From: a virus
Length of the DNA stretch: 48,154 nucleotides
IMG/VR virus record: IMGVR_UViG_3300027852_000052
Span: 1-48,154 of that record
Reading direction: 5' to 3' (one strand)
Part shown: piece by piece, positions 1 through 48,154 of the stretch
How the letters are laid out: every line of letters begins with the position of its first letter
How positions within the stretch are numbered: position 1 is the stretch's first letter
Made by a program: the position numbers and the translations under genes
Notes under the pieces: generated by a model
Databases searched by the model: none
Told to the model about the DNA's origin: nothing
Seen by the model: the letters and a program-made list of their open reading frames with translations, nothing else

Positions 1-1
1 G

Positions 2-52
2 AAAGGGGGAGAGAAAAAAGAGACAAAAGTGGCGAAACCTAAAAAGGATTAA
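2..52 (+). CDS. Portal protein, C-terminal end only (left-edge duplicate)
   Basis: The reading frame from base 2 encodes the lysine-rich tail of the portal protein and ends at TAA 50-52. It is identical in sense to the last 16 residues of the complete portal gene at 45241-47106. It is a truncated copy produced by the repeat at the window ends, not a separate gene. Confidence 0.85.
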   Translation, partial: KGGEKKETKVAKPKKD

Positions 53-80
53 CATTTTTATAAAGAAAGGATGAAATTTT

Positions 81-887
81 ATGGTAGATGCATTAGTAAA
101 TTTAGATGACGACGGAAAGGTAATAGACATTGATCCTGACGCAAAGCCAGATGGCGATGATATAGACAAGGGTGACCCTACTCCTGGTGAACCTTCAGCA
201 GGTGGTGATGACGGTGACAAGGGTTTGGATGGAGATAAGGATAAGGGTGGTGATCCGTCTCTTGAGGATCTCTTAGAGGCTAAGGATGCTGAAATAAGAG
301 AATTGCGTCAGATGTCTAGAGATAACAAAAGAAAGACAGATACACTAGAGGTGTCGCTGGAGGAGCAAGGCAAGGCCCTTCGGGATGCTAAGATTATTGA
401 GGAAGACCCAGAGGAGGTTGAGAAGGCCAATGCTGCAAGAGATTCACGTAATGAGTATCTAGATAATGTGCTTGAGTTAATGCGTGTAAACTCTAACTAT
501 GCAGATGTTGATGATGTGGTGTCTCAAGATAATGTTGATGATATGGTTCAGGCCTGGGCACTGGCATATCAGGAAGACAATGGTGGTAAGTTGAGTGTAA
601 TCACACGCAACATCGAGGCTGAGATTTGGGGTCATAAGAATCCATATCGTTACTTGTATGATCTCATAAAGAAAACACATCCAACATATAATAAAGAGAA
701 AGGGAGAAAAGTGGATATTGCAAAAGATAAAGATAAAGACCAGCCATCAATAGAGGATATTCCTGGAGGTGGTGGTAGTGATAATGTTGGATGGACTGCA
801 GCCAGAATCGACGGACTCGACGAGGAAGAACTTAACACGGTTCCTGCTGATGTGTACAGTAGATATTTGCGGAATCAGTTAAAGTAG
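81..887 (+). CDS. Scaffold-like acidic capsid assembly protein (left copy)
   Basis: 268 residues. The first ~60 residues are an Asp/Gly/Lys-rich low-complexity linker. Residues ~60-120 are charged and predicted helical or coiled coil (LEDLLEAKDAEIRELRQ). A compact helical C-terminal half follows. There is no catalytic motif. A gene of this size and charge placed exactly between portal and major capsid protein is the usual place for a scaffolding protein, so that role is inferred from position and composition. The ribosome site AAAGGA precedes ATG 81. The right-hand copy at 47135-47953 has 272 residues; the acidic linker differs strongly while the rest is nearly the same, so the linker is the fast-evolving part. 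Confidence 0.65.
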   Translation: MVDALVNLDDDGKVIDIDPDAKPDGDDIDKGDPTPGEPSAGGDDGDKGLDGDKDKGGDPSLEDLLEAKDAEIRELRQMSRDNKRKTDTLEVSLEEQGKALRDAKIIEEDPEEVEKANAARDSRNEYLDNVLELMRVNSNYADVDDVVSQDNVDDMVQAWALAYQEDNGGKLSVITRNIEAEIWGHKNPYRYLYDLIKKTHPTYNKEKGRKVDIAKDKDKDQPSIEDIPGGGGSDNVGWTAARIDGLDEEELNTVPADVYSRYLRNQLK

Positions 888-901
888 GAGGTTAAGAGAA
901 A

Positions 902-1960
902 ATGGCAGAAACAATATTTTTAACAAATGATGCACTCACTAGGAAAAAGTGGGCTAGAGATCTGTTCAAGATTCTGCTTCCTGCGACAGAGATAAATAGT
1001 CTTGTAGGAAGGTCTGCTGAGGATATTATTCAGCTTAGAACAGAACTAGGGAAAGGGGAAGGTGACCAGATAAAGTTTGGTATCAGACTGGCTCTTGCTG
1101 GTGCTGGTCGTGTTGGACGTGAGAAGGTGGAGGGTAATGAGGAGGAGCTTCGCTTTAAGGACTTTAACTGCACAATAGAAGAGCTTAACCATGCAGTTAA
1201 TACCGGCGGGAGGATGGAAGCTCAGAGAATGCCTTATGACCTAATGGTCGAAGCCAAGGACGGGCTACAGTATTGGTGGGCAGATAAGATTTCTGCTTGT
1301 GCTTTTGCACATTTGTGCGGAGATACCACATTTCAGATCAATGGTGTAACATTTGCACAAGATCCAACTGACCCAGATACAGATCATTGGATGCGGGTTA
1401 ATGATGCGGCATCCGATGCGGCAATAACAAGTGCTGAAGTGATAGATTTGTCTTTTCTTGATAGAATGAAACAAAAGGCTAGTCTTCCGACAGGCGCTAA
1501 CTGCGTAAAGGTTCGGCCGCTCAATATTAAAGGCAAGCAGTATTTTCGAGTAATTCTGCATGACTATGTATTTGATAGGCTGCGGCAGAATACAAATGTT
1601 GGCCAGTGGGGTGATTTGCTGCGCAGTGCTAACAAGCTTGCGATGGAGAATGTGGAGATTGAGTATAATGGCATGCTGATTTCAAAGAGTGAGAGAATTA
1701 CTCAGTCTGTTGTAAACGGGACTGATTCAAATGCGGGAACGTTTAGAAACATTCTTGTCGGTGCACAGGCTGCTGTTATGGCATGGGGTGGTGCCGGCGA
1801 GAGCAAGTCCACGACGATGTCTTTTGTACCGTACACCAGTGATGCAAAGAGATTTATGAATGTCAGAGGTGGTGGTATATTTGGCATAAAAAAGGTGGCC
1901 TTTCAGAGTAAGGACTATGGGGTCATAGTTGGGAGTTCCTGGGGTGCTCCGTTAGAATAA
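902..1960 (+). CDS. Major capsid protein, N4-gp56-like family
   Basis: 352 residues. The N-terminus (TNDALTRKKWARDLF), the EDIIQLRTELGKGEGDQI stretch near residues 40-57 and the GNEEELRFKDFNCTIEELNHAV region near 80-100 follow the pattern of the N4-gp56/DUF4043 major capsid family. It would form the icosahedral shell after assembly on the scaffold encoded just upstream. The start has GGAGG 10 bases before ATG 902. It is followed by two small virion-like genes, consistent with a head module. The length is typical of the family. A second, partial copy begins at 47968 because of the terminal repeat. Confidence 0.85.
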   Translation: MAETIFLTNDALTRKKWARDLFKILLPATEINSLVGRSAEDIIQLRTELGKGEGDQIKFGIRLALAGAGRVGREKVEGNEEELRFKDFNCTIEELNHAVNTGGRMEAQRMPYDLMVEAKDGLQYWWADKISACAFAHLCGDTTFQINGVTFAQDPTDPDTDHWMRVNDAASDAAITSAEVIDLSFLDRMKQKASLPTGANCVKVRPLNIKGKQYFRVILHDYVFDRLRQNTNVGQWGDLLRSANKLAMENVEIEYNGMLISKSERITQSVVNGTDSNAGTFRNILVGAQAAVMAWGGAGESKSTTMSFVPYTSDAKRFMNVRGGGIFGIKKVAFQSKDYGVIVGSSWGAPLE

Positions 1961-1976
1961 GTATAAGGAGGGTAAG

Positions 1977-2381
1977 ATGGTTGATTTTTATACAAACAAC
2001 TTTGCTGACAATATAAGGTTAGCAAGAAGTAAACGTCTTGCAGCTCCAACAGATGGTGTATACAATGTGATTCGTATTCCACGATATGCCTTGGTACTAA
2101 GTACCAGGGTGTGGATTACGACTGCTTATACTAATGCTGGAGCTACAATGACTGTTGGGTTCACAGGGAATGGTGAAACAGCGGACCCGGATGCCTTTAT
2201 GACGACAGATTTGTGCGATCCTGATGCAACAGGGATGGCCATTTCATATGCCGGGAATGCTGCTTGTTATGGAGGCAAGTATTTTCAGGATGGTTCTGGA
2301 AGCATATCTGTAACTGTAGATGATAACGGGGGCACCGCAGGAACATTCTATGTCTTTGCGGATTACGTTGTAGTTCATTAA
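1977..2381 (+). CDS. Probable virion decoration/head protein
   Basis: 134 residues, rich in Gly, Ala, Thr and aromatic residues, with alternating beta pattern and no charged helices. The N-terminus MVDFYTNNFADNIRLARSKR is followed by a beta-rich body. It sits directly after the capsid gene with strong AAGGAGG site (start ATG 1977). The next gene (2430-2957) has a similar beta/Ala/Thr composition, so the two may be related decoration or minor capsid proteins. I do not recognise a named family; the role is inferred from position and composition. Confidence 0.55.
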   Translation: MVDFYTNNFADNIRLARSKRLAAPTDGVYNVIRIPRYALVLSTRVWITTAYTNAGATMTVGFTGNGETADPDAFMTTDLCDPDATGMAISYAGNAACYGGKYFQDGSGSISVTVDDNGGTAGTFYVFADYVVVH

Positions 2382-2387
2382 GAAAAT

Positions 2388-2413
2388 GATAAAGTCGAAA
2401 ATCGACTTTTATC
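2388..2413. promoter_or_regulatory. Dyad box 1 (TCG-W5-CGA)
   Basis: Core TCGAAAATCGA at 2395-2405 is flanked by GATAAA on the left and TTTTATC on the right. The result is an almost perfect 26-bp inverted repeat in the 48-base gap between two virion genes, ending six bases before the ribosome site of the second. It is one of nine perfect core copies in the window. Confidence 0.75.
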
Positions 2414-2429
2414 TTGGAGGAGATGTAAA

Positions 2430-2957
2430 ATGGCCGTATTAGATTTAAGGAGAACAGATTTAAGGACAAATATAAGAGAGAATCCGTACTGGATTACATC
2501 TGCAGAGATTGCACCGGCTGCTGATGATGCAGATGCTATTCTGTTTAGCTTTCCTGTCGCCGGTGATGTATTTTTTGTTCATGAGATAGTGGTAGAGGTT
2601 GCCACATTGTTTGCCGGTGGTACAATGGTTGTGGATTTAGGCATTGCTACCATTGCCACTGATGCTATTACTACTGGTGGAGTGGTGGCTAATCAGGATT
2701 TAGATGAGTATATGGCAGCTGCTGAGATTACTCTTACCACTGCTGGTTTTTACCCCGGTGGTGCGATTGCTGTGGATGGAGATGGTGCCATTACTGGAAC
2801 TGACTGGGCACTTGCAAAGGCTGAAGGTACGATCGCAAATCTGCTTATTACTGGCGTAGCTGCTGATGTTCCAGTAGTTTGTGCAACTTTGACAAGTGAT
2901 GACACGATTACTGCTGGTAGTGCATATGTGCATATGCTAGTTAGTAAGCTTCCTTAG
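2430..2957 (+). CDS. Probable virion decoration/minor capsid protein
   Basis: 175 residues, beta-rich with Ala/Thr/Val/Gly repeats (TIATDAITTGGV, AAEITLTTAGFYPGGAI) and few basic residues. There are no enzymatic motifs. The start at ATG 2430 has TGGAGGAG upstream, right after a dyad box. Its position between the capsid protein and the adaptor suggests a head surface or minor head protein. This is an inference from composition and neighbours, not a family match. Confidence 0.5.
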   Translation: MAVLDLRRTDLRTNIRENPYWITSAEIAPAADDADAILFSFPVAGDVFFVHEIVVEVATLFAGGTMVVDLGIATIATDAITTGGVVANQDLDEYMAAAEITLTTAGFYPGGAIAVDGDGAITGTDWALAKAEGTIANLLITGVAADVPVVCATLTSDDTITAGSAYVHMLVSKLP

Positions 2958-2968
2958 AGGTAAATGAT

Positions 2969-3595
2969 ATGAACTTTGGGGTGCTGAAAACCGGAGTTAA
3001 GAGGGTAATACAGGATTCTACATATGATGATCTTGTTGGGGATTGGCTTAACGATGTTGTAGAGGAGCTTGTGGAGGACTTGTGTCCTCCTGGCTTCTTA
3101 AGTATAATTTCTGTGTCTACAGTTGCGGATCAAGCTTACTTAACACTCCCTTCTGCTACATGTGATCGTGTTATTCGTGTTAGCGTGGATGGTACAGAGT
3201 ACGTACCAATAGACTTAACAGAATTGTTTATGTCGTATCCAGACCTTGATGAAGTTGGTGATCCTGTAGAGTTTGCCGTTGAAGGAAACCTGTTATATTA
3301 TCAGGGAATACCAGAGACAGTTACCACTGTTAGCGTGCTATGTAGAAGGCCGGTTGTCCAGATGGTTAGTGCTAGTGACACACCGGATACTATTCCGGTA
3401 TTCCTTCATGGCAAATTACTTATCTCTGGCGCAGCACTTAAAGTTTTTGATGAGATTGAAGATGGTGGAGAAGTTGACGAAATTATGCGGGCTAAGTTAG
3501 AAACTAGATTTGCCGAGGGTGTAGCTATACTTGAAAGGTGGGTAGTAAAAAGGACCAGTCATAAGTCCAGAAGGGATAATAGGTGGAATGTATAA
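2969..3595 (+). CDS. Putative head-tail adaptor protein
   Basis: 208 residues with an N-terminal helical section (VKRVIQDSTYDDLVGDWLNDVVEEL), a central beta section with YVPIDLTELF, and a helical C-terminus around IPVFLHGKLLISGAALKVF. This helix-beta-helix layout, and the position two genes after the capsid, resemble adaptor proteins that bind the portal ring (P22 gp4 or SU10-type). The stop overlaps the next start (TAATG at 3593-3597), so the small basic gene downstream is probably translationally coupled. Function is inferred. Confidence 0.55.
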   Translation: MNFGVLKTGVKRVIQDSTYDDLVGDWLNDVVEELVEDLCPPGFLSIISVSTVADQAYLTLPSATCDRVIRVSVDGTEYVPIDLTELFMSYPDLDEVGDPVEFAVEGNLLYYQGIPETVTTVSVLCRRPVVQMVSASDTPDTIPVFLHGKLLISGAALKVFDEIEDGGEVDEIMRAKLETRFAEGVAILERWVVKRTSHKSRRDNRWNV

Positions 3596-3720
3596 TGGCA
3601 AAAGTAAGTATGTTATCGTTGTCTCGAAGAAAGAGAATAAGTAAGTTGATGAAACTTAGTGCTCGTAAGAAGGGAAGTATGAGCAGAGTTGCTAGACCGC
3701 GGTTACAAAAAAGGAGATAG
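3595..3720 (+). CDS. Very small basic protein (41 aa)
   Basis: ATG 3595 overlaps the stop of the adaptor gene (TAATG). The product is 41 residues with about 17 Lys/Arg, for example SLSRRKRISKLMKLSARKK, and ends QKRR. There is no predicted membrane segment. Its last codons contain the ribosome site AAGGAG used by the GTG start of the next gene, so the three genes form a tight coupled set. The charge suggests DNA contact inside the head or connector, but this is a guess. Confidence 0.6.
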   Translation: MAKVSMLSLSRRKRISKLMKLSARKKGSMSRVARPRLQKRR

Positions 3721-3722
3721 CT

Positions 3723-4628
3723 GTGCGCCCTCGGCATTTAATATATAAACAAACTGAAGGTTTGAACAATGTTTTAGATCCAGCTAGGGTCCCGTATGAC
3801 AAGGAACGTGGCCTTTCCACGCTTACGGCATCTGTGAATGTGGATGTGGATAATAGTGGGAATATAAGGAGACGCAAGGGGTTTACCTTGCAAAAAACTG
3901 GTGACTTTCACAGCTTGTATTGTGTAACCGACTATTGTCTGTGTGCGAGTGGTGATGCTTTGTTGGTATTTGGTATAGATTATGAGACTACGGCAATAAG
4001 AAATGTAACAGATGGGGCTCGGCTGGATTATAAACTGGTAAAGGACAAAATTTTTTATTGTAATGGTTTTGAGAAAGGTTATGTAAAGGATAAGCTTAGT
4101 TATGCTTGGGAGTTCCTGGAGTATGTTGGACCAACAACTACGAAGAGTTTTTCTAGTCCTCCCATAGGGCATCTGCTAGAGGTCTGGGACAGCAGAATGT
4201 GGGTTGCACAGTATAATGTTTTGTTTCCTTCAGAACCTTTTGCCTATTCTATGTTTGACTTGAACTCTGGTTATATAGAGCTTTCGGATAGAGCTAGAAT
4301 GGTTAAGGCTGTAAGAGATGGGATGTATATTGGAACAGCTAACGAGATCGTGTTTATTGGTGGAACGACACGTGAACCAACACGTGATGTGGTGGCAGAC
4401 TATGGGGTTGTTGAGGGAACTGTTGTTAGTGTTTCAGGTGATAAGTTAAACCTACCTGCTTTTACTGGAAAAGGTGTTTTGATGTTTGCTACTGCTGAAG
4501 GTATATGTATAGGTGGACCAGGTGGAACTTTTCTTAATTTAACAAGAGAAAAGTTAGACTTTATAGTGTCTAACGAGGGAGCAGCTACTGTAATAGATGA
4601 TAGATATATTTGCACTCTGTTTCCATAG
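3723..4628 (+). CDS. Putative tail stopper/hub protein, beta-propeller-like
   Basis: 301 residues starting with GTG 3723, chosen because AAGGAG lies 9 bases upstream and no other in-frame start is near. The sequence opens with GLNNVLDPARVPYDKERGLS and NVDVDNSGNIRRRKGF, a pattern seen at the start of phage tail-hub proteins that list gene values along a propeller. Repeated short beta strands follow. Position directly after the adaptor fits a head-completion or nozzle protein. The exact family is not certain. Confidence 0.5.
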   Translation: MRPRHLIYKQTEGLNNVLDPARVPYDKERGLSTLTASVNVDVDNSGNIRRRKGFTLQKTGDFHSLYCVTDYCLCASGDALLVFGIDYETTAIRNVTDGARLDYKLVKDKIFYCNGFEKGYVKDKLSYAWEFLEYVGPTTTKSFSSPPIGHLLEVWDSRMWVAQYNVLFPSEPFAYSMFDLNSGYIELSDRARMVKAVRDGMYIGTANEIVFIGGTTREPTRDVVADYGVVEGTVVSVSGDKLNLPAFTGKGVLMFATAEGICIGGPGGTFLNLTREKLDFIVSNEGAATVIDDRYICTLFP

Positions 4629-4637
4629 GAGAATAAA

Positions 4638-5360
4638 ATGACTATAAGAATAAGTGATGGACTTAGATGCTCTCTTATGGGAGACGCATTTTTAAAGGGT
4701 ACAAGTCTTGCATATAGTGATAATGGCGCAAGTCCCGATACAATTACTGATAGTGAGAATAGGTTCCTCACAGCTGGCTTTAAAGTTGGGGATGCAATTA
4801 CTACGACTGGGTCTACGACTGGAGGAAATGATATTAGTGCAGTTGTTTTAACTGCTGTTGCAGCAGGAACTCTTACCTTTGTCACTGGATCTCTTTCAGC
4901 TTCAGAGGCTTTTCTTGCAGCAACAACCTTGACTGGGAATAACGGAGGATCACTTGCCGCTTTGTTCTTGGATGGAGTTCTTGAAATATACTCTGGTTCA
5001 CAACCAAGCGATCCAAATGCGGCAGAGATAGGGACAAAACTGTTGCGTATCACACAGAGTTCCGGGGCTTTTACACCTGGATCTGCAACAAATGGGTTAG
5101 AGTTTAAACAAGTCATACAAGGTACATTATCTAAGAATGCTAGTGAGACTTGGAGTGGTGTTGGTCTTGCTACCGGAACGGCTGGATGGTTTAGATTATA
5201 TGATAATCTGTATCATTCTGGAGCTGTAGCTAGTGCTGTTAGGTTGGATGGATCCGTAGGAACTAGTGGGGCAAATATGATCTTAAGCTCTACAGCTATC
5301 AAGCTTTCTGCTACTACTACAATAGACCAGTTTGATTTGACCTTTCCAGCAAACGCTTAG
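4638..5360 (+). CDS. Virion structural protein, beta-rich
   Basis: 240 residues with high Ala/Thr/Ser/Gly. Residues ~35-65 (SENRFLTAGFKVGDAITTTG) resemble a repeated motif common in phage structural proteins describing a beta sandwich. The C-terminal half (LEIYSGSQPSDPNAAEIG, then WFRLYDNLYHSG) resembles small tail-associated proteins seen in many podovirus and siphovirus genomes. There is no enzyme motif. It has an AGGAG site before ATG 4638 and is the first of three similar small genes. Precise role unknown. Confidence 0.55.
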   Translation: MTIRISDGLRCSLMGDAFLKGTSLAYSDNGASPDTITDSENRFLTAGFKVGDAITTTGSTTGGNDISAVVLTAVAAGTLTFVTGSLSASEAFLAATTLTGNNGGSLAALFLDGVLEIYSGSQPSDPNAAEIGTKLLRITQSSGAFTPGSATNGLEFKQVIQGTLSKNASETWSGVGLATGTAGWFRLYDNLYHSGAVASAVRLDGSVGTSGANMILSSTAIKLSATTTIDQFDLTFPANA

Positions 5361-5377
5361 GATATTAGGAGGTTTGT

Positions 5378-5752
5378 ATGAGTAAGTACATTAACTCTGC
5401 TGGTCAAGATGCCTTACTTGCATGGGTAAGAGATAATTGTAATCTTCTTGTGTTGTGTTCTACATTTCCAACAACGTATACAGAGGCTTATGTTACATAT
5501 AATTTAGGTGAGATTGCTATGACTTCTGGTATGTTTACAGGACCGAGTGATGGGCCAGACGGTAGGTATATACAGGTTGACGAGATTGCAGCTATTGTCA
5601 TTACAGTTGCTGGAACGATATCTCATGTTGCTTTGGTAGACACTGATACATCAGGATTGATTTATGTAACTGAGACAGAAAGTGAGGGTCTTGTTGTTGG
5701 GAACGAGGAGGCACTCAGTGCTTGGAATATTTATGCTGATAATGCTGTTTAG
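5378..5752 (+). CDS. Virion structural protein, small
   Basis: 124 residues, beta-rich: NLLVLCSTFPTTYTEAY, then ITVAGTISHVALVDTDTSGL. There are no charged helices and no catalytic motif. AGGAGG precedes ATG 5378. It lies between two structural genes with almost no spacing, so it is probably part of the same tail or baseplate assembly. The composition resembles the preceding gene's C-terminal half. Function not recognised. Confidence 0.5.
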   Translation: MSKYINSAGQDALLAWVRDNCNLLVLCSTFPTTYTEAYVTYNLGEIAMTSGMFTGPSDGPDGRYIQVDEIAAIVITVAGTISHVALVDTDTSGLIYVTETESEGLVVGNEEALSAWNIYADNAV

Positions 5753-5764
5753 GGGGATTGAAAT

Positions 5765-6325
5765 ATGAGTACGAATATGCTTGGATGCAAAGATAAGTGG
5801 AAATGTGAATTAGAAGTGAATAGACATCTTACTGAACGTGTGGCTGTTTATTCTATTTGGGAGTGGGAGCTGTTCAGAAAGGGAAAGTTAATTTGGGAAA
5901 GCGGCCCAAAGAGTAACAGAGTTGTAACAGAAGGTTTGAATCACTTGCTAGATGTTGGGTTTCATGGTACAGCTGCAACTGGGACATGGTATATCTGTCC
6001 TTTTAATACTGATTATACTGTGCAAGCAGCTGATGTTTACGCGACTCCCGGATATATAGAGTCTGAAGACTATACTGAAGGTACAAGACAGGCGTTTGTA
6101 GAAACTGCTGCGGTGAGTGGATCATTAAACAATAACGCAAACAAGGCTGTATTTTCTATTGACGCTACAACTACGTTGTATGGCGGAGCTTTAGTTAGTG
6201 TTTCGACTAAGGGAGATACAGGCGCAGGAGTTTTATATTGTGCTAGTAATTTTGGAGAAGGTAAGAGTGTGGAAAGTGGTGATACTTTCAAGATAGAACT
6301 TACACTTTCTTTAACTAATCTGTAG
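5765..6325 (+). CDS. Virion structural protein of a widespread phage type
   Basis: 186 residues. The section EGLNHLLDVGFHGTAATGTWYI near residues 60-80 and the later QAFVETAAVSGSLNNNANKAVFSI match a pattern I associate with small phage tail proteins that sit just before the fibre gene (ground for this is recall of the pattern, not a search). It has beta-rich ends and no enzyme motif. It is coupled by spacing to the large fibre gene at 6334. Role in attachment of the fibre is inferred. Confidence 0.5.
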   Translation: MSTNMLGCKDKWKCELEVNRHLTERVAVYSIWEWELFRKGKLIWESGPKSNRVVTEGLNHLLDVGFHGTAATGTWYICPFNTDYTVQAADVYATPGYIESEDYTEGTRQAFVETAAVSGSLNNNANKAVFSIDATTTLYGGALVSVSTKGDTGAGVLYCASNFGEGKSVESGDTFKIELTLSLTNL

Positions 6326-6333
6326 GATTTATT

Positions 6334-8529
6334 ATGGCAACTTACATGTCAAATGGCTCGTATGCTAGTGTGCCGTGTGAGAGTTTAACTGGTTGGACTT
6401 TTGTTACAGGTGGCGCAGGCTCCGGTGTAATTACGCAAGAAGTATATGATGGTGAAGAGTGCTTTAAATATGATACAGGAGCAGCCGCTCCTGGCCGTGC
6501 ACGTAACTACAAAGACCTTGGTACTTTTGGTGAGACTACGATATTTTCAACTAGATTATATCATACTGATTTAGGAATACAAAGCACATATAATATTTTT
6601 GAATTTGAAGTTAATGTAACAGCCGAGTCAATATTTCGTGTGGGTTTTGCCTCTGACGGACTTTTCATATTTGATGGTGATGTATGGAATGAAGTAGGTA
6701 CTAATCTTGTTACATTAGATACATGGCAAGATTGGTCATTTGAAATAGACGCAAGTGTACCAAGTGCTGCTACTTGTAATATATACTTAGGTCATAGTCT
6801 TGTAGCTTCTGGTGTTGATTGTTCAACTACTGGTTATGTCCAAGCAGGTTGGGTAGCTCCTTTTTTGCAGGGTTACTCAATAACAAATCTCGTTTCCTAT
6901 ATAGACTATATGATATTTGGAGACGGTTGGGTTGACTATAGTGTTAAATGGAATAGTGCAGACAAAGCAGCAGATATTGCATTAACAAATGGAGACTTAA
7001 CAGCTTCTCCTACAGTGGGAACAGCGCATGCAGGAGTAAGAGGTCTTCAGAAGTTAGGGCAAGGTAAGTGGTATTGGGAAGTTCTTGTAGATAATCTTGG
7101 CAGTAGTTCTTTAATGGCTGCTGGTGTGTCCTTTGATACTTATGACTTAATATCTAGACTGGGTGCAGCCTCAGATGGTTGGAGTTATACGCCTGTTGGA
7201 CGATCGTTACATGATGGTACTGATGCTATAGTAGGAAGTGCTTATGGTACAAACTCTAGGTTAAGTTTTGCTGTAGACATGTATCAAAGTAAAATGTGGG
7301 TTGGAGTGGATGGCGCATGGCAGGGAGGAGGCAACCCTGTTACAGGTGCAAATCCTACGTTCTCTGGTTTTTATGATTTTGTTTTCCCAACGTGGAGTGG
7401 CTATGATGCAGATGATAGTGTCACTATTGTATTTGACTCTGCAGATTTTGTTTACTCCATCCCGTCAGGTTATGCAGAAGTAGCTTATGATGAAAATCCT
7501 ACTGAGCCTACAGGTTTAATTGAAACTACTCTTAGTGAAACTGCAGGGGCTACAGATGTAATACAGTCGTATCTTACTTACTCACGTAGTATAGAAGAGT
7601 CAGTAGGTGCTACAGATGCGTGGCAGGTTAGCAATCCAATATATTCTGCACTTGCAGAAGAAGCTGGTGTTAGTGATGTATTTGTCGTAACATCTCCTAT
7701 TGAGACGTTGTTAGAAGAAGATGTTGGTGCAACTGATTCTTTTGTAGGTTATAGCTTAAGTACAAGTATTTCTGACTCAGCTCAAGCAAGTGATACTTTT
7801 GTAGGTACTGTATTGGCTGGAGTACTTGCTGAGGGTGTTGGCGCTATAGATCAGTGGGCTACAGAAACAGTTTTACTTATTCAAACAGAGGATGGCAGAC
7901 ATTATGTAAGGGCAGATGTTGCAACTACAGAGACCTCTTATACTGCTCCATTGGGCCAAATAGATGTTGCTTTACCTTTCTTTGATGTAGACATTTTTGG
8001 TGGGGGCTCTCTCGATGTAACTTTGCCCGCATTAACTGTCGACGTTGTTGGAGAAGTAAACGAGTCTGCTGTTGTTGATGTAACTTTACCAAAGTTAGAA
8101 ACTGAGGTTCTTGGTGGAGGTTATTTAGATGCTAGTCTTCCAAGTTTTTCTGCTAGCATAAGTGGTGACATAGAGACACTTAGTACAGTTGATGTAGAAC
8201 TTCCGACTCTTCTTATGAGTTCTTCTGGAAAGGTGGAAGGTGTTTTAACTGCTGATTTTACACTGCCTGCTTTACAATTAACCTGTAATGGAGTTTGCGA
8301 GGACCAGATAAGTGTAGATGTTAGTCTGTATCCCTTACAAGTATCTATTACAGGTATGAATGGAGAACTTGGAACTGTAGAAATAGATCTTCCTATGCTT
8401 GAGGCAGATATAACAGGTGTACCAAGTACAGATGGTTATGGCGCTATTTCTCTTCCTGCTCTTTTAGCGAATGTTCATGGTAGTGCGTGGAGTCTTTACG
8501 ATGATTATGTCATGCGTTTTGTTAGATAA
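6334..8529 (+). CDS. Large tail protein: SPRY-like domain plus two repeat arrays
   Basis: 731 residues. Residues ~1-195 are a beta-rich (lectin-like) N-terminal part. Residues ~203-390 look like a SPRY/B30.2 domain (GKWYWEVLVDN, AGVSFDT, FAVDMYQSKMWVGVDG). Residues ~395-510 hold about six ~20-residue repeats of form LxExxGAxDxF. Residues ~540-720 hold nine repeats of form xDVxLPxLxxxxxG. The sequence therefore runs from binding domain to a rod built of two repeat types. This fits a tail fibre or spike that contacts the host surface, which is an inference. Its stop codon lies inside the next dyad box. Confidence 0.65.
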   Translation: MATYMSNGSYASVPCESLTGWTFVTGGAGSGVITQEVYDGEECFKYDTGAAAPGRARNYKDLGTFGETTIFSTRLYHTDLGIQSTYNIFEFEVNVTAESIFRVGFASDGLFIFDGDVWNEVGTNLVTLDTWQDWSFEIDASVPSAATCNIYLGHSLVASGVDCSTTGYVQAGWVAPFLQGYSITNLVSYIDYMIFGDGWVDYSVKWNSADKAADIALTNGDLTASPTVGTAHAGVRGLQKLGQGKWYWEVLVDNLGSSSLMAAGVSFDTYDLISRLGAASDGWSYTPVGRSLHDGTDAIVGSAYGTNSRLSFAVDMYQSKMWVGVDGAWQGGGNPVTGANPTFSGFYDFVFPTWSGYDADDSVTIVFDSADFVYSIPSGYAEVAYDENPTEPTGLIETTLSETAGATDVIQSYLTYSRSIEESVGATDAWQVSNPIYSALAEEAGVSDVFVVTSPIETLLEEDVGATDSFVGYSLSTSISDSAQASDTFVGTVLAGVLAEGVGAIDQWATETVLLIQTEDGRHYVRADVATTETSYTAPLGQIDVALPFFDVDIFGGGSLDVTLPALTVDVVGEVNESAVVDVTLPKLETEVLGGGYLDASLPSFSASISGDIETLSTVDVELPTLLMSSSGKVEGVLTADFTLPALQLTCNGVCEDQISVDVSLYPLQVSITGMNGELGTVEIDLPMLEADITGVPSTDGYGAISLPALLANVHGSAWSLYDDYVMRFVR

Positions 8530-8551
8530 AAGTCGAATTTCGATATTTATT
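8525..8551. promoter_or_regulatory. Dyad box 2 (TCG-W5-CGA)
   Basis: Core TCGAATTTCGA at 8533-8543, with GATAAA before and TTTATT after. It overlaps the stop codon (8527-8529) of the fibre gene and precedes the AAGGAG site of the next gene. Confidence 0.75.
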
Positions 8552-8565
8552 CAAAAGGAGATAGA

Positions 8566-9111
8566 ATGACCCCAGAAGCTGGTAGGCATTATATAAGAGA
8601 TAGTAAACTTTGGCAAACACAAACTGGGCCAGGCCCACACTTTTTAAGTCTTGTTTGTAATATGAAAACTTCTGCCTTTGGTCAATATAGTGGGTATAAT
8701 TTTAATTCTTTTGGAAAACTTGGAGAGTTCACTCTTGGTGTAAACGAACACGGCATATTTTCTTTGGAGGATGGGGATACAGATAATGGTGCGCATATAA
8801 ATGTTGTAATTGAATTTCCAACAACGGACTTTGATTTGGACAATTTAAAGAGAGTAAGATATATCTATATTGGAGGGAGAGCTGATGGAACTCTTCGAGT
8901 AAAAGCCAAAATGGATAATGGAAGTTGGGTATATTATGATATGGAGTTTCCTGTTGGTACGACTGTTATAGAGGGTGGAAGAGTTGCTCTCCAGAGAGTG
9001 TGGAAGGGCCGCTATGTACAAATAGGCATAGAGAATAGAATGGGATGTGATTTCTCATTAAATACAGTAACAGCTGCTTTAATTCTGCTAGGGAGAAAAC
9101 CAGATGGTTGA
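8566..9111 (+). CDS. Tail-associated protein, unknown
   Basis: 181 residues, mixed alpha/beta. The start EAGRHYIRD echoes EDGRHYVR near residue 522 of the fibre protein just upstream, so the two may share a contact element. The body includes LKRVRYIYIGGRADGTLRVK. There are no enzyme motifs or signal peptide. AAGGAG lies before ATG 8566. The end overlaps the start of the next gene by 8 bases. Most likely a tail or fibre-associated subunit; this rests on neighbours and the shared motif only. Confidence 0.5.
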   Translation: MTPEAGRHYIRDSKLWQTQTGPGPHFLSLVCNMKTSAFGQYSGYNFNSFGKLGEFTLGVNEHGIFSLEDGDTDNGAHINVVIEFPTTDFDLDNLKRVRYIYIGGRADGTLRVKAKMDNGSWVYYDMEFPVGTTVIEGGRVALQRVWKGRYVQIGIENRMGCDFSLNTVTAALILLGRKPDG

Positions 9112-10963
9112 TTTTATTAGTATAAAAGATACAGTACAGGATAGATTTGATGCTACACTTAGCTATGCTGATTCGACTTGGGCTGCTGCAGAAGCGTTTC
9201 TAGATCAACTAGGTGGAGTTGTTACAAGTTATACACAAGAGTACATTGATCTTGACTATACTCCTACTGCAATTGTAGTTGACTCGCTTACGCCAGCTGC
9301 GCCAACAGCACCTGTACAAGATCTTGTAACTGTTGATGCCCCTATAGAGCCAACTTTAGAAAGTGTAACACTTAGTTCTCCTAATATACCAACATCCACT
9401 TTGGAAAGTCCTGTACTGGTTATTCCTGAAGTTCCTACTATAACGTGGCCAACAGCACCTGGAAGCGCCCCTATATTTGCTGAGTTGGACTTTCCAAGTG
9501 CCCCATCACTTATATTTCCTACTATGCCAGTGTTAACAGATGTAACCATGCCTAGTTCTCCATCGCTTAATGTAATATCTTTTACTGATGTACTTCCTAC
9601 AGAAGAGATTAATCCTGTGGAGTTAACTTATGATTGGGAAGAGGAAATCTATCAATCTACCTTGTTAGACGCTTTGAAGTTAACTCTGCGAGAAAATGGT
9701 GGAACAGGTTGGGGAGCTGAGGCAGAAGCTGCTTTATGGGAAAGGGGAAGAGATAGGCAGACATTGGTGAATGAGGATGCTTATGACGAAGCCCTTGATT
9801 TTTTTAGCTCACGTGGGTGGGATATTCCCCCTGGCGCACTTGCAGCTAGACTTACACGTGTACAAACTGAGCAAACTAGAGCAGACGCACAATTAAATTA
9901 TGAAATACTTATTAAGCAAGCTGACCTTGGTCATGAGTATGGGAAGTTTCTTATTACTACAGGGCTTAGTTTAGAAGATACCCTTATGAAACACGCTGGT
10001 GAAGTTGCTAATAGGGCGCTTAGTTCAGCAAGGTTTTTGCAGGAGGCTGCTATAAATGTATTCAACGCTGAGGTTGCATTCTATAATATAGAACTAGACA
10101 AGTATAAGACATCTGCTGCTGTGTTTGAGGCTAGAGTTCGTGCTGAACAAAGTGCATTAGAAAACTTTAAGTTACAACTAGATGGAGCTAAATTAGAATT
10201 GGATATTCAAACTTCTGGCTTACAGTTATATGAGTTACAGTTAAATGGTTTACGCACACAAGTGGACTTGTATAATGCTGAAATGAGTGGTGTCGGGATT
10301 AGGGCTACAGTAGAGAAAGCAAGACTTGATGGTTTTATTGCAGAAGTATCTGCGTATAGTGCTCTTATTCAGGGAAATACGTCTAGATATGCTGCTTACA
10401 CAAGTCAAATTCAAGCGGAAGGTTTAAAGGCTTCTGTTTTTGGTGAGGAAGTACAGGCTTATAAAACTCAGGTAGAGGCATCAAAGTTAGTTATAGATGC
10501 CGAGGCTGTTCAGGCAAGTGTAGTTATAGAGACTAACAAAACACTTGTACAAGGATATCTTGGACAGATTGAGCAATATAAGGTAGATGTAGATAAAGCA
10601 ATTAAGGACTTTACTGCTTTAACAGATTTATATGCAGTGGATATAGAAAGGTATTCTGCAGATATTAAGTATGCATCCGCACAGATTGATGGAGATATTA
10701 AATCTTATGATACAGAAATGAGACATAAGGAAGCACAGGCTGCACTCAATTTAGATGCAGCTAAGGCTAATTTAGCGGCTGCCCAAAGAGAGCATGAGTT
10801 AGCACTGAAGGTTGTAGAGGCTGGAACTAATGTCAATGCACAGATGGCAGCATCCTCCCTTAGTTCTGCTCAAGCTGTTGCACAAATGAGTTATAGAGCA
10901 GCAAATACTGGTAGCGAATCTCAATCTGACTCTAATATAACACAATATATTCATAATGTTTAA
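9104..10963 (+). CDS. Long helical virion protein with proline-rich head
   Basis: 619 residues. Residues ~50-180 are rich in Pro, Ser, Ala and Thr with repeated xLxxPxxP spacing (SPNIPTSTLESPVLVIPEVP). Residues ~180-240 contain a compact charged segment (WEEEIYQSTLLDAL, ALWERGRDRQ). From ~240 to 600 the chain is almost continuous helix with heptad-like Ala/Leu/Tyr/Gln repeats (YELQLNGLRTQVDLYNAE, YKTQVEASKLVIDAEA). This resembles long helical tail or ejection proteins. A tail-needle or spike-core role is possible but unproven. It overlaps both neighbours by a few bases. Confidence 0.5.
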   Translation: MVDFISIKDTVQDRFDATLSYADSTWAAAEAFLDQLGGVVTSYTQEYIDLDYTPTAIVVDSLTPAAPTAPVQDLVTVDAPIEPTLESVTLSSPNIPTSTLESPVLVIPEVPTITWPTAPGSAPIFAELDFPSAPSLIFPTMPVLTDVTMPSSPSLNVISFTDVLPTEEINPVELTYDWEEEIYQSTLLDALKLTLRENGGTGWGAEAEAALWERGRDRQTLVNEDAYDEALDFFSSRGWDIPPGALAARLTRVQTEQTRADAQLNYEILIKQADLGHEYGKFLITTGLSLEDTLMKHAGEVANRALSSARFLQEAAINVFNAEVAFYNIELDKYKTSAAVFEARVRAEQSALENFKLQLDGAKLELDIQTSGLQLYELQLNGLRTQVDLYNAEMSGVGIRATVEKARLDGFIAEVSAYSALIQGNTSRYAAYTSQIQAEGLKASVFGEEVQAYKTQVEASKLVIDAEAVQASVVIETNKTLVQGYLGQIEQYKVDVDKAIKDFTALTDLYAVDIERYSADIKYASAQIDGDIKSYDTEMRHKEAQAALNLDAAKANLAAAQREHELALKVVEAGTNVNAQMAASSLSSAQAVAQMSYRAANTGSESQSDSNITQYIHNV

Positions 10964-12773
10964 ATTCAAACAAACCCCACAGATTGTGCTTGAAGGTGAC
11001 ATAAATCATGCTGAAATGTTTGTTCAGCTTTCCTTAATCAATTTGGACATTCTGTTACATGGAAAGAAGTTTCGAGAACTTAAACAGGACACTAAGTCTA
11101 TCACTTATTCTGATGGAACACGAATAGATATTATGTCTACTTTTGGAGAAAACAAGATAAGGATATTTTCACCCTGGGTTATTGAGGCTGAAAAGTTGGA
11201 AGAGGAAGAAGAGACTTTTACTATTAAACTATTGTTAGATAGATGGATGGTTATCCTAGACAATCCTGATTATTTACTGGATCAAAGTGAACTAGACGAA
11301 AATGAATTATCCTATATAAAGGCTTATGCATATCATGAACACAGTTCTGATTATGACCATGAACAGGATTTAATAGATATATCCTATGAATTTCTTGGAA
11401 ATGGTACGTGGGGGATTAAGTTTCCAACAAAGCAGGTTGAGGGATTTTGGTTAGTCTACAGTAGTTGGCTTGGATTGGAAACACAATACCCTTTAAAGTT
11501 TGCTATAGACAAAACAGGACAGTTTATATCATATAATAGATGGGCAAAGGCCGACCTGGTTTTTCTTAAACAAAACATGAAGACAACTCTTGTTGACATT
11601 ATGCCATACATTCCACCAATATGGTTTGATTTAACTATTGATGGAAATGCTTTGACACATGGAGGCCAAATACTCTCTATGCGTTTCACAAATAAGGCTG
11701 GAGATTCTGTAACAGAGTCGACAACTAAAGTTGCAGGGTATGAAGATATACCTACTTATGCAGAGAGAGTAGCTGATCCTGAGTTAGTAATTGGAAGATC
11801 TGGAAGATATTATTTGAGAGATGTTAATGTAGGAGAACCATTTTATATTGGAGTAAATAGAGAAACCCGTAGAGATAAAGGTGATTATGAACATCTTAGC
11901 TGGAGTATTTTAGAATATACACTTCCAGAATCGATATATTATCTGTCTATTTTAGACGACTTTCGCGAAATTTTATGTGGAAATATTGGTGGTGATGTAG
12001 AAATGTGTACAGCTTTGAACGCTTCGTATGAGCAGTATGATAACTTAGCTGATATGTTTTCTTACGTAGTTCCGTATAATACAAAGTACATAGCTGAGAA
12101 TACACTAAGAGGAATTTCTCCTCGCAGTATGTTTAGGTGTTGGAGAGATCCAAATATTTATGAAGACATATGGACTATAGGTCTTATGGAGGGTACGACA
12201 ACTTGGGAAAATATAGATGCTAAATCAGGTTGGAATGCTGCTAATGATCAGTTTCTTGAGGTAGAGACTATCTATGAAGAGTTTGACTTCCTAGATGATA
12301 TATATGCACAAGTGCTTGAGGACGCAGGTGATTATAAATTAGATTTAGATCTTGCGTTGAACCTACAGGTAGTAAAGATGAGCTCTTCTATAGCTGGAGG
12401 TAGAGGTGTAGAGGGAGGACATGTAGTAGAATGTCCTACTACAGATCAAAGACTTTACTTGAATAGACTACCTCTTTTACGACTGTATACAAGTAGCAGT
12501 ATAGGACCAGAACATAGTTATGAACATGAACCTTTTCTGAGTCAAGCATGGAGTTTAGAATACAAGGATGCTTGGTGGCCAGGTGTGGTGTCAGATAACT
12601 TGCCTGAGATGATTCCTAGCATAGAAGTAACAAGTATTAACGATGATATGTCACTTGTGTTAGGTGTAGGATCTTTGTCTAACACAGCTGTAAGTATGTA
12701 TGCAAGTACTCCGTACCCTATTCATGTAATACAAGAGCTTACTTGGGTGGCTTTACCTAATTACTACTTTTAA
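10956..12773 (+). CDS. Large virion protein, unknown
   Basis: 605 residues, acidic, no Cys-rich or enzyme motif. Mixed alpha/beta with many aromatic residues (WGIKFPTKQVEGFWLVYSSW, SWSILEYTLPESIYYLSIL). The start ATG 10956 lies inside the end of the preceding gene (8-base overlap), implying coupled translation. It is located between the helical protein and the ejection cluster, so I treat it as a tail or internal virion component. I do not recognise a family. Confidence 0.5.
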   Translation: MFKFKQTPQIVLEGDINHAEMFVQLSLINLDILLHGKKFRELKQDTKSITYSDGTRIDIMSTFGENKIRIFSPWVIEAEKLEEEEETFTIKLLLDRWMVILDNPDYLLDQSELDENELSYIKAYAYHEHSSDYDHEQDLIDISYEFLGNGTWGIKFPTKQVEGFWLVYSSWLGLETQYPLKFAIDKTGQFISYNRWAKADLVFLKQNMKTTLVDIMPYIPPIWFDLTIDGNALTHGGQILSMRFTNKAGDSVTESTTKVAGYEDIPTYAERVADPELVIGRSGRYYLRDVNVGEPFYIGVNRETRRDKGDYEHLSWSILEYTLPESIYYLSILDDFREILCGNIGGDVEMCTALNASYEQYDNLADMFSYVVPYNTKYIAENTLRGISPRSMFRCWRDPNIYEDIWTIGLMEGTTTWENIDAKSGWNAANDQFLEVETIYEEFDFLDDIYAQVLEDAGDYKLDLDLALNLQVVKMSSSIAGGRGVEGGHVVECPTTDQRLYLNRLPLLRLYTSSSIGPEHSYEHEPFLSQAWSLEYKDAWWPGVVSDNLPEMIPSIEVTSINDDMSLVLGVGSLSNTAVSMYASTPYPIHVIQELTWVALPNYYF

Positions 12774-12788
12774 TTTGTGAGGTATATT

Positions 12789-13325
12789 ATGCCAAGTGTA
12801 AACTTAGAAAGATCAAGAGTAGCTGCAAGAGAGAGATGGTTAGATGACATTGAGGACAAAAGAGGATTTCTCATAAAGTTAGAAAAATTAAAGTCTGGAG
12901 AAATTATGCGCCAGATAGAGAGAAAGCAGTTAGGTCAAACACGACGACAGAATATTGCTACGCAAGGTGGTATAGAATCTACTAAGTTAGATGTTGCTGG
13001 AAGAAAGGACGTAGCAAGTATGCTTGGAGAAAGAGAGCTTAGAAAACTTACATTTGAACATGGTTCTCCACAAGAGTTTGCAAAGGCTAGAGGAGCAGCT
13101 TACTCTTTAGCAGAGCGAGAAGTTGCTGCAGAAGAGCTACGAGCTGGAACTAGAGCAGCAGCAGAATATAGGTTAGGTGAAAGTGAGCAATATTATAGAG
13201 GTGCAAATAAAAAGGCACCTGCATCTGTATTACCCAAGGAATCCTCAACTACTGAAGAAGATATAGAGGATATACAAGAGGCATTAAGAAGAAAAAAGAG
13301 ACTTGAATTACGGAGACAGTTTTAA
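12789..13325 (+). CDS. Putative small internal virion protein, helical
   Basis: 178 residues from ATG 12789; the GTG at 12777 lacks a ribosome site, whereas GTGAGG lies 6 bases before 12789. Strongly helical, rich in Arg, Glu and Ala (SRVAARERWLDDIEDKRG, AEREVAAEELRAGTRAAAEY). There are no Cys residues or catalytic motifs. It lies two genes upstream of the 1535-residue protein. Podoviruses often encode small helical internal proteins next to their large ejection protein, which is the basis for the guess. Confidence 0.5.
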   Translation: MPSVNLERSRVAARERWLDDIEDKRGFLIKLEKLKSGEIMRQIERKQLGQTRRQNIATQGGIESTKLDVAGRKDVASMLGERELRKLTFEHGSPQEFAKARGAAYSLAEREVAAEELRAGTRAAAEYRLGESEQYYRGANKKAPASVLPKESSTTEEDIEDIQEALRRKKRLELRRQF

Positions 13326-13339
13326 GGGGAGACTTTGTC

Positions 13340-13918
13340 ATGCCCAGAATAAAATATAAGACAGCGAAAATGCCTTCATGGATGGGTGGTGTAGAAGGGG
13401 CAGCTGATATAATGGTTGGGCCGTTAGGTATTGCTAAGTCAGTAGCTTATAAGATGCTTGCAAAGGGTTTGCCTAAGAAAGTTAGAAAACCCATTTTTAA
13501 AGAGTTTAAAACCATGGGACAGAAGTCGTTTGATCTTATTAGGTCTGTAAGAAAGCAAAATTTGCCGGCTCCTGTGAGGGCTATGGTATCACCTAGAGGT
13601 GATGTAGCATATAACATTGGTACTGCACAACGTTCACATGCAGGTCTAACTTCACATGAAGCAGGACACAGATTATATGATAAACTAAAACCCAGAACAA
13701 AGGGTGCTCTTATGATGGAAGCAACCTCAATGCCACGTAAGTACACAAAGGCGTTGGAGCATCTAACCAAAACATCTCTACATTCGACAGATGAGTTGTT
13801 TACAGAAGGTTTGTCACAGCATACTAAGAGGCTTGCAGGGATAGAAAATGTTGCTGACATTTTTCCTCCTAAGACAGAGAAGCTTGTACGCAGAATAAAG
13901 AAATATACTGACTATTAA
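13340..13918 (+). CDS. Virion-linked putative zinc metallopeptidase (HEAGH)
   Basis: 192 residues. HEAGH at residues 106-110 fits the zincin HExxH motif, and DELFTEGL at ~151-158 supplies a glutamate 46-50 residues later that could be the third zinc ligand. Flanking Lys/Arg-rich segments could bind DNA or membranes. The start has AAGGGGAG 8 bases upstream. The position just before the ejection protein suggests a protease carried in the particle or acting in maturation. The motif is visible; activity is inferred, and a chance HExxH in a small protein cannot be fully excluded. Confidence 0.55.
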   Translation: MPRIKYKTAKMPSWMGGVEGAADIMVGPLGIAKSVAYKMLAKGLPKKVRKPIFKEFKTMGQKSFDLIRSVRKQNLPAPVRAMVSPRGDVAYNIGTAQRSHAGLTSHEAGHRLYDKLKPRTKGALMMEATSMPRKYTKALEHLTKTSLHSTDELFTEGLSQHTKRLAGIENVADIFPPKTEKLVRRIKKYTDY

Positions 13919-13942
13919 GATAAATATCGAAAATCGACATTA
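13919..13942. promoter_or_regulatory. Dyad box 3 (TCG-W5-CGA)
   Basis: Core TCGAAAATCGA at 13927-13937, with GATAAAT before and CATTAT after. It lies in the 37-base gap immediately before the ribosome site of the 1535-residue gene. Confidence 0.75.
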
Positions 13943-13955
13943 TGGAGGCACTCTT

Positions 13956-16900
13956 ATGGCAATGAGCATGGGAGAGAGAATTTATCTACAGAGAGAATCA
14001 GCTAAACGTGCAATGGAAAAGTCAGCTAGATTAGCTAAGGAAAGAGAAGAGAAGAAGGTTGTAGCAACAAGAGCAAAATATGTAGAAGACCCTAGTCTTT
14101 CTGAAAAGATGGTAGCAAGGTTAATACAGGGACATGTTCATGAAAGTTTTGCTGCTCGCAGAAAGGCTGTGCCTAGACTTCCTGAGATAGAGGAAAGCTT
14201 TAATGCTAATGATCCCAGAAAACATATAGGCTCTGAAGTTCTCAGTGAATATCAATCTATGATGCAGGATTCAGATTTTGATCAATATGGACCAAGAAAA
14301 CTTCTTATTGCGGCTTTCATGAACAAGATGGAGGATAGTGAGGAGGATATAAGAAAGTATGTACATAAGAGAAGGTCTAGTCCATTTAGAACATTCTCTC
14401 ATGAAGATTTTACTACGCCACCAGGACAGGATGAGTGGGAATCTGAGAATAGATTGCCTCAGCATACCAGTATAGGACAGAGTGTTCTTTGGGGAGGTGG
14501 TTTTGGTGCAGCCAAGGAAATTGGAAAGAAGGTATTGTTAAAAGGTGCGCCAGAAAGGCAGATAAAGAATGCCGTTGCTAGAAGAGTTATTGGAAGGACC
14601 TTGATGCAAACAAGGCATCCGATAGCTGCAGCTGCCGGTCTTGCAATAGCAGCTATACCTATTGACTTCATGATCGATTTTGTTGACAATAAACTTGGAG
14701 AGACTGATTGGGGACACAAACATCCTTGGCTTAGACTTGGTGCATCCATTGGATTTCTGGGAATAACTGGTCGTTTAACAGGAAAGATTGTAAATAGGTT
14801 GCAGAAAGTCACAAAATCTAAGTCTGCTGTTGAGAGAGAGGTGGCTAAGAACCCATCAGCCGAGAATTTATCTGAATTAGATGATCTAACTAGGCAATAT
14901 GACTCAGCTACAGAGGAGTTGGAGCATGCCGTAAAGGGTGAGTATAAGACTAAGATCAAGGCAAAGAGTCCGAAGCCTTCTGGTGAGCCTGTTGATGTTG
15001 ATGAAGCTGATGACTGGCTCAGACGAATAATGATACAGGCTGAAGAGAAGACTCCTACCGCAAGAATGAAAAGAAGAGAAGAATTCTTGACGTTAGAAGA
15101 ACAACAGAGGAGAGTTGCGGAACCTTACATAGATGTTTCTGATGCTTCTCCTGAAGAGCTTGTAAAGACTGCATCTGAAGTGCCTCGTGCAAGAGACGTT
15201 GCTAGGCCAAGATATACAAAGGATGTTCCAACAAGTGAATCGACACTTGATGTGGACGGTATTATACAAAAAAGAGAGGCTACTAAATCCTTAACTGATA
15301 GATCAATACCTAAGAAGAATGTTGTGCTGTCTCTAGAGGATAGAATAGGAAAGGATGCAGCATACAGTCTCAGAAAAACTTATGGAAAATCTTACGTGGG
15401 AGGAAAGAAATACTCTTTAGCCGATATAGAACCCGACAGACTTAGTCTTGTAGAGGAGAGAGTTGCTAAAGGAACAACACAGAAACAAGCTATACAAGAA
15501 GTTGGAGAAATGCAGGCAACTCTTAAGGCAGTAGAAAATGCAGAAAAGAAACGTATTCCATCCAGTGTAGTTAAAGATCTTAGAGGTCTTGGTTATAGTA
15601 CAGATGATATCTCTCGTATGGATTCTGAATCTGCAAGAGCAGTTGTTCAAGGTGCAGAGAACAGAGGCGCAAGCAATCTAGTAGAGAAGAAAGTTGAACA
15701 GACGTTGAAAACATTAGAGCCAAAGATAAGCAAACCTGTGGTAAAATCTACAGTTAAACAGTCAGATGTAGAACTAGAGGCTTGGGCAAAAGGGTTATCT
15801 CCTGCAGATAGATTTGATGCATTACAAGAAGGAAAGATTCCTCAGACTCTTTGGAAAAAGATTACAAGAGAAGAAAGAGTAAAGATTGAATCAAGCAAAA
15901 CATATAAAGAGCACGCTGATACAGAAGCTATGCTCGATAGAGCTGCAATGGAGCAGGAAGGTAAGGAGCTTGGTAGTATAGTTGGGAATATAGTAGATGG
16001 TGAACCACAAAAAGCAATAGGACGACTTGAAAAGATTGCTGTTGCAAGCGCAAAGAGAAAGGTTGCAAAGGGTGGAGCTACTGAGTTAGATGAGCAAATA
16101 GTGCAGGCTGCAAAAGAGGAAGAGTGGAATGCAGTAAGAACATTGGTTAAAGCTATAACTGCAGCAAGTGTTGTAGTCGGTGTATCCTCTTTATTTGCTC
16201 CTGAATCTGCTGAGGCAGGAAAGTTTGATACAGCAGGAAGAGTTGTGACTAAACTTGTTGGGGATATAATTAAAAAAGATCCTGAATTATTACTGCGTCA
16301 ATCACGTGAAGCAGGTTTAGTGTATAGACCAAGTGGCGACCCTTTCATACTTGGCGAAAGGATGAAGAATATTTATGTTGACCCAAGGAATGTTAAAGTG
16401 AGTGTTGATAAGGAACTTGGTCTGATAGGTCGTGCTGTTGGAACCCCTTTTGCTAAGTTAGGATATTACTTTCAGGGTACGTCAGGTATGGAGCAGATGA
16501 ATAATCCGACGGTGGTTCTTGCCAATGGTGTAACAGCAATGCATGTAAATACACTTAACGACGGAAGAATTTTTAGAAATATTATAAACGCTATTCCTGG
16601 GTACAGGAACACTTCTCAAGAAGTTGCAGAGACTATGCAACCTTTAATGGACAAGTATTTCCTTAAGATGCAAGAGCGTGGTTTTTATTATCAGATGAGA
16701 AATGTGTACGGAAAAAAGAGGGCTGTTCTAACAAAGAGATTAGAGAATGCTCAGAGAAAGCTTAAGAAGGGGAAGAAGGTTGTTGTTACTGAACAAGGTG
16801 ATGCCGCACTAAAACAGTATGAGACTATGCATAAATATTATGATGATGCATATAAAGCACATGAACCTATGTATAATAGTTATAGAGATGAATGGTTTAA

Positions 16901-18563
16901 GACTGTTTCTAGTTTAGCTGCACGTAAACATAATAGTGGGACGAGAGTATTTTTGGCAGCAGAAGATACAGCAGATTATGCAAAGTATCCATTTCTTGAG
17001 GGCCTTTTAACATACGAAGAAAAAGTTGCAGCAGCTAGGATTAAGATTGGCATGTTGAAGTATGCCACAGATGTAAACGAGGTTGGAGGGAAGACTATAT
17101 CTGGACCATATATGCATCATTCTATGCATCCATCTGCGAGCTTTAAAACTGTTCAGGAGCATATGAAGAAAATAAATCCTTTTACAGAGACGCCTCCTCC
17201 TATGACTAAAATTCATTCTCGTTCTGCAGGGTTCTTGCCTATGATGCCAGATGCGCAGTACTCTATAAATAAATATCTACCTGATATTAACAAAAGAATT
17301 GTCATGAGAGACTTCTGGAGGCCAGGCAGGTCAGATGGATGGGAAGCATTTCATCAGAATGTGAAGGATCTTCCGGGACTTAAGAATACATTTTCTGAAA
17401 TAAAGAATGCCATGAGGCCTGAATATAGAGAGGGTTTTGACAAGTACGCAGAGAAGTTATATGATATGCAGGTGTTTCAATTATTATCTGGCTCACCGTC
17501 AGTAGCCTTCAAACATATGTTAAAGGAGATTGTTGAGTTAAGAATCTTTGGTCTTGATGGGTTGAAAGCATATAAACAAGGAGTTACTAGTGTAAGTAAA
17601 CTAGGTTTGACTCAGTCTGGCGGAATGGAAGCACTAAAGAAAAAGGGTTTTTCTCCCAATATTTGGGATGAAGCTGTAGCAAGTCATACGGAACAGGGAA
17701 GACTTTATAGAGTTATTTCGGATGTTACACCTTTTAAATTAAATGAAACACAGTGGGATAAGTTTATGGGAAAGCTCAATACATATGGAGCTGTTCCTGT
17801 AACCGCTATAGAAAGATTTGGACGAGGGATATCAGTTGTTGCAGCAACTAAGATGGCGGCAAAGAAAGGTATGACTCCTGCCCAGGCAACGTACTCTGTT
17901 TACGATACTATTGTTAGAACAAACTTCCTGAGTGGGCCACAGAATCCAGCTTGGATACGAGACCCGAAAGTTCGTTTAATGATGATGTTTCAGTCTACAC
18001 GATTTAAGATTGCTGAGACAAGGTTGCGTCTTTATGCTAAAGGATTAAAGTCTGTTGATAGAGCAAGGTTAGAAGTAATGAACCAGCTAAAGGCTGATGT
18101 GAAGGAAGGTGAAAGAAGGTTCCATTTTGATCTAATGAAGCAGGCATTGTTAACAGAAAGAGATATATTTGGAACGCCTGCAGTACAACAAATTATGAGA
18201 GAGATAGTTCTTATTGGTGGCTTGGTAGGAGGCGGAAAATATTTCTTTGACTCGGAGTTTCTTGGTCATATAATACATCCGCCATTCTTTGATCTTCATG
18301 GAGAAGATGTTGCAGTCTCCTCAAGTCCTATAGTTCAAGCTGTTGTTGGAGCAGGTCAAACATTAGCTGACCCGGAGGAGGATTTTATTGTATCAGATTT
18401 TTTCAAGGATTGGTTCGGACATGCCTCCAATGGTTGGCCTATTCCGGTCAACTTCATGAAGGCAGTCCGACTTACTGAGCATGATATTCCGAAGACTTAT
18501 AAGGATAGTTCTATCAGGTACTTTCTTGGGCTTCCTGCAGAGAAGGAAAGGAAGTTAAAGTGA
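13956..18563 (+). CDS. Giant internal virion/ejection protein (1535 aa)
   Basis: 1535 residues, the longest gene. The N-terminus is highly charged helix (EKSARLAKEREEKKVVATR). A hydrophobic, Ala-rich segment lies near residues 215-235 (HPIAAAAGLAIAAIPIDFM) and another near 730-750 (VKAITAASVVVGVSSLF); either could be membrane-active. The middle (~250-700) is low-complexity charged helix. The C-terminal third (~850-1450) is better folded and resembles phage polyvalent or internal virion proteins (FMGKLNTYGAVPVTAIERFGRG, then VRLMMMFQSTRFKIAETRL). No lysozyme motif is evident. The likely role is ejection with the genome to form a channel across the envelope. It ends the late transcription unit two bases from a convergent gene. 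Confidence 0.65.
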   Translation: MAMSMGERIYLQRESAKRAMEKSARLAKEREEKKVVATRAKYVEDPSLSEKMVARLIQGHVHESFAARRKAVPRLPEIEESFNANDPRKHIGSEVLSEYQSMMQDSDFDQYGPRKLLIAAFMNKMEDSEEDIRKYVHKRRSSPFRTFSHEDFTTPPGQDEWESENRLPQHTSIGQSVLWGGGFGAAKEIGKKVLLKGAPERQIKNAVARRVIGRTLMQTRHPIAAAAGLAIAAIPIDFMIDFVDNKLGETDWGHKHPWLRLGASIGFLGITGRLTGKIVNRLQKVTKSKSAVEREVAKNPSAENLSELDDLTRQYDSATEELEHAVKGEYKTKIKAKSPKPSGEPVDVDEADDWLRRIMIQAEEKTPTARMKRREEFLTLEEQQRRVAEPYIDVSDASPEELVKTASEVPRARDVARPRYTKDVPTSESTLDVDGIIQKREATKSLTDRSIPKKNVVLSLEDRIGKDAAYSLRKTYGKSYVGGKKYSLADIEPDRLSLVEERVAKGTTQKQAIQEVGEMQATLKAVENAEKKRIPSSVVKDLRGLGYSTDDISRMDSESARAVVQGAENRGASNLVEKKVEQTLKTLEPKISKPVVKSTVKQSDVELEAWAKGLSPADRFDALQEGKIPQTLWKKITREERVKIESSKTYKEHADTEAMLDRAAMEQEGKELGSIVGNIVDGEPQKAIGRLEKIAVASAKRKVAKGGATELDEQIVQAAKEEEWNAVRTLVKAITAASVVVGVSSLFAPESAEAGKFDTAGRVVTKLVGDIIKKDPELLLRQSREAGLVYRPSGDPFILGERMKNIYVDPRNVKVSVDKELGLIGRAVGTPFAKLGYYFQGTSGMEQMNNPTVVLANGVTAMHVNTLNDGRIFRNIINAIPGYRNTSQEVAETMQPLMDKYFLKMQERGFYYQMRNVYGKKRAVLTKRLENAQRKLKKGKKVVVTEQGDAALKQYETMHKYYDDAYKAHEPMYNSYRDEWFKTVSSLAARKHNSGTRVFLAAEDTADYAKYPFLEGLLTYEEKVAAARIKIGMLKYATDVNEVGGKTISGPYMHHSMHPSASFKTVQEHMKKINPFTETPPPMTKIHSRSAGFLPMMPDAQYSINKYLPDINKRIVMRDFWRPGRSDGWEAFHQNVKDLPGLKNTFSEIKNAMRPEYREGFDKYAEKLYDMQVFQLLSGSPSVAFKHMLKEIVELRIFGLDGLKAYKQGVTSVSKLGLTQSGGMEALKKKGFSPNIWDEAVASHTEQGRLYRVISDVTPFKLNETQWDKFMGKLNTYGAVPVTAIERFGRGISVVAATKMAAKKGMTPAQATYSVYDTIVRTNFLSGPQNPAWIRDPKVRLMMMFQSTRFKIAETRLRLYAKGLKSVDRARLEVMNQLKADVKEGERRFHFDLMKQALLTERDIFGTPAVQQIMREIVLIGGLVGGGKYFFDSEFLGHIIHPPFFDLHGEDVAVSSSPIVQAVVGAGQTLADPEEDFIVSDFFKDWFGHASNGWPIPVNFMKAVRLTEHDIPKTYKDSSIRYFLGLPAEKERKLK

Positions 18564-18564
18564 A

Positions 18565-18747
18565 TCAATCTACAGCCTGTGTCACGAACTTTTCAAGCAC
18601 TTTTTTTGTGTGTTTTTCTTCGCTTATTGATAATAAAGTGGCTACTAGACCAAGTACTATTGCATGCTCTTTAGAGCAGTTAAGCGCTTCCGTAAGTGCT
18701 TCAACCATTGGATAAGTTTTCTTTGTTGCTGTATTGTTCTCTGCCAT
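18565..18747 (-). CDS. Small protein, unknown (60 aa)
   Basis: 60 residues, helical, with EALTEALNCSKEHAIVLGLVATLLSI, a semi-hydrophobic helix. AAAGGAGG lies 7 bases before ATG at 18747. It is the last gene of the leftward early unit and ends one base from the end of the rightward late unit; no terminator is visible in between. Function unknown. Confidence 0.65.
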   Translation of the reverse strand: MAENNTATKKTYPMVEALTEALNCSKEHAIVLGLVATLLSISEEKHTKKVLEKFVTQAVD

Positions 18748-18759
18748 ATAAGACCTCCT

Positions 18760-18927
18760 TTAGGATTTAGCATGTAAAACCTTTTCCTTTGGTTTACGCA
18801 ACCACTTGTTAACTGACGGCTGTGCAATGTCAAGATAGTCAGCAATCTCTCGTTGCGTAAGCCCTTGGTCATCTAAGTCATTTATTCTTTTCTTCTGATA
18901 GTCTGTAATGGGTTTTCCTTGTGCCAT
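18760..18927 (-). CDS. Small helix-turn-helix DNA-binding protein (55 aa)
   Basis: 55 residues with GGAGGG before ATG at 18927. Residues ~17-43 read DLDDQGLTQREIADYLDIAQ followed by PSVNKWLRK: a classic helix-turn-helix (GLTQREIADYL as first helix, a turn, then SVNKWLRK as recognition helix) of homeodomain-like or transposase/sigma-like type. There is little else in the protein, so it is a minimal DNA-binding regulator. It is the only obvious stand-alone HTH protein in the window and hence a candidate ligand for the dyad boxes or iterons; that link is inference only. Confidence 0.75.
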   Translation of the reverse strand: MAQGKPITDYQKKRINDLDDQGLTQREIADYLDIAQPSVNKWLRKPKEKVLHAKS

Positions 18928-18930
18928 TTT

Positions 18931-19227
18931 CTAACCCTCCTCTGTAATGACTACTTTACACTGTTTCCAAGATTTCTCTTTTGGGTCAAGTTTTGCAACC
19001 TCGCATTTTAAATCCCTTCCCATTCCAATGGCTGTACTCACTTCATAGCATACAGTATTTGGAACGTAGCCTAGTTTGACACCCTTAAACTCAATCCTTA
19101 CAGCATTAATGTTGTGCTCATTTTCCTGTTCTGGCACTAAGTCAAGCTCATCTCTAACTTTCATATCATCTATGCATGTGGCCATGTCCCCATATTGTAC
19201 ACCAGCGATGTTAAAACTTATCTTCAT
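18931..19227 (-). CDS. HIRAN domain protein
   Basis: 98 residues consisting of almost one HIRAN domain: FNIAGVQYGD at the start, LVPEQENEHNINAVRIEF in the middle and KLGYVPNTV after it follow the family pattern (hydrophobic-G-x-x-Y, NxxAV, LGYVP). HIRAN domains bind DNA ends or damaged and stalled-fork DNA, usually fused to helicases or nucleases; here it stands alone. AAAGGAGG precedes ATG at 19227, and a dyad box lies just upstream. Probably an accessory factor for replication or recombination, or one that protects ends. Confidence 0.75.
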   Translation of the reverse strand: MKISFNIAGVQYGDMATCIDDMKVRDELDLVPEQENEHNINAVRIEFKGVKLGYVPNTVCYEVSTAIGMGRDLKCEVAKLDPKEKSWKQCKVVITEEG

Positions 19228-19245
19228 TTTTTGTCCTCCTTTTTA

Positions 19246-19268
19246 ATAATGTCGATTTTCGACTTTTC
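19246..19268. promoter_or_regulatory. Dyad box 4 (TCG-W5-CGA)
   Basis: Core TCGATTTTCGA at 19252-19262, in the gap upstream of the leftward HIRAN gene and overlapping no gene. The flanks are weaker (TAATAATG before, CTTTTC after). Confidence 0.7.
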
Positions 19269-19287
19269 TCTTTCGTTGGATGCTGCT

Positions 19288-19452
19288 TCATTCATCCGCC
19301 CCTTTTGTGTTATAGTAAGAAGCCGGTGGTTGTGGTCGTTTATAGATACACTCACCTTCATAACCACATACATAATACACTGTTGGTGATGTCTTTAGAT
19401 AAGGACAAGGCGGTCCTTGACAACATATTGTAAATTTAGTTTCTTCACTCAT
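19288..19452 (-). CDS. Small Cys/Tyr/Pro-rich protein (54 aa)
   Basis: 54 residues, start at 19452 with AAAGGAGGAG 6 bases upstream. Cysteines occur as CC, CP, CG and CI within residues 10-36 (FTICCQGPPCPYLK, then YYVCGYEGECIY). This suggests a small metal-binding knuckle. There is no close match I can name. It lies between the HIRAN gene and a small helical protein gene in the leftward unit. Confidence 0.65.
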   Translation of the reverse strand: MSEETKFTICCQGPPCPYLKTSPTVYYVCGYEGECIYKRPQPPASYYNTKGADE

Positions 19453-19465
19453 TACAACTCCTCCT

Positions 19466-19801
19466 TTATTTAAATACTCTACCTTTTCCTTGCATGTTTG
19501 CTTCCTGGGATTGAAGTCCTAACATACGTAAGATGTCAGGTGATTCTTGGATAGCTTGAACAACGTCCTTATCATTTCCCTTGATACATGGATGATAATC
19601 TCTTAGGAAGAAATCTAAGTATGTAAGTGCGTATCCTCCTGTCTTGTGTAATTCTAGAATTATTTCTGGGGAGTATTCAATTCTATGAATTCTATACACC
19701 AGATCATCATCGTCTTTGCGATATAGACTATCTATCTTTGGAACGAGATTACTTTTTTGGCACAGTTGTTCTATGTCCGTTAACAACGTTGAGTGATTCA
19801 T
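19466..19801 (-). CDS. Unknown early protein (111 aa)
   Basis: 111 residues from ATG 19801, which has AGAGG 8 bases upstream; an upstream in-frame extension would run through the coding region of the small gene at 19818-19916 and is rejected. Mixed helix (TLLTDIEQLCQKSNLV) with a basic C-terminus (GKGRVFK). No motif recognised. Confidence 0.55.
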   Translation of the reverse strand: MNHSTLLTDIEQLCQKSNLVPKIDSLYRKDDDDLVYRIHRIEYSPEIILELHKTGGYALTYLDFFLRDYHPCIKGNDKDVVQAIQESPDILRMLGLQSQEANMQGKGRVFK

Positions 19802-19817
19802 CACATAAACCTCTATT

Positions 19818-19916
19818 TTATTCCATGATTCCAATTCGATCAAAAAACTTATCAGCAAACTCTCCAACTGGTTTGATTCCTCCTATGAGCTTCATAACTA
19901 CGTCATAAATTTCCAT
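19818..19916 (-). CDS. Very small conserved-looking early protein (32 aa)
   Basis: 32 residues with GGAGGAG 6 bases before ATG at 19916, just after the end of the deoxyribosyltransferase-like gene. The start MEIYDVVMKLIGGIKPVGE resembles short proteins found beside nucleotide-metabolism genes in many phages (recalled pattern xIYDVVxKLIGxIxPVGE). Function unknown. Its strong ribosome site argues that it is real despite the length. Confidence 0.6.
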   Translation of the reverse strand: MEIYDVVMKLIGGIKPVGEFADKFFDRIGIME

Positions 19917-20393
19917 TTAGGCTCCTCCTTCCTCATGTATTATCACCTTGTCTAAAGAGACTGCTAAGTCATACTCATCTACAGAGCCAGAGGATTGCCT
20001 CCATTTAGGTATAGTTACAAGAATGTCACATCTTCTTACTAACTCTTTACACCCGCTGAGAAAGGCTTCATCTGGTATGTTCGTTATTATGTCAAAAAAG
20101 CGTGTGTTTAAATGGGGGCATATAACAGTATAACCCAAGCCCCAGTATTTTTGTGCGTATGTCTCAGCTCTTTCTATATTTGCAGCTATATCAGCTATAG
20201 TCTTTCCTCTATATGGTCCACAAATAAATACAACTTGTTCACGCAAATCTCTGTTATCGATCTTACTATCAAAAGCCTTCAGCTGCGCAATAAACTCTTT
20301 TGCTAGATTAATTGCTGCTTCGTAATTTTCATTTTTAATACCCAAAATTATAAGTTCCATAACCTGCTTAGCTGTAAAAGATACTGTTGCCAT
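19917..20393 (-). CDS. Nucleoside 2-deoxyribosyltransferase-like (DUF4406) protein
   Basis: 158 residues. After a helical N-terminus (~1-50), the part from VFICGPYRGK (~55) through NIERAETYAQKYWGLGY and VICPHLNTRFFD to VRRCDILVTIP and SGSVDEYDLA follows the DUF4406/nucleoside deoxyribosyltransferase-like fold. The glycine loop GPYRG and the SVDEYDLA acidic segment sit where the sugar-binding and catalytic residues usually lie. Probable role: exchange or removal of bases on deoxynucleosides, or nucleotide sensing. It belongs to a run of nucleotide genes (19.9-23.1 kb). Confidence 0.7.
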   Translation of the reverse strand: MATVSFTAKQVMELIILGIKNENYEAAINLAKEFIAQLKAFDSKIDNRDLREQVVFICGPYRGKTIADIAANIERAETYAQKYWGLGYTVICPHLNTRFFDIITNIPDEAFLSGCKELVRRCDILVTIPKWRQSSGSVDEYDLAVSLDKVIIHEEGGA

Positions 20394-20411
20394 TATTTCT
20401 CCCCTTTTTTC

Positions 20412-20612
20412 TTACTTGTGTAAAAACGCATCATTCATAGCTTCTTTTATAATTGTAAGCTCGCTGAAAAACCATCGTGTTTTATCCAACGGACACTTAT
20501 TACTTCTAATGTAAGTTTTCCACCATTCTGTAAAGGTGTCGGCCTCTTCGGTCGTATCCTCACCTACATAAGTCATAATGTCCTCCAACTCTTTGGTAGA
20601 TACAACTTTCAT
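20412..20612 (-). CDS. Unknown early protein (66 aa)
   Basis: 66 residues, acidic N-terminus and aromatic centre (TFTEWWKTYIRSNKCPLDKT). The stop lies 19 bases before the next gene. AAAGGAGAAG precedes the ATG at 20612. No motif recognised. Confidence 0.55.
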   Translation of the reverse strand: MKVVSTKELEDIMTYVGEDTTEEADTFTEWWKTYIRSNKCPLDKTRWFFSELTIIKEAMNDAFLHK

Positions 20613-20635
20613 AACTTCTCCTTTCTATTTATTGT

Positions 20636-21859
20636 TTATTCTGGTTCTTCTACAGACTGATGTTTATACCATATCCCCCCTTTCTGCCCTTTTGGGCCTA
20701 TAAAACTACGTTTTACTGTACCCTTCTTTTTTAACGTATTAATAACATTATCTAACTTGTTTGAATCAACATCTCTCCATGTTAATGACATAAGCGCTTC
20801 CTCTGTTATCCAACCTCTCGATTCCACGATTGTCTCAACAAGATCTACATCTGCAGCTACCATACTACGTCCTACAGCTTTAAATACATTACCCATCTCC
20901 TTTTCAATTTCCTCTATGTCTGCAAATGCTCTTTCTGCGTGTCTCCACTCCAACGTCAGTTCAGATGTTTCAGCGGCAGCATGTATCATTGTTAATTTCT
21001 GCAGATACAGAGGCTTTCTTTCATACCACCCACTGAATGATGGATCAAGGCATAGCCTATCAGGACTTTGCTCTTCGTAATTTTGATACCAATGATCCCA
21101 TTTTTTGAATGCCTCATCTGAGTATCTATATGTTCCAGCAATACGACTAATCTTATATAGATCATTCACTAAACTGGCTTTTAGCTTAGCCTCTGCTGGT
21201 GTTTCAACAGGTGCAGTAACCTTCTTCTCTTTGTTTGTTGCCCATACAAATATAATTCTTGTTGTAAGACCACCCCCTATTGCTGTTGATGGAAGTGAAC
21301 TGGCGATGCTTTCAGGTGTTGTTGCTGCTTGAAGATTAAGAAACACTGAAGGAACAACATTGTTTCCTGAGTGCTTTGTTCTGTATTTCCAAGGAAGCTC
21401 TTCCGCATCAAATAAGTCAGTAAGACATACAATCATCTTAGTATTTTCACCTTTTTGTCCTAAAAAACTCTCAAACTCTCTGCTGACAACAGTTATAGAA
21501 CTATGCTCTAATGTGCTACCGTCTGGAAGTGGCTCCTCAGTAGCAGCTTTTTCAATGTCCTCAACAAGAGCTTGGTATGTTGTAACATCAGCAGCCATCA
21601 CTATGTCTGGTATCTCTGATAGAAAACGTCTCCCCCAGGATATAGCCTGAGACTTTCTTGGCCCTCCTGGTGGACCGACAAATACTACATACATATTTGC
21701 ATATATACGTAACCTACCAAGACTTAAGTGAACCTTCTTTCTGAGACACGATGCTATAAGAGATAAACACACCCATTTATGTAATATCTTGGCTGATTCT
21801 GTGTTTTCTTGGTACTTTAGATATCCGTCAATCCAGTTTTCTATCTCTCTGTCTCCCAT
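20636..21859 (-). CDS. Replicative ATPase/helicase-like protein (DUF3987-like)
   Basis: 407 residues. A Walker A variant GPPGGPRKS spans residues 62-70; STLEHSSITVVSREFESFLGQ (~115-135) and the LNLQAATTPESI stretch (~175-186) follow the DUF3987-type ATPase found with phage primases. Residues ~340-400 look like a winged helix (ITEEALMSL... LDNVINTLKKKGTVKR). It probably loads or acts at forks with the polymerase encoded 1.3 kb downstream in sequence. The Pro before RKS is unusual for a P-loop. The start ATG overlaps the preceding stop (TAATG). Confidence 0.6.
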   Translation of the reverse strand: MGDREIENWIDGYLKYQENTESAKILHKWVCLSLIASCLRKKVHLSLGRLRIYANMYVVFVGPPGGPRKSQAISWGRRFLSEIPDIVMAADVTTYQALVEDIEKAATEEPLPDGSTLEHSSITVVSREFESFLGQKGENTKMIVCLTDLFDAEELPWKYRTKHSGNNVVPSVFLNLQAATTPESIASSLPSTAIGGGLTTRIIFVWATNKEKKVTAPVETPAEAKLKASLVNDLYKISRIAGTYRYSDEAFKKWDHWYQNYEEQSPDRLCLDPSFSGWYERKPLYLQKLTMIHAAAETSELTLEWRHAERAFADIEEIEKEMGNVFKAVGRSMVAADVDLVETIVESRGWITEEALMSLTWRDVDSNKLDNVINTLKKKGTVKRSFIGPKGQKGGIWYKHQSVEEPE

Positions 21860-22161
21860 TAATCATCACTCGAAACCGGATCAAGAGAACCACGTAAACC
21901 GTAACCAGCAATATCTAACCAGGGGTTTTCTCCAAATGCGTCATTATCTTCAGCAACTCTATTCATCTTATCTATAGTACGAATCATTAATGAAGCATTA
22001 CGATAAGCAGACAGAGGAATCCCATGTGGATAAAAAAGTTTCATTATATCTGCTGACACATCAACAGAGTTTCCATAAGCCTCATTTTTCTTTGCTACTA
22101 GCTCCCCTAGCATTGTTGCTGCGTCTCTAATCTTCTTGCTGATCTCTAAAAGATTTGTCAT
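21859..22161 (-). CDS. MazG/Nmad1-like nucleotide pyrophosphatase-family protein
   Basis: 100 residues. The spaced motif KKNEAYGNS (~24-32), RNASLMIRTIDKMNRVAE (~54-71) and PWLDIAGYGLRG (~81-92) matches the DUF1599 / nucleotide-modification-associated type of all-alpha NTP-pyrophosphatase-like proteins. In related phages such proteins adjust dNTP pools or accompany base modification. It lies between ThyX and the helicase-like gene. Substrate unknown. Confidence 0.65.
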   Translation of the reverse strand: MTNLLEISKKIRDAATMLGELVAKKNEAYGNSVDVSADIMKLFYPHGIPLSAYRNASLMIRTIDKMNRVAEDNDAFGENPWLDIAGYGLRGSLDPVSSDD

Positions 22162-22178
22162 TATGATTCTCCTCCTTC

Positions 22179-22850
22179 TTAGTCTTTATAACAATCGTCA
22201 AAAATTATTGGTATTATAGATTGTATCTTTTTCCACAATGGTATCATGACTTCACGCATTTGAGGGTGTGCAGCTTTTGCACATCGTAGGTTAAAGATAT
22301 GTTTCCACTCTCGGAAGTTAGCTGTGACGACTATTTCAGTCTTGAGGGAGTTGGGTAGGACAGAACGGGCCTGTTGTGGGGACCAGCCATAATTTAATAG
22401 CTCAATATAAGAATTTTCAGCCTCTAACATTTGAATTAACCAAACATATGCTGGACCTCTTTGGTTAAATGGAGTAAACATATCATTATCATATTCTCCT
22501 GGTTCAATGTCAACCCAAGAAGGAATAATAAAAGTAACTCCCCCTTTGTAATTACAATACCTTGTACTTTCCTGACTAAATGCACAAAGACGATGACGTA
22601 CAAGTTCATGGCTTACGCCACGATCAACTATGAATTTTATAGTCATAGCCGAGTGCTCAATTACTGATTCATGTCCCATGTTGGTCAATCTCTGGACAAA
22701 CTTCTTAGATGAATCTATGCTTATTCTATCCTCAGATTTATAACATACCCTTCCCGCCTTTTCAATCAGGTTTAATGACTTACTCCCAAGATCACCAATA
22801 TCTACTCCCATTATTTCCATAATCTCGGTGCTAGGTTTTACTAATATCAT
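22179..22850 (-). CDS. thyX: Flavin-dependent thymidylate synthase
   Basis: 223 residues. The ThyX signature RHRxxxxSxESxRY is present as RHRLCAFSQESTRY at 85-98, with HESVIEHSAMTIKF (60-73) before it and SLKTEIVVTANFREW (~165-182) and HPQMREVM (~203) after it. ThyX makes dTMP from dUMP with FAD, methylene-tetrahydrofolate and NADPH. The length and order fit the family. The start overlaps the glutaredoxin-like gene by 4 bases (ATGA), so the two are co-translated. Provides thymidylate for phage DNA. Confidence 0.92.
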   Translation of the reverse strand: MILVKPSTEIMEIMGVDIGDLGSKSLNLIEKAGRVCYKSEDRISIDSSKKFVQRLTNMGHESVIEHSAMTIKFIVDRGVSHELVRHRLCAFSQESTRYCNYKGGVTFIIPSWVDIEPGEYDNDMFTPFNQRGPAYVWLIQMLEAENSYIELLNYGWSPQQARSVLPNSLKTEIVVTANFREWKHIFNLRCAKAAHPQMREVMIPLWKKIQSIIPIIFDDCYKD

Positions 22851-23122
22851 ATTAACGCCTCCTGACTATAATTATACTCAAATAAAAACTCAACAAGATC
22901 ATCGCCATCCAATCTAAGTGCAGCCTTATCATCATCTTCATCTAGACCTTGATATAAACACGGAGACTTTACATTTCCATCCTTAGTGATATTATAAAAC
23001 ATCGCTAATGCAAGACCTCCAGGCTCGTCCAACGACTCAACACGAATATTATCACACAATCCCCTAAGTTTTAAATCCTCACACTCAGGACACCCACTCT
23101 TTGTAAACAAAATAGTTATCAA
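22847..23122 (-). CDS. Glutaredoxin/thioredoxin-like protein
   Basis: 91 residues starting ITILFTKSGCPECEDLK, i.e. a beta strand followed by a CPEC redox motif at residues 11-14, the layout of glutaredoxins. The C-terminus is divergent and acidic. The 4-base overlap with thyX suggests it supplies reducing power in nucleotide synthesis. No ribonucleotide reductase is visible in the window, so its partner is unclear. Confidence 0.7.
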   Translation of the reverse strand: MITILFTKSGCPECEDLKLRGLCDNIRVESLDEPGGLALAMFYNITKDGNVKSPCLYQGLDEDDDKAALRLDGDDLVEFLFEYNYSQEALI

Positions 23123-23134
23123 TGTTGTTCCTCC

Positions 23135-25480
23135 TTATGTCTTTATTGGTAAACCATCTTTCCATGCCCAATCAACAGTTTTCATTTCTAACCAGTTCTT
23201 GCCCACTTTAAAGTCCACATCAACACAAAACTCTTCTCTGTTAATAGTCAAAGGTTGTATCATTGATTTTCTAATCTTAATAATACAATCCTCAACCTTG
23301 TCATCATCTGCGTAGACATACATTGCATCATGTAACTGCAACGCTACTGTATAGTCACTTCCATACCGCTCATAAAATCTCACAATAGAACTATTTAAGA
23401 GATCTCCAATGGTACTCTGTGGTTTATATGCATATGCCGATCTAAACAGAGCATCTCCCCATGCATCATTAAATCTACGCTTTCTTCCTAAACATGTTGT
23501 AAGAACCTTTGATCTTCTCAACTCCTCTTGTATCTTAGTTTGATAGAGGACTATTGCTAGATTTCTGTTTCTATATAAAAGACGAAGTTTCTTAGCCTCT
23601 GGAAGAGAGCACCCCACCTCGTTTGCAATTACACCTGGGCCAGCATCATAATTACACGCATGCCTAAGAGTCTTTCCTATACGACGCTGTTCAGATGTAA
23701 CTTGTTCATATGGAATTTGAAACAGTATGGAAGCAGTTATCCTATGAAGATCGTATTTTTTCTTTCTTTCTGTAGGTGACAACCCAAAGGATTTCTTATA
23801 CATCTCTATTAAACGCTTGTCTAATGATTCATAGGCAACAATTACGGCCTCTGCTTGGACATAATCTGCACCAACAAGAGTCTTACCTGGTAACGGTTCA
23901 AATAATATTCTTAGATCCTCTGGGATTGTCTGAAAGTTTTTTGGTCCAAATGGATCTATTATGCTTTTTGATGAACTCCATCGACCAGTATCAGTCCCAG
24001 TAATATTATATGATGTGAATACCTTTCCCTCTGGTGAAACTTCATAGTCTAAGAAGGAAGATTTCTTCTTGCTATACTTTCTGTGTTCTAACATTAGTTC
24101 AGGAACGATTGAATTCGGATGATCACAATTAGCTAGCTTCTTTAATGCTATCTTATCTGTAGTTAATTTTCTTTCCTCCTTTACTGACTTTCTACGTTTA
24201 AACTGTGGAGGTAATTCCATCTGAATGTACAATAAATCTTTCACCTGTTTTGGACTATTATAATTTATCTCCTTTCCTGACAATAGTTTTAGACTCTTAC
24301 TAGCTTCAGCAATCTTTTCGTTGCACATAGTCAGAATCTCTTTTTGCTTGTCAGTATTAAATATTACCCCATTCAAATTCAGCATTATAACAGGCTCTAA
24401 TTGAGACATTTCTAGTTCATATGTATCCCTAACACCGAATTCTGTAATAATTCTTTCTAAAACTGGTACAAGTGCTCTAGTATTTGCAGCATCAGCAGCA
24501 TTATAAATGCCCATATCATCCTTTGCTGTATGCTTCCAAGATGGTACATCTAAACATATAGATGAGACAAAACCCAGACTCTTCGGAAGCTCTGTCCAAC
24601 AACAATGTGCCGCAAGCATAGTATCCATGTAAATATGTCTTGTTGGAATAGAATACCTTTTCCACATTACAGCTACATCATAAGCTGCATTATGATACAC
24701 CATTGGACAGTATCTGAGCACCTTAGCAAGACCTTGTAATATTTTGACCTCATCGCTTTCAGTGTATCTTGGATAACTGCCCCGTAGTATTTCGATAGAC
24801 ATGGCAAAATTGGCATCATTAGATAGACCAAACCATGTTGGATATGCCTGAATTGTCTCTAAATCAAGTGCACATATTTCTCTTCTTAAAGAGACCTCAT
24901 CACAAAAATTTACCCATTCATCTACTGTTGGATTTGTTATTAATGTTCTGTTGTCTTCTGGTATTTCAGGAAATGCTGAGTGTCTCAGCGCTTTTCTGAG
25001 GTCTAACACTGTAACATAAAACAGATTTCTTGTGTAATTCACAGCTTGTGGGTGATATGTAGATAAAACCTTTTGTCCTGAGACAAGAGTACTCTCTGTT
25101 ATAGCACCTCTGTAAGCCTTAATACCAGAATTTTCAGTCAAGGCCCAGTTTGCTATTGCACCTAAGGCTACCACAATGTTAGGTTCATGCAGTATTATCT
25201 CGGTCTGTAGCAAGTCTATCCACTCTTGCATTTCAGGTGTTGGAATCGTATGTTTCTTGTCTACGAAATACAAGTCTATATTATTATCTTTGGGCTGTAG
25301 TCTAGCTACATTAGCTATAAGACATTTACCTCTTGCGATGCCAGCCTGTGAAAGTAATCTATCTAGAGTTCTTCCAGCCTTGCCCACAAAGGGTTCTCCA
25401 CGAGCACTTTCCTCCTCTCCAGGAGCTTCGCCTACCAGCATTATCTTGGCATTTGCTGGCCCTATTGTTTTAACAAACAT
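23135..25480 (-). CDS. DNA polymerase A with N-terminal UDG-like and exonuclease domains
   Basis: 781 residues. Residues 1-165 are a family-4-like uracil-DNA glycosylase fold: GEAPG at 17-21, ARGEPFVGKAG (26-36), HP at 143-144; the usual iron-sulphur cysteine pair is absent. Residues ~200-345 are a 3'-5' exonuclease with DLE (206-208), HNAAYD (263-268) and YNAAD (326-330). Residues ~360-781 are a family A polymerase: TGRWSS (498-503), motif A ADYVQAE (538-544), motif B RRIGKTLRHACNY (599-611), motif C LHDAMYV (716-722). Motif C has HDA where HDE is usual. It is the phage replicase. The glycosylase part could act on uracil-containing DNA or be structural, as in phage SPO1. Confidence 0.9.
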   Translation of the reverse strand: MFVKTIGPANAKIMLVGEAPGEEESARGEPFVGKAGRTLDRLLSQAGIARGKCLIANVARLQPKDNNIDLYFVDKKHTIPTPEMQEWIDLLQTEIILHEPNIVVALGAIANWALTENSGIKAYRGAITESTLVSGQKVLSTYHPQAVNYTRNLFYVTVLDLRKALRHSAFPEIPEDNRTLITNPTVDEWVNFCDEVSLRREICALDLETIQAYPTWFGLSNDANFAMSIEILRGSYPRYTESDEVKILQGLAKVLRYCPMVYHNAAYDVAVMWKRYSIPTRHIYMDTMLAAHCCWTELPKSLGFVSSICLDVPSWKHTAKDDMGIYNAADAANTRALVPVLERIITEFGVRDTYELEMSQLEPVIMLNLNGVIFNTDKQKEILTMCNEKIAEASKSLKLLSGKEINYNSPKQVKDLLYIQMELPPQFKRRKSVKEERKLTTDKIALKKLANCDHPNSIVPELMLEHRKYSKKKSSFLDYEVSPEGKVFTSYNITGTDTGRWSSSKSIIDPFGPKNFQTIPEDLRILFEPLPGKTLVGADYVQAEAVIVAYESLDKRLIEMYKKSFGLSPTERKKKYDLHRITASILFQIPYEQVTSEQRRIGKTLRHACNYDAGPGVIANEVGCSLPEAKKLRLLYRNRNLAIVLYQTKIQEELRRSKVLTTCLGRKRRFNDAWGDALFRSAYAYKPQSTIGDLLNSSIVRFYERYGSDYTVALQLHDAMYVYADDDKVEDCIIKIRKSMIQPLTINREEFCVDVDFKVGKNWLEMKTVDWAWKDGLPIKT

Positions 25481-25637
25481 TGTTATCCTTCTCTTTCTTT
25501 GTCCGTGTTAAGAGTATTGATATGTCTGTTGCTTCTACAGAGAACCCGAGTATTGTCAGATCATATATGTGCCTCCATTGGTTAAGAACTGTTTGTACTT
25601 GAGTATCTGTCCCATGTAGTATCTTATATTCTATCAT
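25470..25637 (-). CDS. Small conserved-looking phage protein (55 aa)
   Basis: 55 residues from ATG 25637 with AGGAGAAA upstream. The pattern EYKILHGTDTQVQTVLNQWR followed by a strand and ISILLTR resembles short alpha/beta phage proteins often beside replication genes. It overlaps the end of the methyltransferase gene by 4 bases and the start of the polymerase gene by 11 bases, so coupled translation is likely. Function unknown. Confidence 0.6.
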   Translation of the reverse strand: MIEYKILHGTDTQVQTVLNQWRHIYDLTILGFSVEATDISILLTRTKKEKDNNVC

Positions 25638-26941
25638 TGTAATTTCTCCTTTCTCTTATGTCTTGCCACTCTCTGAACTGCTGCAGAATAGGCATCTTCG
25701 TCTATATCACATCCAGTAAAGAACATTTTCAGTTCTAGTGCCGCAACAGCTGTTGGTGCAGAACCCATGAATGGGTCGAAGATTTTTGCTCCTGGCAAGC
25801 ATGTTCTCATAATAAGTTCACGCATTAATAGAACAGGTTTTTCATATTCGTGTATTCTTGCACTACCTGTTACAGGAGGAAAATTCTCTATCACATCTGG
25901 TCTGCCCTCTAACACAAGACGAGAATCAGGTTTTCTTGCAAACATGATCATGTCAAAACAGCTTGCTGGCCACATAGTTGGCTGGTTTGTTTGTCCTGAT
26001 GCACGTTTATACCATATAATAGGTTTAACATGAACCTTCCATCCAGCGTCTTCAAATGCTAGTGTCAGGAGATGGAAAAACCGTGGCGCCACAAATACGT
26101 AAACATGCCCATTGTCTTTTGTAAATCTGTAGGACTCTCCAGCTAACCTAGCTGACTGAAGAGCAAGTGTTGGTAGGTCTATATCCTTTGACTTGAACCC
26201 GGCAGATGTGAATTTTCCTGTTACACCATTAAGACTTCTACGTATCTCGTCTGCATCAATGCCATACAGAGGATCTGTTACAACAAGATCGAACTCTTTG
26301 TCTGGAATAGACTGCATATACTCCATTGAATCCTGTAAAAGCAGAGTTGGAATATTATCCTGTCTTTTTAATTCTTGTTGGTATTCTTCAAGCCTTTCTG
26401 TTCTTGTCTGAACCTTTGTGATTCCCTTTAAGGCTTTTACAATCTCAGACTTTGTCTTGCAGTCTTTAAGCTCTGGGTGATCTTTCACACCCTCTGCAAT
26501 AGCCAGGTTTTCTACAACATATGTATGACTTTTGTTCAGTTCGCCTGCTGTGTCCTGAATCTTCCAGCCACCCTCACGACCAGATGTGGATTTACCTATC
26601 TTATCTTGCTTCATTTGATGGAGTTCACCTACAGCAAGAGCCTCCTCAGCTGCAGTTAGTGCTTTTCTCTTAAGGTTGACCTCTAGTTCTAGCTCTCGCA
26701 TAGTCATATTATCGACTACATCCTTATATATTGCCATAACCTTCAGTCCACCTAGAGCACAGGCAGCTAAACGTCTTCCTCCATCTATAAGTTCTCCCTC
26801 CCTATTTAATACGATAGGCTGTAGTTGACCATACTCTTTTATAGAATCTAACAAACCCTTTACGTCGCCCATATCTGTACGGAATCTCGGAAGCTCTTCT
26901 TTCACTATAATCTCTGTTGGCTCAATCTCAAAAAGGTTCAT
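25634..26941 (-). CDS. ParB-like domain fused to amino-DNA methyltransferase
   Basis: 435 residues. Residues ~5-100 are a ParB N-terminal (sulfiredoxin-like) domain with LDSIKEYGQLQPIVL and DGGRRLAA (53-60; GERR in most family members). Residues ~125-150 look like a helix-turn-helix. Residues ~198-430 are an N6-adenine or N4-cytosine methyltransferase of permuted order: TDPLYG at 222-227 (DPPY family, Leu in place of the second Pro) and IFDPFMGSAPTAVAA at 387-401 for AdoMet binding; HEYEKPVLLMRELI (364-377) is typical. No cognate nuclease is seen, so it is an orphan, probably protecting phage DNA or marking it. Confidence 0.85.
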   Translation of the reverse strand: MNLFEIEPTEIIVKEELPRFRTDMGDVKGLLDSIKEYGQLQPIVLNREGELIDGGRRLAACALGGLKVMAIYKDVVDNMTMRELELEVNLKRKALTAAEEALAVGELHQMKQDKIGKSTSGREGGWKIQDTAGELNKSHTYVVENLAIAEGVKDHPELKDCKTKSEIVKALKGITKVQTRTERLEEYQQELKRQDNIPTLLLQDSMEYMQSIPDKEFDLVVTDPLYGIDADEIRRSLNGVTGKFTSAGFKSKDIDLPTLALQSARLAGESYRFTKDNGHVYVFVAPRFFHLLTLAFEDAGWKVHVKPIIWYKRASGQTNQPTMWPASCFDMIMFARKPDSRLVLEGRPDVIENFPPVTGSARIHEYEKPVLLMRELIMRTCLPGAKIFDPFMGSAPTAVAALELKMFFTGCDIDEDAYSAAVQRVARHKRKEKLQ

Positions 26942-27165
26942 TTAGCTCCTCCTGGTCCCTTCATAATCTTTGTCACAAGACTGCACTGTATGCATCTATA
27001 CATCTCTATCGCAAGTCTCTCTTCTCTGCCACTGCGTGATAGTAATGCAGGTACAATTCTTATCACAGAAACAGTATTAAAATAGATACCATCACAGTTC
27101 TCACAGCTTACGCTTTCCAATTCCTCTATGTTGACACTTAAATTTTTGGGTGGACCACCATTCAT
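26938..27165 (-). CDS. Small zinc-finger-like protein (75 aa)
   Basis: 75 residues with two Cys pairs, CENC (~20-23) and CIQC (~57-60), which would form one zinc-binding site. AAGGAG lies 6 bases before ATG 27165, and the end overlaps the methyltransferase start by 4 bases (ATGA). Possibly a regulatory or DNA-binding partner. Family not recognised. Confidence 0.6.
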   Translation of the reverse strand: MNGGPPKNLSVNIEELESVSCENCDGIYFNTVSVIRIVPALLSRSGREERLAIEMYRCIQCSLVTKIMKGPGGAK

Positions 27166-27168
27166 AAT

Positions 27169-27408
27169 CTACTCCTTCTTCATTGCCATTAATTGTTTAT
27201 GGGTTATTCCAAGGGATTTTAGCAGTGCTTTTTCTTCAGGTGTGAGTTTTGGTAGGGAAGGGGACTTTCGTCCCCCACTCTTCTTTGGTTTGGATATACG
27301 AACAGATCTAAGCTCTTCGATACAAAAAGCTCTTGTTGACCTTATAAAGCATTCTGCTTCATCTTGGCTGAAGTCCAGAAAGTCTTTTTTCTGTTCGTAC
27401 AGTTTCAT
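27169..27408 (-). CDS. Unknown early protein (79 aa)
   Basis: 79 residues with helical ends and a basic, Pro/Gly/Lys-rich middle (RISKPKKSGGRKSPSLPKLT). The C-terminus has a short helix pair (TPEEKALLKSLGITHKQLMA) reminiscent of a small HTH, but this is weak. It overlaps the next upstream gene by 4 bases. Function unknown. Confidence 0.55.
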   Translation of the reverse strand: MKLYEQKKDFLDFSQDEAECFIRSTRAFCIEELRSVRISKPKKSGGRKSPSLPKLTPEEKALLKSLGITHKQLMAMKKE

Positions 27409-27932
27409 AGGGCCAACTCCTCTACCTTGTTATAGACCCGACCTTTGTATTTGTCGATCGTCAAGACAACCTTGACATCCATGCCGAGCCATTCCTGGTT
27501 CTCCAGAGCCTCCATAATAGCGTCCATGCTGTTCATGTCAATGCTCAAGCCCTTTGAAAACTCTTTCATTGCGTTGATCTTGTACTGACGTTTTGTCTGT
27601 TTCCCAGACTTTGTCATGATGACATCATCACCAGGCCGTGGAAGCCATACTTTGTAAATGTGAGTTGAGCCATCCAACGGGGTCTCTCCATCCGACATGA
27701 CGCCACCGTTATCATTCAATGTCACAGAAAAATCTATGGAGGCGCTCTTTCCGTTGTACTTTATCTCTGTAAGCGCTCCGGCATAGCCACCATTCGGAAC
27801 CAGCGGAGTAGGTTTATACTCATCCTCTACGTCGAATGATATATCAGTTGCATTTGTTTCTTCCTCTTCTGAGAAACCATCTTCTACGTCAAAACTTTCT
27901 TCTGTCGTTTCTTTGTCTTTTTTTCTGGTCAT
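27405..27932 (-). CDS. Probable single-stranded DNA-binding protein (DUF669-like)
   Basis: 175 residues. The acidic N-terminal tail (EESFDVEDGFSEEEETNATD) precedes a beta-rich body: GYAGALTEIKYNGKSASIDF, HIYKVWLPRPGDDV, GMDVKVVLTIDKYKGRVYN. The order of strands and the linked ATPase gene resemble DUF669-type proteins found beside Sak4 recombinases, which are proposed ssDNA-binding proteins. An acidic tail is also typical of phage SSBs, although there it is at the C-terminus. Inferred role: coating ssDNA for replication or annealing. Confidence 0.55.
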   Translation of the reverse strand: MTRKKDKETTEESFDVEDGFSEEEETNATDISFDVEDEYKPTPLVPNGGYAGALTEIKYNGKSASIDFSVTLNDNGGVMSDGETPLDGSTHIYKVWLPRPGDDVIMTKSGKQTKRQYKINAMKEFSKGLSIDMNSMDAIMEALENQEWLGMDVKVVLTIDKYKGRVYNKVEELAL

Positions 27933-28666
27933 TTTGTTTTTGTCTCCTTTGTTATTGCTTTGTTTAGTGTTTCCATCAGTGTGTTGTAATCGTTAGGAAT
28001 GTAATCTTTGAGTCTCTTTGTTTTGCCACTCCAACGACTTCTTGCCTTGGTTAATCCCACAGGCACTGTCTGTAGCCAATAAGTAGTTTTTCCCTCCTTT
28101 CTCTTCGTTGTTGAGTAGTATACTTCTGTAAACGCTCCAGGAAGAGTTTCTGGAAGGTTTCCAGTTAAAAGTGGGCGAATATCTATAACTGCGCCCTCCT
28201 TATCCATTAAGACATCCTTGTGACAGATGACTATCTTTAATCCTGGTAGGTTTGATATCTGCCTAAGCCTTCCAGCAATAAGGTTTTTTACAAGTCCGTA
28301 ATGCACATTCCATATCGGCCCATCTACCTCACTGCGTTGTGCGTTCAACTGTAATGCACGTTCCATAGCAAGATCTGTCATTAGTGTTGTTGAATCTATG
28401 ATAGTGGTTTTGTACTTTCCCTCCTTCATGTCCTTTTTGTGCTTGGTTAAGTCCTTCTCAAACTTCATCCAACCTGTAAAAGAGGTTTCATACTGTTCGT
28501 AGTCGAAATCCTTTCCATGATATGTCTCTATTCCTCTATCAAAGTCAAACACAAAACCGGGTGTTGGACAACTTGCTGCGAAGATGGATTTTCCTGTTCC
28601 ATATGGCCCAACAATCATGATGGAGTTGCTCTTTCCAACTGGTGATATATCCATTGCTGATGGCAT
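27929..28666 (-). CDS. Sak4-like RecA-fold recombination ATPase (AAA_24)
   Basis: 245 residues. Walker A GPYGTGKS at 20-27; Walker B region TTIIDSTT at ~85-92; sensor-type ICHKDV at ~150-155 and a basic C-terminal segment. The pattern and length fit the AAA_24/Sak4 group of phage single-strand annealing or RecA-like proteins. Neighbours (ssDNA-binding candidate downstream, Cas4-like nuclease upstream) form a standard phage recombination set. It overlaps the downstream gene by 4 bases. Confidence 0.8.
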   Translation of the reverse strand: MPSAMDISPVGKSNSIMIVGPYGTGKSIFAASCPTPGFVFDFDRGIETYHGKDFDYEQYETSFTGWMKFEKDLTKHKKDMKEGKYKTTIIDSTTLMTDLAMERALQLNAQRSEVDGPIWNVHYGLVKNLIAGRLRQISNLPGLKIVICHKDVLMDKEGAVIDIRPLLTGNLPETLPGAFTEVYYSTTKRKEGKTTYWLQTVPVGLTKARSRWSGKTKRLKDYIPNDYNTLMETLNKAITKETKTK

Positions 28667-28675
28667 GAGTCCCTC

Positions 28676-28957
28676 CTATAAGGTTAATCTCTCCTGCATA
28701 TTATGTAATAGGTCGTTCACATTATCCAACTTTACATAAACCACATTAAGATCACATATCACCGGACTTATTGGTTCACGGCGTGATTTATCTTCTTTAG
28801 TTTCTGGTGTGCCCTCTGCCAATATTGGAGATATGGCATCACACAAACTGAGCGCTGTTTTCATTACTTCATCTGCAAATGATGATATTCTGTGTATCTC
28901 ACTAATTACACCTATCTTTGCCTGTATATCTATGTTACTTTTTGGCTCGTCGTGCAT
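28676..28957 (-). CDS. Unknown helical early protein, paralogue A (93 aa)
   Basis: 93 residues, two long helices around a short loop with ILAEGTPETKED. It ends with NVNDLLHNMQERLTL. It shares size, helix layout and an ILAxxxG loop with the next gene (28993-29256), so the pair probably arose by duplication. A ribosome site AAAGGAGG precedes the ATG, and a degenerate dyad box lies at 28983-28993 just upstream. Confidence 0.6.
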   Translation of the reverse strand: MHDEPKSNIDIQAKIGVISEIHRISSFADEVMKTALSLCDAISPILAEGTPETKEDKSRREPISPVICDLNVVYVKLDNVNDLLHNMQERLTL

Positions 28958-28982
28958 AATCTATCCTCCTTTCTAATAAAAG

Positions 28983-28993
28983 TTGATTTTGTT
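28983..28993. promoter_or_regulatory. Degenerate dyad box (TTGATTTTGTT)
   Basis: This sequence, preceded by AATAAAAG, resembles the TCG-W5-CGA dyad with three mismatches. It occupies the expected place, just upstream of a leftward gene. It would not be called on its own. Confidence 0.35.
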
Positions 28994-29256
28994 TAGAGTA
29001 TCTCAGGAAGGTTTACTCTTTTATGTAAGTCTATTATGTTTAAGTGCAAACTAATTATATCAGAGTTAATACTTTGTAAATCGTAGAATAACTCTGACTG
29101 ACCTGCAATTGTGGGAGCATCTTTGCCAATTGTCCCATCTGGTGGTGCCAAGATATACTCAAGTTTCTTCACTAATTCCTTATGCGCATACATAGCTTCG
29201 TTTATTGACATACGAAGAGACGCACTTATCGCAATTATATTTTCTACATCTTTCAT
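28993..29256 (-). CDS. Unknown helical early protein, paralogue B (87 aa)
   Basis: 87 residues: helix (IIAISASLRMSINEAMYAHK), loop ILAPPDGTIGKDAP, then helix (LQSINSDIISLHLNIIDLHK). It matches the layout of the gene at 28676-28957. AAAGGAAAC precedes ATG 29256. A one-mismatch dyad box lies at 29281-29291. Confidence 0.6.
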   Translation of the reverse strand: MKDVENIIAISASLRMSINEAMYAHKELVKKLEYILAPPDGTIGKDAPTIAGQSELFYDLQSINSDIISLHLNIIDLHKRVNLPEIL

Positions 29257-29280
29257 ATTTTGTTTCCTTTCTAATAAAAG

Positions 29281-29291
29281 TCTATTTTCGA
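29281..29291. promoter_or_regulatory. Near-consensus dyad box (TCTATTTTCGA)
   Basis: One mismatch from TCG-W5-CGA, preceded by AATAAAAG, followed by TATTTTAA. It lies upstream of the leftward gene at 28993-29256. Confidence 0.5.
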
Positions 29292-29315
29292 TATTTTAAA
29301 ATCGTTTCTAAGCTC

Positions 29316-29399
29316 CTAAAATTTTCCGGCTAGGTAAGTACCTAAAAAGTTTTTAAAGCCGTTGTAGGCTAGGTTTTGTTCGATACGGGCAAGGTTCAC
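29316..29399 (-). CDS. Short coupled ORF, or frameshifted C-terminus of the preceding gene
   Basis: 27 codons from GTG at 29399, which overlaps the preceding stop as GTGA; the product would start MNLARIEQNLAYNGFKNF. The same frame is open for 36 residues upstream of TAG 29316-29318, and joins the preceding gene if one base is added or a -1 slip occurs at A5 (29418-29422). A hairpin (GGCAAGGT, 10-base loop, ACCTTGCC; 29389-29414) follows this run directly. Coding is likely; how it is started is unresolved. Confidence 0.4.
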   Translation of the reverse strand: MNLARIEQNLAYNGFKNFLGTYLAGKF

Positions 29400-29563
29400 T
29401 TTTCGACCTTGCCACTTTTTGAGGGTTTAAAGTGTCGAAATTCGATGTTTATCTCCTTTGAGAGCTCTTTTTGTTGTCTTAGAGCTATCTGTAGTCTGAT
29501 ATGCTTAAGCACTTTTCGTGCCCATATCTCTTTAGTTATTTGATCGTTACCCTCAAATATCAT
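29396..29563 (-). CDS. Small basic helical protein (55 aa) containing a dyad box
   Basis: 55 residues from ATG 29563 (GAGG 8 bases before); an ATG two codons earlier overlaps the upstream stop. The product is helical and basic (KEIWARKVLKHIRLQIALRQ). Unusually, a full dyad box with its GATAAA flank lies inside the gene at 29435-29445. It may be truncated by a frameshift: see the entry at 29316-29399. Function unknown. Confidence 0.55.
   Translation of the reverse strand: MIFEGNDQITKEIWARKVLKHIRLQIALRQQKELSKEINIEFRHFKPSKSGKVEK
29435..29445. promoter_or_regulatory. Dyad box 5 (TCG-W5-CGA), inside a small gene
   Basis: Perfect core TCGAAATTCGA with TTTATC four bases to its right (GATAAA on the - strand) and TTTAAA-like sequence to the left. 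It is the only perfect copy lying within a predicted gene. Confidence 0.7.
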
Positions 29564-29565
29564 GC

Positions 29566-30510
29566 TCATTCCTCTCCATACATAATATCTCTATCTGGGT
29601 GCTTTTTCAAGACATCCCAGGGTTCTAGTATAAACTCACCAAAACTTTCATAGTCGATATCAGGAAGCTCTTCAACTCTTACAGAGTCACAGATCGGGAG
29701 ATATGCACACTGACCATAGTTCGTGCATGCGTTTGTATCCATTGGGTAAATACCTGTTTGCATGCAACGAACAATCTCTCCGGCAGTATGCAAGAACGAC
29801 TGCCTCCAATTGTAGATATCCGTATCAGAGTAGATAATTGGAGTACGCATAAAGTTGATTGTTAACTTCCCATATGTGCCGTCCTTCTTTTTCCTGGAGG
29901 CCAACTGATGTATGTTTATTATACAACCCTGGGCCTCAACTTCATTAAGACACTGCGTGGCAAATGTGTAACCTTTCATTTGTGGGGACTTTTCTTGCGT
30001 AAAAGCTATCTTCTTGCATGGATATCCGGTGCTTTTATGATCCCATATCCACGGAGTACCATAGTCTTCGACCTGTAAGTCGATCATGCCAGAAAAATAC
30101 AGATCAACACTGTGTAACCCATATTTATCGATCTCTTCTGAAGATGGGTTCATCTTTATCTTGAAAGCCTTCTCTACGTCTTTTATTATAAGACCCTCAT
30201 CCTGGAACTCAGCCATATATTCAATATAAGCTTTGCCACAGTTTATCTCTGTTCGGTAGTCGTCGAAATAGGTTTTTCCTTCTGTTTCCCTTTTCCAGAC
30301 TTTTGCGCCTTGTTCTGCTGCTGCGTCTATAAAATTATCTTTTCCTTGCATCTTTGCCTTGTAATGACCCTCCATGTATCCATGCCAGGTGCTTCCGTAA
30401 CGAAGGGCAGTGCTTTTTTGTTGCTTTTGCAACCCCTTTGATCTCAGGTAATACATTGCAAGACATGTGCGTGCATCTGTCCTTCGTGTATTGTCTAATG
30501 TTAGTTCCAT
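29566..30510 (-). CDS. Cas4/RecB-like PD-(D/E)XK exonuclease with Fe-S cysteines
   Basis: 314 residues. RYGSTWHGYMEGHY (~37-50), GMID (141-144), WIWDHKST with D157 and K159, and QMKGY (177-181) are the PD-(D/E)XK nuclease motifs. Cys16 plus CTNYGQCAYLPIC (C262, C268, C274) match the four-cysteine iron-sulphur arrangement of Cas4/AddB-type exonucleases. It probably makes ssDNA for the Sak4-like ATPase encoded nearby. AAGGAG precedes ATG 30510. A strong intrinsic terminator stands directly upstream. Confidence 0.85.
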   Translation of the reverse strand: MELTLDNTRRTDARTCLAMYYLRSKGLQKQQKSTALRYGSTWHGYMEGHYKAKMQGKDNFIDAAAEQGAKVWKRETEGKTYFDDYRTEINCGKAYIEYMAEFQDEGLIIKDVEKAFKIKMNPSSEEIDKYGLHSVDLYFSGMIDLQVEDYGTPWIWDHKSTGYPCKKIAFTQEKSPQMKGYTFATQCLNEVEAQGCIINIHQLASRKKKDGTYGKLTINFMRTPIIYSDTDIYNWRQSFLHTAGEIVRCMQTGIYPMDTNACTNYGQCAYLPICDSVRVEELPDIDYESFGEFILEPWDVLKKHPDRDIMYGEE

Positions 30511-30522
30511 ATTTGCTCCTTC

Positions 30523-30556
30523 AAAGAAAAAAGGCGGAGAGCAAAACCCTCCGCCT
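30523..30556 (-). terminator. Intrinsic terminator inside the early unit
   Basis: On the - strand GGCGGAG (30549-30555) pairs with CTCCGCC (30533-30539) across a 9-base loop, followed by TTTTTTC. It separates the gene at 30575-30943 from the nuclease gene, whose ribosome site begins only ~10 bases later. It would limit read-through into the recombination and replication genes. Confidence 0.85.
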
Positions 30557-30574
30557 ATACGTATTCTAGTTTTT

Positions 30575-30943
30575 CTACATAGTTACTCCTAAGGTTTCCA
30601 GGAGCTTCAGTGCCCTGGCCTTTTCCTTCTCGGGAAGGTCATCCAGCTTGCTCTTGATCTCATCTTTTGATACACCGATTCCGGCATGTCCTCGGTGCCA
30701 TTCACCCTTCATCATGGACTCGTGGGTCGCCTTTATTGCATTGACTGCATCTTGTCCGGACAGCCCACTGGCTGCGTTTCCGAGCTTGATATTAAGGCCA
30801 AAGGGACCGAGTTTTTCTTGGATGGTTGCCGGGTATTTTGTGAAATCGAAGTTCATCTCTGTGGAGGTCACAAGTTCCGTTATAATAAGTTTATTTCCGT
30901 TTTCCTTGTCAAACTCCTTTTTTAACTTTCTTTCTTTCGCCAT
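30575..30943 (-). CDS. Unknown early protein (122 aa), paralogue of the gene at 39937
   Basis: 122 residues. After a basic start, the LIITELVTSTEMNFDFTKYP part, GLNIKLGNAASGLSG and the ESMMKGEW motif align in order with the 144-residue gene at 39937-40371 (DFKLKLM, SLIAGEW). GVSKDEIKSKLDDLPEKEKA near the C-terminus corresponds to the acidic helical end there. AAGGAG precedes ATG 30943. It is followed by a strong terminator. Function unknown; this may be the best expressed gene of its section. Confidence 0.65.
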   Translation of the reverse strand: MAKERKLKKEFDKENGNKLIITELVTSTEMNFDFTKYPATIQEKLGPFGLNIKLGNAASGLSGQDAVNAIKATHESMMKGEWHRGHAGIGVSKDEIKSKLDDLPEKEKARALKLLETLGVTM

Positions 30944-31040
30944 GTTTTATTCTCCTTATATGGGTTTATAAAATATGCATGAGTTTCTTTTCTCCCCCTT
31001 CTTTTCCTCACCTCCTTCGGGCAGGGATGTTCCCCATTGT

Positions 31041-31220
31041 TTATTCTCCATCATAATATTCCTTTTCGTATATACATCTATGGCACAAGCCTGTGATCTG
31101 ATGTTCCTGTTTGTTAAGATATAATCCTTCAGGAATTATCTCACTTCCACATCTGGGACAACGTCCCTCTTCTCTCATTTCTCTTTTCTTGGCCAGTGAT
31201 ATCTTTCTGTCTCTTTTCAT
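31041..31220 (-). CDS. Small zinc-ribbon protein (59 aa)
   Basis: 59 residues with GGAGG 7 bases before ATG at 31220. CPRC (~21-24) and CHRC (~46-49) form a zinc ribbon; a lysine/arginine-rich helix precedes it. It overlaps the end of the gene at 31141-31374 by 80 bases in another frame. A small DNA/RNA-binding or protein-contact role is plausible. Confidence 0.7.
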   Translation of the reverse strand: MKRDRKISLAKKREMREEGRCPRCGSEIIPEGLYLNKQEHQITGLCHRCIYEKEYYDGE

Positions 31221-31374
31221 CTTCTAACCTCCGACATTCTTCTTCTGTATATATCTTTACAGGCCCGTTGCAGTCTTGCTTTTGAAATCTTGGGGCCTTT
31301 GTAGGTAAGCCACGCTGGAATGACCACTCTTTTTTCTTCTGTTCCTCTCGGAATGTTTCTCGTATTTCATCCAT
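31141..31374 (-). CDS. Unknown basic early protein (77 aa)
   Basis: 77 residues from ATG 31374 (AAGG 8 bases upstream). It is basic and charged (EEQKKKEWSFQRGLPTKAP, EECRRLEDEKRQKD). The start overlaps the end of the preceding gene, and the last 27 codons overlap the zinc-ribbon gene. Such a long overlap is unusual, so this one is less certain than its neighbours. Confidence 0.45.
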   Translation of the reverse strand: MDEIRETFREEQKKKEWSFQRGLPTKAPRFQKQDCNGPVKIYTEEECRRLEDEKRQKDITGQEKRNERRGTLSQMWK

Positions 31375-31792
31375 TCTCCTCATCCTTAAATGGTAGTGAT
31401 TTTATTTCCGCCTCTGTTAATGGTCTTACAAGGGCATCATTTATCTCCTCTGGTGTATGGCCCTCTCTTACCATTAGCTGTATTTTCCTTGATCTCCTTA
31501 AGTCTCTACCAAGTGAGATTCTTTTTATCTTTCCTCCAGTAGTCTTCCTGTATGCCTGCATAGGATCATGGACTTTTTTGGTTACCATAACCCACCTTCG
31601 ACCATCACGAAAGGTCTTCTGAATGGATATCCTTGCCACAGAAATGGGGTCAAGGACATCCTTATCTTTTATGAGCTTTTTTATATCTAAATATATGCTC
31701 TGTTGTTCGTTCTTATTTTCACAGGGCAGGAAGAGGCTCTCGCCCAAGGATAGGTTTAATGCCTCTTCCGCCCAGTTCTCTAGAACTAGCAT
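31367..31792 (-). CDS. Unknown early protein (141 aa)
   Basis: 141 residues from ATG 31792 (GGGGAG 8 bases before); a TTG start seven codons earlier has no ribosome site. It has an acidic N-terminus (LENWAEEALNLSLGESLFLP) and a basic helical C-terminus (ISLGRDLRRSRKIQLMVREG). No motif I recognise. It overlaps neighbours on both sides. Confidence 0.55.
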   Translation of the reverse strand: MLVLENWAEEALNLSLGESLFLPCENKNEQQSIYLDIKKLIKDKDVLDPISVARISIQKTFRDGRRWVMVTKKVHDPMQAYRKTTGGKIKRISLGRDLRRSRKIQLMVREGHTPEEINDALVRPLTEAEIKSLPFKDEENG

Positions 31793-32160
31793 GGAGGGAC
31801 TCCCCGTAACCAATTTCTTCTTGCATCGAGTATCATATCAATAAGATCACATCTTGACTTAGTAGAAAGATACTCTTTACAATAAAGACATATGACTACA
31901 TCTGCAGTTTCAACCTTTTTCTTTTGAATCTGATCATATCCATCTCTTTCAATAGGTATACTTGTCACACAATCATCGTCTCCAAGCATTAAGAAATGTT
32001 GTAAAGACTGTGACCCGCACAGTTTGCATACGACCTTATATTGTAGACCATATTCAGTCTTTGGTTTTATTTTCTTTTTCTTTTCTGGAACAAGACCTAT
32101 TTTTATCGCAAGCCTTAATTCCTCTTCTGTCAGACTATCCATGTCTATATCCATACTCAT
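31786..32160 (-). CDS. Zinc-finger-like early protein (124 aa)
   Basis: 124 residues. Two Cys pairs, CKLC (~45-48) and CLYC (~91-94), are separated by a beta-rich region, suggesting one zinc site. The N-terminus has TEEELRLAIKIGLVPEKKKK, a helix with a Lys run. It overlaps the upstream gene by 4 bases. Possibly nucleic-acid binding. Confidence 0.6.
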   Translation of the reverse strand: MSMDIDMDSLTEEELRLAIKIGLVPEKKKKIKPKTEYGLQYKVVCKLCGSQSLQHFLMLGDDDCVTSIPIERDGYDQIQKKKVETADVVICLYCKEYLSTKSRCDLIDMILDARRNWLRGVPPC

Positions 32161-32546
32161 ATACCTCCTTTCATATAACTATCAATCTCTTCTTTTGAAA
32201 ACCCATCCTCTTCCATAAGTTCACGCATTCGCATCTCTCGTGACTCACTAGCCTCTGGTCGCCATATCTCAGTTTCTCCATCTGGATACACAAAGGTGGC
32301 TTCTGCAACAGCAACAGAGTCTGTTAGAGTTATAGTTACTTCAAACAGGTTTGATTCTTGGATTCCCTTTTTTGATATGATTACTTTTTCTGCGAGAGTT
32401 GGGTTAAACTTAGTCAGTTTGACCCTTTCTCTGTGAATGGCTACCCGGATTCTGTCTGCCTCTGCTGAGGTTGTCCTTTTTACAAGGCACGTTGTTCCGG
32501 GTGGGGACTCTATCACTTTTCTAAATAATTCCGCGATAGTACTCAT
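32157..32546 (-). CDS. Unknown early protein (129 aa)
   Basis: 129 residues, alpha/beta, with FEVTITLTDSVAVAEATFVY in the middle and helical ends (RMRELMEEDGFSKEEIDSYM). The first gene after the sigma70-type promoter at 32573-32601, so its start (AAAGGAAT before ATG 32546) is well placed. Function unknown. Confidence 0.6.
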   Translation of the reverse strand: MSTIAELFRKVIESPPGTTCLVKRTTSAEADRIRVAIHRERVKLTKFNPTLAEKVIISKKGIQESNLFEVTITLTDSVAVAEATFVYPDGETEIWRPEASESREMRMRELMEEDGFSKEEIDSYMKGGI

Positions 32547-32572
32547 CTTATTCCTTTCTTATTGAAAAATAC

Positions 32573-32601
32573 ATTGTACCCCACTTTTTGGGATATGTCA
32601 A
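32573..32601 (-). promoter_or_regulatory. Sigma70-type promoter
   Basis: On the - strand TTGACA (32596-32601), 17-base spacer, TACAAT (32573-32578). The spacer contains an inverted repeat CCCAAAAAGTGGGG that could be an operator. It drives the genes from 32546 leftwards. Confidence 0.8.
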
Positions 32602-32608
32602 GAAGTGT

Positions 32609-32842
32609 TTATTCCTTAATGGTCCCCTCTACAGACTTTCGTTTCTCATCCTCTACTTCTTTGTATGCCTTATAAGCATGAGCTATGCTGTTCTTGAAGG
32701 CTATGAGATCAGATTCATCTGCAACATAGATACAGAGTTCAGTATTATTTAACACAATAGCATGATGATATAGCGATGCTTTCATCTCACAGGTTGGAAC
32801 CTTTCCCTTGTCACAAAAATATGATGCACTATGACTTCTCAT
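32609..32842 (-). CDS. Unknown early protein (77 aa)
   Basis: 77 residues: beta-rich N-terminus with CDKGKVPTCEMKAS, then helix (FKNSIAHAYKAYKEVEDEKR). It overlaps the small gene upstream by ATGA. Its 3' end lies just before the promoter at 32573-32601. Function unknown. Confidence 0.55.
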   Translation of the reverse strand: MRSHSASYFCDKGKVPTCEMKASLYHHAIVLNNTELCIYVADESDLIAFKNSIAHAYKAYKEVEDEKRKSVEGTIKE

Positions 32843-33012
32843 TTCATCCTCCTCTTTCTGTTTAGTTTCATTGTCTTTCGCAGGTTCTTCTTATAAGTCT
32901 TGCTTCTTCCGTTGTGGTGGAAGCGACTTACAACAGCTAATGGGTTGTATGACGGCTCTTGCTGAAATTGCTTTTGGATTTCGTACATCATCCAACGAAA
33001 CATATCTTCCAT
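32839..33012 (-). CDS. Small basic protein (57 aa)
   Basis: 57 residues with GGGGAG 8 bases before ATG 33012. N-terminal amphipathic helix (FRWMMYEIQKQFQQEPSYN) and a C-terminal run of Arg/Lys (KKNLRKTMKLNRKRRMK). The stop overlaps the next start as ATGA. Could bind nucleic acid. Confidence 0.6.
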   Translation of the reverse strand: MEDMFRWMMYEIQKQFQQEPSYNPLAVVSRFHHNGRSKTYKKNLRKTMKLNRKRRMK

Positions 33013-33025
33013 GTTGATCTCCCCT

Positions 33026-33244
33026 TTAATATTTTAGGATAATTTTCTTTAGGCTATCCCAATTATCCAATAGTGTAGTTTGTATGGCACGTCTATCACT
33101 AACACCCCATTCAGAGAGGCATTTGCTCACCCATGATGCTATGTCATTTGCTCTTCGGTCTATTTCTTCATATTCTATTAATTCTGCCTCTGTTAAAAAC
33201 AATGTTCCGTCTTTTGCCTGCCAAGCGGATACTTTTCTATTCAT
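33026..33244 (-). CDS. Unknown early protein (72 aa)
   Basis: 72 residues. The first part, KVSAWQAKDGTLFLTEAELIEY, is a pattern seen in small phage proteins (strand, then short helix); the rest is helical (RRANDIASWVSKCLSEWG). GAGG precedes ATG 33244. Function unknown. Confidence 0.55.
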   Translation of the reverse strand: MNRKVSAWQAKDGTLFLTEAELIEYEEIDRRANDIASWVSKCLSEWGVSDRRAIQTTLLDNWDSLKKIILKY

Positions 33245-33245
33245 A

Positions 33246-33427
33246 CTATTTCTCCACCTCTTTTTTGACTACTGTGTAGCATGCGTTGATATACCTGAAT
33301 CCTAGATGATTCATTAAGGCAGCAAGCTTTTTGTCCAACTCATACACATGATTTCTTAAACTCTGCAGCTCTCTCTCTCATTGTTCAGTGCATATTTCAG
33401 TTTTAGTATTTCTTCCTTTCTGTTCAT
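33246..33427 (-). pseudogene. Small gene with 2-base slip in a (GA)n run
   Basis: ATG 33427 has GGGGG upstream, and the frame stops after 23 codons. If the GAGAGAGAGAG run (33369-33379) had two fewer bases, the frame would continue to TAG 33246-33248 as a coherent 59-residue helical protein (NNERELQSLRNHVYELDKKL, then LAALMNHLGFRYINACY). So the gene is either broken, phase-variable through the dinucleotide run, or misassembled here. Confidence 0.65.
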
Positions 33428-33443
33428 AATTACCCCCTTTTGT

Positions 33444-33459
33444 GCGCCCCGAAGGGCGC
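33444..33459 (-). other. C(UUCG)G tetraloop hairpin
   Basis: On the - strand GCGCCC-TTCG-GGGCGC. An extra-stable UUCG hairpin with a perfect 6-bp GC stem, placed between the stop of the gene at 33471 and the ribosome site of the gene at 33427. There is no T run, so it is more likely an mRNA stability or processing element (as in phage T4) than a terminator. Confidence 0.8.
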
Positions 33460-33470
33460 TGGATAAATGT

Positions 33471-33836
33471 TTATAAACCATCTACGAGTTTTGTCAACTC
33501 TTCGATAGACATGTCACGGAGATTGGCATCTTGTTTGTCTGCGATAATATCAAGAAGATGCTTCTTTCTTGCTCGTTTCTCGCTGGCCTTGCTACGTGCC
33601 TGTATCTCTTCAAGCCTGGTTAAAACAACATAGCGCAGAATAGCTATTTTGCAGGAAAGGTCTTCATCTGTTCTTGTTTTGCTTAGAAGGCTTTCTTCAC
33701 CCTCCCTTGTTTGTATTGACTTTAGGTTTCTGTGCATTACGTCTACATCTTTCAAAGGGATATCCCACAGGTCTTCTGTTACGCATATTCCCTTATAATC
33801 AAAACGATACTTTCTTCTTGTTGCTTTCTCAAACAT
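33471..33836 (-). CDS. Conserved-type phage early protein (121 aa)
   Basis: 121 residues from ATG 33836 with AAGGAGG 6 bases before; an upstream in-frame extension lacks a site. It begins FEKATRRKYRFDYKGICVTE and continues EDLWDIPL, a start recognised in many phage genomes, and ends SIEELTKLVDGL. The middle holds a coiled basic helix (EIQARSKASEKRARKK). The family is widespread but of unknown function. Confidence 0.65.
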   Translation of the reverse strand: MFEKATRRKYRFDYKGICVTEDLWDIPLKDVDVMHRNLKSIQTREGEESLLSKTRTDEDLSCKIAILRYVVLTRLEEIQARSKASEKRARKKHLLDIIADKQDANLRDMSIEELTKLVDGL

Positions 33837-33846
33837 TTTTACCTCC

Positions 33847-35883
33847 TTAAAACATAACTTTAATTGTTCTGGCAATATGCCCTTTCACTCTTAATATCAG
33901 AGAGTTCCTCTTGGTCGAACTGAATCCCAGCCCGGAGAGTTGATTCTCTGATGGTTCTACCCTCATCTTGCTTCCTAGTGCTGCGAAAACACGTTTATGT
34001 TTCATGAAATCCTCTTTTAGAAACTCATTGAAGAATCCATTGGGCTGTTCGGGGTTCTTACAGCCATCAAGCATGAAGAAATAATGTTTATGGCCTATCC
34101 CCTTTTGTCCATCCCAATAGTTAGGAGAAAACATGCATAAGGAAACCTGATGAAATTGATTTGTCTTCAGACCCCATGCATCTTGGGACTGTGTGTCATA
34201 TGGCAATGCCTCTATAAAGGTAATACCAGTGTCCTTTTTAAAGGCAGCCCTTGCTACAAGAACAAACTCTTTGTGCCTAAGTGTATGGTTATACTCGTAA
34301 GAGAATATTTGTCCGTCATACTCAATCTCGGCACTAAAACCCGTCCTTCCTCCACAATGAGTGTAGTTGTGAACAAGGAACTGGTATACGCCCTCTTGCA
34401 TTTTGTTAATGTCTGTCCAGACAATGTTCTCAACAGCTACATTTGGTCCTGGCGTGATGATGTCTACATCTAACATTCCGGATGATGGTTGTACTATCTT
34501 TGCTAAGGGAAAGTGTATCCTGTTGCCATTTGGCTCAATACAGTGTGCGTCAAAATCATTTTGATTCTCCCCTTTCTTGTTCCACATTATGGAGTATCTT
34601 TTGACACCATTTATATTGCCACCAAAACTCTTGACGTGTTGTTTCATTGAATCTGTGAGGTTGCCCGGATAGGCCCAGGAGAAACCGTTATCCCATTTAA
34701 ATAAGGACTTACTCTGTGGATTCTGGGGGGCAATAAGGGACACAAAGTTAGACGTATGTTTATTCTCTACAAGCACTTCCATACTTGTTATTCTTGGAAG
34801 GATGTCTTTTAAGAACACACCTATGTGAACCTCTCCTACTCTATCGAACTTCTTTGTGTCTAGTGTAACTTCACTTTGTAATTCAGAAAAGACATCCTTT
34901 GTCATTCTACTCACTGCATCTCTGTTTGCAAACAGGATATTATTAATCGTTATGTCGTCAATAGTTGCAAAACGTCTGCCAAGTGATTCTGTCAAGCCTA
35001 AACTTATGAAAGTTTCCTGGGCTTGTTCAACCATTTTCTTTGTGAATATGTCTTTGGGCCGTTTATAGTTTGGCGGGGCAACGATATGCTCATATCGCTT
35101 GACTGCATCATTGATATCCGTCCCTTGCGAAAGATCTGTTAATAAGACACCTATGGAATGGTTTCTTATTCTTCCTATCGCTCCTCCAACACTGGTTGAT
35201 TTGTCCCAGCAAAACAGGTGTTTCTCCTGTCTTCTCAGCTTGTAGTAATTTGTATATAATACGAGAAACTTACTGAGCACACTCTTCCATTCGTCACCCT
35301 TATAGAGCGATCCTTGCGTGATCAGATCAAGGACTGTTTCAATAGAGTCCTTTGTTATTTCCTGTAAACTTCTCTTGAAGACATCATGTGTCGCACGGAA
35401 CTGAGAAACTGTAGTTCCAATGGTTTCAGACGACTTGCAGACGAGTCTTGGGGGTAATTCCAGAGATAGATGGTTCCAAGTCTGGATCATACCGTTGTCA
35501 AGTAATTCCCTGTTGTGTGCGGTGCCGAGCTTACTCTCTTTCGTGATAAATACATCATGAATGGGGAAACCCTTGACATACTCTGCAAGAGCGGAGACGA
35601 CAGGCTGATATGTTGTGTCGTCAACTGTGAAGTCCCATAGACTTATAGTCTTGTTGTCCTTAATCACGACAATGTGCCCATAGTGACGTATAAAATTTCT
35701 ACAACAACTACAGTCAAACTCCCGCCTCTCTCGGAACACTTCGTTTGTTCCTGGTGGAAAGCTATCTAGGTATAGCTCCCAAAGCAGATCTGGGTTAAGG
35801 TTTGTTGTGAATAGAGTGTTTTGACCGCCCATCATATCATAGGCATGTTCAAGGAACACCTCTTTAAACTCTCTAAACTCCAT
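33847..35883 (-). CDS. Large early protein with YfaP/DUF2135-like domain
   Basis: 678 residues. Near the N-terminus CSCC (~58-61) could bind metal. Residues ~420-550 show a beta-sandwich pattern (NDFDAHCIEPNGNRIHFPLA, SGMLDVDIITPG, GVYQFLVHNYTH, FSAEIEYDGQ) close to YfaP/DUF2135 domains. The remainder has no motif I recognise. It is the largest gene in the accessory part of the early unit and has AGGAGG 8 bases before ATG 35883. YfaP-like domains often bind sugars or calcium in exported proteins, but no signal peptide is present, so a cytoplasmic role, perhaps against host defence, is possible. Confidence 0.6.
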   Translation of the reverse strand: MEFREFKEVFLEHAYDMMGGQNTLFTTNLNPDLLWELYLDSFPPGTNEVFRERREFDCSCCRNFIRHYGHIVVIKDNKTISLWDFTVDDTTYQPVVSALAEYVKGFPIHDVFITKESKLGTAHNRELLDNGMIQTWNHLSLELPPRLVCKSSETIGTTVSQFRATHDVFKRSLQEITKDSIETVLDLITQGSLYKGDEWKSVLSKFLVLYTNYYKLRRQEKHLFCWDKSTSVGGAIGRIRNHSIGVLLTDLSQGTDINDAVKRYEHIVAPPNYKRPKDIFTKKMVEQAQETFISLGLTESLGRRFATIDDITINNILFANRDAVSRMTKDVFSELQSEVTLDTKKFDRVGEVHIGVFLKDILPRITSMEVLVENKHTSNFVSLIAPQNPQSKSLFKWDNGFSWAYPGNLTDSMKQHVKSFGGNINGVKRYSIMWNKKGENQNDFDAHCIEPNGNRIHFPLAKIVQPSSGMLDVDIITPGPNVAVENIVWTDINKMQEGVYQFLVHNYTHCGGRTGFSAEIEYDGQIFSYEYNHTLRHKEFVLVARAAFKKDTGITFIEALPYDTQSQDAWGLKTNQFHQVSLCMFSPNYWDGQKGIGHKHYFFMLDGCKNPEQPNGFFNEFLKEDFMKHKRVFAALGSKMRVEPSENQLSGLGFSSTKRNSLILRVKGHIARTIKVMF

Positions 35884-35887
35884 TTTG

Positions 35888-36181
35888 CTACCTCCTGTTT
35901 TCTTCCTCTATTTGGTCTAAATGCTGTCTAGCCTCTTCTTTGGTAAGAAACAGGCGCTCGACAGGATATATTGATCCTCCACCAATTCCTGTTTCTATGC
36001 ACATATACGCTTCTTCTACTGAGCGTTTCGGCTTAAAGTTGTCAAATATTGAGTTGTCTGGTATACCGGGAGAGTCTGTTACGCACTTTCTGACCTGTCC
36101 AATTGTTAAAGGCATGCCACATACATCTGGATACGAGGCGTACACAACATCACCAATATTGTACTTTGTTTCCATAATCAT
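35888..36181 (-). CDS. Unknown early protein (97 aa)
   Basis: 97 residues: KYNIGDVVYASYPDVCGMPL resembles a small SH3-like strand set at the N-terminus, and the C-terminus is an acidic helix (TKEEARQHLDQIEEENRR). AAAGGAG lies 8 bases before ATG 36181. Function unknown. Confidence 0.6.
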   Translation of the reverse strand: MIMETKYNIGDVVYASYPDVCGMPLTIGQVRKCVTDSPGIPDNSIFDNFKPKRSVEEAYMCIETGIGGGSIYPVERLFLTKEEARQHLDQIEEENRR

Positions 36182-36204
36182 TTTGTTTATCTCCTTTCAG
36201 TGTG

Positions 36205-36459
36205 TTATTGATGTGTAAACTTTTTTGCCAGCCTTGAACGGATACTTCCATAAGAGCGCCTGTGGTTATCTGCAATTTGTTGTATCGCTGCTTGAACCTC
36301 TCTGGTAAACATATAATCTTCAGAAGCATCCCAACACAGGCCAGCCCTGCAATCATCTGCCACCTCTTTGGTTTTCTGTCTCACTTTCTCCTCGTCGAAA
36401 ACGATGTTCTTTCTTATCCTGCTGTCAATTGCGTTGTTTAGAAAGTCTTTCTCCGTCAG
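36205..36459 (-). pseudogene. Small gene with non-standard start or 1-base slip
   Basis: A coherent 84-codon frame (KDFLNNAIDSRIRKNIVF, then EVADDCRAGLCWDASEDYMF) begins with CTG at 36459, overlapping the upstream stop as CTGA, and ends at TAA 36205-36207. The only well-placed ATG (36475, AAGGAGG 6 bases before) is out of frame by one base in AAAA (36460-36463). Either a CTG start, GTG at 36384, or a 1-base insertion explains this. Confidence 0.55.
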
Positions 36460-36755
36460 TTTTCGTCTTTCTCATCTTTTCCCTCCTTCTTCTTAAGGTT
36501 TTGTCTTCTCTCCAACTCTTCTTGAAGTAAATCTAGATGAATGGAGGTTGGACTGTCAAGAATTTTGTCAAGCTCTTCCTCAAAGGCAATTTGTGCAAAC
36601 TCTCCAGACGGTCTTGGGCCTGTTAAATAGAAAAGGCGTGTTGCGTGGCTTACTACTCCGAACCTTTTTAACATATTAATACAGTTCTTAATATGCTGCG
36701 TCCTCATATCTTTAATTTCCAACTCTCTCCCATCCTTTGTTGTCCATGTTTTCAT
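36456..36755 (-). CDS. Conserved-type small early protein (99 aa)
   Basis: 99 residues starting KTWTTKDGRELEIKDM, then HIKNCINMLKR, a short pattern found in many phages (strand-turn-strand, then helix). The C-terminus is a charged coil (RRQNLKKKEGKDEKDEN). The start overlaps the next gene upstream by 4 bases. Function unknown. Confidence 0.6.
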   Translation of the reverse strand: MKTWTTKDGRELEIKDMRTQHIKNCINMLKRFGVVSHATRLFYLTGPRPSGEFAQIAFEEELDKILDSPTSIHLDLLQEELERRQNLKKKEGKDEKDEN

Positions 36756-36964
36756 GATTTCTTAAACCTTTTCCAAGACTCTTCTTTGTTATTCTTAAAA
36801 TTAACCTTATCCAGGTGGTTTAAAGCCTTAGTTATGTGTTTCTTCTCCTTAAGCAAGGTAGAACTTGTATAAAGTAGTCCATATAGGATGTGTTTAGCAG
36901 TTCCTAACTGTCCTACATTACGGAAAAGCCTTTCAAATTGCCACTGTTGTCGCTTTGTTCTCAT
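36752..36964 (-). CDS. Small basic early protein (70 aa)
   Basis: 70 residues, basic throughout (KRQQWQFERLFRNVGQLG, then NFKNNKEESWKRFKKS). AGGAGG 6 bases before ATG 36964. Its helical basic character suggests nucleic-acid contact. No family recognised. Confidence 0.55.
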   Translation of the reverse strand: MRTKRQQWQFERLFRNVGQLGTAKHILYGLLYTSSTLLKEKKHITKALNHLDKVNFKNNKEESWKRFKKS

Positions 36965-36981
36965 ATTTTCCCTCCTGTCCT

Positions 36982-37077
36982 TTACGAGAACACTGCAAAC
37001 AGCACCTTTGCCAGTGCAGCAAGAAGAACTATTATAACAGTAACAATGATTATTCCTTTTATCTTATCATCTTCCAT
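36982..37077 (-). CDS. Tiny single-span membrane protein (31 aa)
   Basis: 31 residues from ATG 37077 with GGAGGACAAG upstream. A charged head (MEDDKIKG) precedes one clear membrane helix (IIIVTVIIVLLAALAKVLFA). An in-frame ATG four codons earlier overlaps the previous stop (TAATG), but the ribosome site fits the inner one. Possible membrane or host-takeover peptide. Confidence 0.65.
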   Translation of the reverse strand: MEDDKIKGIIIVTVIIVLLAALAKVLFAVFS

Positions 37078-37088
37078 CTTGTCCTCCA

Positions 37089-37364
37089 TTATACTTCAAT
37101 CAAACTTGAGTTTTGGATCGTTGACCGTAGGTCTGATACGACGCCTATAAACGCATCAATCCTACTAAGCATTTGTTCGTAGACATAATTCTTCCCTAGT
37201 GACTGTATCTTGGTGATAGTTGAAGCATAATCTATTGCAGGTATTTTCTGCCCTATCACCAAATCCTCTGGCACATAACCTGTAACAGCCTTTATTATCT
37301 CTTCAACTTCGGTTTTGGCTGCCTGTATTAGACACCCCTTTTCTGTCTTTGCAATAATTTCCAT
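37089..37364 (-). CDS. Unknown early protein (91 aa)
   Basis: 91 residues with strand-helix start (MEIIAKTEKGCLIQAAKTEV) and long C-terminal helix (NYVYEQMLSRIDAFIGVV). AAGGAGG precedes ATG 37364. Function unknown. Confidence 0.55.
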   Translation of the reverse strand: MEIIAKTEKGCLIQAAKTEVEEIIKAVTGYVPEDLVIGQKIPAIDYASTITKIQSLGKNYVYEQMLSRIDAFIGVVSDLRSTIQNSSLIEV

Positions 37365-37379
37365 CTTGTCCTCCTTGTT

Positions 37380-37730
37380 TTAATATGGTTTGTTTTCCTT
37401 GCGAAATATCCTCCATTTTGACTCAAAACTGTGTGCTGGAGTCTTTCGCTGTACGTACTCACCTGATTTGCTTAATTTTGTATCTCTGGAAAATCCTCTA
37501 ACTCACCTCCTCTCAATAGACTCTAAAAACCCTTCTGTAAACAGTCTACATTTTTGCCCAGACCGGACAAAGTAATACTTTCCATCGTCTCATGTGGAAA
37601 TAAGTATCCCATGATATTTATGTGCTAGTTTAATTGTATGAGTTTCAACTGAGCATGGATATGAGGAGTCTAAATCAGTAGATGTTGGTGAGAATAATAA
37701 GCACAGGAATATTACTATTAAGGCTTTCAT
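37380..37730 (-). pseudogene. Exported small protein gene interrupted by two in-frame TGA codons
   Basis: From ATG 37730 (ATGA overlap with the gene upstream) a frame of 117 codons runs to TAA 37380-37382 with TGA at 37590-37592 and 37503-37505 only. Part 1 (46 aa) has a signal peptide (ALIVIFLCLLFSPTS). Part 2 (28 aa; DDGKYYFVRSGQKCRLFTEG) and part 3 (40 aa; KLSKSGEYVQRKTPAHSFES) look coding but have no start codons. Reading TGA as Trp gives a sensible 116-residue exported protein. Confidence 0.55.
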
Positions 37731-37864
37731 CTGCTCCCTTCTTTCATTTGATTTCTTTGTTTCTCCAAACAGCTAGCACAAATTGGGTTTTGTATTCCCT
37801 CTGGATGTAGTAAATACCACCCAACAGAAGGTGTCCAATAATCATCACAAATCTTGCAGATCAT
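37727..37864 (-). CDS. Small zinc-knuckle protein (45 aa)
   Basis: 45 residues. CKIC (3-6) and CASC (~29-32) form a zinc site. The start and stop both overlap neighbours as ATGA, so it is coupled to both. Function unknown. Confidence 0.65.
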   Translation of the reverse strand: MICKICDDYWTPSVGWYLLHPEGIQNPICASCLEKQRNQMKEGSR

Positions 37865-38037
37865 TTCTTATCCTCCCTCTCATAAATCCATCTAAAGACT
37901 TTAGTATGTAGGTGTTTATATTCTTGTTTCTCTGGAAAATCTCCTGACTTCTCTAAAACTATAATAAGACTAGAAAGACCTTTTTCTAAAATTTCCTTCT
38001 CTCTTACTGTAAAACTCATTCTTTCTTTGCGAACCAT
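37861..38037 (-). CDS. Small helical protein (58 aa)
   Basis: 58 residues with GGAGG 9 bases before ATG 38037. Helical with basic start (VRKERMSFTVREKEILEKGL) and mixed end. The stop overlaps the next start as ATGA. The layout resembles short phage proteins with helix-loop-helix form; function unknown. Confidence 0.65.
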   Translation of the reverse strand: MVRKERMSFTVREKEILEKGLSSLIIVLEKSGDFPEKQEYKHLHTKVFRWIYEREDKK

Positions 38038-38052
38038 GTTTCTTTGCCTCCT

Positions 38053-38265
38053 TTAGTCTAGTCTGCAGTTCTCTGACAGAACATAATCTTTTACTTTTTC
38101 CCAGCTTTGCAAACTCCAGACACCATAAGGACATCCCTGTCCCTTCAGTGCCTCAATAGATCTGTCAATATCCTGCTTTAGAATTAAGGCTTTGACTCTG
38201 TCCCCATTCAAAGCATCGTAAACCAACATCATGTGTGTCTGGTCTTGTTCTAAATAGCCTATCAT
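38053..38265 (-). CDS. Unknown early protein (70 aa)
   Basis: 70 residues, alpha/beta (HMMLVYDALNGDRVKALIL, then YGVWSLQSWEKVKDYV). AGGAGG-like site (AAAGGAGGTAAA) before ATG 38265. Function unknown. Confidence 0.55.
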   Translation of the reverse strand: MIGYLEQDQTHMMLVYDALNGDRVKALILKQDIDRSIEALKGQGCPYGVWSLQSWEKVKDYVLSENCRLD

Positions 38266-38279
38266 TTTACCTCCTTTTG

Positions 38280-38483
38280 TTAATCCTCTAACTGGATTAA
38301 TATACCATTCTTACATATTCCAGAGGCATACCATCGGTGTGGTTTAGGGTAATGTGGGCCTTCAAGTGATACAGGGCCGTCCTTTAAAGGAAACGGGCCG
38401 GGAGAAAAGACAGTGATTTTCTCTCCTACATGAAAGTCCGCTTTCAACGCTTTCTTTGTCTTATAGTTCGGTGAGACATACAT
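38280..38483 (-). CDS. Unknown early protein (67 aa)
   Basis: 67 residues from ATG 38483, preceded by AAAGGGG 8 bases upstream; an in-frame ATG 16 codons earlier lies within the preceding gene and lacks a site. Beta-rich (KADFHVGEKITVFSPGPF, RWYASGICKNGILIQLED), possibly an SH3-like fold. Start overlaps the stop upstream (TAATG). Confidence 0.6.
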   Translation of the reverse strand: MYVSPNYKTKKALKADFHVGEKITVFSPGPFPLKDGPVSLEGPHYPKPHRWYASGICKNGILIQLED

Positions 38484-38635
38484 TATATTATCCCCTTTAT
38501 CTGCTTCTCTAGCTCCAGTTTCCTGAAACATCTTCTACAGGTTAGCACATCAACCATTACCTTACAGGTAGTCAACAGGTTGCAATGCACACAAAATGTT
38601 GTCTTTTTTTCCTTTACTTCATCCCAATTTTTCAT
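38483..38635 (-). CDS. Small zinc-ribbon protein (50 aa)
   Basis: 50 residues. CVHC (15-18), a single Cys (~24) and CRRC (~33-36) are suited to one zinc ion. AAAGGAG before ATG 38635. Charged helix at the end (KLELEKQIKG). One of several tiny zinc proteins in this region. Confidence 0.7.
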   Translation of the reverse strand: MKNWDEVKEKKTTFCVHCNLLTTCKVMVDVLTCRRCFRKLELEKQIKGII

Positions 38636-38798
38636 CTTTTTCTCCTTTTCTTGGTGTTAAAGAACTAATAGAGAGAATATCGTCACGTTCTGCTGCATCT
38701 AAATTGTACATGTCTTTGTGCCATATATCCTCATAACGCAACAGAAGATATTGGTATGTTGTGGGATGTTTTGATTTTATGTAATCTTCTACGGTCAT
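38619..38798 (-). CDS. Small early protein (59 aa), intact copy of a tandem pair
   Basis: 59 residues with AAAGGAGG 5 bases before ATG 38798, directly behind the promoter at 38833-38861. TVEDYIKSKHPTTYQYLLLR, then EDIWHKDMYNLDAAERDDIL. It is paralogous to the interrupted gene at 38885-39079, in which the W of EDIW is a TGA codon. Function unknown. Confidence 0.7.
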   Translation of the reverse strand: MTVEDYIKSKHPTTYQYLLLRYEDIWHKDMYNLDAAERDDILSISSLTPRKGEKDEKLG

Positions 38799-38832
38799 TT
38801 TTCACCTCCTTTCCTTCATTACTTATGTTTTC

Positions 38833-38861
38833 ATTATACCCTAAAAAGATTCTTATGTCAA
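38833..38861 (-). promoter_or_regulatory. Consensus sigma70-type promoter
   Basis: On the - strand TTGACA (38856-38861), 17-base spacer, TATAAT (38833-38838): a perfect consensus in both hexamers and spacing. The -35 lies in a 23-base stretch repeated exactly at 39148-39170. Confidence 0.9.
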
Positions 38862-38884
38862 GTTATATCTTATCTTAGATAAAC

Positions 38885-39079
38885 TTAGTTTATATACTTA
38901 GTTTTCTTTTTAGAGCAGGCAGTCTCTAGAAAGAGTATATCTTTAAAATCTTTATCATCTAGTCTACAAAGAGAGTCATATCATATATCCTCAAAATAGA
39001 CATTATATATAAAATGATATATGTCATAATGATTTGTTTTTACATATTCACGTACTGTAATCCTGTCCTTGCTTGTCAT
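38885..39079 (-). pseudogene. Tandem paralogue with TGA at a conserved Trp position
   Basis: ATG 39079 (AGGAG 9 bases before) opens a 64-residue frame ending at TAA 38885-38887, with one internal TGA at 38981-38983 (codon 33). Around it FEDI-TGA-YDSL corresponds to YEDI-W-HKDM in the paralogue at 38619-38798, and flanks (TVREYVKTNH; KDFKDILFL) align as well. It has its own promoter at 39130-39158. Mutation of TGG to TGA, or readthrough as Trp, are both possible. Confidence 0.65.
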
Positions 39080-39129
39080 TTTTTGGGTCTCCTATTCTAA
39101 AGGTTTTCTTTACCACTCTTTTATACCTT

Positions 39130-39158
39130 ATTGTAGCATAAAATGTGTCTTATGTCAA
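39130..39158 (-). promoter_or_regulatory. Sigma70-type promoter
   Basis: On the - strand TTGACA (39153-39158), 17-base spacer, TACAAT (39130-39135). Shares its upstream and -35 sequence exactly with the promoter at 38833-38861, and drives the paralogous small gene. Confidence 0.85.
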
Positions 39159-39210
39159 GTTATATCTTATTCCAAACATGGTTACTCTATACTCCCGTAG
39201 GGGAGAAGGG

Positions 39211-39221
39211 TCGAATTTCGA
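39211..39221. promoter_or_regulatory. Dyad box 6 (TCG-W5-CGA), origin left flank
   Basis: Perfect core TCGAATTTCGA followed by TATTTT. It lies 9 bases from the first iteron cluster. Confidence 0.7.
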
Positions 39222-39229
39222 TATTTTGT

Positions 39230-39287
39230 TGTACGAATGTACAAATGTACACTTGTGTACTTGTACGATAGTACATGAATGTGTACG
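39230..39287. repeat. Iteron cluster A, 8-bp units TGTACNAA
   Basis: Consecutive 8-base units TGTACGAA, TGTACAAA, TGTACACT, TGTGTACT, TGTACGAT, AGTACATG, then a last GTAC. Seven GTAC tetramers occur in 56 bases, where about one per 256 is expected. Such phased short repeats are typical binding arrays for an initiator or partition protein. There is no open reading frame here with a ribosome site. Confidence 0.75.
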
Positions 39288-39329
39288 AAGTTCCAGCAGC
39301 CCCCCTTCCCATTTCTCCGATGTTTATCC

Positions 39330-39412
39330 CTTTTCTCTTGTCTCTTCTCTCTTGTCTCTTCTCTTATATTAATAATATATTATTATATATATAATAAAAA
39401 AATATATAAAAA
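39330..39412. other. Pyrimidine repeat and AT-rich tract (candidate unwinding element)
   Basis: A tandem 14-base repeat TCTCTTGTCTCTTC (twice) runs into a tract from about 39364 to 39412 consisting almost only of A and T (TATTAATAATATATTATTA and onwards). It lies between iteron clusters. This is the arrangement of a DNA-unwinding element at a replication origin; function is inferred. Confidence 0.55.
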
Positions 39413-39495
39413 AGAAAGGATAAAAGGAAAAGGATGGAAAAGGGGGGGATAAAGATCGAAAGGGAGAGGGTAAAAAAGGGGGGTCTCCAGGATGC

Positions 39496-39622
39496 GTTCA
39501 CGTTCACGTACAAACGTACAAATAAAAAATTTTTTTCAAGCCTGTTTTGGGTTTGCTGAAAGTGACGTTCAAACGTGCAAAATAAGGGCTTGTACAATCG
39601 AACAACCGTACAACCGCACAAA
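39496..39622. repeat. Iteron cluster B, 8-bp units YGTNCAAA
   Basis: Three subgroups: CGTTCA, CGTTCA, CGTACAAA, CGTACAAA (39496-39521); CGTTCAAA, CGTGCAAA (39566-39581); and TGTACAAT, CGAACAAC, CGTACAAC, CGCACAAA (39591-39622). The 8-base period matches cluster A. No gene is seen in the + or - strand here that has a start and ribosome site. Confidence 0.75.
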
Positions 39623-39626
39623 AATA

Positions 39627-39637
39627 TCGTTTTTCGA
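39627..39637. promoter_or_regulatory. Dyad box 7 (TCG-W5-CGA), origin right flank
   Basis: Perfect core TCGTTTTTCGA, followed by TCTTTATC. It touches the end of iteron cluster B, mirroring box 6 beside cluster A. Confidence 0.7.
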
Positions 39638-39655
39638 TCTTTATCTTTTAAGGGA

Positions 39656-39688
39656 TAAAAAAGGAGGGCACCTTGCAGGATACCCTCC
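39656..39688 (-). terminator. Intrinsic terminator
   Basis: On the - strand GGAGGG (39683-39688) pairs with CCCTCC (39663-39668), with partial extra pairing inside, then TTTTTTA. It follows the stop of the small gene at 39698-39874 by ten bases and shields the candidate origin from early transcription. Confidence 0.8.
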
Positions 39689-39697
39689 CTTCCTGTG

Positions 39698-39874
39698 TTA
39701 GCGTCTTTGCACACGCCTTCTTAATCTTCCGATGTTTAGTTGCACAAATTCAAACTTTTTCTCTTCTATGATTTGCTTAAGCAACTCCTGTCGTGTTTCT
39801 TTCTCCTCCCATTCAAGCTCATGTAGCTTTGCTTTAATGTCTTGGAGTGTAGTAAATCTCTCTTCTATAGTCAT
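39698..39874 (-). CDS. Small helical protein (58 aa)
   Basis: 58 residues with GAGGAGG 7 bases before ATG 39874. One long charged helix (TIEERFTTLQDIKAKLHELE through KQIIEEKKFE) and an Arg-rich end (GRLRRRVQRR). Probably a small nucleic-acid-binding or coiled-coil regulator. It is the second gene of the first early operon and is followed by a terminator. Confidence 0.7.
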   Translation of the reverse strand: MTIEERFTTLQDIKAKLHELEWEEKETRQELLKQIIEEKKFEFVQLNIGRLRRRVQRR

Positions 39875-39900
39875 ATTCCCACCTCCTCTCTTTTTTAGAT

Positions 39901-39926
39901 TTTATGGGCTTGTAGATGCCTGTCAT
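39901..39926. repeat. Inverted repeat arm, left
   Basis: 26 bases, TTTATGGGCTTG-TA-GATGCCTGTCAT, matching the reverse complement of 40389-40414 at 24 of 26 positions. The two arms enclose the single gene 39937-40371. Confidence 0.8.
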
Positions 39927-39936
39927 GCTTAATGGG

Positions 39937-40371
39937 TTATTCCTCGTTTTTCTTGTTTTCCTCATCCTGAAGGTTTTGTGCAGTCTTTAGCAACGCTTCC
40001 TGTTCCTCAGTCAAAGGGATGCTCAGTGTAACCAAGGTGCGTATGTCCTCCAGGGATGTAATCTTCCCCGCTGCCTCTTTGTTGTATCCAGAGGTCTTCT
40101 TAGACGACCATTCTCCGGCTATCAGGGAATTCCAAGTATCCACCATAAGTTTCAGCTTGAAGTCTTGTGACTTTCCCTTAGTGTCGGCCTTTTTGTTGCT
40201 CAACTTCTGCTTACAAACGAAATATAAGCATTGTATCTTGAATTTCCTATCCTTGTCCATTGCCTTCTCTAACAAGGTTAGGTCAAAGCCCTCATGTTTG
40301 ACGTCTCCAGAGGACAGTATGGCCAACTCGTTCTCCAGCTTCCATTTAAAACTTTTTTCGATTTCTGTCAT
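39937..40371 (-). CDS. First early gene, unknown (144 aa)
   Basis: 144 residues, helical and charged: SFKWKLENELAILSSGDVKH at the start, LKLMVDTWNSLIAGEW in the middle and an acidic helix (TEEQEALLKTAQNLQDEENK) at the end. It is similar in order of motifs to the 122-residue gene at 30575-30943. It is first behind two tandem promoters and a boxA-like element, so it should be the earliest protein made. It is enclosed by a 26-base inverted repeat. Function unknown; a host-takeover or regulatory role fits the position. Confidence 0.65.
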   Translation of the reverse strand: MTEIEKSFKWKLENELAILSSGDVKHEGFDLTLLEKAMDKDRKFKIQCLYFVCKQKLSNKKADTKGKSQDFKLKLMVDTWNSLIAGEWSSKKTSGYNKEAAGKITSLEDIRTLVTLSIPLTEEQEALLKTAQNLQDEENKKNEE

Positions 40372-40388
40372 GATTATACTCCTTATCC

Positions 40389-40414
40389 ATGACAGGCATC
40401 GTCAAGCCCATAAA
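40389..40414. repeat. Inverted repeat arm, right
   Basis: Reverse-complement partner of 39901-39926 (24 of 26). It lies in the transcribed leader of the gene at 39937-40371. Confidence 0.8.
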
Positions 40415-40425
40415 CTCCTATTCAA

Positions 40426-40438
40426 TTGTTAAAGAACT
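40426..40438 (-). promoter_or_regulatory. boxA-like antitermination element in the early leader
   Basis: On the - strand AGTTCTTTAACAA, close to the rrn boxA core GCTCTTTAACA. It lies about 75 bases after the expected start of transcription and before the first early gene. No clear boxB hairpin is present. This suggests host NusB/S10-assisted antitermination over the long early unit; the match is short, so only moderate weight. Confidence 0.45.
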
Positions 40439-40519
40439 ATTCAAGTGCCTTGCTAGGATTTATCGGTGTCTTTCTCTTGGAGACTTGGCCACCGTACCTT
40501 GCTTGGCTAACTGATTACT

Positions 40520-40548
40520 ATCCTACCATCTTTATGGTAGAATGTCAA
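40520..40548 (-). promoter_or_regulatory. Sigma70-type promoter for early genes
   Basis: On the - strand TTGACA (40543-40548), 17-base spacer, TAGGAT (40520-40525). Faces the early unit. Confidence 0.75.
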
Positions 40549-40593
40549 GCTTTTTCTTTTATCCTGTATCTCTTGCTTGTTTGACTTGTCCTT

Positions 40594-40622
40594 ATGATAG
40601 CATCTCTGAGGGGATAAGTCAA
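40594..40622 (-). promoter_or_regulatory. Sigma70-type promoter for early genes
   Basis: On the - strand TTGACT (40617-40622), 17-base spacer, TATCAT (40594-40599). Lies 74 bases upstream of the promoter at 40520-40548; the two are tandem. Confidence 0.75.
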
Positions 40623-40725
40623 GTAAAAAGATTTTTAATTTATTTATTTCTGGATATATGTATTTTATCTACTACTGGACGGGGAAAGCAAAAAGAATCT
40701 TAGTCTATTTAGGGTGGGATAAAGA

Positions 40726-40736
40726 TCGTTTTTCGA
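40726..40736. promoter_or_regulatory. Dyad box 8 (TCG-W5-CGA) in the divergent control region
   Basis: Perfect core TCGTTTTTCGA with GGATAAAGA before and TATTAT after. It lies between the early promoters and the late genes, with a TATAAT at 40761-40766 about 30 bases to its right; no -35 hexamer accompanies that. Confidence 0.7.
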
Positions 40737-40860
40737 TATTATGGGCTCAACTCTGCTTAATATAATAAGAGACCCCCCTAGAGCACCAAGACGTCATGTA
40801 GATGGTAGAAGATGACCACCTTTTTACACGCAAGGAAATTTTAAAACGAGTTCATTAGAA

Positions 40861-40892
40861 TTCTCCTATGGAGAAAAGAAGAAATATTCTTC
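40861..40892. other. Two tandem perfect hairpins before the late genes
   Basis: TTCTCC-TAT-GGAGAA (40861-40875) and GAAGAA-ATA-TTCTTC (40878-40892) are adjacent perfect 6-bp inverted repeats. They could be operators or leader structures. The rest of 40640-40997 holds no gene with a ribosome site. Confidence 0.5.
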
Positions 40893-40941
40893 TATGAAGA
40901 TAGGAAGAAATATCGATCTGGCACAGAGGGGAAGATTTTCC

Positions 40942-40970
40942 TTGACTTGGGCTGCGCCCTATGGTAGTCT
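40942..40970 (+). promoter_or_regulatory. Candidate late promoter
   Basis: TTGACT (40942-40947), 17-base spacer, TAGTCT (40965-40970), 27 bases before the first late gene. The -10 is weak, so an activator may be needed. Confidence 0.45.
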
Positions 40971-40997
40971 TGATAGAAGGAAGGAGGTTTCAAAGAA

Positions 40998-41405
40998 ATG
41001 GGCGCATTGGAAGATCTTATAAATAGAGCAAGTTCAGAGGAGCTTGATCTTGTTGGTGTAAAAGAAAAGATAAGTGCTCTTTCTCTTTTAAAGGATGAAA
41101 TGCAGGAATATAGACTCCTGCAGAGCTTTGAGCTTACCTCTCTACAGAGTATCTTGCTGGATGCTGTTAAAAGTGCTGTTAATCCTGATGTTCCTCTACG
41201 TGATCTTGTGAATGCTTTTAAAATTCTGAAAGAGAAAGAGCACCTAATAGATGGAAAACCTACAGAGTTTAAAGGTCTTGTACACTATTTGACAGCTTTG
41301 GAAGAAGAGAAAAGAGAGGTCCCACTAGAGTTGGAGTCCGAAGTTTATGAGGGAGAGTTTGTAGAGAAACCAAAGGTTCAACCAGAGAGAATGCCAAGGC
41401 TTTAG
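40998..41405 (+). CDS. Putative terminase small subunit
   Basis: 135 residues, mainly helical: GALEDLINRASSEELDLVGV, then SLLKDEMQEYRLLQSFELTS and a central KILKEKEHLIDGKPTEF. The acidic C-terminus (LELESEVYEGEFVEKPKV) may contact the large subunit. No clear HTH. The position, first in the late unit and two genes before the large terminase, is the main basis for the call. AAGGAGG before ATG 40998. Confidence 0.5.
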   Translation: MGALEDLINRASSEELDLVGVKEKISALSLLKDEMQEYRLLQSFELTSLQSILLDAVKSAVNPDVPLRDLVNAFKILKEKEHLIDGKPTEFKGLVHYLTALEEEKREVPLELESEVYEGEFVEKPKVQPERMPRL

Positions 41406-41424
41406 GCCGAAAGGATGATAAAGA

Positions 41425-41706
41425 GTGAAGACTTTACATAATAGTGATGTGTCAGGAGCAGCGGAAAATGTTAAGGACTTAAAAGTAGTAGGAAACGGTG
41501 ATATGTTTCAGTTGCTCTGCAAGGCTAGTTCAGAGGAAGAGGGCTGGATGAAATCCACAAAAGCCATGGAGATTGCACCTCTTGGTTGCATTGTTCAAGT
41601 GACTACTCAACAGTGGGGTGTGGTAGCAGAAGCTGTATGTTTTGTCCCCGGTGTTAGAATTGTGGATGATGAGAATAATGGAAGAAAGCTTATAGCGAGG
41701 ACGTAA
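41425..41706 (+). CDS. Small protein between terminase genes (93 aa)
   Basis: 93 residues from GTG 41425. The stretch EEGWMKSTKAMEI then GCIVQVTTQQ and AEAVCFVPGVRI is a pattern I recall from small genes next to terminases in several phages. Beta-rich. No enzyme motif. Two bases... its stop directly precedes the GTG start of the large terminase, so translation is coupled. Function unknown. Confidence 0.6.
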   Translation: MKTLHNSDVSGAAENVKDLKVVGNGDMFQLLCKASSEEEGWMKSTKAMEIAPLGCIVQVTTQQWGVVAEAVCFVPGVRIVDDENNGRKLIART

Positions 41707-43161
41707 GTGAGCGCATCTAAGTTAGATCCAAGGATACTTCGTAGAATTGGAAGGTGGAAGAATAATCCACTTCTGTGTGTATCTGATACAATTGATGTGG
41801 ATTTAACTGATCAGCAGATAGATGCGTTACATGCAATATCAAACGGTAAACGTGTAACCATTAGATCTGGCCATGGTTGCGGTAAAGATGGCATAGCTGC
41901 AATAATTGCTTGGTGGTTTATGTGCTCCCGTGCATATGCTAAGACAGCCGTCACAGCTCCTACACATAGACAGTTGCATGATATTTTCAGGACTGAGCTT
42001 TCTAAATGGTTTAGGAAAAGTACCTTGCAGGATGAGTTTGTAATGCAAAAGGATATTGTCTTTCATAAGAGTGCTCCCAAAGAGTGGTGGCTAAGGTATA
42101 TCTCCCCACAAGTTAGAGCGACTAAAGATGAGCAGGCTGAAACACTTGCGGGTCTGCATGGGGATCATCTCCTTCTAATTGTGGATGAGGCAAGTGGTGT
42201 GCCAGATCCAATGTTTATACCGCTTGAGGGGGCACTTACACAAGAAGATAATAGAGTTTTGCTAATTGGGAATATGACAAAGAACACAGGGTATTTTCAC
42301 GACACACATTTTCACGCAAAGGTTTCTCCGAACTGGACTAAGTTACACTGGGATTCAAGAGATTCAAGTCTTGTCACTGATGATATGGTACAGTTTTTTA
42401 AGGATAAGTATGGAGAAGAGTCCTCTATATTTGCTGTTCGTGTAAAGGGTGACCCTCCACATGAGGATGAGAGGACTTTAATTCCGTTAGGATGGGCGCG
42501 ACAGTGCCTTGGAAATGAATTTCCTATTGCTGAGGATGAGCCTAAATATCTTGGTGTGGACGTTGCCAGGTACGGTGAGGATAAGTCCATTATAATGCCT
42601 AGAATGGGGCTTAAAATATTTCCATGGAAAACCTTTCAGGGCCTTAATACTATATCACTGGGAGGTTTTATAAACCAATGTTATATAGAGGAAGAGGCTG
42701 ATGGTCTTGCTATTGATGAGATTGGTGTTGGCGCCGGTGTGACTGATTGGTTATATAAGCATGGACATATTAACTGTTTTGGTATAAATGTAGCAGAAGC
42801 CTCTTCGAATATTGCGGAGTATAATAGGCTTAGAGACGAACTATGGGTTCTTGTACGAGAGAAGTGCATGAAGGGTGTGTACAACTTTCCAGAGACTGAT
42901 GAAGGAGAAGAGCTTTGTAATGAGCTTGCTTGTCCAACTTATGATTTTAATGCAAGTGGTGGATATGTCATAGAGAGTAAGAAGAGTATGAAACTGCGTG
43001 GTGTAATGTCACCAAATATAGCAGATGCTTTATGTCTTACAGAGTACTTTTCTGGGGACGCACATAGGATATGGAAGAAGCAAGAAGCAAAGAGAAGCAA
43101 AACAAATTATTACAATGATAACTACGATGCGCCTATGAAGGGTGCATGGCAGGTAGCATAA
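41707..43161 (+). CDS. terL: Terminase large subunit
   Basis: 484 residues from GTG 41707. ATPase part: RSGHGCGKD at 53-61 (Walker A, with Asp where Ser/Thr usually follows GK), TAPTHRQL (~83-90), Walker B LLLIVDEAS with D160-E161, coupling motif LLIGNMT (~185-191). Nuclease part: GVDVARYGEDKS with D285, AIDEIGVGAG with D337, NIADAL with D440. This protein cuts and drives DNA into the prohead through the portal encoded at 45241. The length fits. The GKD variant is odd for a Walker A. Confidence 0.9.
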   Translation: MSASKLDPRILRRIGRWKNNPLLCVSDTIDVDLTDQQIDALHAISNGKRVTIRSGHGCGKDGIAAIIAWWFMCSRAYAKTAVTAPTHRQLHDIFRTELSKWFRKSTLQDEFVMQKDIVFHKSAPKEWWLRYISPQVRATKDEQAETLAGLHGDHLLLIVDEASGVPDPMFIPLEGALTQEDNRVLLIGNMTKNTGYFHDTHFHAKVSPNWTKLHWDSRDSSLVTDDMVQFFKDKYGEESSIFAVRVKGDPPHEDERTLIPLGWARQCLGNEFPIAEDEPKYLGVDVARYGEDKSIIMPRMGLKIFPWKTFQGLNTISLGGFINQCYIEEEADGLAIDEIGVGAGVTDWLYKHGHINCFGINVAEASSNIAEYNRLRDELWVLVREKCMKGVYNFPETDEGEELCNELACPTYDFNASGGYVIESKKSMKLRGVMSPNIADALCLTEYFSGDAHRIWKKQEAKRSKTNYYNDNYDAPMKGAWQVA

Positions 43162-43163
43162 AG

Positions 43164-43174
43164 TCGATTTTCGA
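43164..43174. promoter_or_regulatory. Dyad box 9 (TCG-W5-CGA)
   Basis: Perfect core TCGATTTTCGA with ATAAAG before (overlapping the terL stop at 43159-43161) and TATTTATC after. It lies directly before the holin-like gene. Confidence 0.75.
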
Positions 43175-43195
43175 TATTTATCTTGGGGGTAACAA

Positions 43196-43372
43196 ATGGA
43201 TATAACAAAGTTGCGAAGTATTACTAGAACAGTTGTGTTTCTTTGTATTGTGGGAACACTATGTTATCTTGCAATTACAGGGGAAGCGGAGACACAGGAT
43301 AGACTTATAACATTACTTGGAACTGTTCTTGGAACAGTTATTGTCTTTTATTTTAAGAAAGAGGAGGAGTAA
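43196..43372 (+). CDS. Holin-like two-span membrane protein (58 aa)
   Basis: 58 residues from ATG 43196 (TTGGGGG upstream). Two membrane segments, TVVFLCIVGTLCYLAI (~12-27) and LITLLGTVLGTVIVFYF (~37-53), joined by a short polar loop (GEAETQDR), with an acidic KKEEE tail. This is the layout of small class II holins. Located after the terminase and before lipoprotein and peptidase genes, which supports a lysis cassette. Confidence 0.65.
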   Translation: MDITKLRSITRTVVFLCIVGTLCYLAITGEAETQDRLITLLGTVLGTVIVFYFKKEEE

Positions 43373-43373
43373 T

Positions 43374-43829
43374 ATGAAGAACATAGTTTTTGTCTCGTTA
43401 TTGCTAGCTGCATTGTCTGGTTGGATGGTTACCTCTGGATGCGGTATAAAGAATGTACCGTTTGAGGATGTATCCGTTGAAACAAAGTGTGCTGCCCTAG
43501 CTTCTATTGTAGAATTAGGTATTACCCCTATTCTACAAAACAACCCTGTCCTTATCCCGGCCTTTAAAGAAGTCTCGGCTCGTGGATTGTTGATTCTTAC
43601 TCAGGAGAATGCAGAACTAAGACAAGAAGAAGTGCTCAACCTTTTTGAAGAGCTTGTTACTGCTACTGGAGGAGCTGGAAGATCGGCAGCGCTCGTAAGA
43701 GGACTTCTTCGTGTTGTAAATAGTATGATTGTTTTTCCCGAAGAGACAGAGGTCTTGAAAGAGGAGGTCTTACAGTATGCTCGTAGTGTCATGGATGGGG
43801 TAAACTTTGCTGTTATGCATGTACAATAG
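43374..43829 (+). CDS. Putative exported lipoprotein (151 aa)
   Basis: 151 residues from ATG 43374 (GAGGAGG upstream); an upstream in-frame ATG at 43317 lies inside the holin-like gene. Signal sequence NIVFVSLLLAALSGWMVTSGC with a likely lipidated Cys at ~22. The mature part is helical (LLNLFEEL-type, KEEVLQYARSVMDGV). Next to a holin-like gene, a lipoprotein could be an outer-membrane spanin or superinfection factor; neither is proven. Confidence 0.6.
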   Translation: MKNIVFVSLLLAALSGWMVTSGCGIKNVPFEDVSVETKCAALASIVELGITPILQNNPVLIPAFKEVSARGLLILTQENAELRQEEVLNLFEELVTATGGAGRSAALVRGLLRVVNSMIVFPEETEVLKEEVLQYARSVMDGVNFAVMHVQ

Positions 43830-43838
43830 GAGGCTTCC

Positions 43839-44096
43839 GTGAAAGGTAGCGTGAGTGAAGAAACTTTTGCGACACTGGAGAGCAGCTCACAAATGCTTAT
43901 TCTATTTGAAACTATTAGTGAGCTAAGAGACATTGTAAAACAGTCTGAGGAGGTACCGTGTAAATACCATCAAGAAATGTTTGTGTTGGTAAAGGATATG
44001 GATAAAAGAAAGAGGGTGGATGTTGTTGCATCATTAGGTGGTGGTATTATTGGTGGGGTAGCGGCGGTTTTGGGCAAGGCTATTTTTTGGAGATAA
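43839..44096 (+). CDS. Tail-anchored small membrane protein (85 aa)
   Basis: 85 residues from GTG 43839 with AGGAGG 8 bases before. The first 60 residues are a soluble helix (MLILFETISELRDIVKQSEE), and residues ~63-82 (VVASLGGGIIGGVAAVLGKA) form one glycine-rich membrane helix near the C-terminus. Holins, antiholins and haemolysin-like (XhlA) proteins share this layout. Lies in the lysis cassette. Confidence 0.6.
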   Translation: MKGSVSEETFATLESSSQMLILFETISELRDIVKQSEEVPCKYHQEMFVLVKDMDKRKRVDVVASLGGGIIGGVAAVLGKAIFWR

Positions 44097-44099
44097 AAA

Positions 44100-44444
44100 A
44101 TGAGATATAGAAGTTTTGATTTTGTTGTTCCTAACGGGGCTGCTGGAGATACAGAAGTTACTCAGTCTTCCACAGTAGAGGGGTTGCTTCGTATGACTTT
44201 AATAAGCACTCCCACATTTACAAATGATATAACTGTTGAATTCCAAATTCGCAATGGGAAGGATAGCACATATTACACAAGCGGAGAGAAGGCAAGAAGC
44301 CTTAATGGTGATGATGTTGTGATTGTTTTGCATGATCCTCCAATTCCCATTCGATCAACTGATACATTGATTGTAGAGAACTCTGCTGACCCAGGAGCAG
44401 GCGGCGGAACTGTCACTGTGGAGCTACATGTAACTGACGAATAG
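44100..44444 (+). CDS. Small beta-rich virion-like protein (114 aa)
   Basis: 114 residues, beta-rich: YRSFDFVVPNGAAGDTEVTQ, then TFTNDITVEFQIRNG and GTVTVELHVTDE at the end. No signal peptide. Resembles small decoration or tail proteins rather than a lysis enzyme, despite its place among lysis and export genes. GGAG 7 bases before ATG 44100. Confidence 0.5.
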   Translation: MRYRSFDFVVPNGAAGDTEVTQSSTVEGLLRMTLISTPTFTNDITVEFQIRNGKDSTYYTSGEKARSLNGDDVVIVLHDPPIPIRSTDTLIVENSADPGAGGGTVTVELHVTDE

Positions 44445-44462
44445 GTTTATTGTGGGGTTATA

Positions 44463-44843
44463 ATGAAGAAAGTTTTTGTTCTCTTGTCACTTCTTTTGTT
44501 TTTGTGCGCAACACCAGTTAACAGTATGACAGTAACACTTCAATGGGATGAGAATACAGAACCTGACTTGGCTGGTTATGCTATTTATTACGACACAGAT
44601 GGTGACGAAGAGCCTTGGAATGGGACAGGGGCCACAGAGGGAGATTGTCCTATAGTTGTTTTGTTGGGTGATGATGAAAATCCGGCAGATGAGCTCTTTG
44701 AGTATACCTTACATAATCTTCCAGATCAAAGAACATATTTTAGAGTTAAGGCTTTTGACGACCAAAATCTTTATAGTGACTATTCTAACTCGTGTGATAC
44801 TGGAGTAAGCAAACCCACTGGGTTGAGTTGTAGGAAACACTAG
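44463..44843 (+). CDS. Exported fibronectin-III-like protein (126 aa)
   Basis: 126 residues. Signal peptide KKVFVLLSLLLFLCATPVNS, then a fibronectin type III-like domain: TLQWDENTEPDLAGYAIYYD, ELFEYTLHNLPDQRTYFRV, YSDYSNSC. The pattern of W, DLAGY, Y and YS is typical of exported FN3 domains. An exported beta-sandwich from a lysis region could alter the cell surface or serve as a periplasmic spanin-like or exclusion protein. Function not known. Confidence 0.7.
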   Translation: MKKVFVLLSLLLFLCATPVNSMTVTLQWDENTEPDLAGYAIYYDTDGDEEPWNGTGATEGDCPIVVLLGDDENPADELFEYTLHNLPDQRTYFRVKAFDDQNLYSDYSNSCDTGVSKPTGLSCRKH

Positions 44844-44845
44844 AT

Positions 44846-45244
44846 ATGACAATAGATGAATGGAATGAATTATCATGGTTTACTCCTTATGAGAATTGGG
44901 GGGAGCCAGAAAAGATGTCCTTTGAGTTGCTTGTAAAACTGGATACTTTTAGAGACCACATAGGACATAGAGTAATTGTGCATTGTGGATATGCTACAGA
45001 AGGCCATACTGATAACAGCATGCATTATGTTGGTCAGGGAGTAGATGTTCATGTGGTTGGTGTGTCACTTGTAGAAGCTTGGCTAGAATGTGAAAGGTTT
45101 GATTTTGGTGGAATAGGTCTTTATCCTAATTGGGAGAATCCTGGTCTTCATCTTGATGTTCGGTACGCAAGGCCGGGCGCTAGGTGGATTTACACAGACA
45201 AGTTTAAGGAACTTAATGTTTCAAACTTAGAGGGTTTACTGTGA
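44846..45244 (+). CDS. Peptidase M15-type endolysin candidate
   Basis: 132 residues. SMHYVGQGVDVHVVG (~53-67) and LHLDVR (~103-108) match the zinc-binding HxxxxxxD and HxD motifs of M15A peptidases (His55, Asp62, His104). HRVIVHCGYATEGH (~42-51) precedes them, as in the family. It would cut peptide cross-links in murein. No signal peptide, so it needs the holin-like protein. The stop overlaps the portal start (GTGA). Confidence 0.75.
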   Translation: MTIDEWNELSWFTPYENWGEPEKMSFELLVKLDTFRDHIGHRVIVHCGYATEGHTDNSMHYVGQGVDVHVVGVSLVEAWLECERFDFGGIGLYPNWENPGLHLDVRYARPGARWIYTDKFKELNVSNLEGLL

Positions 45245-47106
45245 ATATAGCAGAAGATAGAATAATGATTAAGCCAGATGGAACCCCGCTTCTTGCAGAC
45301 GGCAGGGATATTTTAGGGTCTTTGCAGGAGTGGTTAAGGGACGATGAGAATAGTATTCCTGAGACTAATTGGCGAACATATGCTACTGTAGACTACGATA
45401 TGTATGCAGGACAACAGGATACAGTAGAAGTTCTACGAGAACTTGAGAGACTGAAGAGACCTAGTACTGTCTTTAATGAGATTAAACCAAAGATTGATAG
45501 GGTTGTAGGTCTTGGGGATCAGGTTAGACGGGTTCCTGAGGCCATACCTGTTGGGTTTGAAGACGAACCCTTAGTAGAGCTTACTAATGGCGCATTAAAA
45601 CACTTTCGTAGGACACAAAGGTTGTCTGATAAGGAGATGGAGTGTTTTGAGCACACAATAAAGAGCGGACGTTCTTATATGTATTTTCATGTTAATAAAG
45701 AGAATCCGTTTAAACCTAAAATTATGGCAAAGAGGTATCATGGCAGGGACATAGTAATAGATCCAGATTCTGTTGAGTATGACCTAAGTGATGCTAGAAG
45801 AGTGCATTTGTTTAAATGGTTTCATGAAGATGATATAAAAGTATACTGGCCAAAGTTTAGTGAGACCTTTTCCTTGTTTAGTAGAGAGTCTGCTGGTCAG
45901 ATGCTGCCGAGCTATTTTGATCCGGCTACTAAAAAGTATAGAATTGTAGAGACGTGGTATAAAAGGTTAGAGCCGGCATTCTGGTTTATTAACCCTATTA
46001 CAGGAAATCAGGAATATCTTAAAAAGAGGATGTTTCAAAGGTTCGCTAAACAACTAAAAGCTGGCTTAAGGCTTCCTGATGGTAATGTAGCTCAGCAAGA
46101 TGAGTTAGAATACGCAGAAACTCGTATGCCCTTTTACTACGTTGCTTTGCATTCAGGTGGAATATTATTAGGACACTCACCTAGTCCGCATCGTTATAGA
46201 GGTTTTCCGCTTGTTCAGTATGGTGCGTATAAGAATGATGATGAAAATAGATGGTTTGGGTTAATCTATGTTATGAAAGACCCACAGGTATCTCTTAATA
46301 CGATGAGAAGACAACTAGCGCATTTGTTACAAACATCACCAAAGGGTCTTCTTGTTCACGAGCAGGGGGTCATTGTTAATGAAGAGGAGTATGCAACTAA
46401 TTCTTCTGAGCCTAACTTCAAGTTAGTTATTGCAAAAGGTAAGATGGACAAATGGAAGTTCTCTGACCAACCATCAATAAGTAATATTTATGGTGAGCTT
46501 GATGCAGTATTTCAGCAAAGTATGAAAGATACCTCTGGTGTTACTGATGGATTAATGGGAGTACAAACATTCTCCAGGGAGCCTGCTGAGGCTGCGCACA
46601 TGCGACAAATGGCAGGTCTGTCAGTCTTATACATACCATTAACAAACTTTAGAAAGAGTAGAATACAGGGGACTAGAATATTTCATTCATTAATGCAGCA
46701 GTATATGAGTTACGAACAAGTGATAAGAGTAGAAGGTCAGCATGGCCAACAACTTATGGAAATAAACTCTCAGATTAATCCTCAAGTAAGTGGGTTTAAT
46801 GATACGTCTGTTGGGGAATACGATATGACTATCGATGAGCAGGCTGAGAATGTAACTATGAGAAAAGGTATTGCAGAAATGCTGATGGAGTTTGGGCGAA
46901 ATAATCCTGGAAGTATTCCTCCTGAGCTTGTATTTGAGTATACCGATGCTCCATATTCCGTTAAACAGAAGATTAGGCAGTACAATGAGGCTAGGCTTGC
47001 GGAGGAGCGAGAGTTTAGAGAGATGGAGTTAAATATTGAGCTTTTAAAGGCACAGAAAGGGGGAGAGAAAAAAGAGACAAAAGTGGCGAAACCTAAAAAG
47101 GATTAA
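45241..47106 (+). CDS. Portal protein, P22-like
   Basis: 621 residues from GTG 45241, overlapping the upstream stop as GTGA. Near the N-terminus SLQEWLRDDENSIPETNWRT and YAGQQDTVE; then FNEIKPKIDRVVGLGDQVRR (~80-99), FEHTIKSGRSYMYFHV (~135-150) and PKIMAKRYHGRDIVIDPDSV (~160-180), all in the order of P22-type portals. The C-terminal ~60 residues are charged helix (REFREMELNIELLKAQKG). It forms the ring at the packaging vertex. The length is near that of P22 gp1 minus its barrel extension. Confidence 0.85.
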   Translation: MNIAEDRIMIKPDGTPLLADGRDILGSLQEWLRDDENSIPETNWRTYATVDYDMYAGQQDTVEVLRELERLKRPSTVFNEIKPKIDRVVGLGDQVRRVPEAIPVGFEDEPLVELTNGALKHFRRTQRLSDKEMECFEHTIKSGRSYMYFHVNKENPFKPKIMAKRYHGRDIVIDPDSVEYDLSDARRVHLFKWFHEDDIKVYWPKFSETFSLFSRESAGQMLPSYFDPATKKYRIVETWYKRLEPAFWFINPITGNQEYLKKRMFQRFAKQLKAGLRLPDGNVAQQDELEYAETRMPFYYVALHSGGILLGHSPSPHRYRGFPLVQYGAYKNDDENRWFGLIYVMKDPQVSLNTMRRQLAHLLQTSPKGLLVHEQGVIVNEEEYATNSSEPNFKLVIAKGKMDKWKFSDQPSISNIYGELDAVFQQSMKDTSGVTDGLMGVQTFSREPAEAAHMRQMAGLSVLYIPLTNFRKSRIQGTRIFHSLMQQYMSYEQVIRVEGQHGQQLMEINSQINPQVSGFNDTSVGEYDMTIDEQAENVTMRKGIAEMLMEFGRNNPGSIPPELVFEYTDAPYSVKQKIRQYNEARLAEEREFREMELNIELLKAQKGGEKKETKVAKPKKD

Positions 47107-47134
47107 CATTTTTATAAAGAAAGGATGAAATTTT

Positions 47135-47953
47135 ATGGTAGATGCATTAGTAAATTTAGATGACGACGGAAAGGTAATAGATATTGATCCTGACGTAAAG
47201 TTAGATGGTGATGATGCAGATAAGGGTGATCCTACTACCGGTGATCCTTCGACTGATGGTGATGGTGACGACAAGGATTTGGATGACGATAAAGGTGGAG
47301 ACAAGGATAAAGACGGTGATCCGTCTCTTGAGGATCTCTTAGAGGCTAAAGATGCTGAAATAAGAGAACTGCGTCAGATGTCTAGAGATAACAAAAGAAA
47401 GACAGATGCGTTAGAGGTGTCGCTGGAAGAGCAGGGCAAAGCCCTTCGGGATGCTAAGATTATTGAGGAAGACCCAGAGGAGGTTGAGAAGGCCAATGCT
47501 GCAAGAGATTCACGTAATGAGTATCTAGATAATGTACTTGAGTTAATGCGTGTGAATCCTAAGTATGCAGATGTTGATGATGTGGTGTCTCAAGATAATG
47601 TTGATGATATGGTCCAGGCCTGGGCACTGGCATATCAAGAAGACAATGGTGGTAAGTTGAGTGTAATCACACGTAACATCGAGGCTGAGATTTGGGGGCA
47701 TAAGAATCCATATCGTTATTTGTATGACCTCATAAAGAAAACACATCCAACATATAATAAAGAGAAAGGGCGAAAAGTGGATATTACAAAAGATAAGGAG
47801 AATGGCCAACCATCATTAGAGGATATTCCTGGAGGTGGTGGTAGTGATAATGTTGGATGGACTGCAGCCAGAATTGATGGACTCGACGAGGAAGAACTTA
47901 ACACGGTTCCTGCTGATGTGTATAATAGATATTTGCGGAATCAGTTAAAGTAG
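47135..47953 (+). CDS. Scaffold-like acidic capsid assembly protein (right copy)
   Basis: 272 residues. Same ends as the copy at 81-887, but the linker at residues ~20-60 carries four extra residues and many Asp substitutions, and K/D changes occur near the C-terminus. The start is preceded by AAAGGA as in the left copy. It sits directly after the complete portal gene and so is the copy in native context. Confidence 0.65.
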   Translation: MVDALVNLDDDGKVIDIDPDVKLDGDDADKGDPTTGDPSTDGDGDDKDLDDDKGGDKDKDGDPSLEDLLEAKDAEIRELRQMSRDNKRKTDALEVSLEEQGKALRDAKIIEEDPEEVEKANAARDSRNEYLDNVLELMRVNPKYADVDDVVSQDNVDDMVQAWALAYQEDNGGKLSVITRNIEAEIWGHKNPYRYLYDLIKKTHPTYNKEKGRKVDITKDKENGQPSLEDIPGGGGSDNVGWTAARIDGLDEEELNTVPADVYNRYLRNQLK

Positions 47954-47967
47954 GAGGTTAAGGGAAA

Positions 47968-48154
47968 ATGGCAGAAACAATATTTTTAACAAATGATGCT
48001 CTCACTCGAAAAAAGTGGGCTAGAGATCTGTTCAAGATTCTGCTTCCTGCGACAGAGATAAACAGTCTTGTAGGAAGATCGACTGAGGATATTATTCAGC
48101 TTAGAACAGAACTAGGGAAAGGAGAAGGTGATCAGATAAAATTTGGTATCAGGC
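47968..48154 (+). CDS. Major capsid protein, N-terminal part only (window edge)
   Basis: The first 62 codons of the capsid gene, cut by the window end. The protein is nearly identical to the start of 902-1960, apart from one residue near codon 38 (Ala to Thr) among several silent changes. Confidence 0.8.
   Translation, partial: MAETIFLTNDALTRKKWARDLFKILLPATEINSLVGRSTEDIIQLRTELGKGEGDQIKFGIR

Follow-up and report, generated by a model that had tools for sequence, protein, structure and literature searches.

A genome-wide network of lineage-specific dyads at gene junctions in an uncultivated podophage family

Genome-wide networks of sites read by one protein are known from few phage groups. L5-type stoperators are asymmetric 13-mers with a monomeric repressor and an orientation tied to transcription (PMC9283540), and in Cluster A phages the motif is specific to each genome and diverges with its repressor (PMC6550527). 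The ESAS elements of Cluster K phages are inverted repeats situated just upstream of the start codons of a subset of genes; their half-site positions differ between subclusters, and their function is not known (PMC3203893, PMC12699233). ESAS and stoperators were the only described equivalents found in a literature search of partial coverage. The plasmid-prophage N15 carries dispersed inverted repeats along its genome, with few sites, one phage-encoded binding protein and a ParA/ParB system, and the Bacillus phage phi29 carries Spo0A boxes.

The dyads described here come from a window (the whole stretch of DNA analysed, 48,154 nt, a complete podophage genome of ~47 kb from an uncultivated family) and from its relatives, which are given labels such as G002. 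Like the Cluster A stoperators of L5 and Bxb1, they occur genome-wide in many copies in short intergenic gaps, and the motif is particular to each genome, differing from one related phage to the next. Stoperators, however, number 20-30 per genome and are 13-mers, whereas we find about 6-14 copies of 25-bp dyads. Stoperator phages are temperate with an identified repressor, whereas no repressor was found here, and no integrase in the 12 genomes searched; stoperators are oriented with transcription, whereas orientation here is biased in G014 and G030 and unbiased in G026. The dyads share with ESAS an inverted repeat just upstream of the start codon (18-25 nt at six window sites), but ESAS combine 17-bp arms, a variable spacer and a conserved 13-bp SAS, in contrast to the 10-bp arms, fixed 5-bp spacer and lack of an SAS-like partner observed here; in G005, conservation ends with the dyad itself. 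The divergence in letters is also far larger than among ESAS, and the phage family is unrelated.

N15 likewise has inverted repeats along a phage genome, but with few sites and a ParA/ParB system, whereas no ParA was found here. The phi29 Spo0A boxes have GTCRAA-like half-sites, as here, but the present arrangement is an inverted repeat, unlike that of phi29, and the 0A box does not match the forms of G005, G027 and G029. An earlier interpretation made from the letters of the window (the sequence-only reading) had proposed a stoperator-like network. Genome-wide dyads of a protein-binding type in short gaps are supported, while membership in the L5 class falls away, the sites being symmetric and no repressor having been found. 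By analogy, the network would work like Cluster A stoperators in layout and lineage divergence and look like Cluster K ESAS; we would assign it to neither, since it departs from each in defining features: from stoperators in symmetry and the repressor, from ESAS in arm length and the SAS partner.

The first and last 1,086 bases of the window match at 93.8% with one 12-base indel. The record therefore probably represents a circular genome of ~47 kb whose assembly spans two variants. Its virion and packaging genes include an N4-type major head protein, only 34% identical to that of the nearest cultured phages, a portal, a terminase and a 1535-aa virion gene. The window also encodes a DNA polymerase A fused to a uracil-DNA glycosylase domain, a primase, Sak4, an exonuclease, ThyX and a ParB_N-methyltransferase fusion, and 12.3% of the genome is noncoding.

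All nine exact TCGWWWWWCGA cores listed by the sequence-only reading were confirmed, at 2395, 8533, 13927, 19252, 29435, 39211, 39627, 40726 and 43164; dinucleotide shuffles predict 0.12, and none of 100 shuffles contained more than two. A symmetric 25-bp position weight matrix (PWM), trained on eight sites with those at 29428 and 29274 held out, scored the training sites at 25.5-31.5 and the held-out sites at 21.0 and 20.5, respectively; the next-best place in the window scored 8.4, and maxima over ten shuffles ranged from 5.1 to 13.9. Such a scan against shuffled sequence had been proposed as a check, and it set the window sites far above shuffles, in which the element is scarce. Because both held-out sites were recovered, the network comprises ten 25-bp sites. 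Of two suspected near copies, the one at 29281 (25-mer at 29274, one core mismatch) is the true tenth site, and the one at 28983 was dropped, as it does not appear in the PWM hit list. The window half-site is CGAYNTTTAT (10 bp), two of which flank a 5-bp A+T spacer. The GATAAA/TTTATC outer arms that most sites were thought to carry are partly conserved; both exact arms occur at site 2395 only, which ruled them out as a strict outer arm.

Nine of the ten site centres are noncoding once two dubious open reading frames (ORFs) are set aside, largely upholding the view that sites lie in gaps or over stop codons, except that the core at 29435 falls inside a plausible small ORF (c29396-29569). The dyad at 2388..2412 lies between F2 (1977-2381) and F5 (2430-2957), with 24 nt separating its core from the ATG. 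At the F14/F16 junction, the dyad at 8526..8550 has its core 3 nt past the stop of the gene at 6334-8529 and 22 nt before the ATG at 8566. The dyad at 13920..13944 stands 18 nt before the ATG of the 1535-aa virion gene (13956-18563), and that at 19245..19269 lies 24 nt upstream of a minus-strand HIRAN gene (18931-19227), with a helix-turn-helix (HTH) gene next in line. The two PWM-recovered sites are at 29274..29298, 24 nt upstream of a minus-strand ATG at 29256, and at 29428..29452, within the small ORF and downstream of the exonuclease.

Two dyads occupy the control region: one at 39204..39228, in noncoding sequence, and one at 39620..39644, beside which an inverted repeat resembling a minus-strand terminator was seen by eye. 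Further on, the dyad at 40719..40743 is in the late-operon leader, upstream of the gene in TerS position (40998-41405), and that at 43157..43181 overlaps the TerL stop codon directly before the next ribosome site. Most sites fall in the interval from a stop codon to the ribosome site that follows, with a core-to-ATG distance of about 18-25 nt at 2395, 8533, 13927, 19252, 29281 and 43164; in G002-type genomes, the distance from core to start codon is repeatedly exactly 18 nt.

Relatives were found by TerL and head-protein searches, which returned viral contigs 53-74% identical in those proteins and two MAG contigs. All are metagenomic contigs, several incomplete, with genes called by a simple script, and their concatenated core proteins are 47-58% identical to those of the window. 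Looking for the element in related genomes, another check proposed earlier, also came out in favour of the network: a homologous one is present, spelled in letters other than TCG-W5-CGA. No TCG-W5-CGA network was found in the relatives, where exact sites are absent or single, and pattern scans of IMG/VR with the window's palindrome returned either no hit at all or single hits in five other contigs. The drifted forms came to light only on reading homologous junctions, and include GTCA-W5-TGAC, TARTTCA-W5-TGAAYTA, AATACACANTGTGTATT, GTCAACNGTTGAC and others, in 3-14 copies each.

GTCA-W5-TGAC is used by seven of the 12 genomes compared (G002, G014, G023, G024, G025, G026 and G028; 3-10 copies each). 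Counts of a genome's own core reach nine for TCG in the window, seven in G005, 13 for AATACACANTGTGTATT in G027 and 14 for GNTCAACNGTTGANC in G030, and G029, L145 and L069 each have a palindrome of their own. TCA-W5-TGA occurs at nine places in G005 (1.1 expected), eight in G002 (0.35 expected) and seven in G007. When the G005 25-mer, AGATARTTCA-W5-TGAAYTATCT, was scanned against 2.9 million viral contigs, only three contigs were hit, all of the G005 lineage; the G002 form likewise led to further contigs of G002's own lineage. A first dyad finder that required near-perfect symmetry missed most networks, and a generic palindrome finder recovered one in every near-complete relative examined, with 11-13 copies in G025, G027 and G028, 10 in G030, nine in G005 and eight in G023 and G029, compared with two or fewer in shuffles.

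The genome-by-palindrome matrix is nearly diagonal, its few off-diagonal hits each being single. In most relatives the half-site is TGACNTTTCT, and in G030 GTCA-N5-TGAC is retained around a spacer that is not A+T. The form in G027 differs so strongly that a common origin with the others is uncertain. In a tree of seven concatenated proteins, some deeper nodes of which are weakly supported (54-70), GTCA-W5-TGAC genomes appear in both major clades, and the window is nested among lineages that all have this form. The presence of GTCA-W5-TGAC in both clades, together with TCG/CGA at all ten window sites (one with one mismatch), points to concerted change. The simplest reading of these sequences would be that GTCA-W5-TGAC is ancestral and that all ten window sites switched together, as if one DNA-binding protein and all its sites had evolved together.

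Our main reading, to which we give a probability of roughly 45%, is that the dyads serve as operators: a dimeric protein, probably encoded by the phage, would bind them and act on transcription at gene junctions. What the data show is the sites themselves, how many there are, where they lie, that they occur across the family and that they diverged in concert. We infer recognition by a dimer: one sequence-specific protein would contact the two 10-bp half-sites around the 5-bp A+T spacer, sitting on junctions every ~5-6 kb in the early as well as the late operons, a short way ahead of the ribosome site that follows. We further hypothesize that the binder is encoded by the phage and that its most likely effect, once bound, is to modulate transcription running through or beginning at the site, by blocking, pausing or timing in a stoperator-like manner. 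Protein and sites would then co-evolve, a change in recognition being written into every copy in the genome.

The operator model is favoured by a highly non-random network, by relatives that keep the layout but spell it in letters of their own lineage, by the concerted change of all ten window sites, by half-sites that do not covary between arms, by the parallel with Cluster A motifs that diverge with their repressor, by the tight placement between stop codon and ribosome site, and by arm order, which (counted by eye) follows transcription at most G014 and G030 sites. Against it, searches turned up no repressor, no integrase and no conserved regulator that binds dsDNA, and arm orientation in G026, also counted by eye, is unbiased, agreeing with transcription at 4/9 sites; the sites of G005 and G028 are symmetric, leaving orientation undefined. 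In G005, roughly one site in two is embedded in the 3′ portion of a gene and is translated there into a DSSNFELS-like peptide. Junction reuse across genomes is also not significant under random junction choice (56 shared tokens versus 41 expected, P=0.10). The F5/F6 junction bears a site in 6/9 genomes, which is suggestive; given P 0.10, junction sharing is not claimed as proof of positional conservation.

Spacing bears on the main rival, in which a phage protein bridges, condenses, segregates or marks the genome via regular dyads, for example as a dispersed centromere or as a packaging or replication aid, gene ends being simply where a 25-bp insert is tolerated. In most genomes tested, sites are spaced more evenly (about 4-8 kb) than chance, which a purely local operator does not predict: coefficients of variation (CV) are 0.25 in G002, 0.26 in G025, 0.31 in G028, 0.39 in G026 and 0.43 in G005, versus 0.81-0.90 for random junctions (P from <0.0002 to 0.007), with a weaker effect in G014. 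Spacing in the window is not significant when unmerged (P 0.12), and sites cluster in the control region; with this cluster merged, CV is 0.35 and P 0.007. Sites in early and late regions alike, and within coding ends in G005, also suit such a role, as does conservation of the ParB_N-methyltransferase fusion (25634..26941, minus strand; in 8/8 relatives compared). This protein, the only ParB-type candidate present, has no recognised HTH domain, and we do not favour it as the binder. A role as a ParB appears unlikely, since no ParA (AAA_31) matched in 12 genomes although the positive control worked. Nor would genome organisation account for the orientation bias of two lineages or for sites lying so close before ribosome sites, and we consider it possible but doubtful.

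Modulation of transcription by operators must also be set against the idea, raised as an alternative from the start, that the dyads are themselves promoters, here of a phage-modified transcription system in which the dyad stands in for standard elements upstream of gene blocks. In both early and late modules, as at the head of the late operon, dyads do stand before genes with short leaders, and GTCA-W5-TGAC happens to include TTGAC, a -35-like box. The window form lacks TTGAC, however, and no -10 hexamer is shared outside the element at any offset within 75 bp in six genomes, which counts against sigma-70 promoters. Early promoters resemble ordinary sigma-70 promoters and lie apart from the dyads; four strong sigma-70-like ones stand in the control region, all reading leftward. 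A search for a single-subunit RNA polymerase (RNA_pol) gave no match, a weak point since its control matched nowhere either. The large F27 protein was rejected as a virion RNA polymerase, since it does not show polymerase motifs consistently and matches nothing in the PDB. A promoter role thus appears unlikely.

A host-encoded regulator, whereby each phage lineage would carry the site that a protein of its own host recognises, would explain why sites track lineage and why no binder turned up in the phage genomes, and hosts may differ between lineages. That the copies have turned over almost completely within one family, and that most half-sites look derived from the one ancestral form TGACNTTTCT, would nevertheless fit a phage-encoded partner better, making a host protein quite improbable.

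Arm comparison at ten positions per genome showed complementary pairs no commoner than under random re-pairing, and rarer in most genomes, and a permutation test found no compensatory base-pair excess; in G026, 9/9 sites pair one TTTCT-type arm with one TTTT-type arm. The A+T spacer is strand-neutral (AAAAT, TTTTT, ATTTT and others), and half-sites that do not covary around such a spacer would be a better fit to a protein reading DNA than to a hairpin. RNA folds of five window sites gave z from -3.9 to -0.04, three being at or barely beyond shuffles (z -0.04 to -1.2), and Rfam yielded no family match. Although the palindromes precede ribosome sites and site 2395 folds best, at -9.6 kcal/mol (z -3.9), the lack of arm covariation and the weak folds make an mRNA hairpin for processing, stability or translational control, the RNA-processing alternative of the sequence-only reading, very improbable.

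The operator model can tentatively be extended to the whole podophage family, which may use one binder of an unrecognised protein family on 6-14 evenly spaced dyads per genome, with a specificity that changed repeatedly, each change reaching every site. Related genomes would then be mutually unreadable, and the network would represent a new genome-wide system of phage control or genome organisation, not a copy of the stoperators. The family offers a natural experiment, with homologous genomes in the same layout and different letters, and makes directly testable what reads such sites and how ten of them change together; the lineage-specific palindromes can serve as bait sequences for finding the binder.

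The earlier remark that no such repressor is seen agrees with our searches, which detected no repressor and, in 12 genomes with a working positive control, no integrase. F8, present in all genomes in two copies, was rejected as a candidate binder; its model is of modest confidence, with no fold match and no significant PDB match. F32, with two copies in most genomes, was also rejected: its model is confident, and the best match, the R3H domain of KhpB/EloR, is not significant by E-value, a likeness that suggests single-stranded nucleic-acid binding. HTH_3 matches in relatives fell on TerS in G002, G014, G027 and G028 (at least four of five genomes), with a fifth match in G029. Within the window, a whole-genome HTH_3 search detected a single clear HTH protein, of 55 aa (18760..18927, minus strand; E=6e-5), in the operon downstream of site 19245, and no relative of it was found. 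The window also holds a weak second HTH_3 match, inside the 1535-aa virion gene.

Comparison of the two arms within each dyad site of a related genome, G026 (L157-L159), whose network takes the GTCA-W5-TGAC form, revealed that all nine sites pair one TTTCT-type arm with one TTTT-type arm. Since two arms of the same type never occur together (0/9), this mixed composition suggests that the complex assembled on the dyad is intrinsically asymmetric.

Among the small conserved proteins considered as possible dyad binders, a profile search of the relatives showed that families F8 and F32 are each represented by two diverged copies, both in the window (30575-30943, 39937-40371, 31367-31792 and 32157-32546) and in most of the relatives searched. 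Structural modelling of F32 gave a confident model, which resembles an R3H-like fold.

Within the noncoding control region, which holds two of the dyad sites, GTACAA/TTGTAC words are iterated at 39230-39290 and 39497-39620; they may mark where replication starts or form a further array of operators. Four strong sigma-70-like promoters on the minus strand (38833-38861, 39130-39158, 40520-40548 and 40594-40622) are directed leftward into the early genes, one of them with a perfect TTGACA-17-TATAAT arrangement.

Also on the minus strand, the window encodes a DNA polymerase A with a uracil-DNA glycosylase domain at its N-terminal end (23135-25480) and a 678-aa protein of PHROG 1735 (function unknown; 33847-35883), for which matches were identified in 487 phage records spanning many hosts, with identity up to 50%.

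Comparison of the two ends of the record showed a 93.8% match, including a 12-base indel, between positions 1-1086 and 47055-48152. This is probably not an exact terminal repeat but an overlap left by the assembly of two variants of a circular genome. Two relatives of the window family, L068 and L069, lie within a Bacillota and a Woesebacteria MAG contig, labels that may denote hosts or else misbinned contigs.

Follow-up and report, generated by a model that had tools for sequence, protein, structure and literature searches.

Genomic setting of the small-gene region

The window analysed here is the whole stretch of a 48,154-base IMG/VR virus record, which derives from an uncultured tailed phage. 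Genes for the terminase, the portal protein and an N4 gp56-like major capsid protein were located at 41707-43161, 45241-47106 and 902-1960, respectively, and that for the DNA polymerase at 23135-25480. The product of the latter is DNA polymerase I-like with an N-terminal family-4 uracil-DNA glycosylase-like domain, and is a candidate fusion; it matched NCBIfam TIGR00758 at residues 4-163, below the curated cut-off. Two frames interrupted by TGA, here called A (37380-37730) and B (38885-39079), both lie within a leftward run of small genes. In the same part of the genome, the intergenic stretch 39220-39620 is rich in (T)GTAC motifs and carries an AT-rich palindrome (39351-39426), possibly representing an origin or operator. 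An ORF of 59 aa with a GTG start (36205-36384, minus strand) resembles by eye a small helix-turn-helix protein and had no match in PHROGs.

The three in-frame TGA codons which a sequence-only reading had placed at 37590-37592, 37503-37505 and 38981-38983 are all present on the minus strand. The two frames had been described as neighbours and are in fact separated by six genes (37727-38798). The exclusion of global recoding was borne out, as TGA terminates 18 of the 63 predicted genes and tryptophan is encoded by TGG 210 times in 68 predicted genes. Phages with recoded stops (code 4 or 15) likewise display in-frame stops inside apparent genes; unlike them, this phage terminates normally at TGA and uses TGG for tryptophan throughout. 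A suppressor tRNA, for which a search of the phage had been proposed, was not found, the window containing no tRNA or tmRNA. With TGA as a usual terminator and no such tRNA, a phage in which TGA is reassigned to tryptophan was ruled out.

The two ends of the contig overlap: positions 1-1086 (1.09 kb) are repeated in the last 1.1 kb (47055-48152) with 92.8% identity. The overlap contains 67 differences (55 transitions and 12 transversions), and 43 of the 66 coding differences fall at third codon positions. The gene order (portal end, next gene, capsid start) is that expected at the join of a closed genome, and the genome is essentially closed. Since the overlap is about 93% identical and differs mostly by third-position transitions, two strains coexist in the sample; judged from these sequences the two contig ends most likely derive from different ones, so that any single-base state, these TGAs included, may be the allele of one strain.

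Homologues of A or B were not found in IMG/VR, INPHARED, PHROGs, Pfam or NCBIfam, and 26 related records gave no convincing homologue of the B family. Searches of viral, phage and sampled genome collections likewise gave no relative of A or B in which conservation of a TGA or of the downstream frame could be seen. A single match to A among 291 genomes (E=1.4e-4) lay inside a 299-aa frame and was judged on inspection to be due to chance, while weak matches to A in phage 201phi2-1 were antisense to an annotated gene. Among the terminase relatives (the best 80 of 250 viral loci plus four genome loci), none was listed above 67% identity, and only one of those listed, L020, showed nearby synteny, with two nearby genes in order. 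Its set of small genes differs, and neither A nor B was found in it, as would be expected of dispensable genes; the cassette of small genes seems to undergo rapid turnover, in agreement with this view. Repeated GTTACAAGATATG-like units were observed at 7320-7450 of L020, upstream of its small genes.

Frame B and its intact paralogue

Frame B (38885-39079, minus strand) is a duplicated small gene with one in-frame TGA, which reads as 32 codons, TGA, 31 codons and TAA. Its product would be of 32 aa if terminated at the TGA and of 64 aa if read through. The intact copy (P0001; 38619-38798, minus strand) encodes a protein of 59 aa, predicted to be all-helical in a structure model of low confidence (pLDDT 63). 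The two proteins are 30-32% identical over an alignment of nearly full length, and in comparison to shuffles their similarity has P=2e-4 before the TGA and P=0.029 after it. As the sequence-only reading had stated, the TGA of B (38981-38983, minus strand) occupies the position of a TGG in the paralogue, within the same E-D-I-W context; this is the only tryptophan of the paralogue. Directly before the site is a shared 12-nt stretch, TGAGGATATATG, which is identical in both copies.

In the intact copy, a stop could arise by a single transition in only three ways, two of which affect that tryptophan codon. The second part of B is stop-free (P=0.004 against shuffles) with a codon score at P=0.027. 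Together with the protein similarity, these values place the observation in B beyond chance. The differences between B and the intact copy at the three codon positions (16/13/18 after the stop and 9/8/12 before it) are too few and too saturated to serve as a measure of relaxed selection after the stop.

Tandem duplication is also evident upstream of the genes. A 23-nt block, ATAAGATATAACTTGACATAAGA, is identical at both copies, is found nowhere else in the window, and contains the -35 hexamer of two near-consensus sigma-70 promoters located 297 nt apart. The putative promoter of the intact copy (38833-38873, minus strand) consists of the block with TTGACA-17-TATAAT (12/12 matches to the consensus), and that of copy B (39130-39170, minus strand) of the block with TTGACA-17-TACAAT (11/12). 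B retains a strong predicted promoter together with a Shine-Dalgarno-like site, which counts against reading it as a dead copy.

Based on these sequence comparisons B is a real tandem paralogue of 38619-38798, and its TGA is a true nonsense codon that differs from TGG by one G-to-A transition. The similarity on both sides of the TGA, its position on the only tryptophan and the few transitions available indicate that B was most likely once a full-length gene and the TGA a one-step nonsense change. As the downstream half is still gene-like, the change must be of recent date unless the frame continues to be used.

Frame A

Frame A was confirmed to comprise 117 codons, the final TAA included, with only two internal stops, both TGA, located after codons 46 and 75. 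The second and third parts, claimed to be without start codons, contain no in-frame ATG, GTG or TTG. Part one (37590-37730, minus strand) encodes a 46-aa protein with a signal-peptide-like N terminus and ends at TGA1 (37590-37592). It is followed by the 28 open codons of part two (37506-37589, minus strand), which may represent the C-terminal half of an ancestral protein of 75 aa. TGA2 (37503-37505, minus strand) is embedded in AGGAGGTGA and probably represents either a natural stop or a junction formed by recombination. The 40 open codons of part three (37383-37502, minus strand) probably do not encode a continuation of A.

For parts two and three, the open frame has P=0.106 and P=0.135, and the codon score P=0.24 and P=0.19, respectively. 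Beyond two TAA-terminated genes in the window, the frame stays open in intergenic DNA for a further 44 and 30 codons, so the open runs of A are not special, and the observation in A is not clearly beyond chance.

Part three contains a 36-nt patch (37469-37503), beginning at the last base of TGA2, which resembles 37913-37949 in gene 37861-38037. Its score was 35 (shuffle P=0.001), while none of 206 other minus-strand windows scored above 26. The reading frame of this similarity differs from that of frame A, which makes it improbable that part three is the natural C terminus. An opposite indication comes from a weak similarity to this gene that is in frame (P=0.0085). The registers of the two alignments differ, and one of them at least must be due to chance. 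The resemblance of 37469-37503 to 37913-37949 could represent a recombination scar.

There is a hint, no more, that parts one and two once formed a single secreted protein of 75 aa. Past the signal-like segment there is one cysteine on either side of TGA1, and a model of the two parts with the TGA read as tryptophan contains a beta-hairpin spanning TGA1, at low confidence (pLDDT 53).

Interpretation of the three TGA codons

That all three stops are TGA has a probability of about 0.03 from the local stop composition, calculated post hoc. The three are not one phenomenon and do not form a set, because TGA2 of A is more readily accounted for by a natural gene end or a recombination junction. The sequence-only reading had left localised readthrough, recent mutation and assembly error as options; a recent nonsense mutation or strain variant stood up for B, while readthrough gained little. 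We consider it probable that B is a pseudogenised duplicate or a strain allele, that TGA2 is a natural stop or junction, and that termination is normal at all three codons. Tandem duplication of a promoter plus gene in a leftward operon would have yielded B, and a TGG-to-TGA transition at the conserved tryptophan, presumably at the level of a strain, would have left it truncated or dead in the assembled haplotype. The product of B would then be non-functional and the intact copy downstream would supply the function. In gene A, remnant DNA would follow TGA2, and TGA1 would be either where the gene naturally ends or another nonsense mutation of the ordinary kind.

The duplicated block with its promoters, the similarity on both sides of the TGA and the transition-rich strain differences support this explanation, and two marks of a pseudogenised tandem duplicate are found, namely a homologous intact tandem copy and a disabling change relative to it. 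B resembles nonsense-interrupted duplicates among phage pseudogenes in its tandem intact paralogue, the single-transition stop at a shared codon and the variable accessory region; unlike these, it is too young, or is read through, for a second disabling change to be present. In-frame stops are reported to be widespread in prokaryotic genes, where many are short-lived, and to be over-represented in the mobilome category (PMC7918605); like these transient stops, that of B is single in a gene otherwise open. What counts against the decay of a duplicate is that each of the three stops is TGA, which in E. coli is leakier than the other stop codons (PMC11126739).

The open and gene-like second part of B fits a very recent mutation and fits readthrough equally. 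Localised opal readthrough, in which the tRNA-Trp of the host would occasionally decode UGA in B, and likewise at TGA1 of A, to give a short and a long form of each small protein, seems quite unlikely. Tryptophan is the usual insert at leaky UGA in E. coli, which agrees with the position of the TGA in B; in the same organism termination is more efficient when T follows the stop and less so with G (PMC11126739). By this rule from E. coli, both stops of A have the leakier context (G), whereas that of B is followed by T, the context of efficient termination. The low-confidence hairpin across TGA1 also speaks for readthrough. Against it, no structure downstream of the stops was clearly stronger than in shuffles (z -0.54 for B; -0.82 and +0.72 for the others), no Rfam element was matched in the window, the phage has no tRNA of its own, no relative was found that could show a conserved TGA, and an intact paralogue is present. 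The Q-beta coat/A1 protein is a case of UGA readthrough, and B is like it in having an in-frame UGA after a short product at a position compatible with tryptophan. It differs in being a non-structural gene with T after the UGA and an intact paralogue next door.

An assembly or sequencing error, or a consensus of mixed strains, such that no real phage genome has TGA there, is unlikely. At least two strain haplotypes were joined, as judged from the 1.1-kb overlap of the ends at 93% identity, but strain mixing mostly gives true alleles of some strain, and an isolated G-to-A error in the consensus should be a rare event. It is very unlikely that the short forms represent the actual genes, with B having evolved as 32 aa and A as 46 aa with open codons downstream by chance. 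The near-chance statistics of A and the similar open runs after TAA stops would fit this for A, whereas for B the paralogue similarity past the TGA (P=0.029) and the stop-free second part (P=0.004) argue against it.

If readthrough were true, it would mean UGA-dosed expression in the early genes of a DNA phage. That UGA at tryptophan in one duplicate, together with TGA1, lets the readthrough efficiency of the host determine, early in infection, how much of the short form is made relative to the long one is highly improbable. Under the reading preferred here, routine decay of a duplicated accessory gene, the TGAs are of little consequence, and they serve as a caution that apparent recoding can come from mixed-strain assemblies.

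Follow-up and report, generated by a model that had tools for sequence, protein, structure and literature searches.

A mirror-image block of short repeats around an AT core, kept at one genomic position in the lineage of an uncultivated phage, as a candidate origin of replication

Background

For most phages that encode a family-A DNA polymerase and no recognised initiator, the origins of replication are unknown. The genome of the uncultivated phage analysed here (hereafter the window, a whole virus record of 48154 bases) raises this question at one particular place, a non-coding mirror-image block of about 430 bp in which short repeats lead to an AT-only core and the same repeats then follow reversed. 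Well-studied origins, such as those of phage lambda, plasmids, SaPI, SCCmec and herpes simplex virus (OriS), combine repeated sites with an AT-rich spacer that is opened by a helicase-loading initiator. Could the block be such an origin, as a sequence-only reading of this genome had proposed, and if so, which protein would recognise it?

The ends of the record repeat each other imperfectly (1-1086 against 47055-48152, 92.8% identical over 1.1 kb), so that the unit is about 47.05 kb long. Similar imperfect end repeats, situated in the portal region, are found in the relative G012 (94.7% and 97.9%), and both records may join two strain variants. Late genes lie on the plus strand, starting at about 41 kb and continuing past the end of the record as far as 18.6 kb, and early genes lie on the minus strand from 40.4 to 18.8 kb. 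The early genes and signals that matter for what follows, all on the minus strand, are these:

20636..21859, minus strand: DUF3987 ATPase (PHROG 'DNA primase', predicted helicase family)
23135..25480, minus strand: family-A DNA polymerase
27929..28666, minus strand: Sak4-like recombinase (AAA_24)
29566..30510, minus strand: PD-(D/E)XK exonuclease
30575..30943, minus strand: second copy of the GLKQK family, part of the replication/recombination operon and neighbour of the PD-(D/E)XK nuclease gene
38861-38833, minus strand: near-consensus leftward sigma-70 promoter, the second of two
39130..39158, minus strand: near-consensus sigma-70 promoter (TTGACA-17-TACAAT), directed to the left and away from the block
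39656..39688, minus strand: intrinsic terminator for leftward transcripts coming from 39698-40371
39937..40371, minus strand: GLKQK-family protein, 144 aa, a candidate origin-binding protein whose gene adjoins the palindrome throughout the lineage

The polymerase and DUF3987 genes are present in all near-complete relatives, and DUF3987 ATPases are predicted helicases of mobile elements. Among the other genes, that at 25634-26941 encodes a fusion of a ParB N-terminal domain with an N6/N4 DNA methyltransferase, which is conserved throughout the lineage as well as in the Desulfofustis, Microcystis and Vibrio phages. For the 678-aa phrog_1735 protein of unknown function encoded at 33847-35883, relatives occur in 487 records of phages of Salmonella, Klebsiella, Caulobacter and others; tblastn finds none in G012, G013, G005 or G007, and the gene is possibly a recent acquisition.

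Structure of the block

The block comprises the following elements:

39193..39655, no strand: whole imperfect inverted-repeat block, the candidate origin, centred at about 39390
39211..39221, no strand: left dyad TCGAATTTCGA, of a dispersed intergenic family
39230..39291, plus strand: left iteron zone, TGTACNNN octamers at an 8-bp period, plus TGTACGAA at 39282
39330..39364, plus strand: pyrimidine tandem repeat with a 14-bp unit, CTTCTCTCTTGTCT
39365..39414, no strand: AT core, candidate unwinding element, 95% AT over its best 60 bp
39495..39522, plus strand: right inner iterons CGTTCA-CGTTCA-CGTACAAA-CGTACAAA, in inverted alignment with the left arm
39566..39622, plus strand: right outer degenerate iterons
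39627..39637, no strand: right dyad TCGTTTTTCGA, of the same dispersed family

The symmetric order of these elements had been noticed from the sequence alone, and the symmetry turns out to be stronger than was claimed, since the block is a true inverted repeat and the strongest imperfect one of the genome, with a score of 83-87 (whole-genome scan: mean 21.3, sd 4.5; next unrelated site 36 against 83 at the block). Dinucleotide shuffles of the region score 26 (sd 3.9, maximum 40) against 87 observed, a shuffle z of 15.6, and the best palindromes of simulated genomes of the same composition reach 36-50; as a caution, the unrelated, repeat-rich contig G010, used as a control, scored 67, and one of that contig's tandem arrays lies close to the site. 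Compared with its own reverse complement, the region matches over 39258-39524 (67%, E=1.2e-12), and when the arms are aligned outward from 39387 they match through the AT core, the pyrimidine/purine tracts, GGGATAAA-ATCG, a G/C run and the iterons. This matching is imperfect (about 67-79%), and the block folds as a single DNA strand at z=-6.9. ORFs across the block have no credible family match, in agreement with the view that the region contains no convincing gene.

The iterons are where they had been described and exceed chance by far. The left repeats run TGTACGAA-TGTACAAA-TGTACACT-TGTGTACT-TGTACGAT at 39230-39269, the right repeats CGTTCACGTTCACGTACAAACGTACAAA occupy 39495-39522, and weaker copies lie at 39566-39581 and 39591-39622. 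The octamer [CT]GTACNAA occurs 5 times in 427 bp, whereas genomic frequencies predict 0.04 and shuffles give a mean of 0.09 and a maximum of 2; [CT]GTAC occurs 10 times against 0.42 expected. The pyrimidine tandem and the AT tract are equally real, and the right arm is correspondingly purine-rich (purine fraction 0.34 on the left, 0.67 on the right). The anatomy of the block is thereby established: it holds the two things looked for in an iteron origin, a cluster of replicon-specific short repeats and, beside them, an AT-rich candidate unwinding element.

Flanking signals and dispersed dyads

At the right edge, the hairpin at 39656-39688 (-23.2 kcal/mol, z -3.5) carries a T-tail and is a credible terminator for the leftward strand, as had been suggested, even though a simple consensus scan left it unlisted. 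To the left lies a duplicated 41-bp segment (38833-38873 and 39130-39170) whose copies hold near-identical strong leftward sigma-70 promoters, TTGACA-17-TATAAT and TTGACA-17-TACAAT, 297 bp apart. With leftward transcripts halted at its right edge and strong promoters firing away from it, the block is insulated from transcription.

The two boxes that were thought to frame the origin cannot be its defining feature, as the same dyad, GATAAAnnTCGAWWWTCGAnnTTTATC, occurs nine times in the window (at 2395, 8533, 13927, 19252, 29435, 39211, 39627, 40726 and 43164), mostly in intergenic DNA and often 19-25 bp upstream of start codons. The relatives have a different dyad, CAG..AGAAA-GTCAA-n-TTGAC-TTTCT..CTG, in 4-15 copies per genome and in similar placement; over all ten genomes, 67/87 copies are intergenic. 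Ten of these dyads lie beside palindromes where 0.98 would be expected, but we do not count this enrichment as support, since dyads and palindromes are both intergenic and the count is probably about what this alone would produce. In placement, the dyad resembles the stoperators or start-associated sequences of mycobacteriophages (PMC3203893).

Conservation in relatives

Colinear relatives were collected by protein-based searches. In nine of nine near-complete genomes (window included), the best palindrome lies in the syntenic gap, beside the same small gene and before terS; its positions are 40900 in G012, 46780 in G013, 15510 in G014, 25350 in G015, 31980 in G016, 12870 in G017 and 48720 in G018. 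G019 at first looked like an exception. Its contig, however, breaks inside the core, and the arms, which carry 8-bp ACAAATAA repeats and match perfectly over 23 bases in inverted orientation, were found at its two ends, which makes the count complete. The palindrome is also carried by the partial contigs L100, L114 and L118, and the shuffle z ranges from 8.9 to 22 in 11 lineage members (G019 being outside that test).

The 7-9-bp iterons that surround the AT core (AT fraction 0.62-0.95 in lineage members) differ from genome to genome, and in several genomes their orientation flips at the core: TGTATCGT in G014 is found 5 times forward and never reversed on the left, and 0/6 on the right; TAAGCGGT in G015 gives 4/0 and 0/3, TGTAGGT in L100 8/0 and 1/4, and TTACACGA in L118 3/0 and 0/4. 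This orientation statistic is clear-cut in some members only, because the top motifs returned by the automatic search for the window, G012, G013 and G017 differ from the iterons read by eye. At the level of DNA, a nucleotide search in phages with the region gave no match, and none of the nearest nine relatives matched it. A common iteron core, GTGTA/TACAC, was considered and rejected; it is 4.3-fold enriched over 13 regions, but significantly so in only 5 of them and in varying orientation. The layout is thus kept at one position while the letters of the iterons turn over fast, and conservation by position and design is established. The sequence-only reading had let its proposal depend on conservation of the iterons in relatives: their letters are not conserved, but their architecture is.

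Outside the lineage, in two named phages with a related DUF3987 protein, Desulfofustis phage LS06 (z 10.9) and Microcystis phage Mel-JY34 (z 8.2), the best palindrome lies near that end of the early genes which faces the terminase. Strong palindromes are also found in MW202489 and in the Methanomicrobiales-assigned virus vir526, the latter with TGCATTTT-type repeats on both sides. Those of a Vibrio phage and of Pseudomonas phage 119X are weak (z about 4), the match in MW202554 overlaps an annotated gene, and Polaromonas phage Tiera has no clear palindrome despite the same primase. A limited literature search found no paper describing the element.

The neighbouring gene and candidate initiators

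In nearly every member, the gene immediately to the right of the palindrome, before terS, belongs to one family, which we named GLKQK after its motif; in most near-complete genomes the replication/recombination operon holds another copy. We assessed the linkage of gene and palindrome in loci reaching well upstream of terL. All loci with the GLKQK gene in view (L043/L044, L047, L077, L100, L110/L111, L114 and L118) have the palindrome, and none of the ten without it in view (L050, L062, L067, L070, L087, L094, L098, L099, L102 and L109) does, which establishes the linkage. Of the contigs that carry the gene and end within 6 kb upstream, 13/15 end 47-846 bp past it, in the palindrome zone. These ends, together with that of G019, whose break falls in a poly-A/T tract, are best explained by an assembly that failed at the AT or hairpin-forming core.

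Neither Pfam nor the PDB gives an informative match for the GLKQK family, and its PHROG matches are at most marginal or unannotated. Scanned as a single query, the neighbour protein found no relatives, and conservation in the family alignment (A5) was too low for a pattern scan.

Pfam scans of the window recognised no known initiator (no O or P, no Rep_3-type protein), in line with the statement that no named initiator can be recognised. The small HTH protein at 18760-18927, previously put forward as a candidate binder, resembles instead the N-terminal HTH of the small terminase of the relatives G005 and G007. The window's own TerS (40998-41405) starts without an obvious HTH, and its DNA-binding domain has possibly been split or relocated. 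The protein encoded beside the palindrome is a likelier candidate binder than this HTH protein. A 175-aa protein (27405-27932) was also considered and set aside, having only a sub-threshold winged-helix match (E=0.063). The likeliest candidates for the initiator are the GLKQK neighbour protein and an unrecognised DNA-binding part of the DUF3987 protein.

An origin of replication and its alternatives

That one design has been retained at a single place in the genome throughout the lineage is best explained by an origin of replication, and the insulation of the block agrees with this reading; from the framing boxes and from GC skew, it receives no support. Against it stand some distant phages with the same primase, Tiera with no clear palindrome and 119X and the Vibrio phage with weak ones. 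Cumulative GC skew had been proposed as a check, and its sign does change near the region, with a minimum about 1.2 kb to the right, at the switch of gene strand. The skew follows the gene strand, however, and as an origin locator it is non-diagnostic: minus-strand genes to the right of the region have the same skew sign as those on the left, and the polarity is opposite in G014 and the Microcystis phage and absent in G013.

We consider it probable that the block is the main origin of the phage, symmetric and initiator-dependent, at which the DUF3987 helicase/PolA module starts two forks. We infer the binding, melting, loading and direction that this involves as follows. A phage initiator would bind the short iterons that form inverted arrays to either side, the AT core would melt, and each half would load one DUF3987 helicase, with family-A polymerase forks leaving both ways; that each half serves one fork is suggested by the mirror symmetry, with iterons on both sides. 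Judging from gene content, the Sak4/exonuclease pair may later support recombination-dependent replication.

Among known systems, the origin of phage lambda likewise has repeated initiator sites beside an AT-rich region, but these are four 19-bp iterons, bound by O, on one side of a 40-bp AT region and inside the O gene. The iterons of the block are of 7-9 bp, on both sides and in non-coding DNA, and Pfam scans showed no relative of O or P, so that a lambda-type origin was rejected. The origins of SaPI and SCCmec elements (Rep, Cch2/CCPol-MP) also have short iterons, in their case bound by a mobile-element helicase and situated just downstream of its gene, whereas those of the block are far from the DUF3987 gene. 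In SCCmec the helicase comes with a family-A polymerase and with MP, a small unnamed protein, but apart from the family-A polymerase on both sides no protein shared by these elements and the phage has been shown. In herpes simplex OriS, inverted binding boxes for OBP surround an AT spacer; this is an analogy of layout only, as OriS belongs to a eukaryotic virus and has single longer boxes and the UL9 helicase, of which the phage has no relative. Plasmid iteron origins of the RK2, R6K and P1 type share replicon-specific iterons and an AT-rich region with the block, but their repeats are mostly direct, usually phased to the turn of the DNA and accompanied by DnaA sites, and the window has no Rep_3-type initiator. 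The block is very probably an origin of the iteron type, in a new two-sided mirror form and with rapid iteron turnover.

The main rival to an origin is a packaging site, at which the terminase small subunit or a partner would bind the arrays and wrap the DNA, and the large subunit would cut nearby to start headful packaging. Some pac sites are indeed two repeat blocks flanking the cut, the block lies about 1-2.6 kb upstream of terS in mapped members, and many contigs end in the zone. Near-complete contigs nevertheless cross the block and circular closures lie elsewhere (G013, G018), so that there is no fixed end, and the only traceable case, G019, is an assembly problem. Iterons to either side of an AT core are, moreover, typical of origins, and these phages have no other comparable candidate for one; we regard packaging as unlikely. 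A cos site was rejected, as the contigs of the window, G012, G013, G014, G016 and G018 cross the block and circular closures lie elsewhere. Somewhat less likely again is a centre of transcription control, with the arrays as operators through which a repressor or activator would act on the early leftward genes. The strong leftward promoter about 70 bp to the left and the dispersed, possibly regulatory dyads at both edges would fit this, but arrays and strong promoters do not overlap, the genes on the right point at the block and are terminated before it, leaving no divergent pair to control, and such a centre would not need a mirror-image operator with an AT core.

It is quite improbable that the block is a segregation or nucleoid-organising (centromere-like) site, where a protein would coat the arrays to position the phage DNA. 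Arrays of short repeats do occur in centromeres and the ParB-domain/methyltransferase fusion is conserved in the lineage, but such fusions do not make up partition pairs, the proteins scanned included no recognisable ParA or TubZ partner, and the AT core would be left unexplained. We give least credence to telomere resolution or a recombination hot spot, with the palindrome processed as a hairpin: the palindrome is large, folds strongly as a single strand and coincides with contig breaks, but its arms are not matched as in the perfect targets of protelomerases, and no protelomerase was found (PF16684 absent), which led us to reject an N15-type telomere site.

Conclusion

An origin of replication is thus the reading we retain. 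More tentatively, and with the odds somewhat against so full a statement, the lineage may share a class of mirror-symmetric origins whose layout is fixed and whose iteron code is rewritten in each phage, read by an unrecognised DNA-binding family, GLKQK, of which a paralogue would serve the replication/recombination operon. The layout can be found by its symmetry rather than by its sequence, which offers a way to locate origins in uncultivated phages. It also points to a candidate initiator family and provides, as a natural series, initiator-iteron pairs whose specificity has changed.
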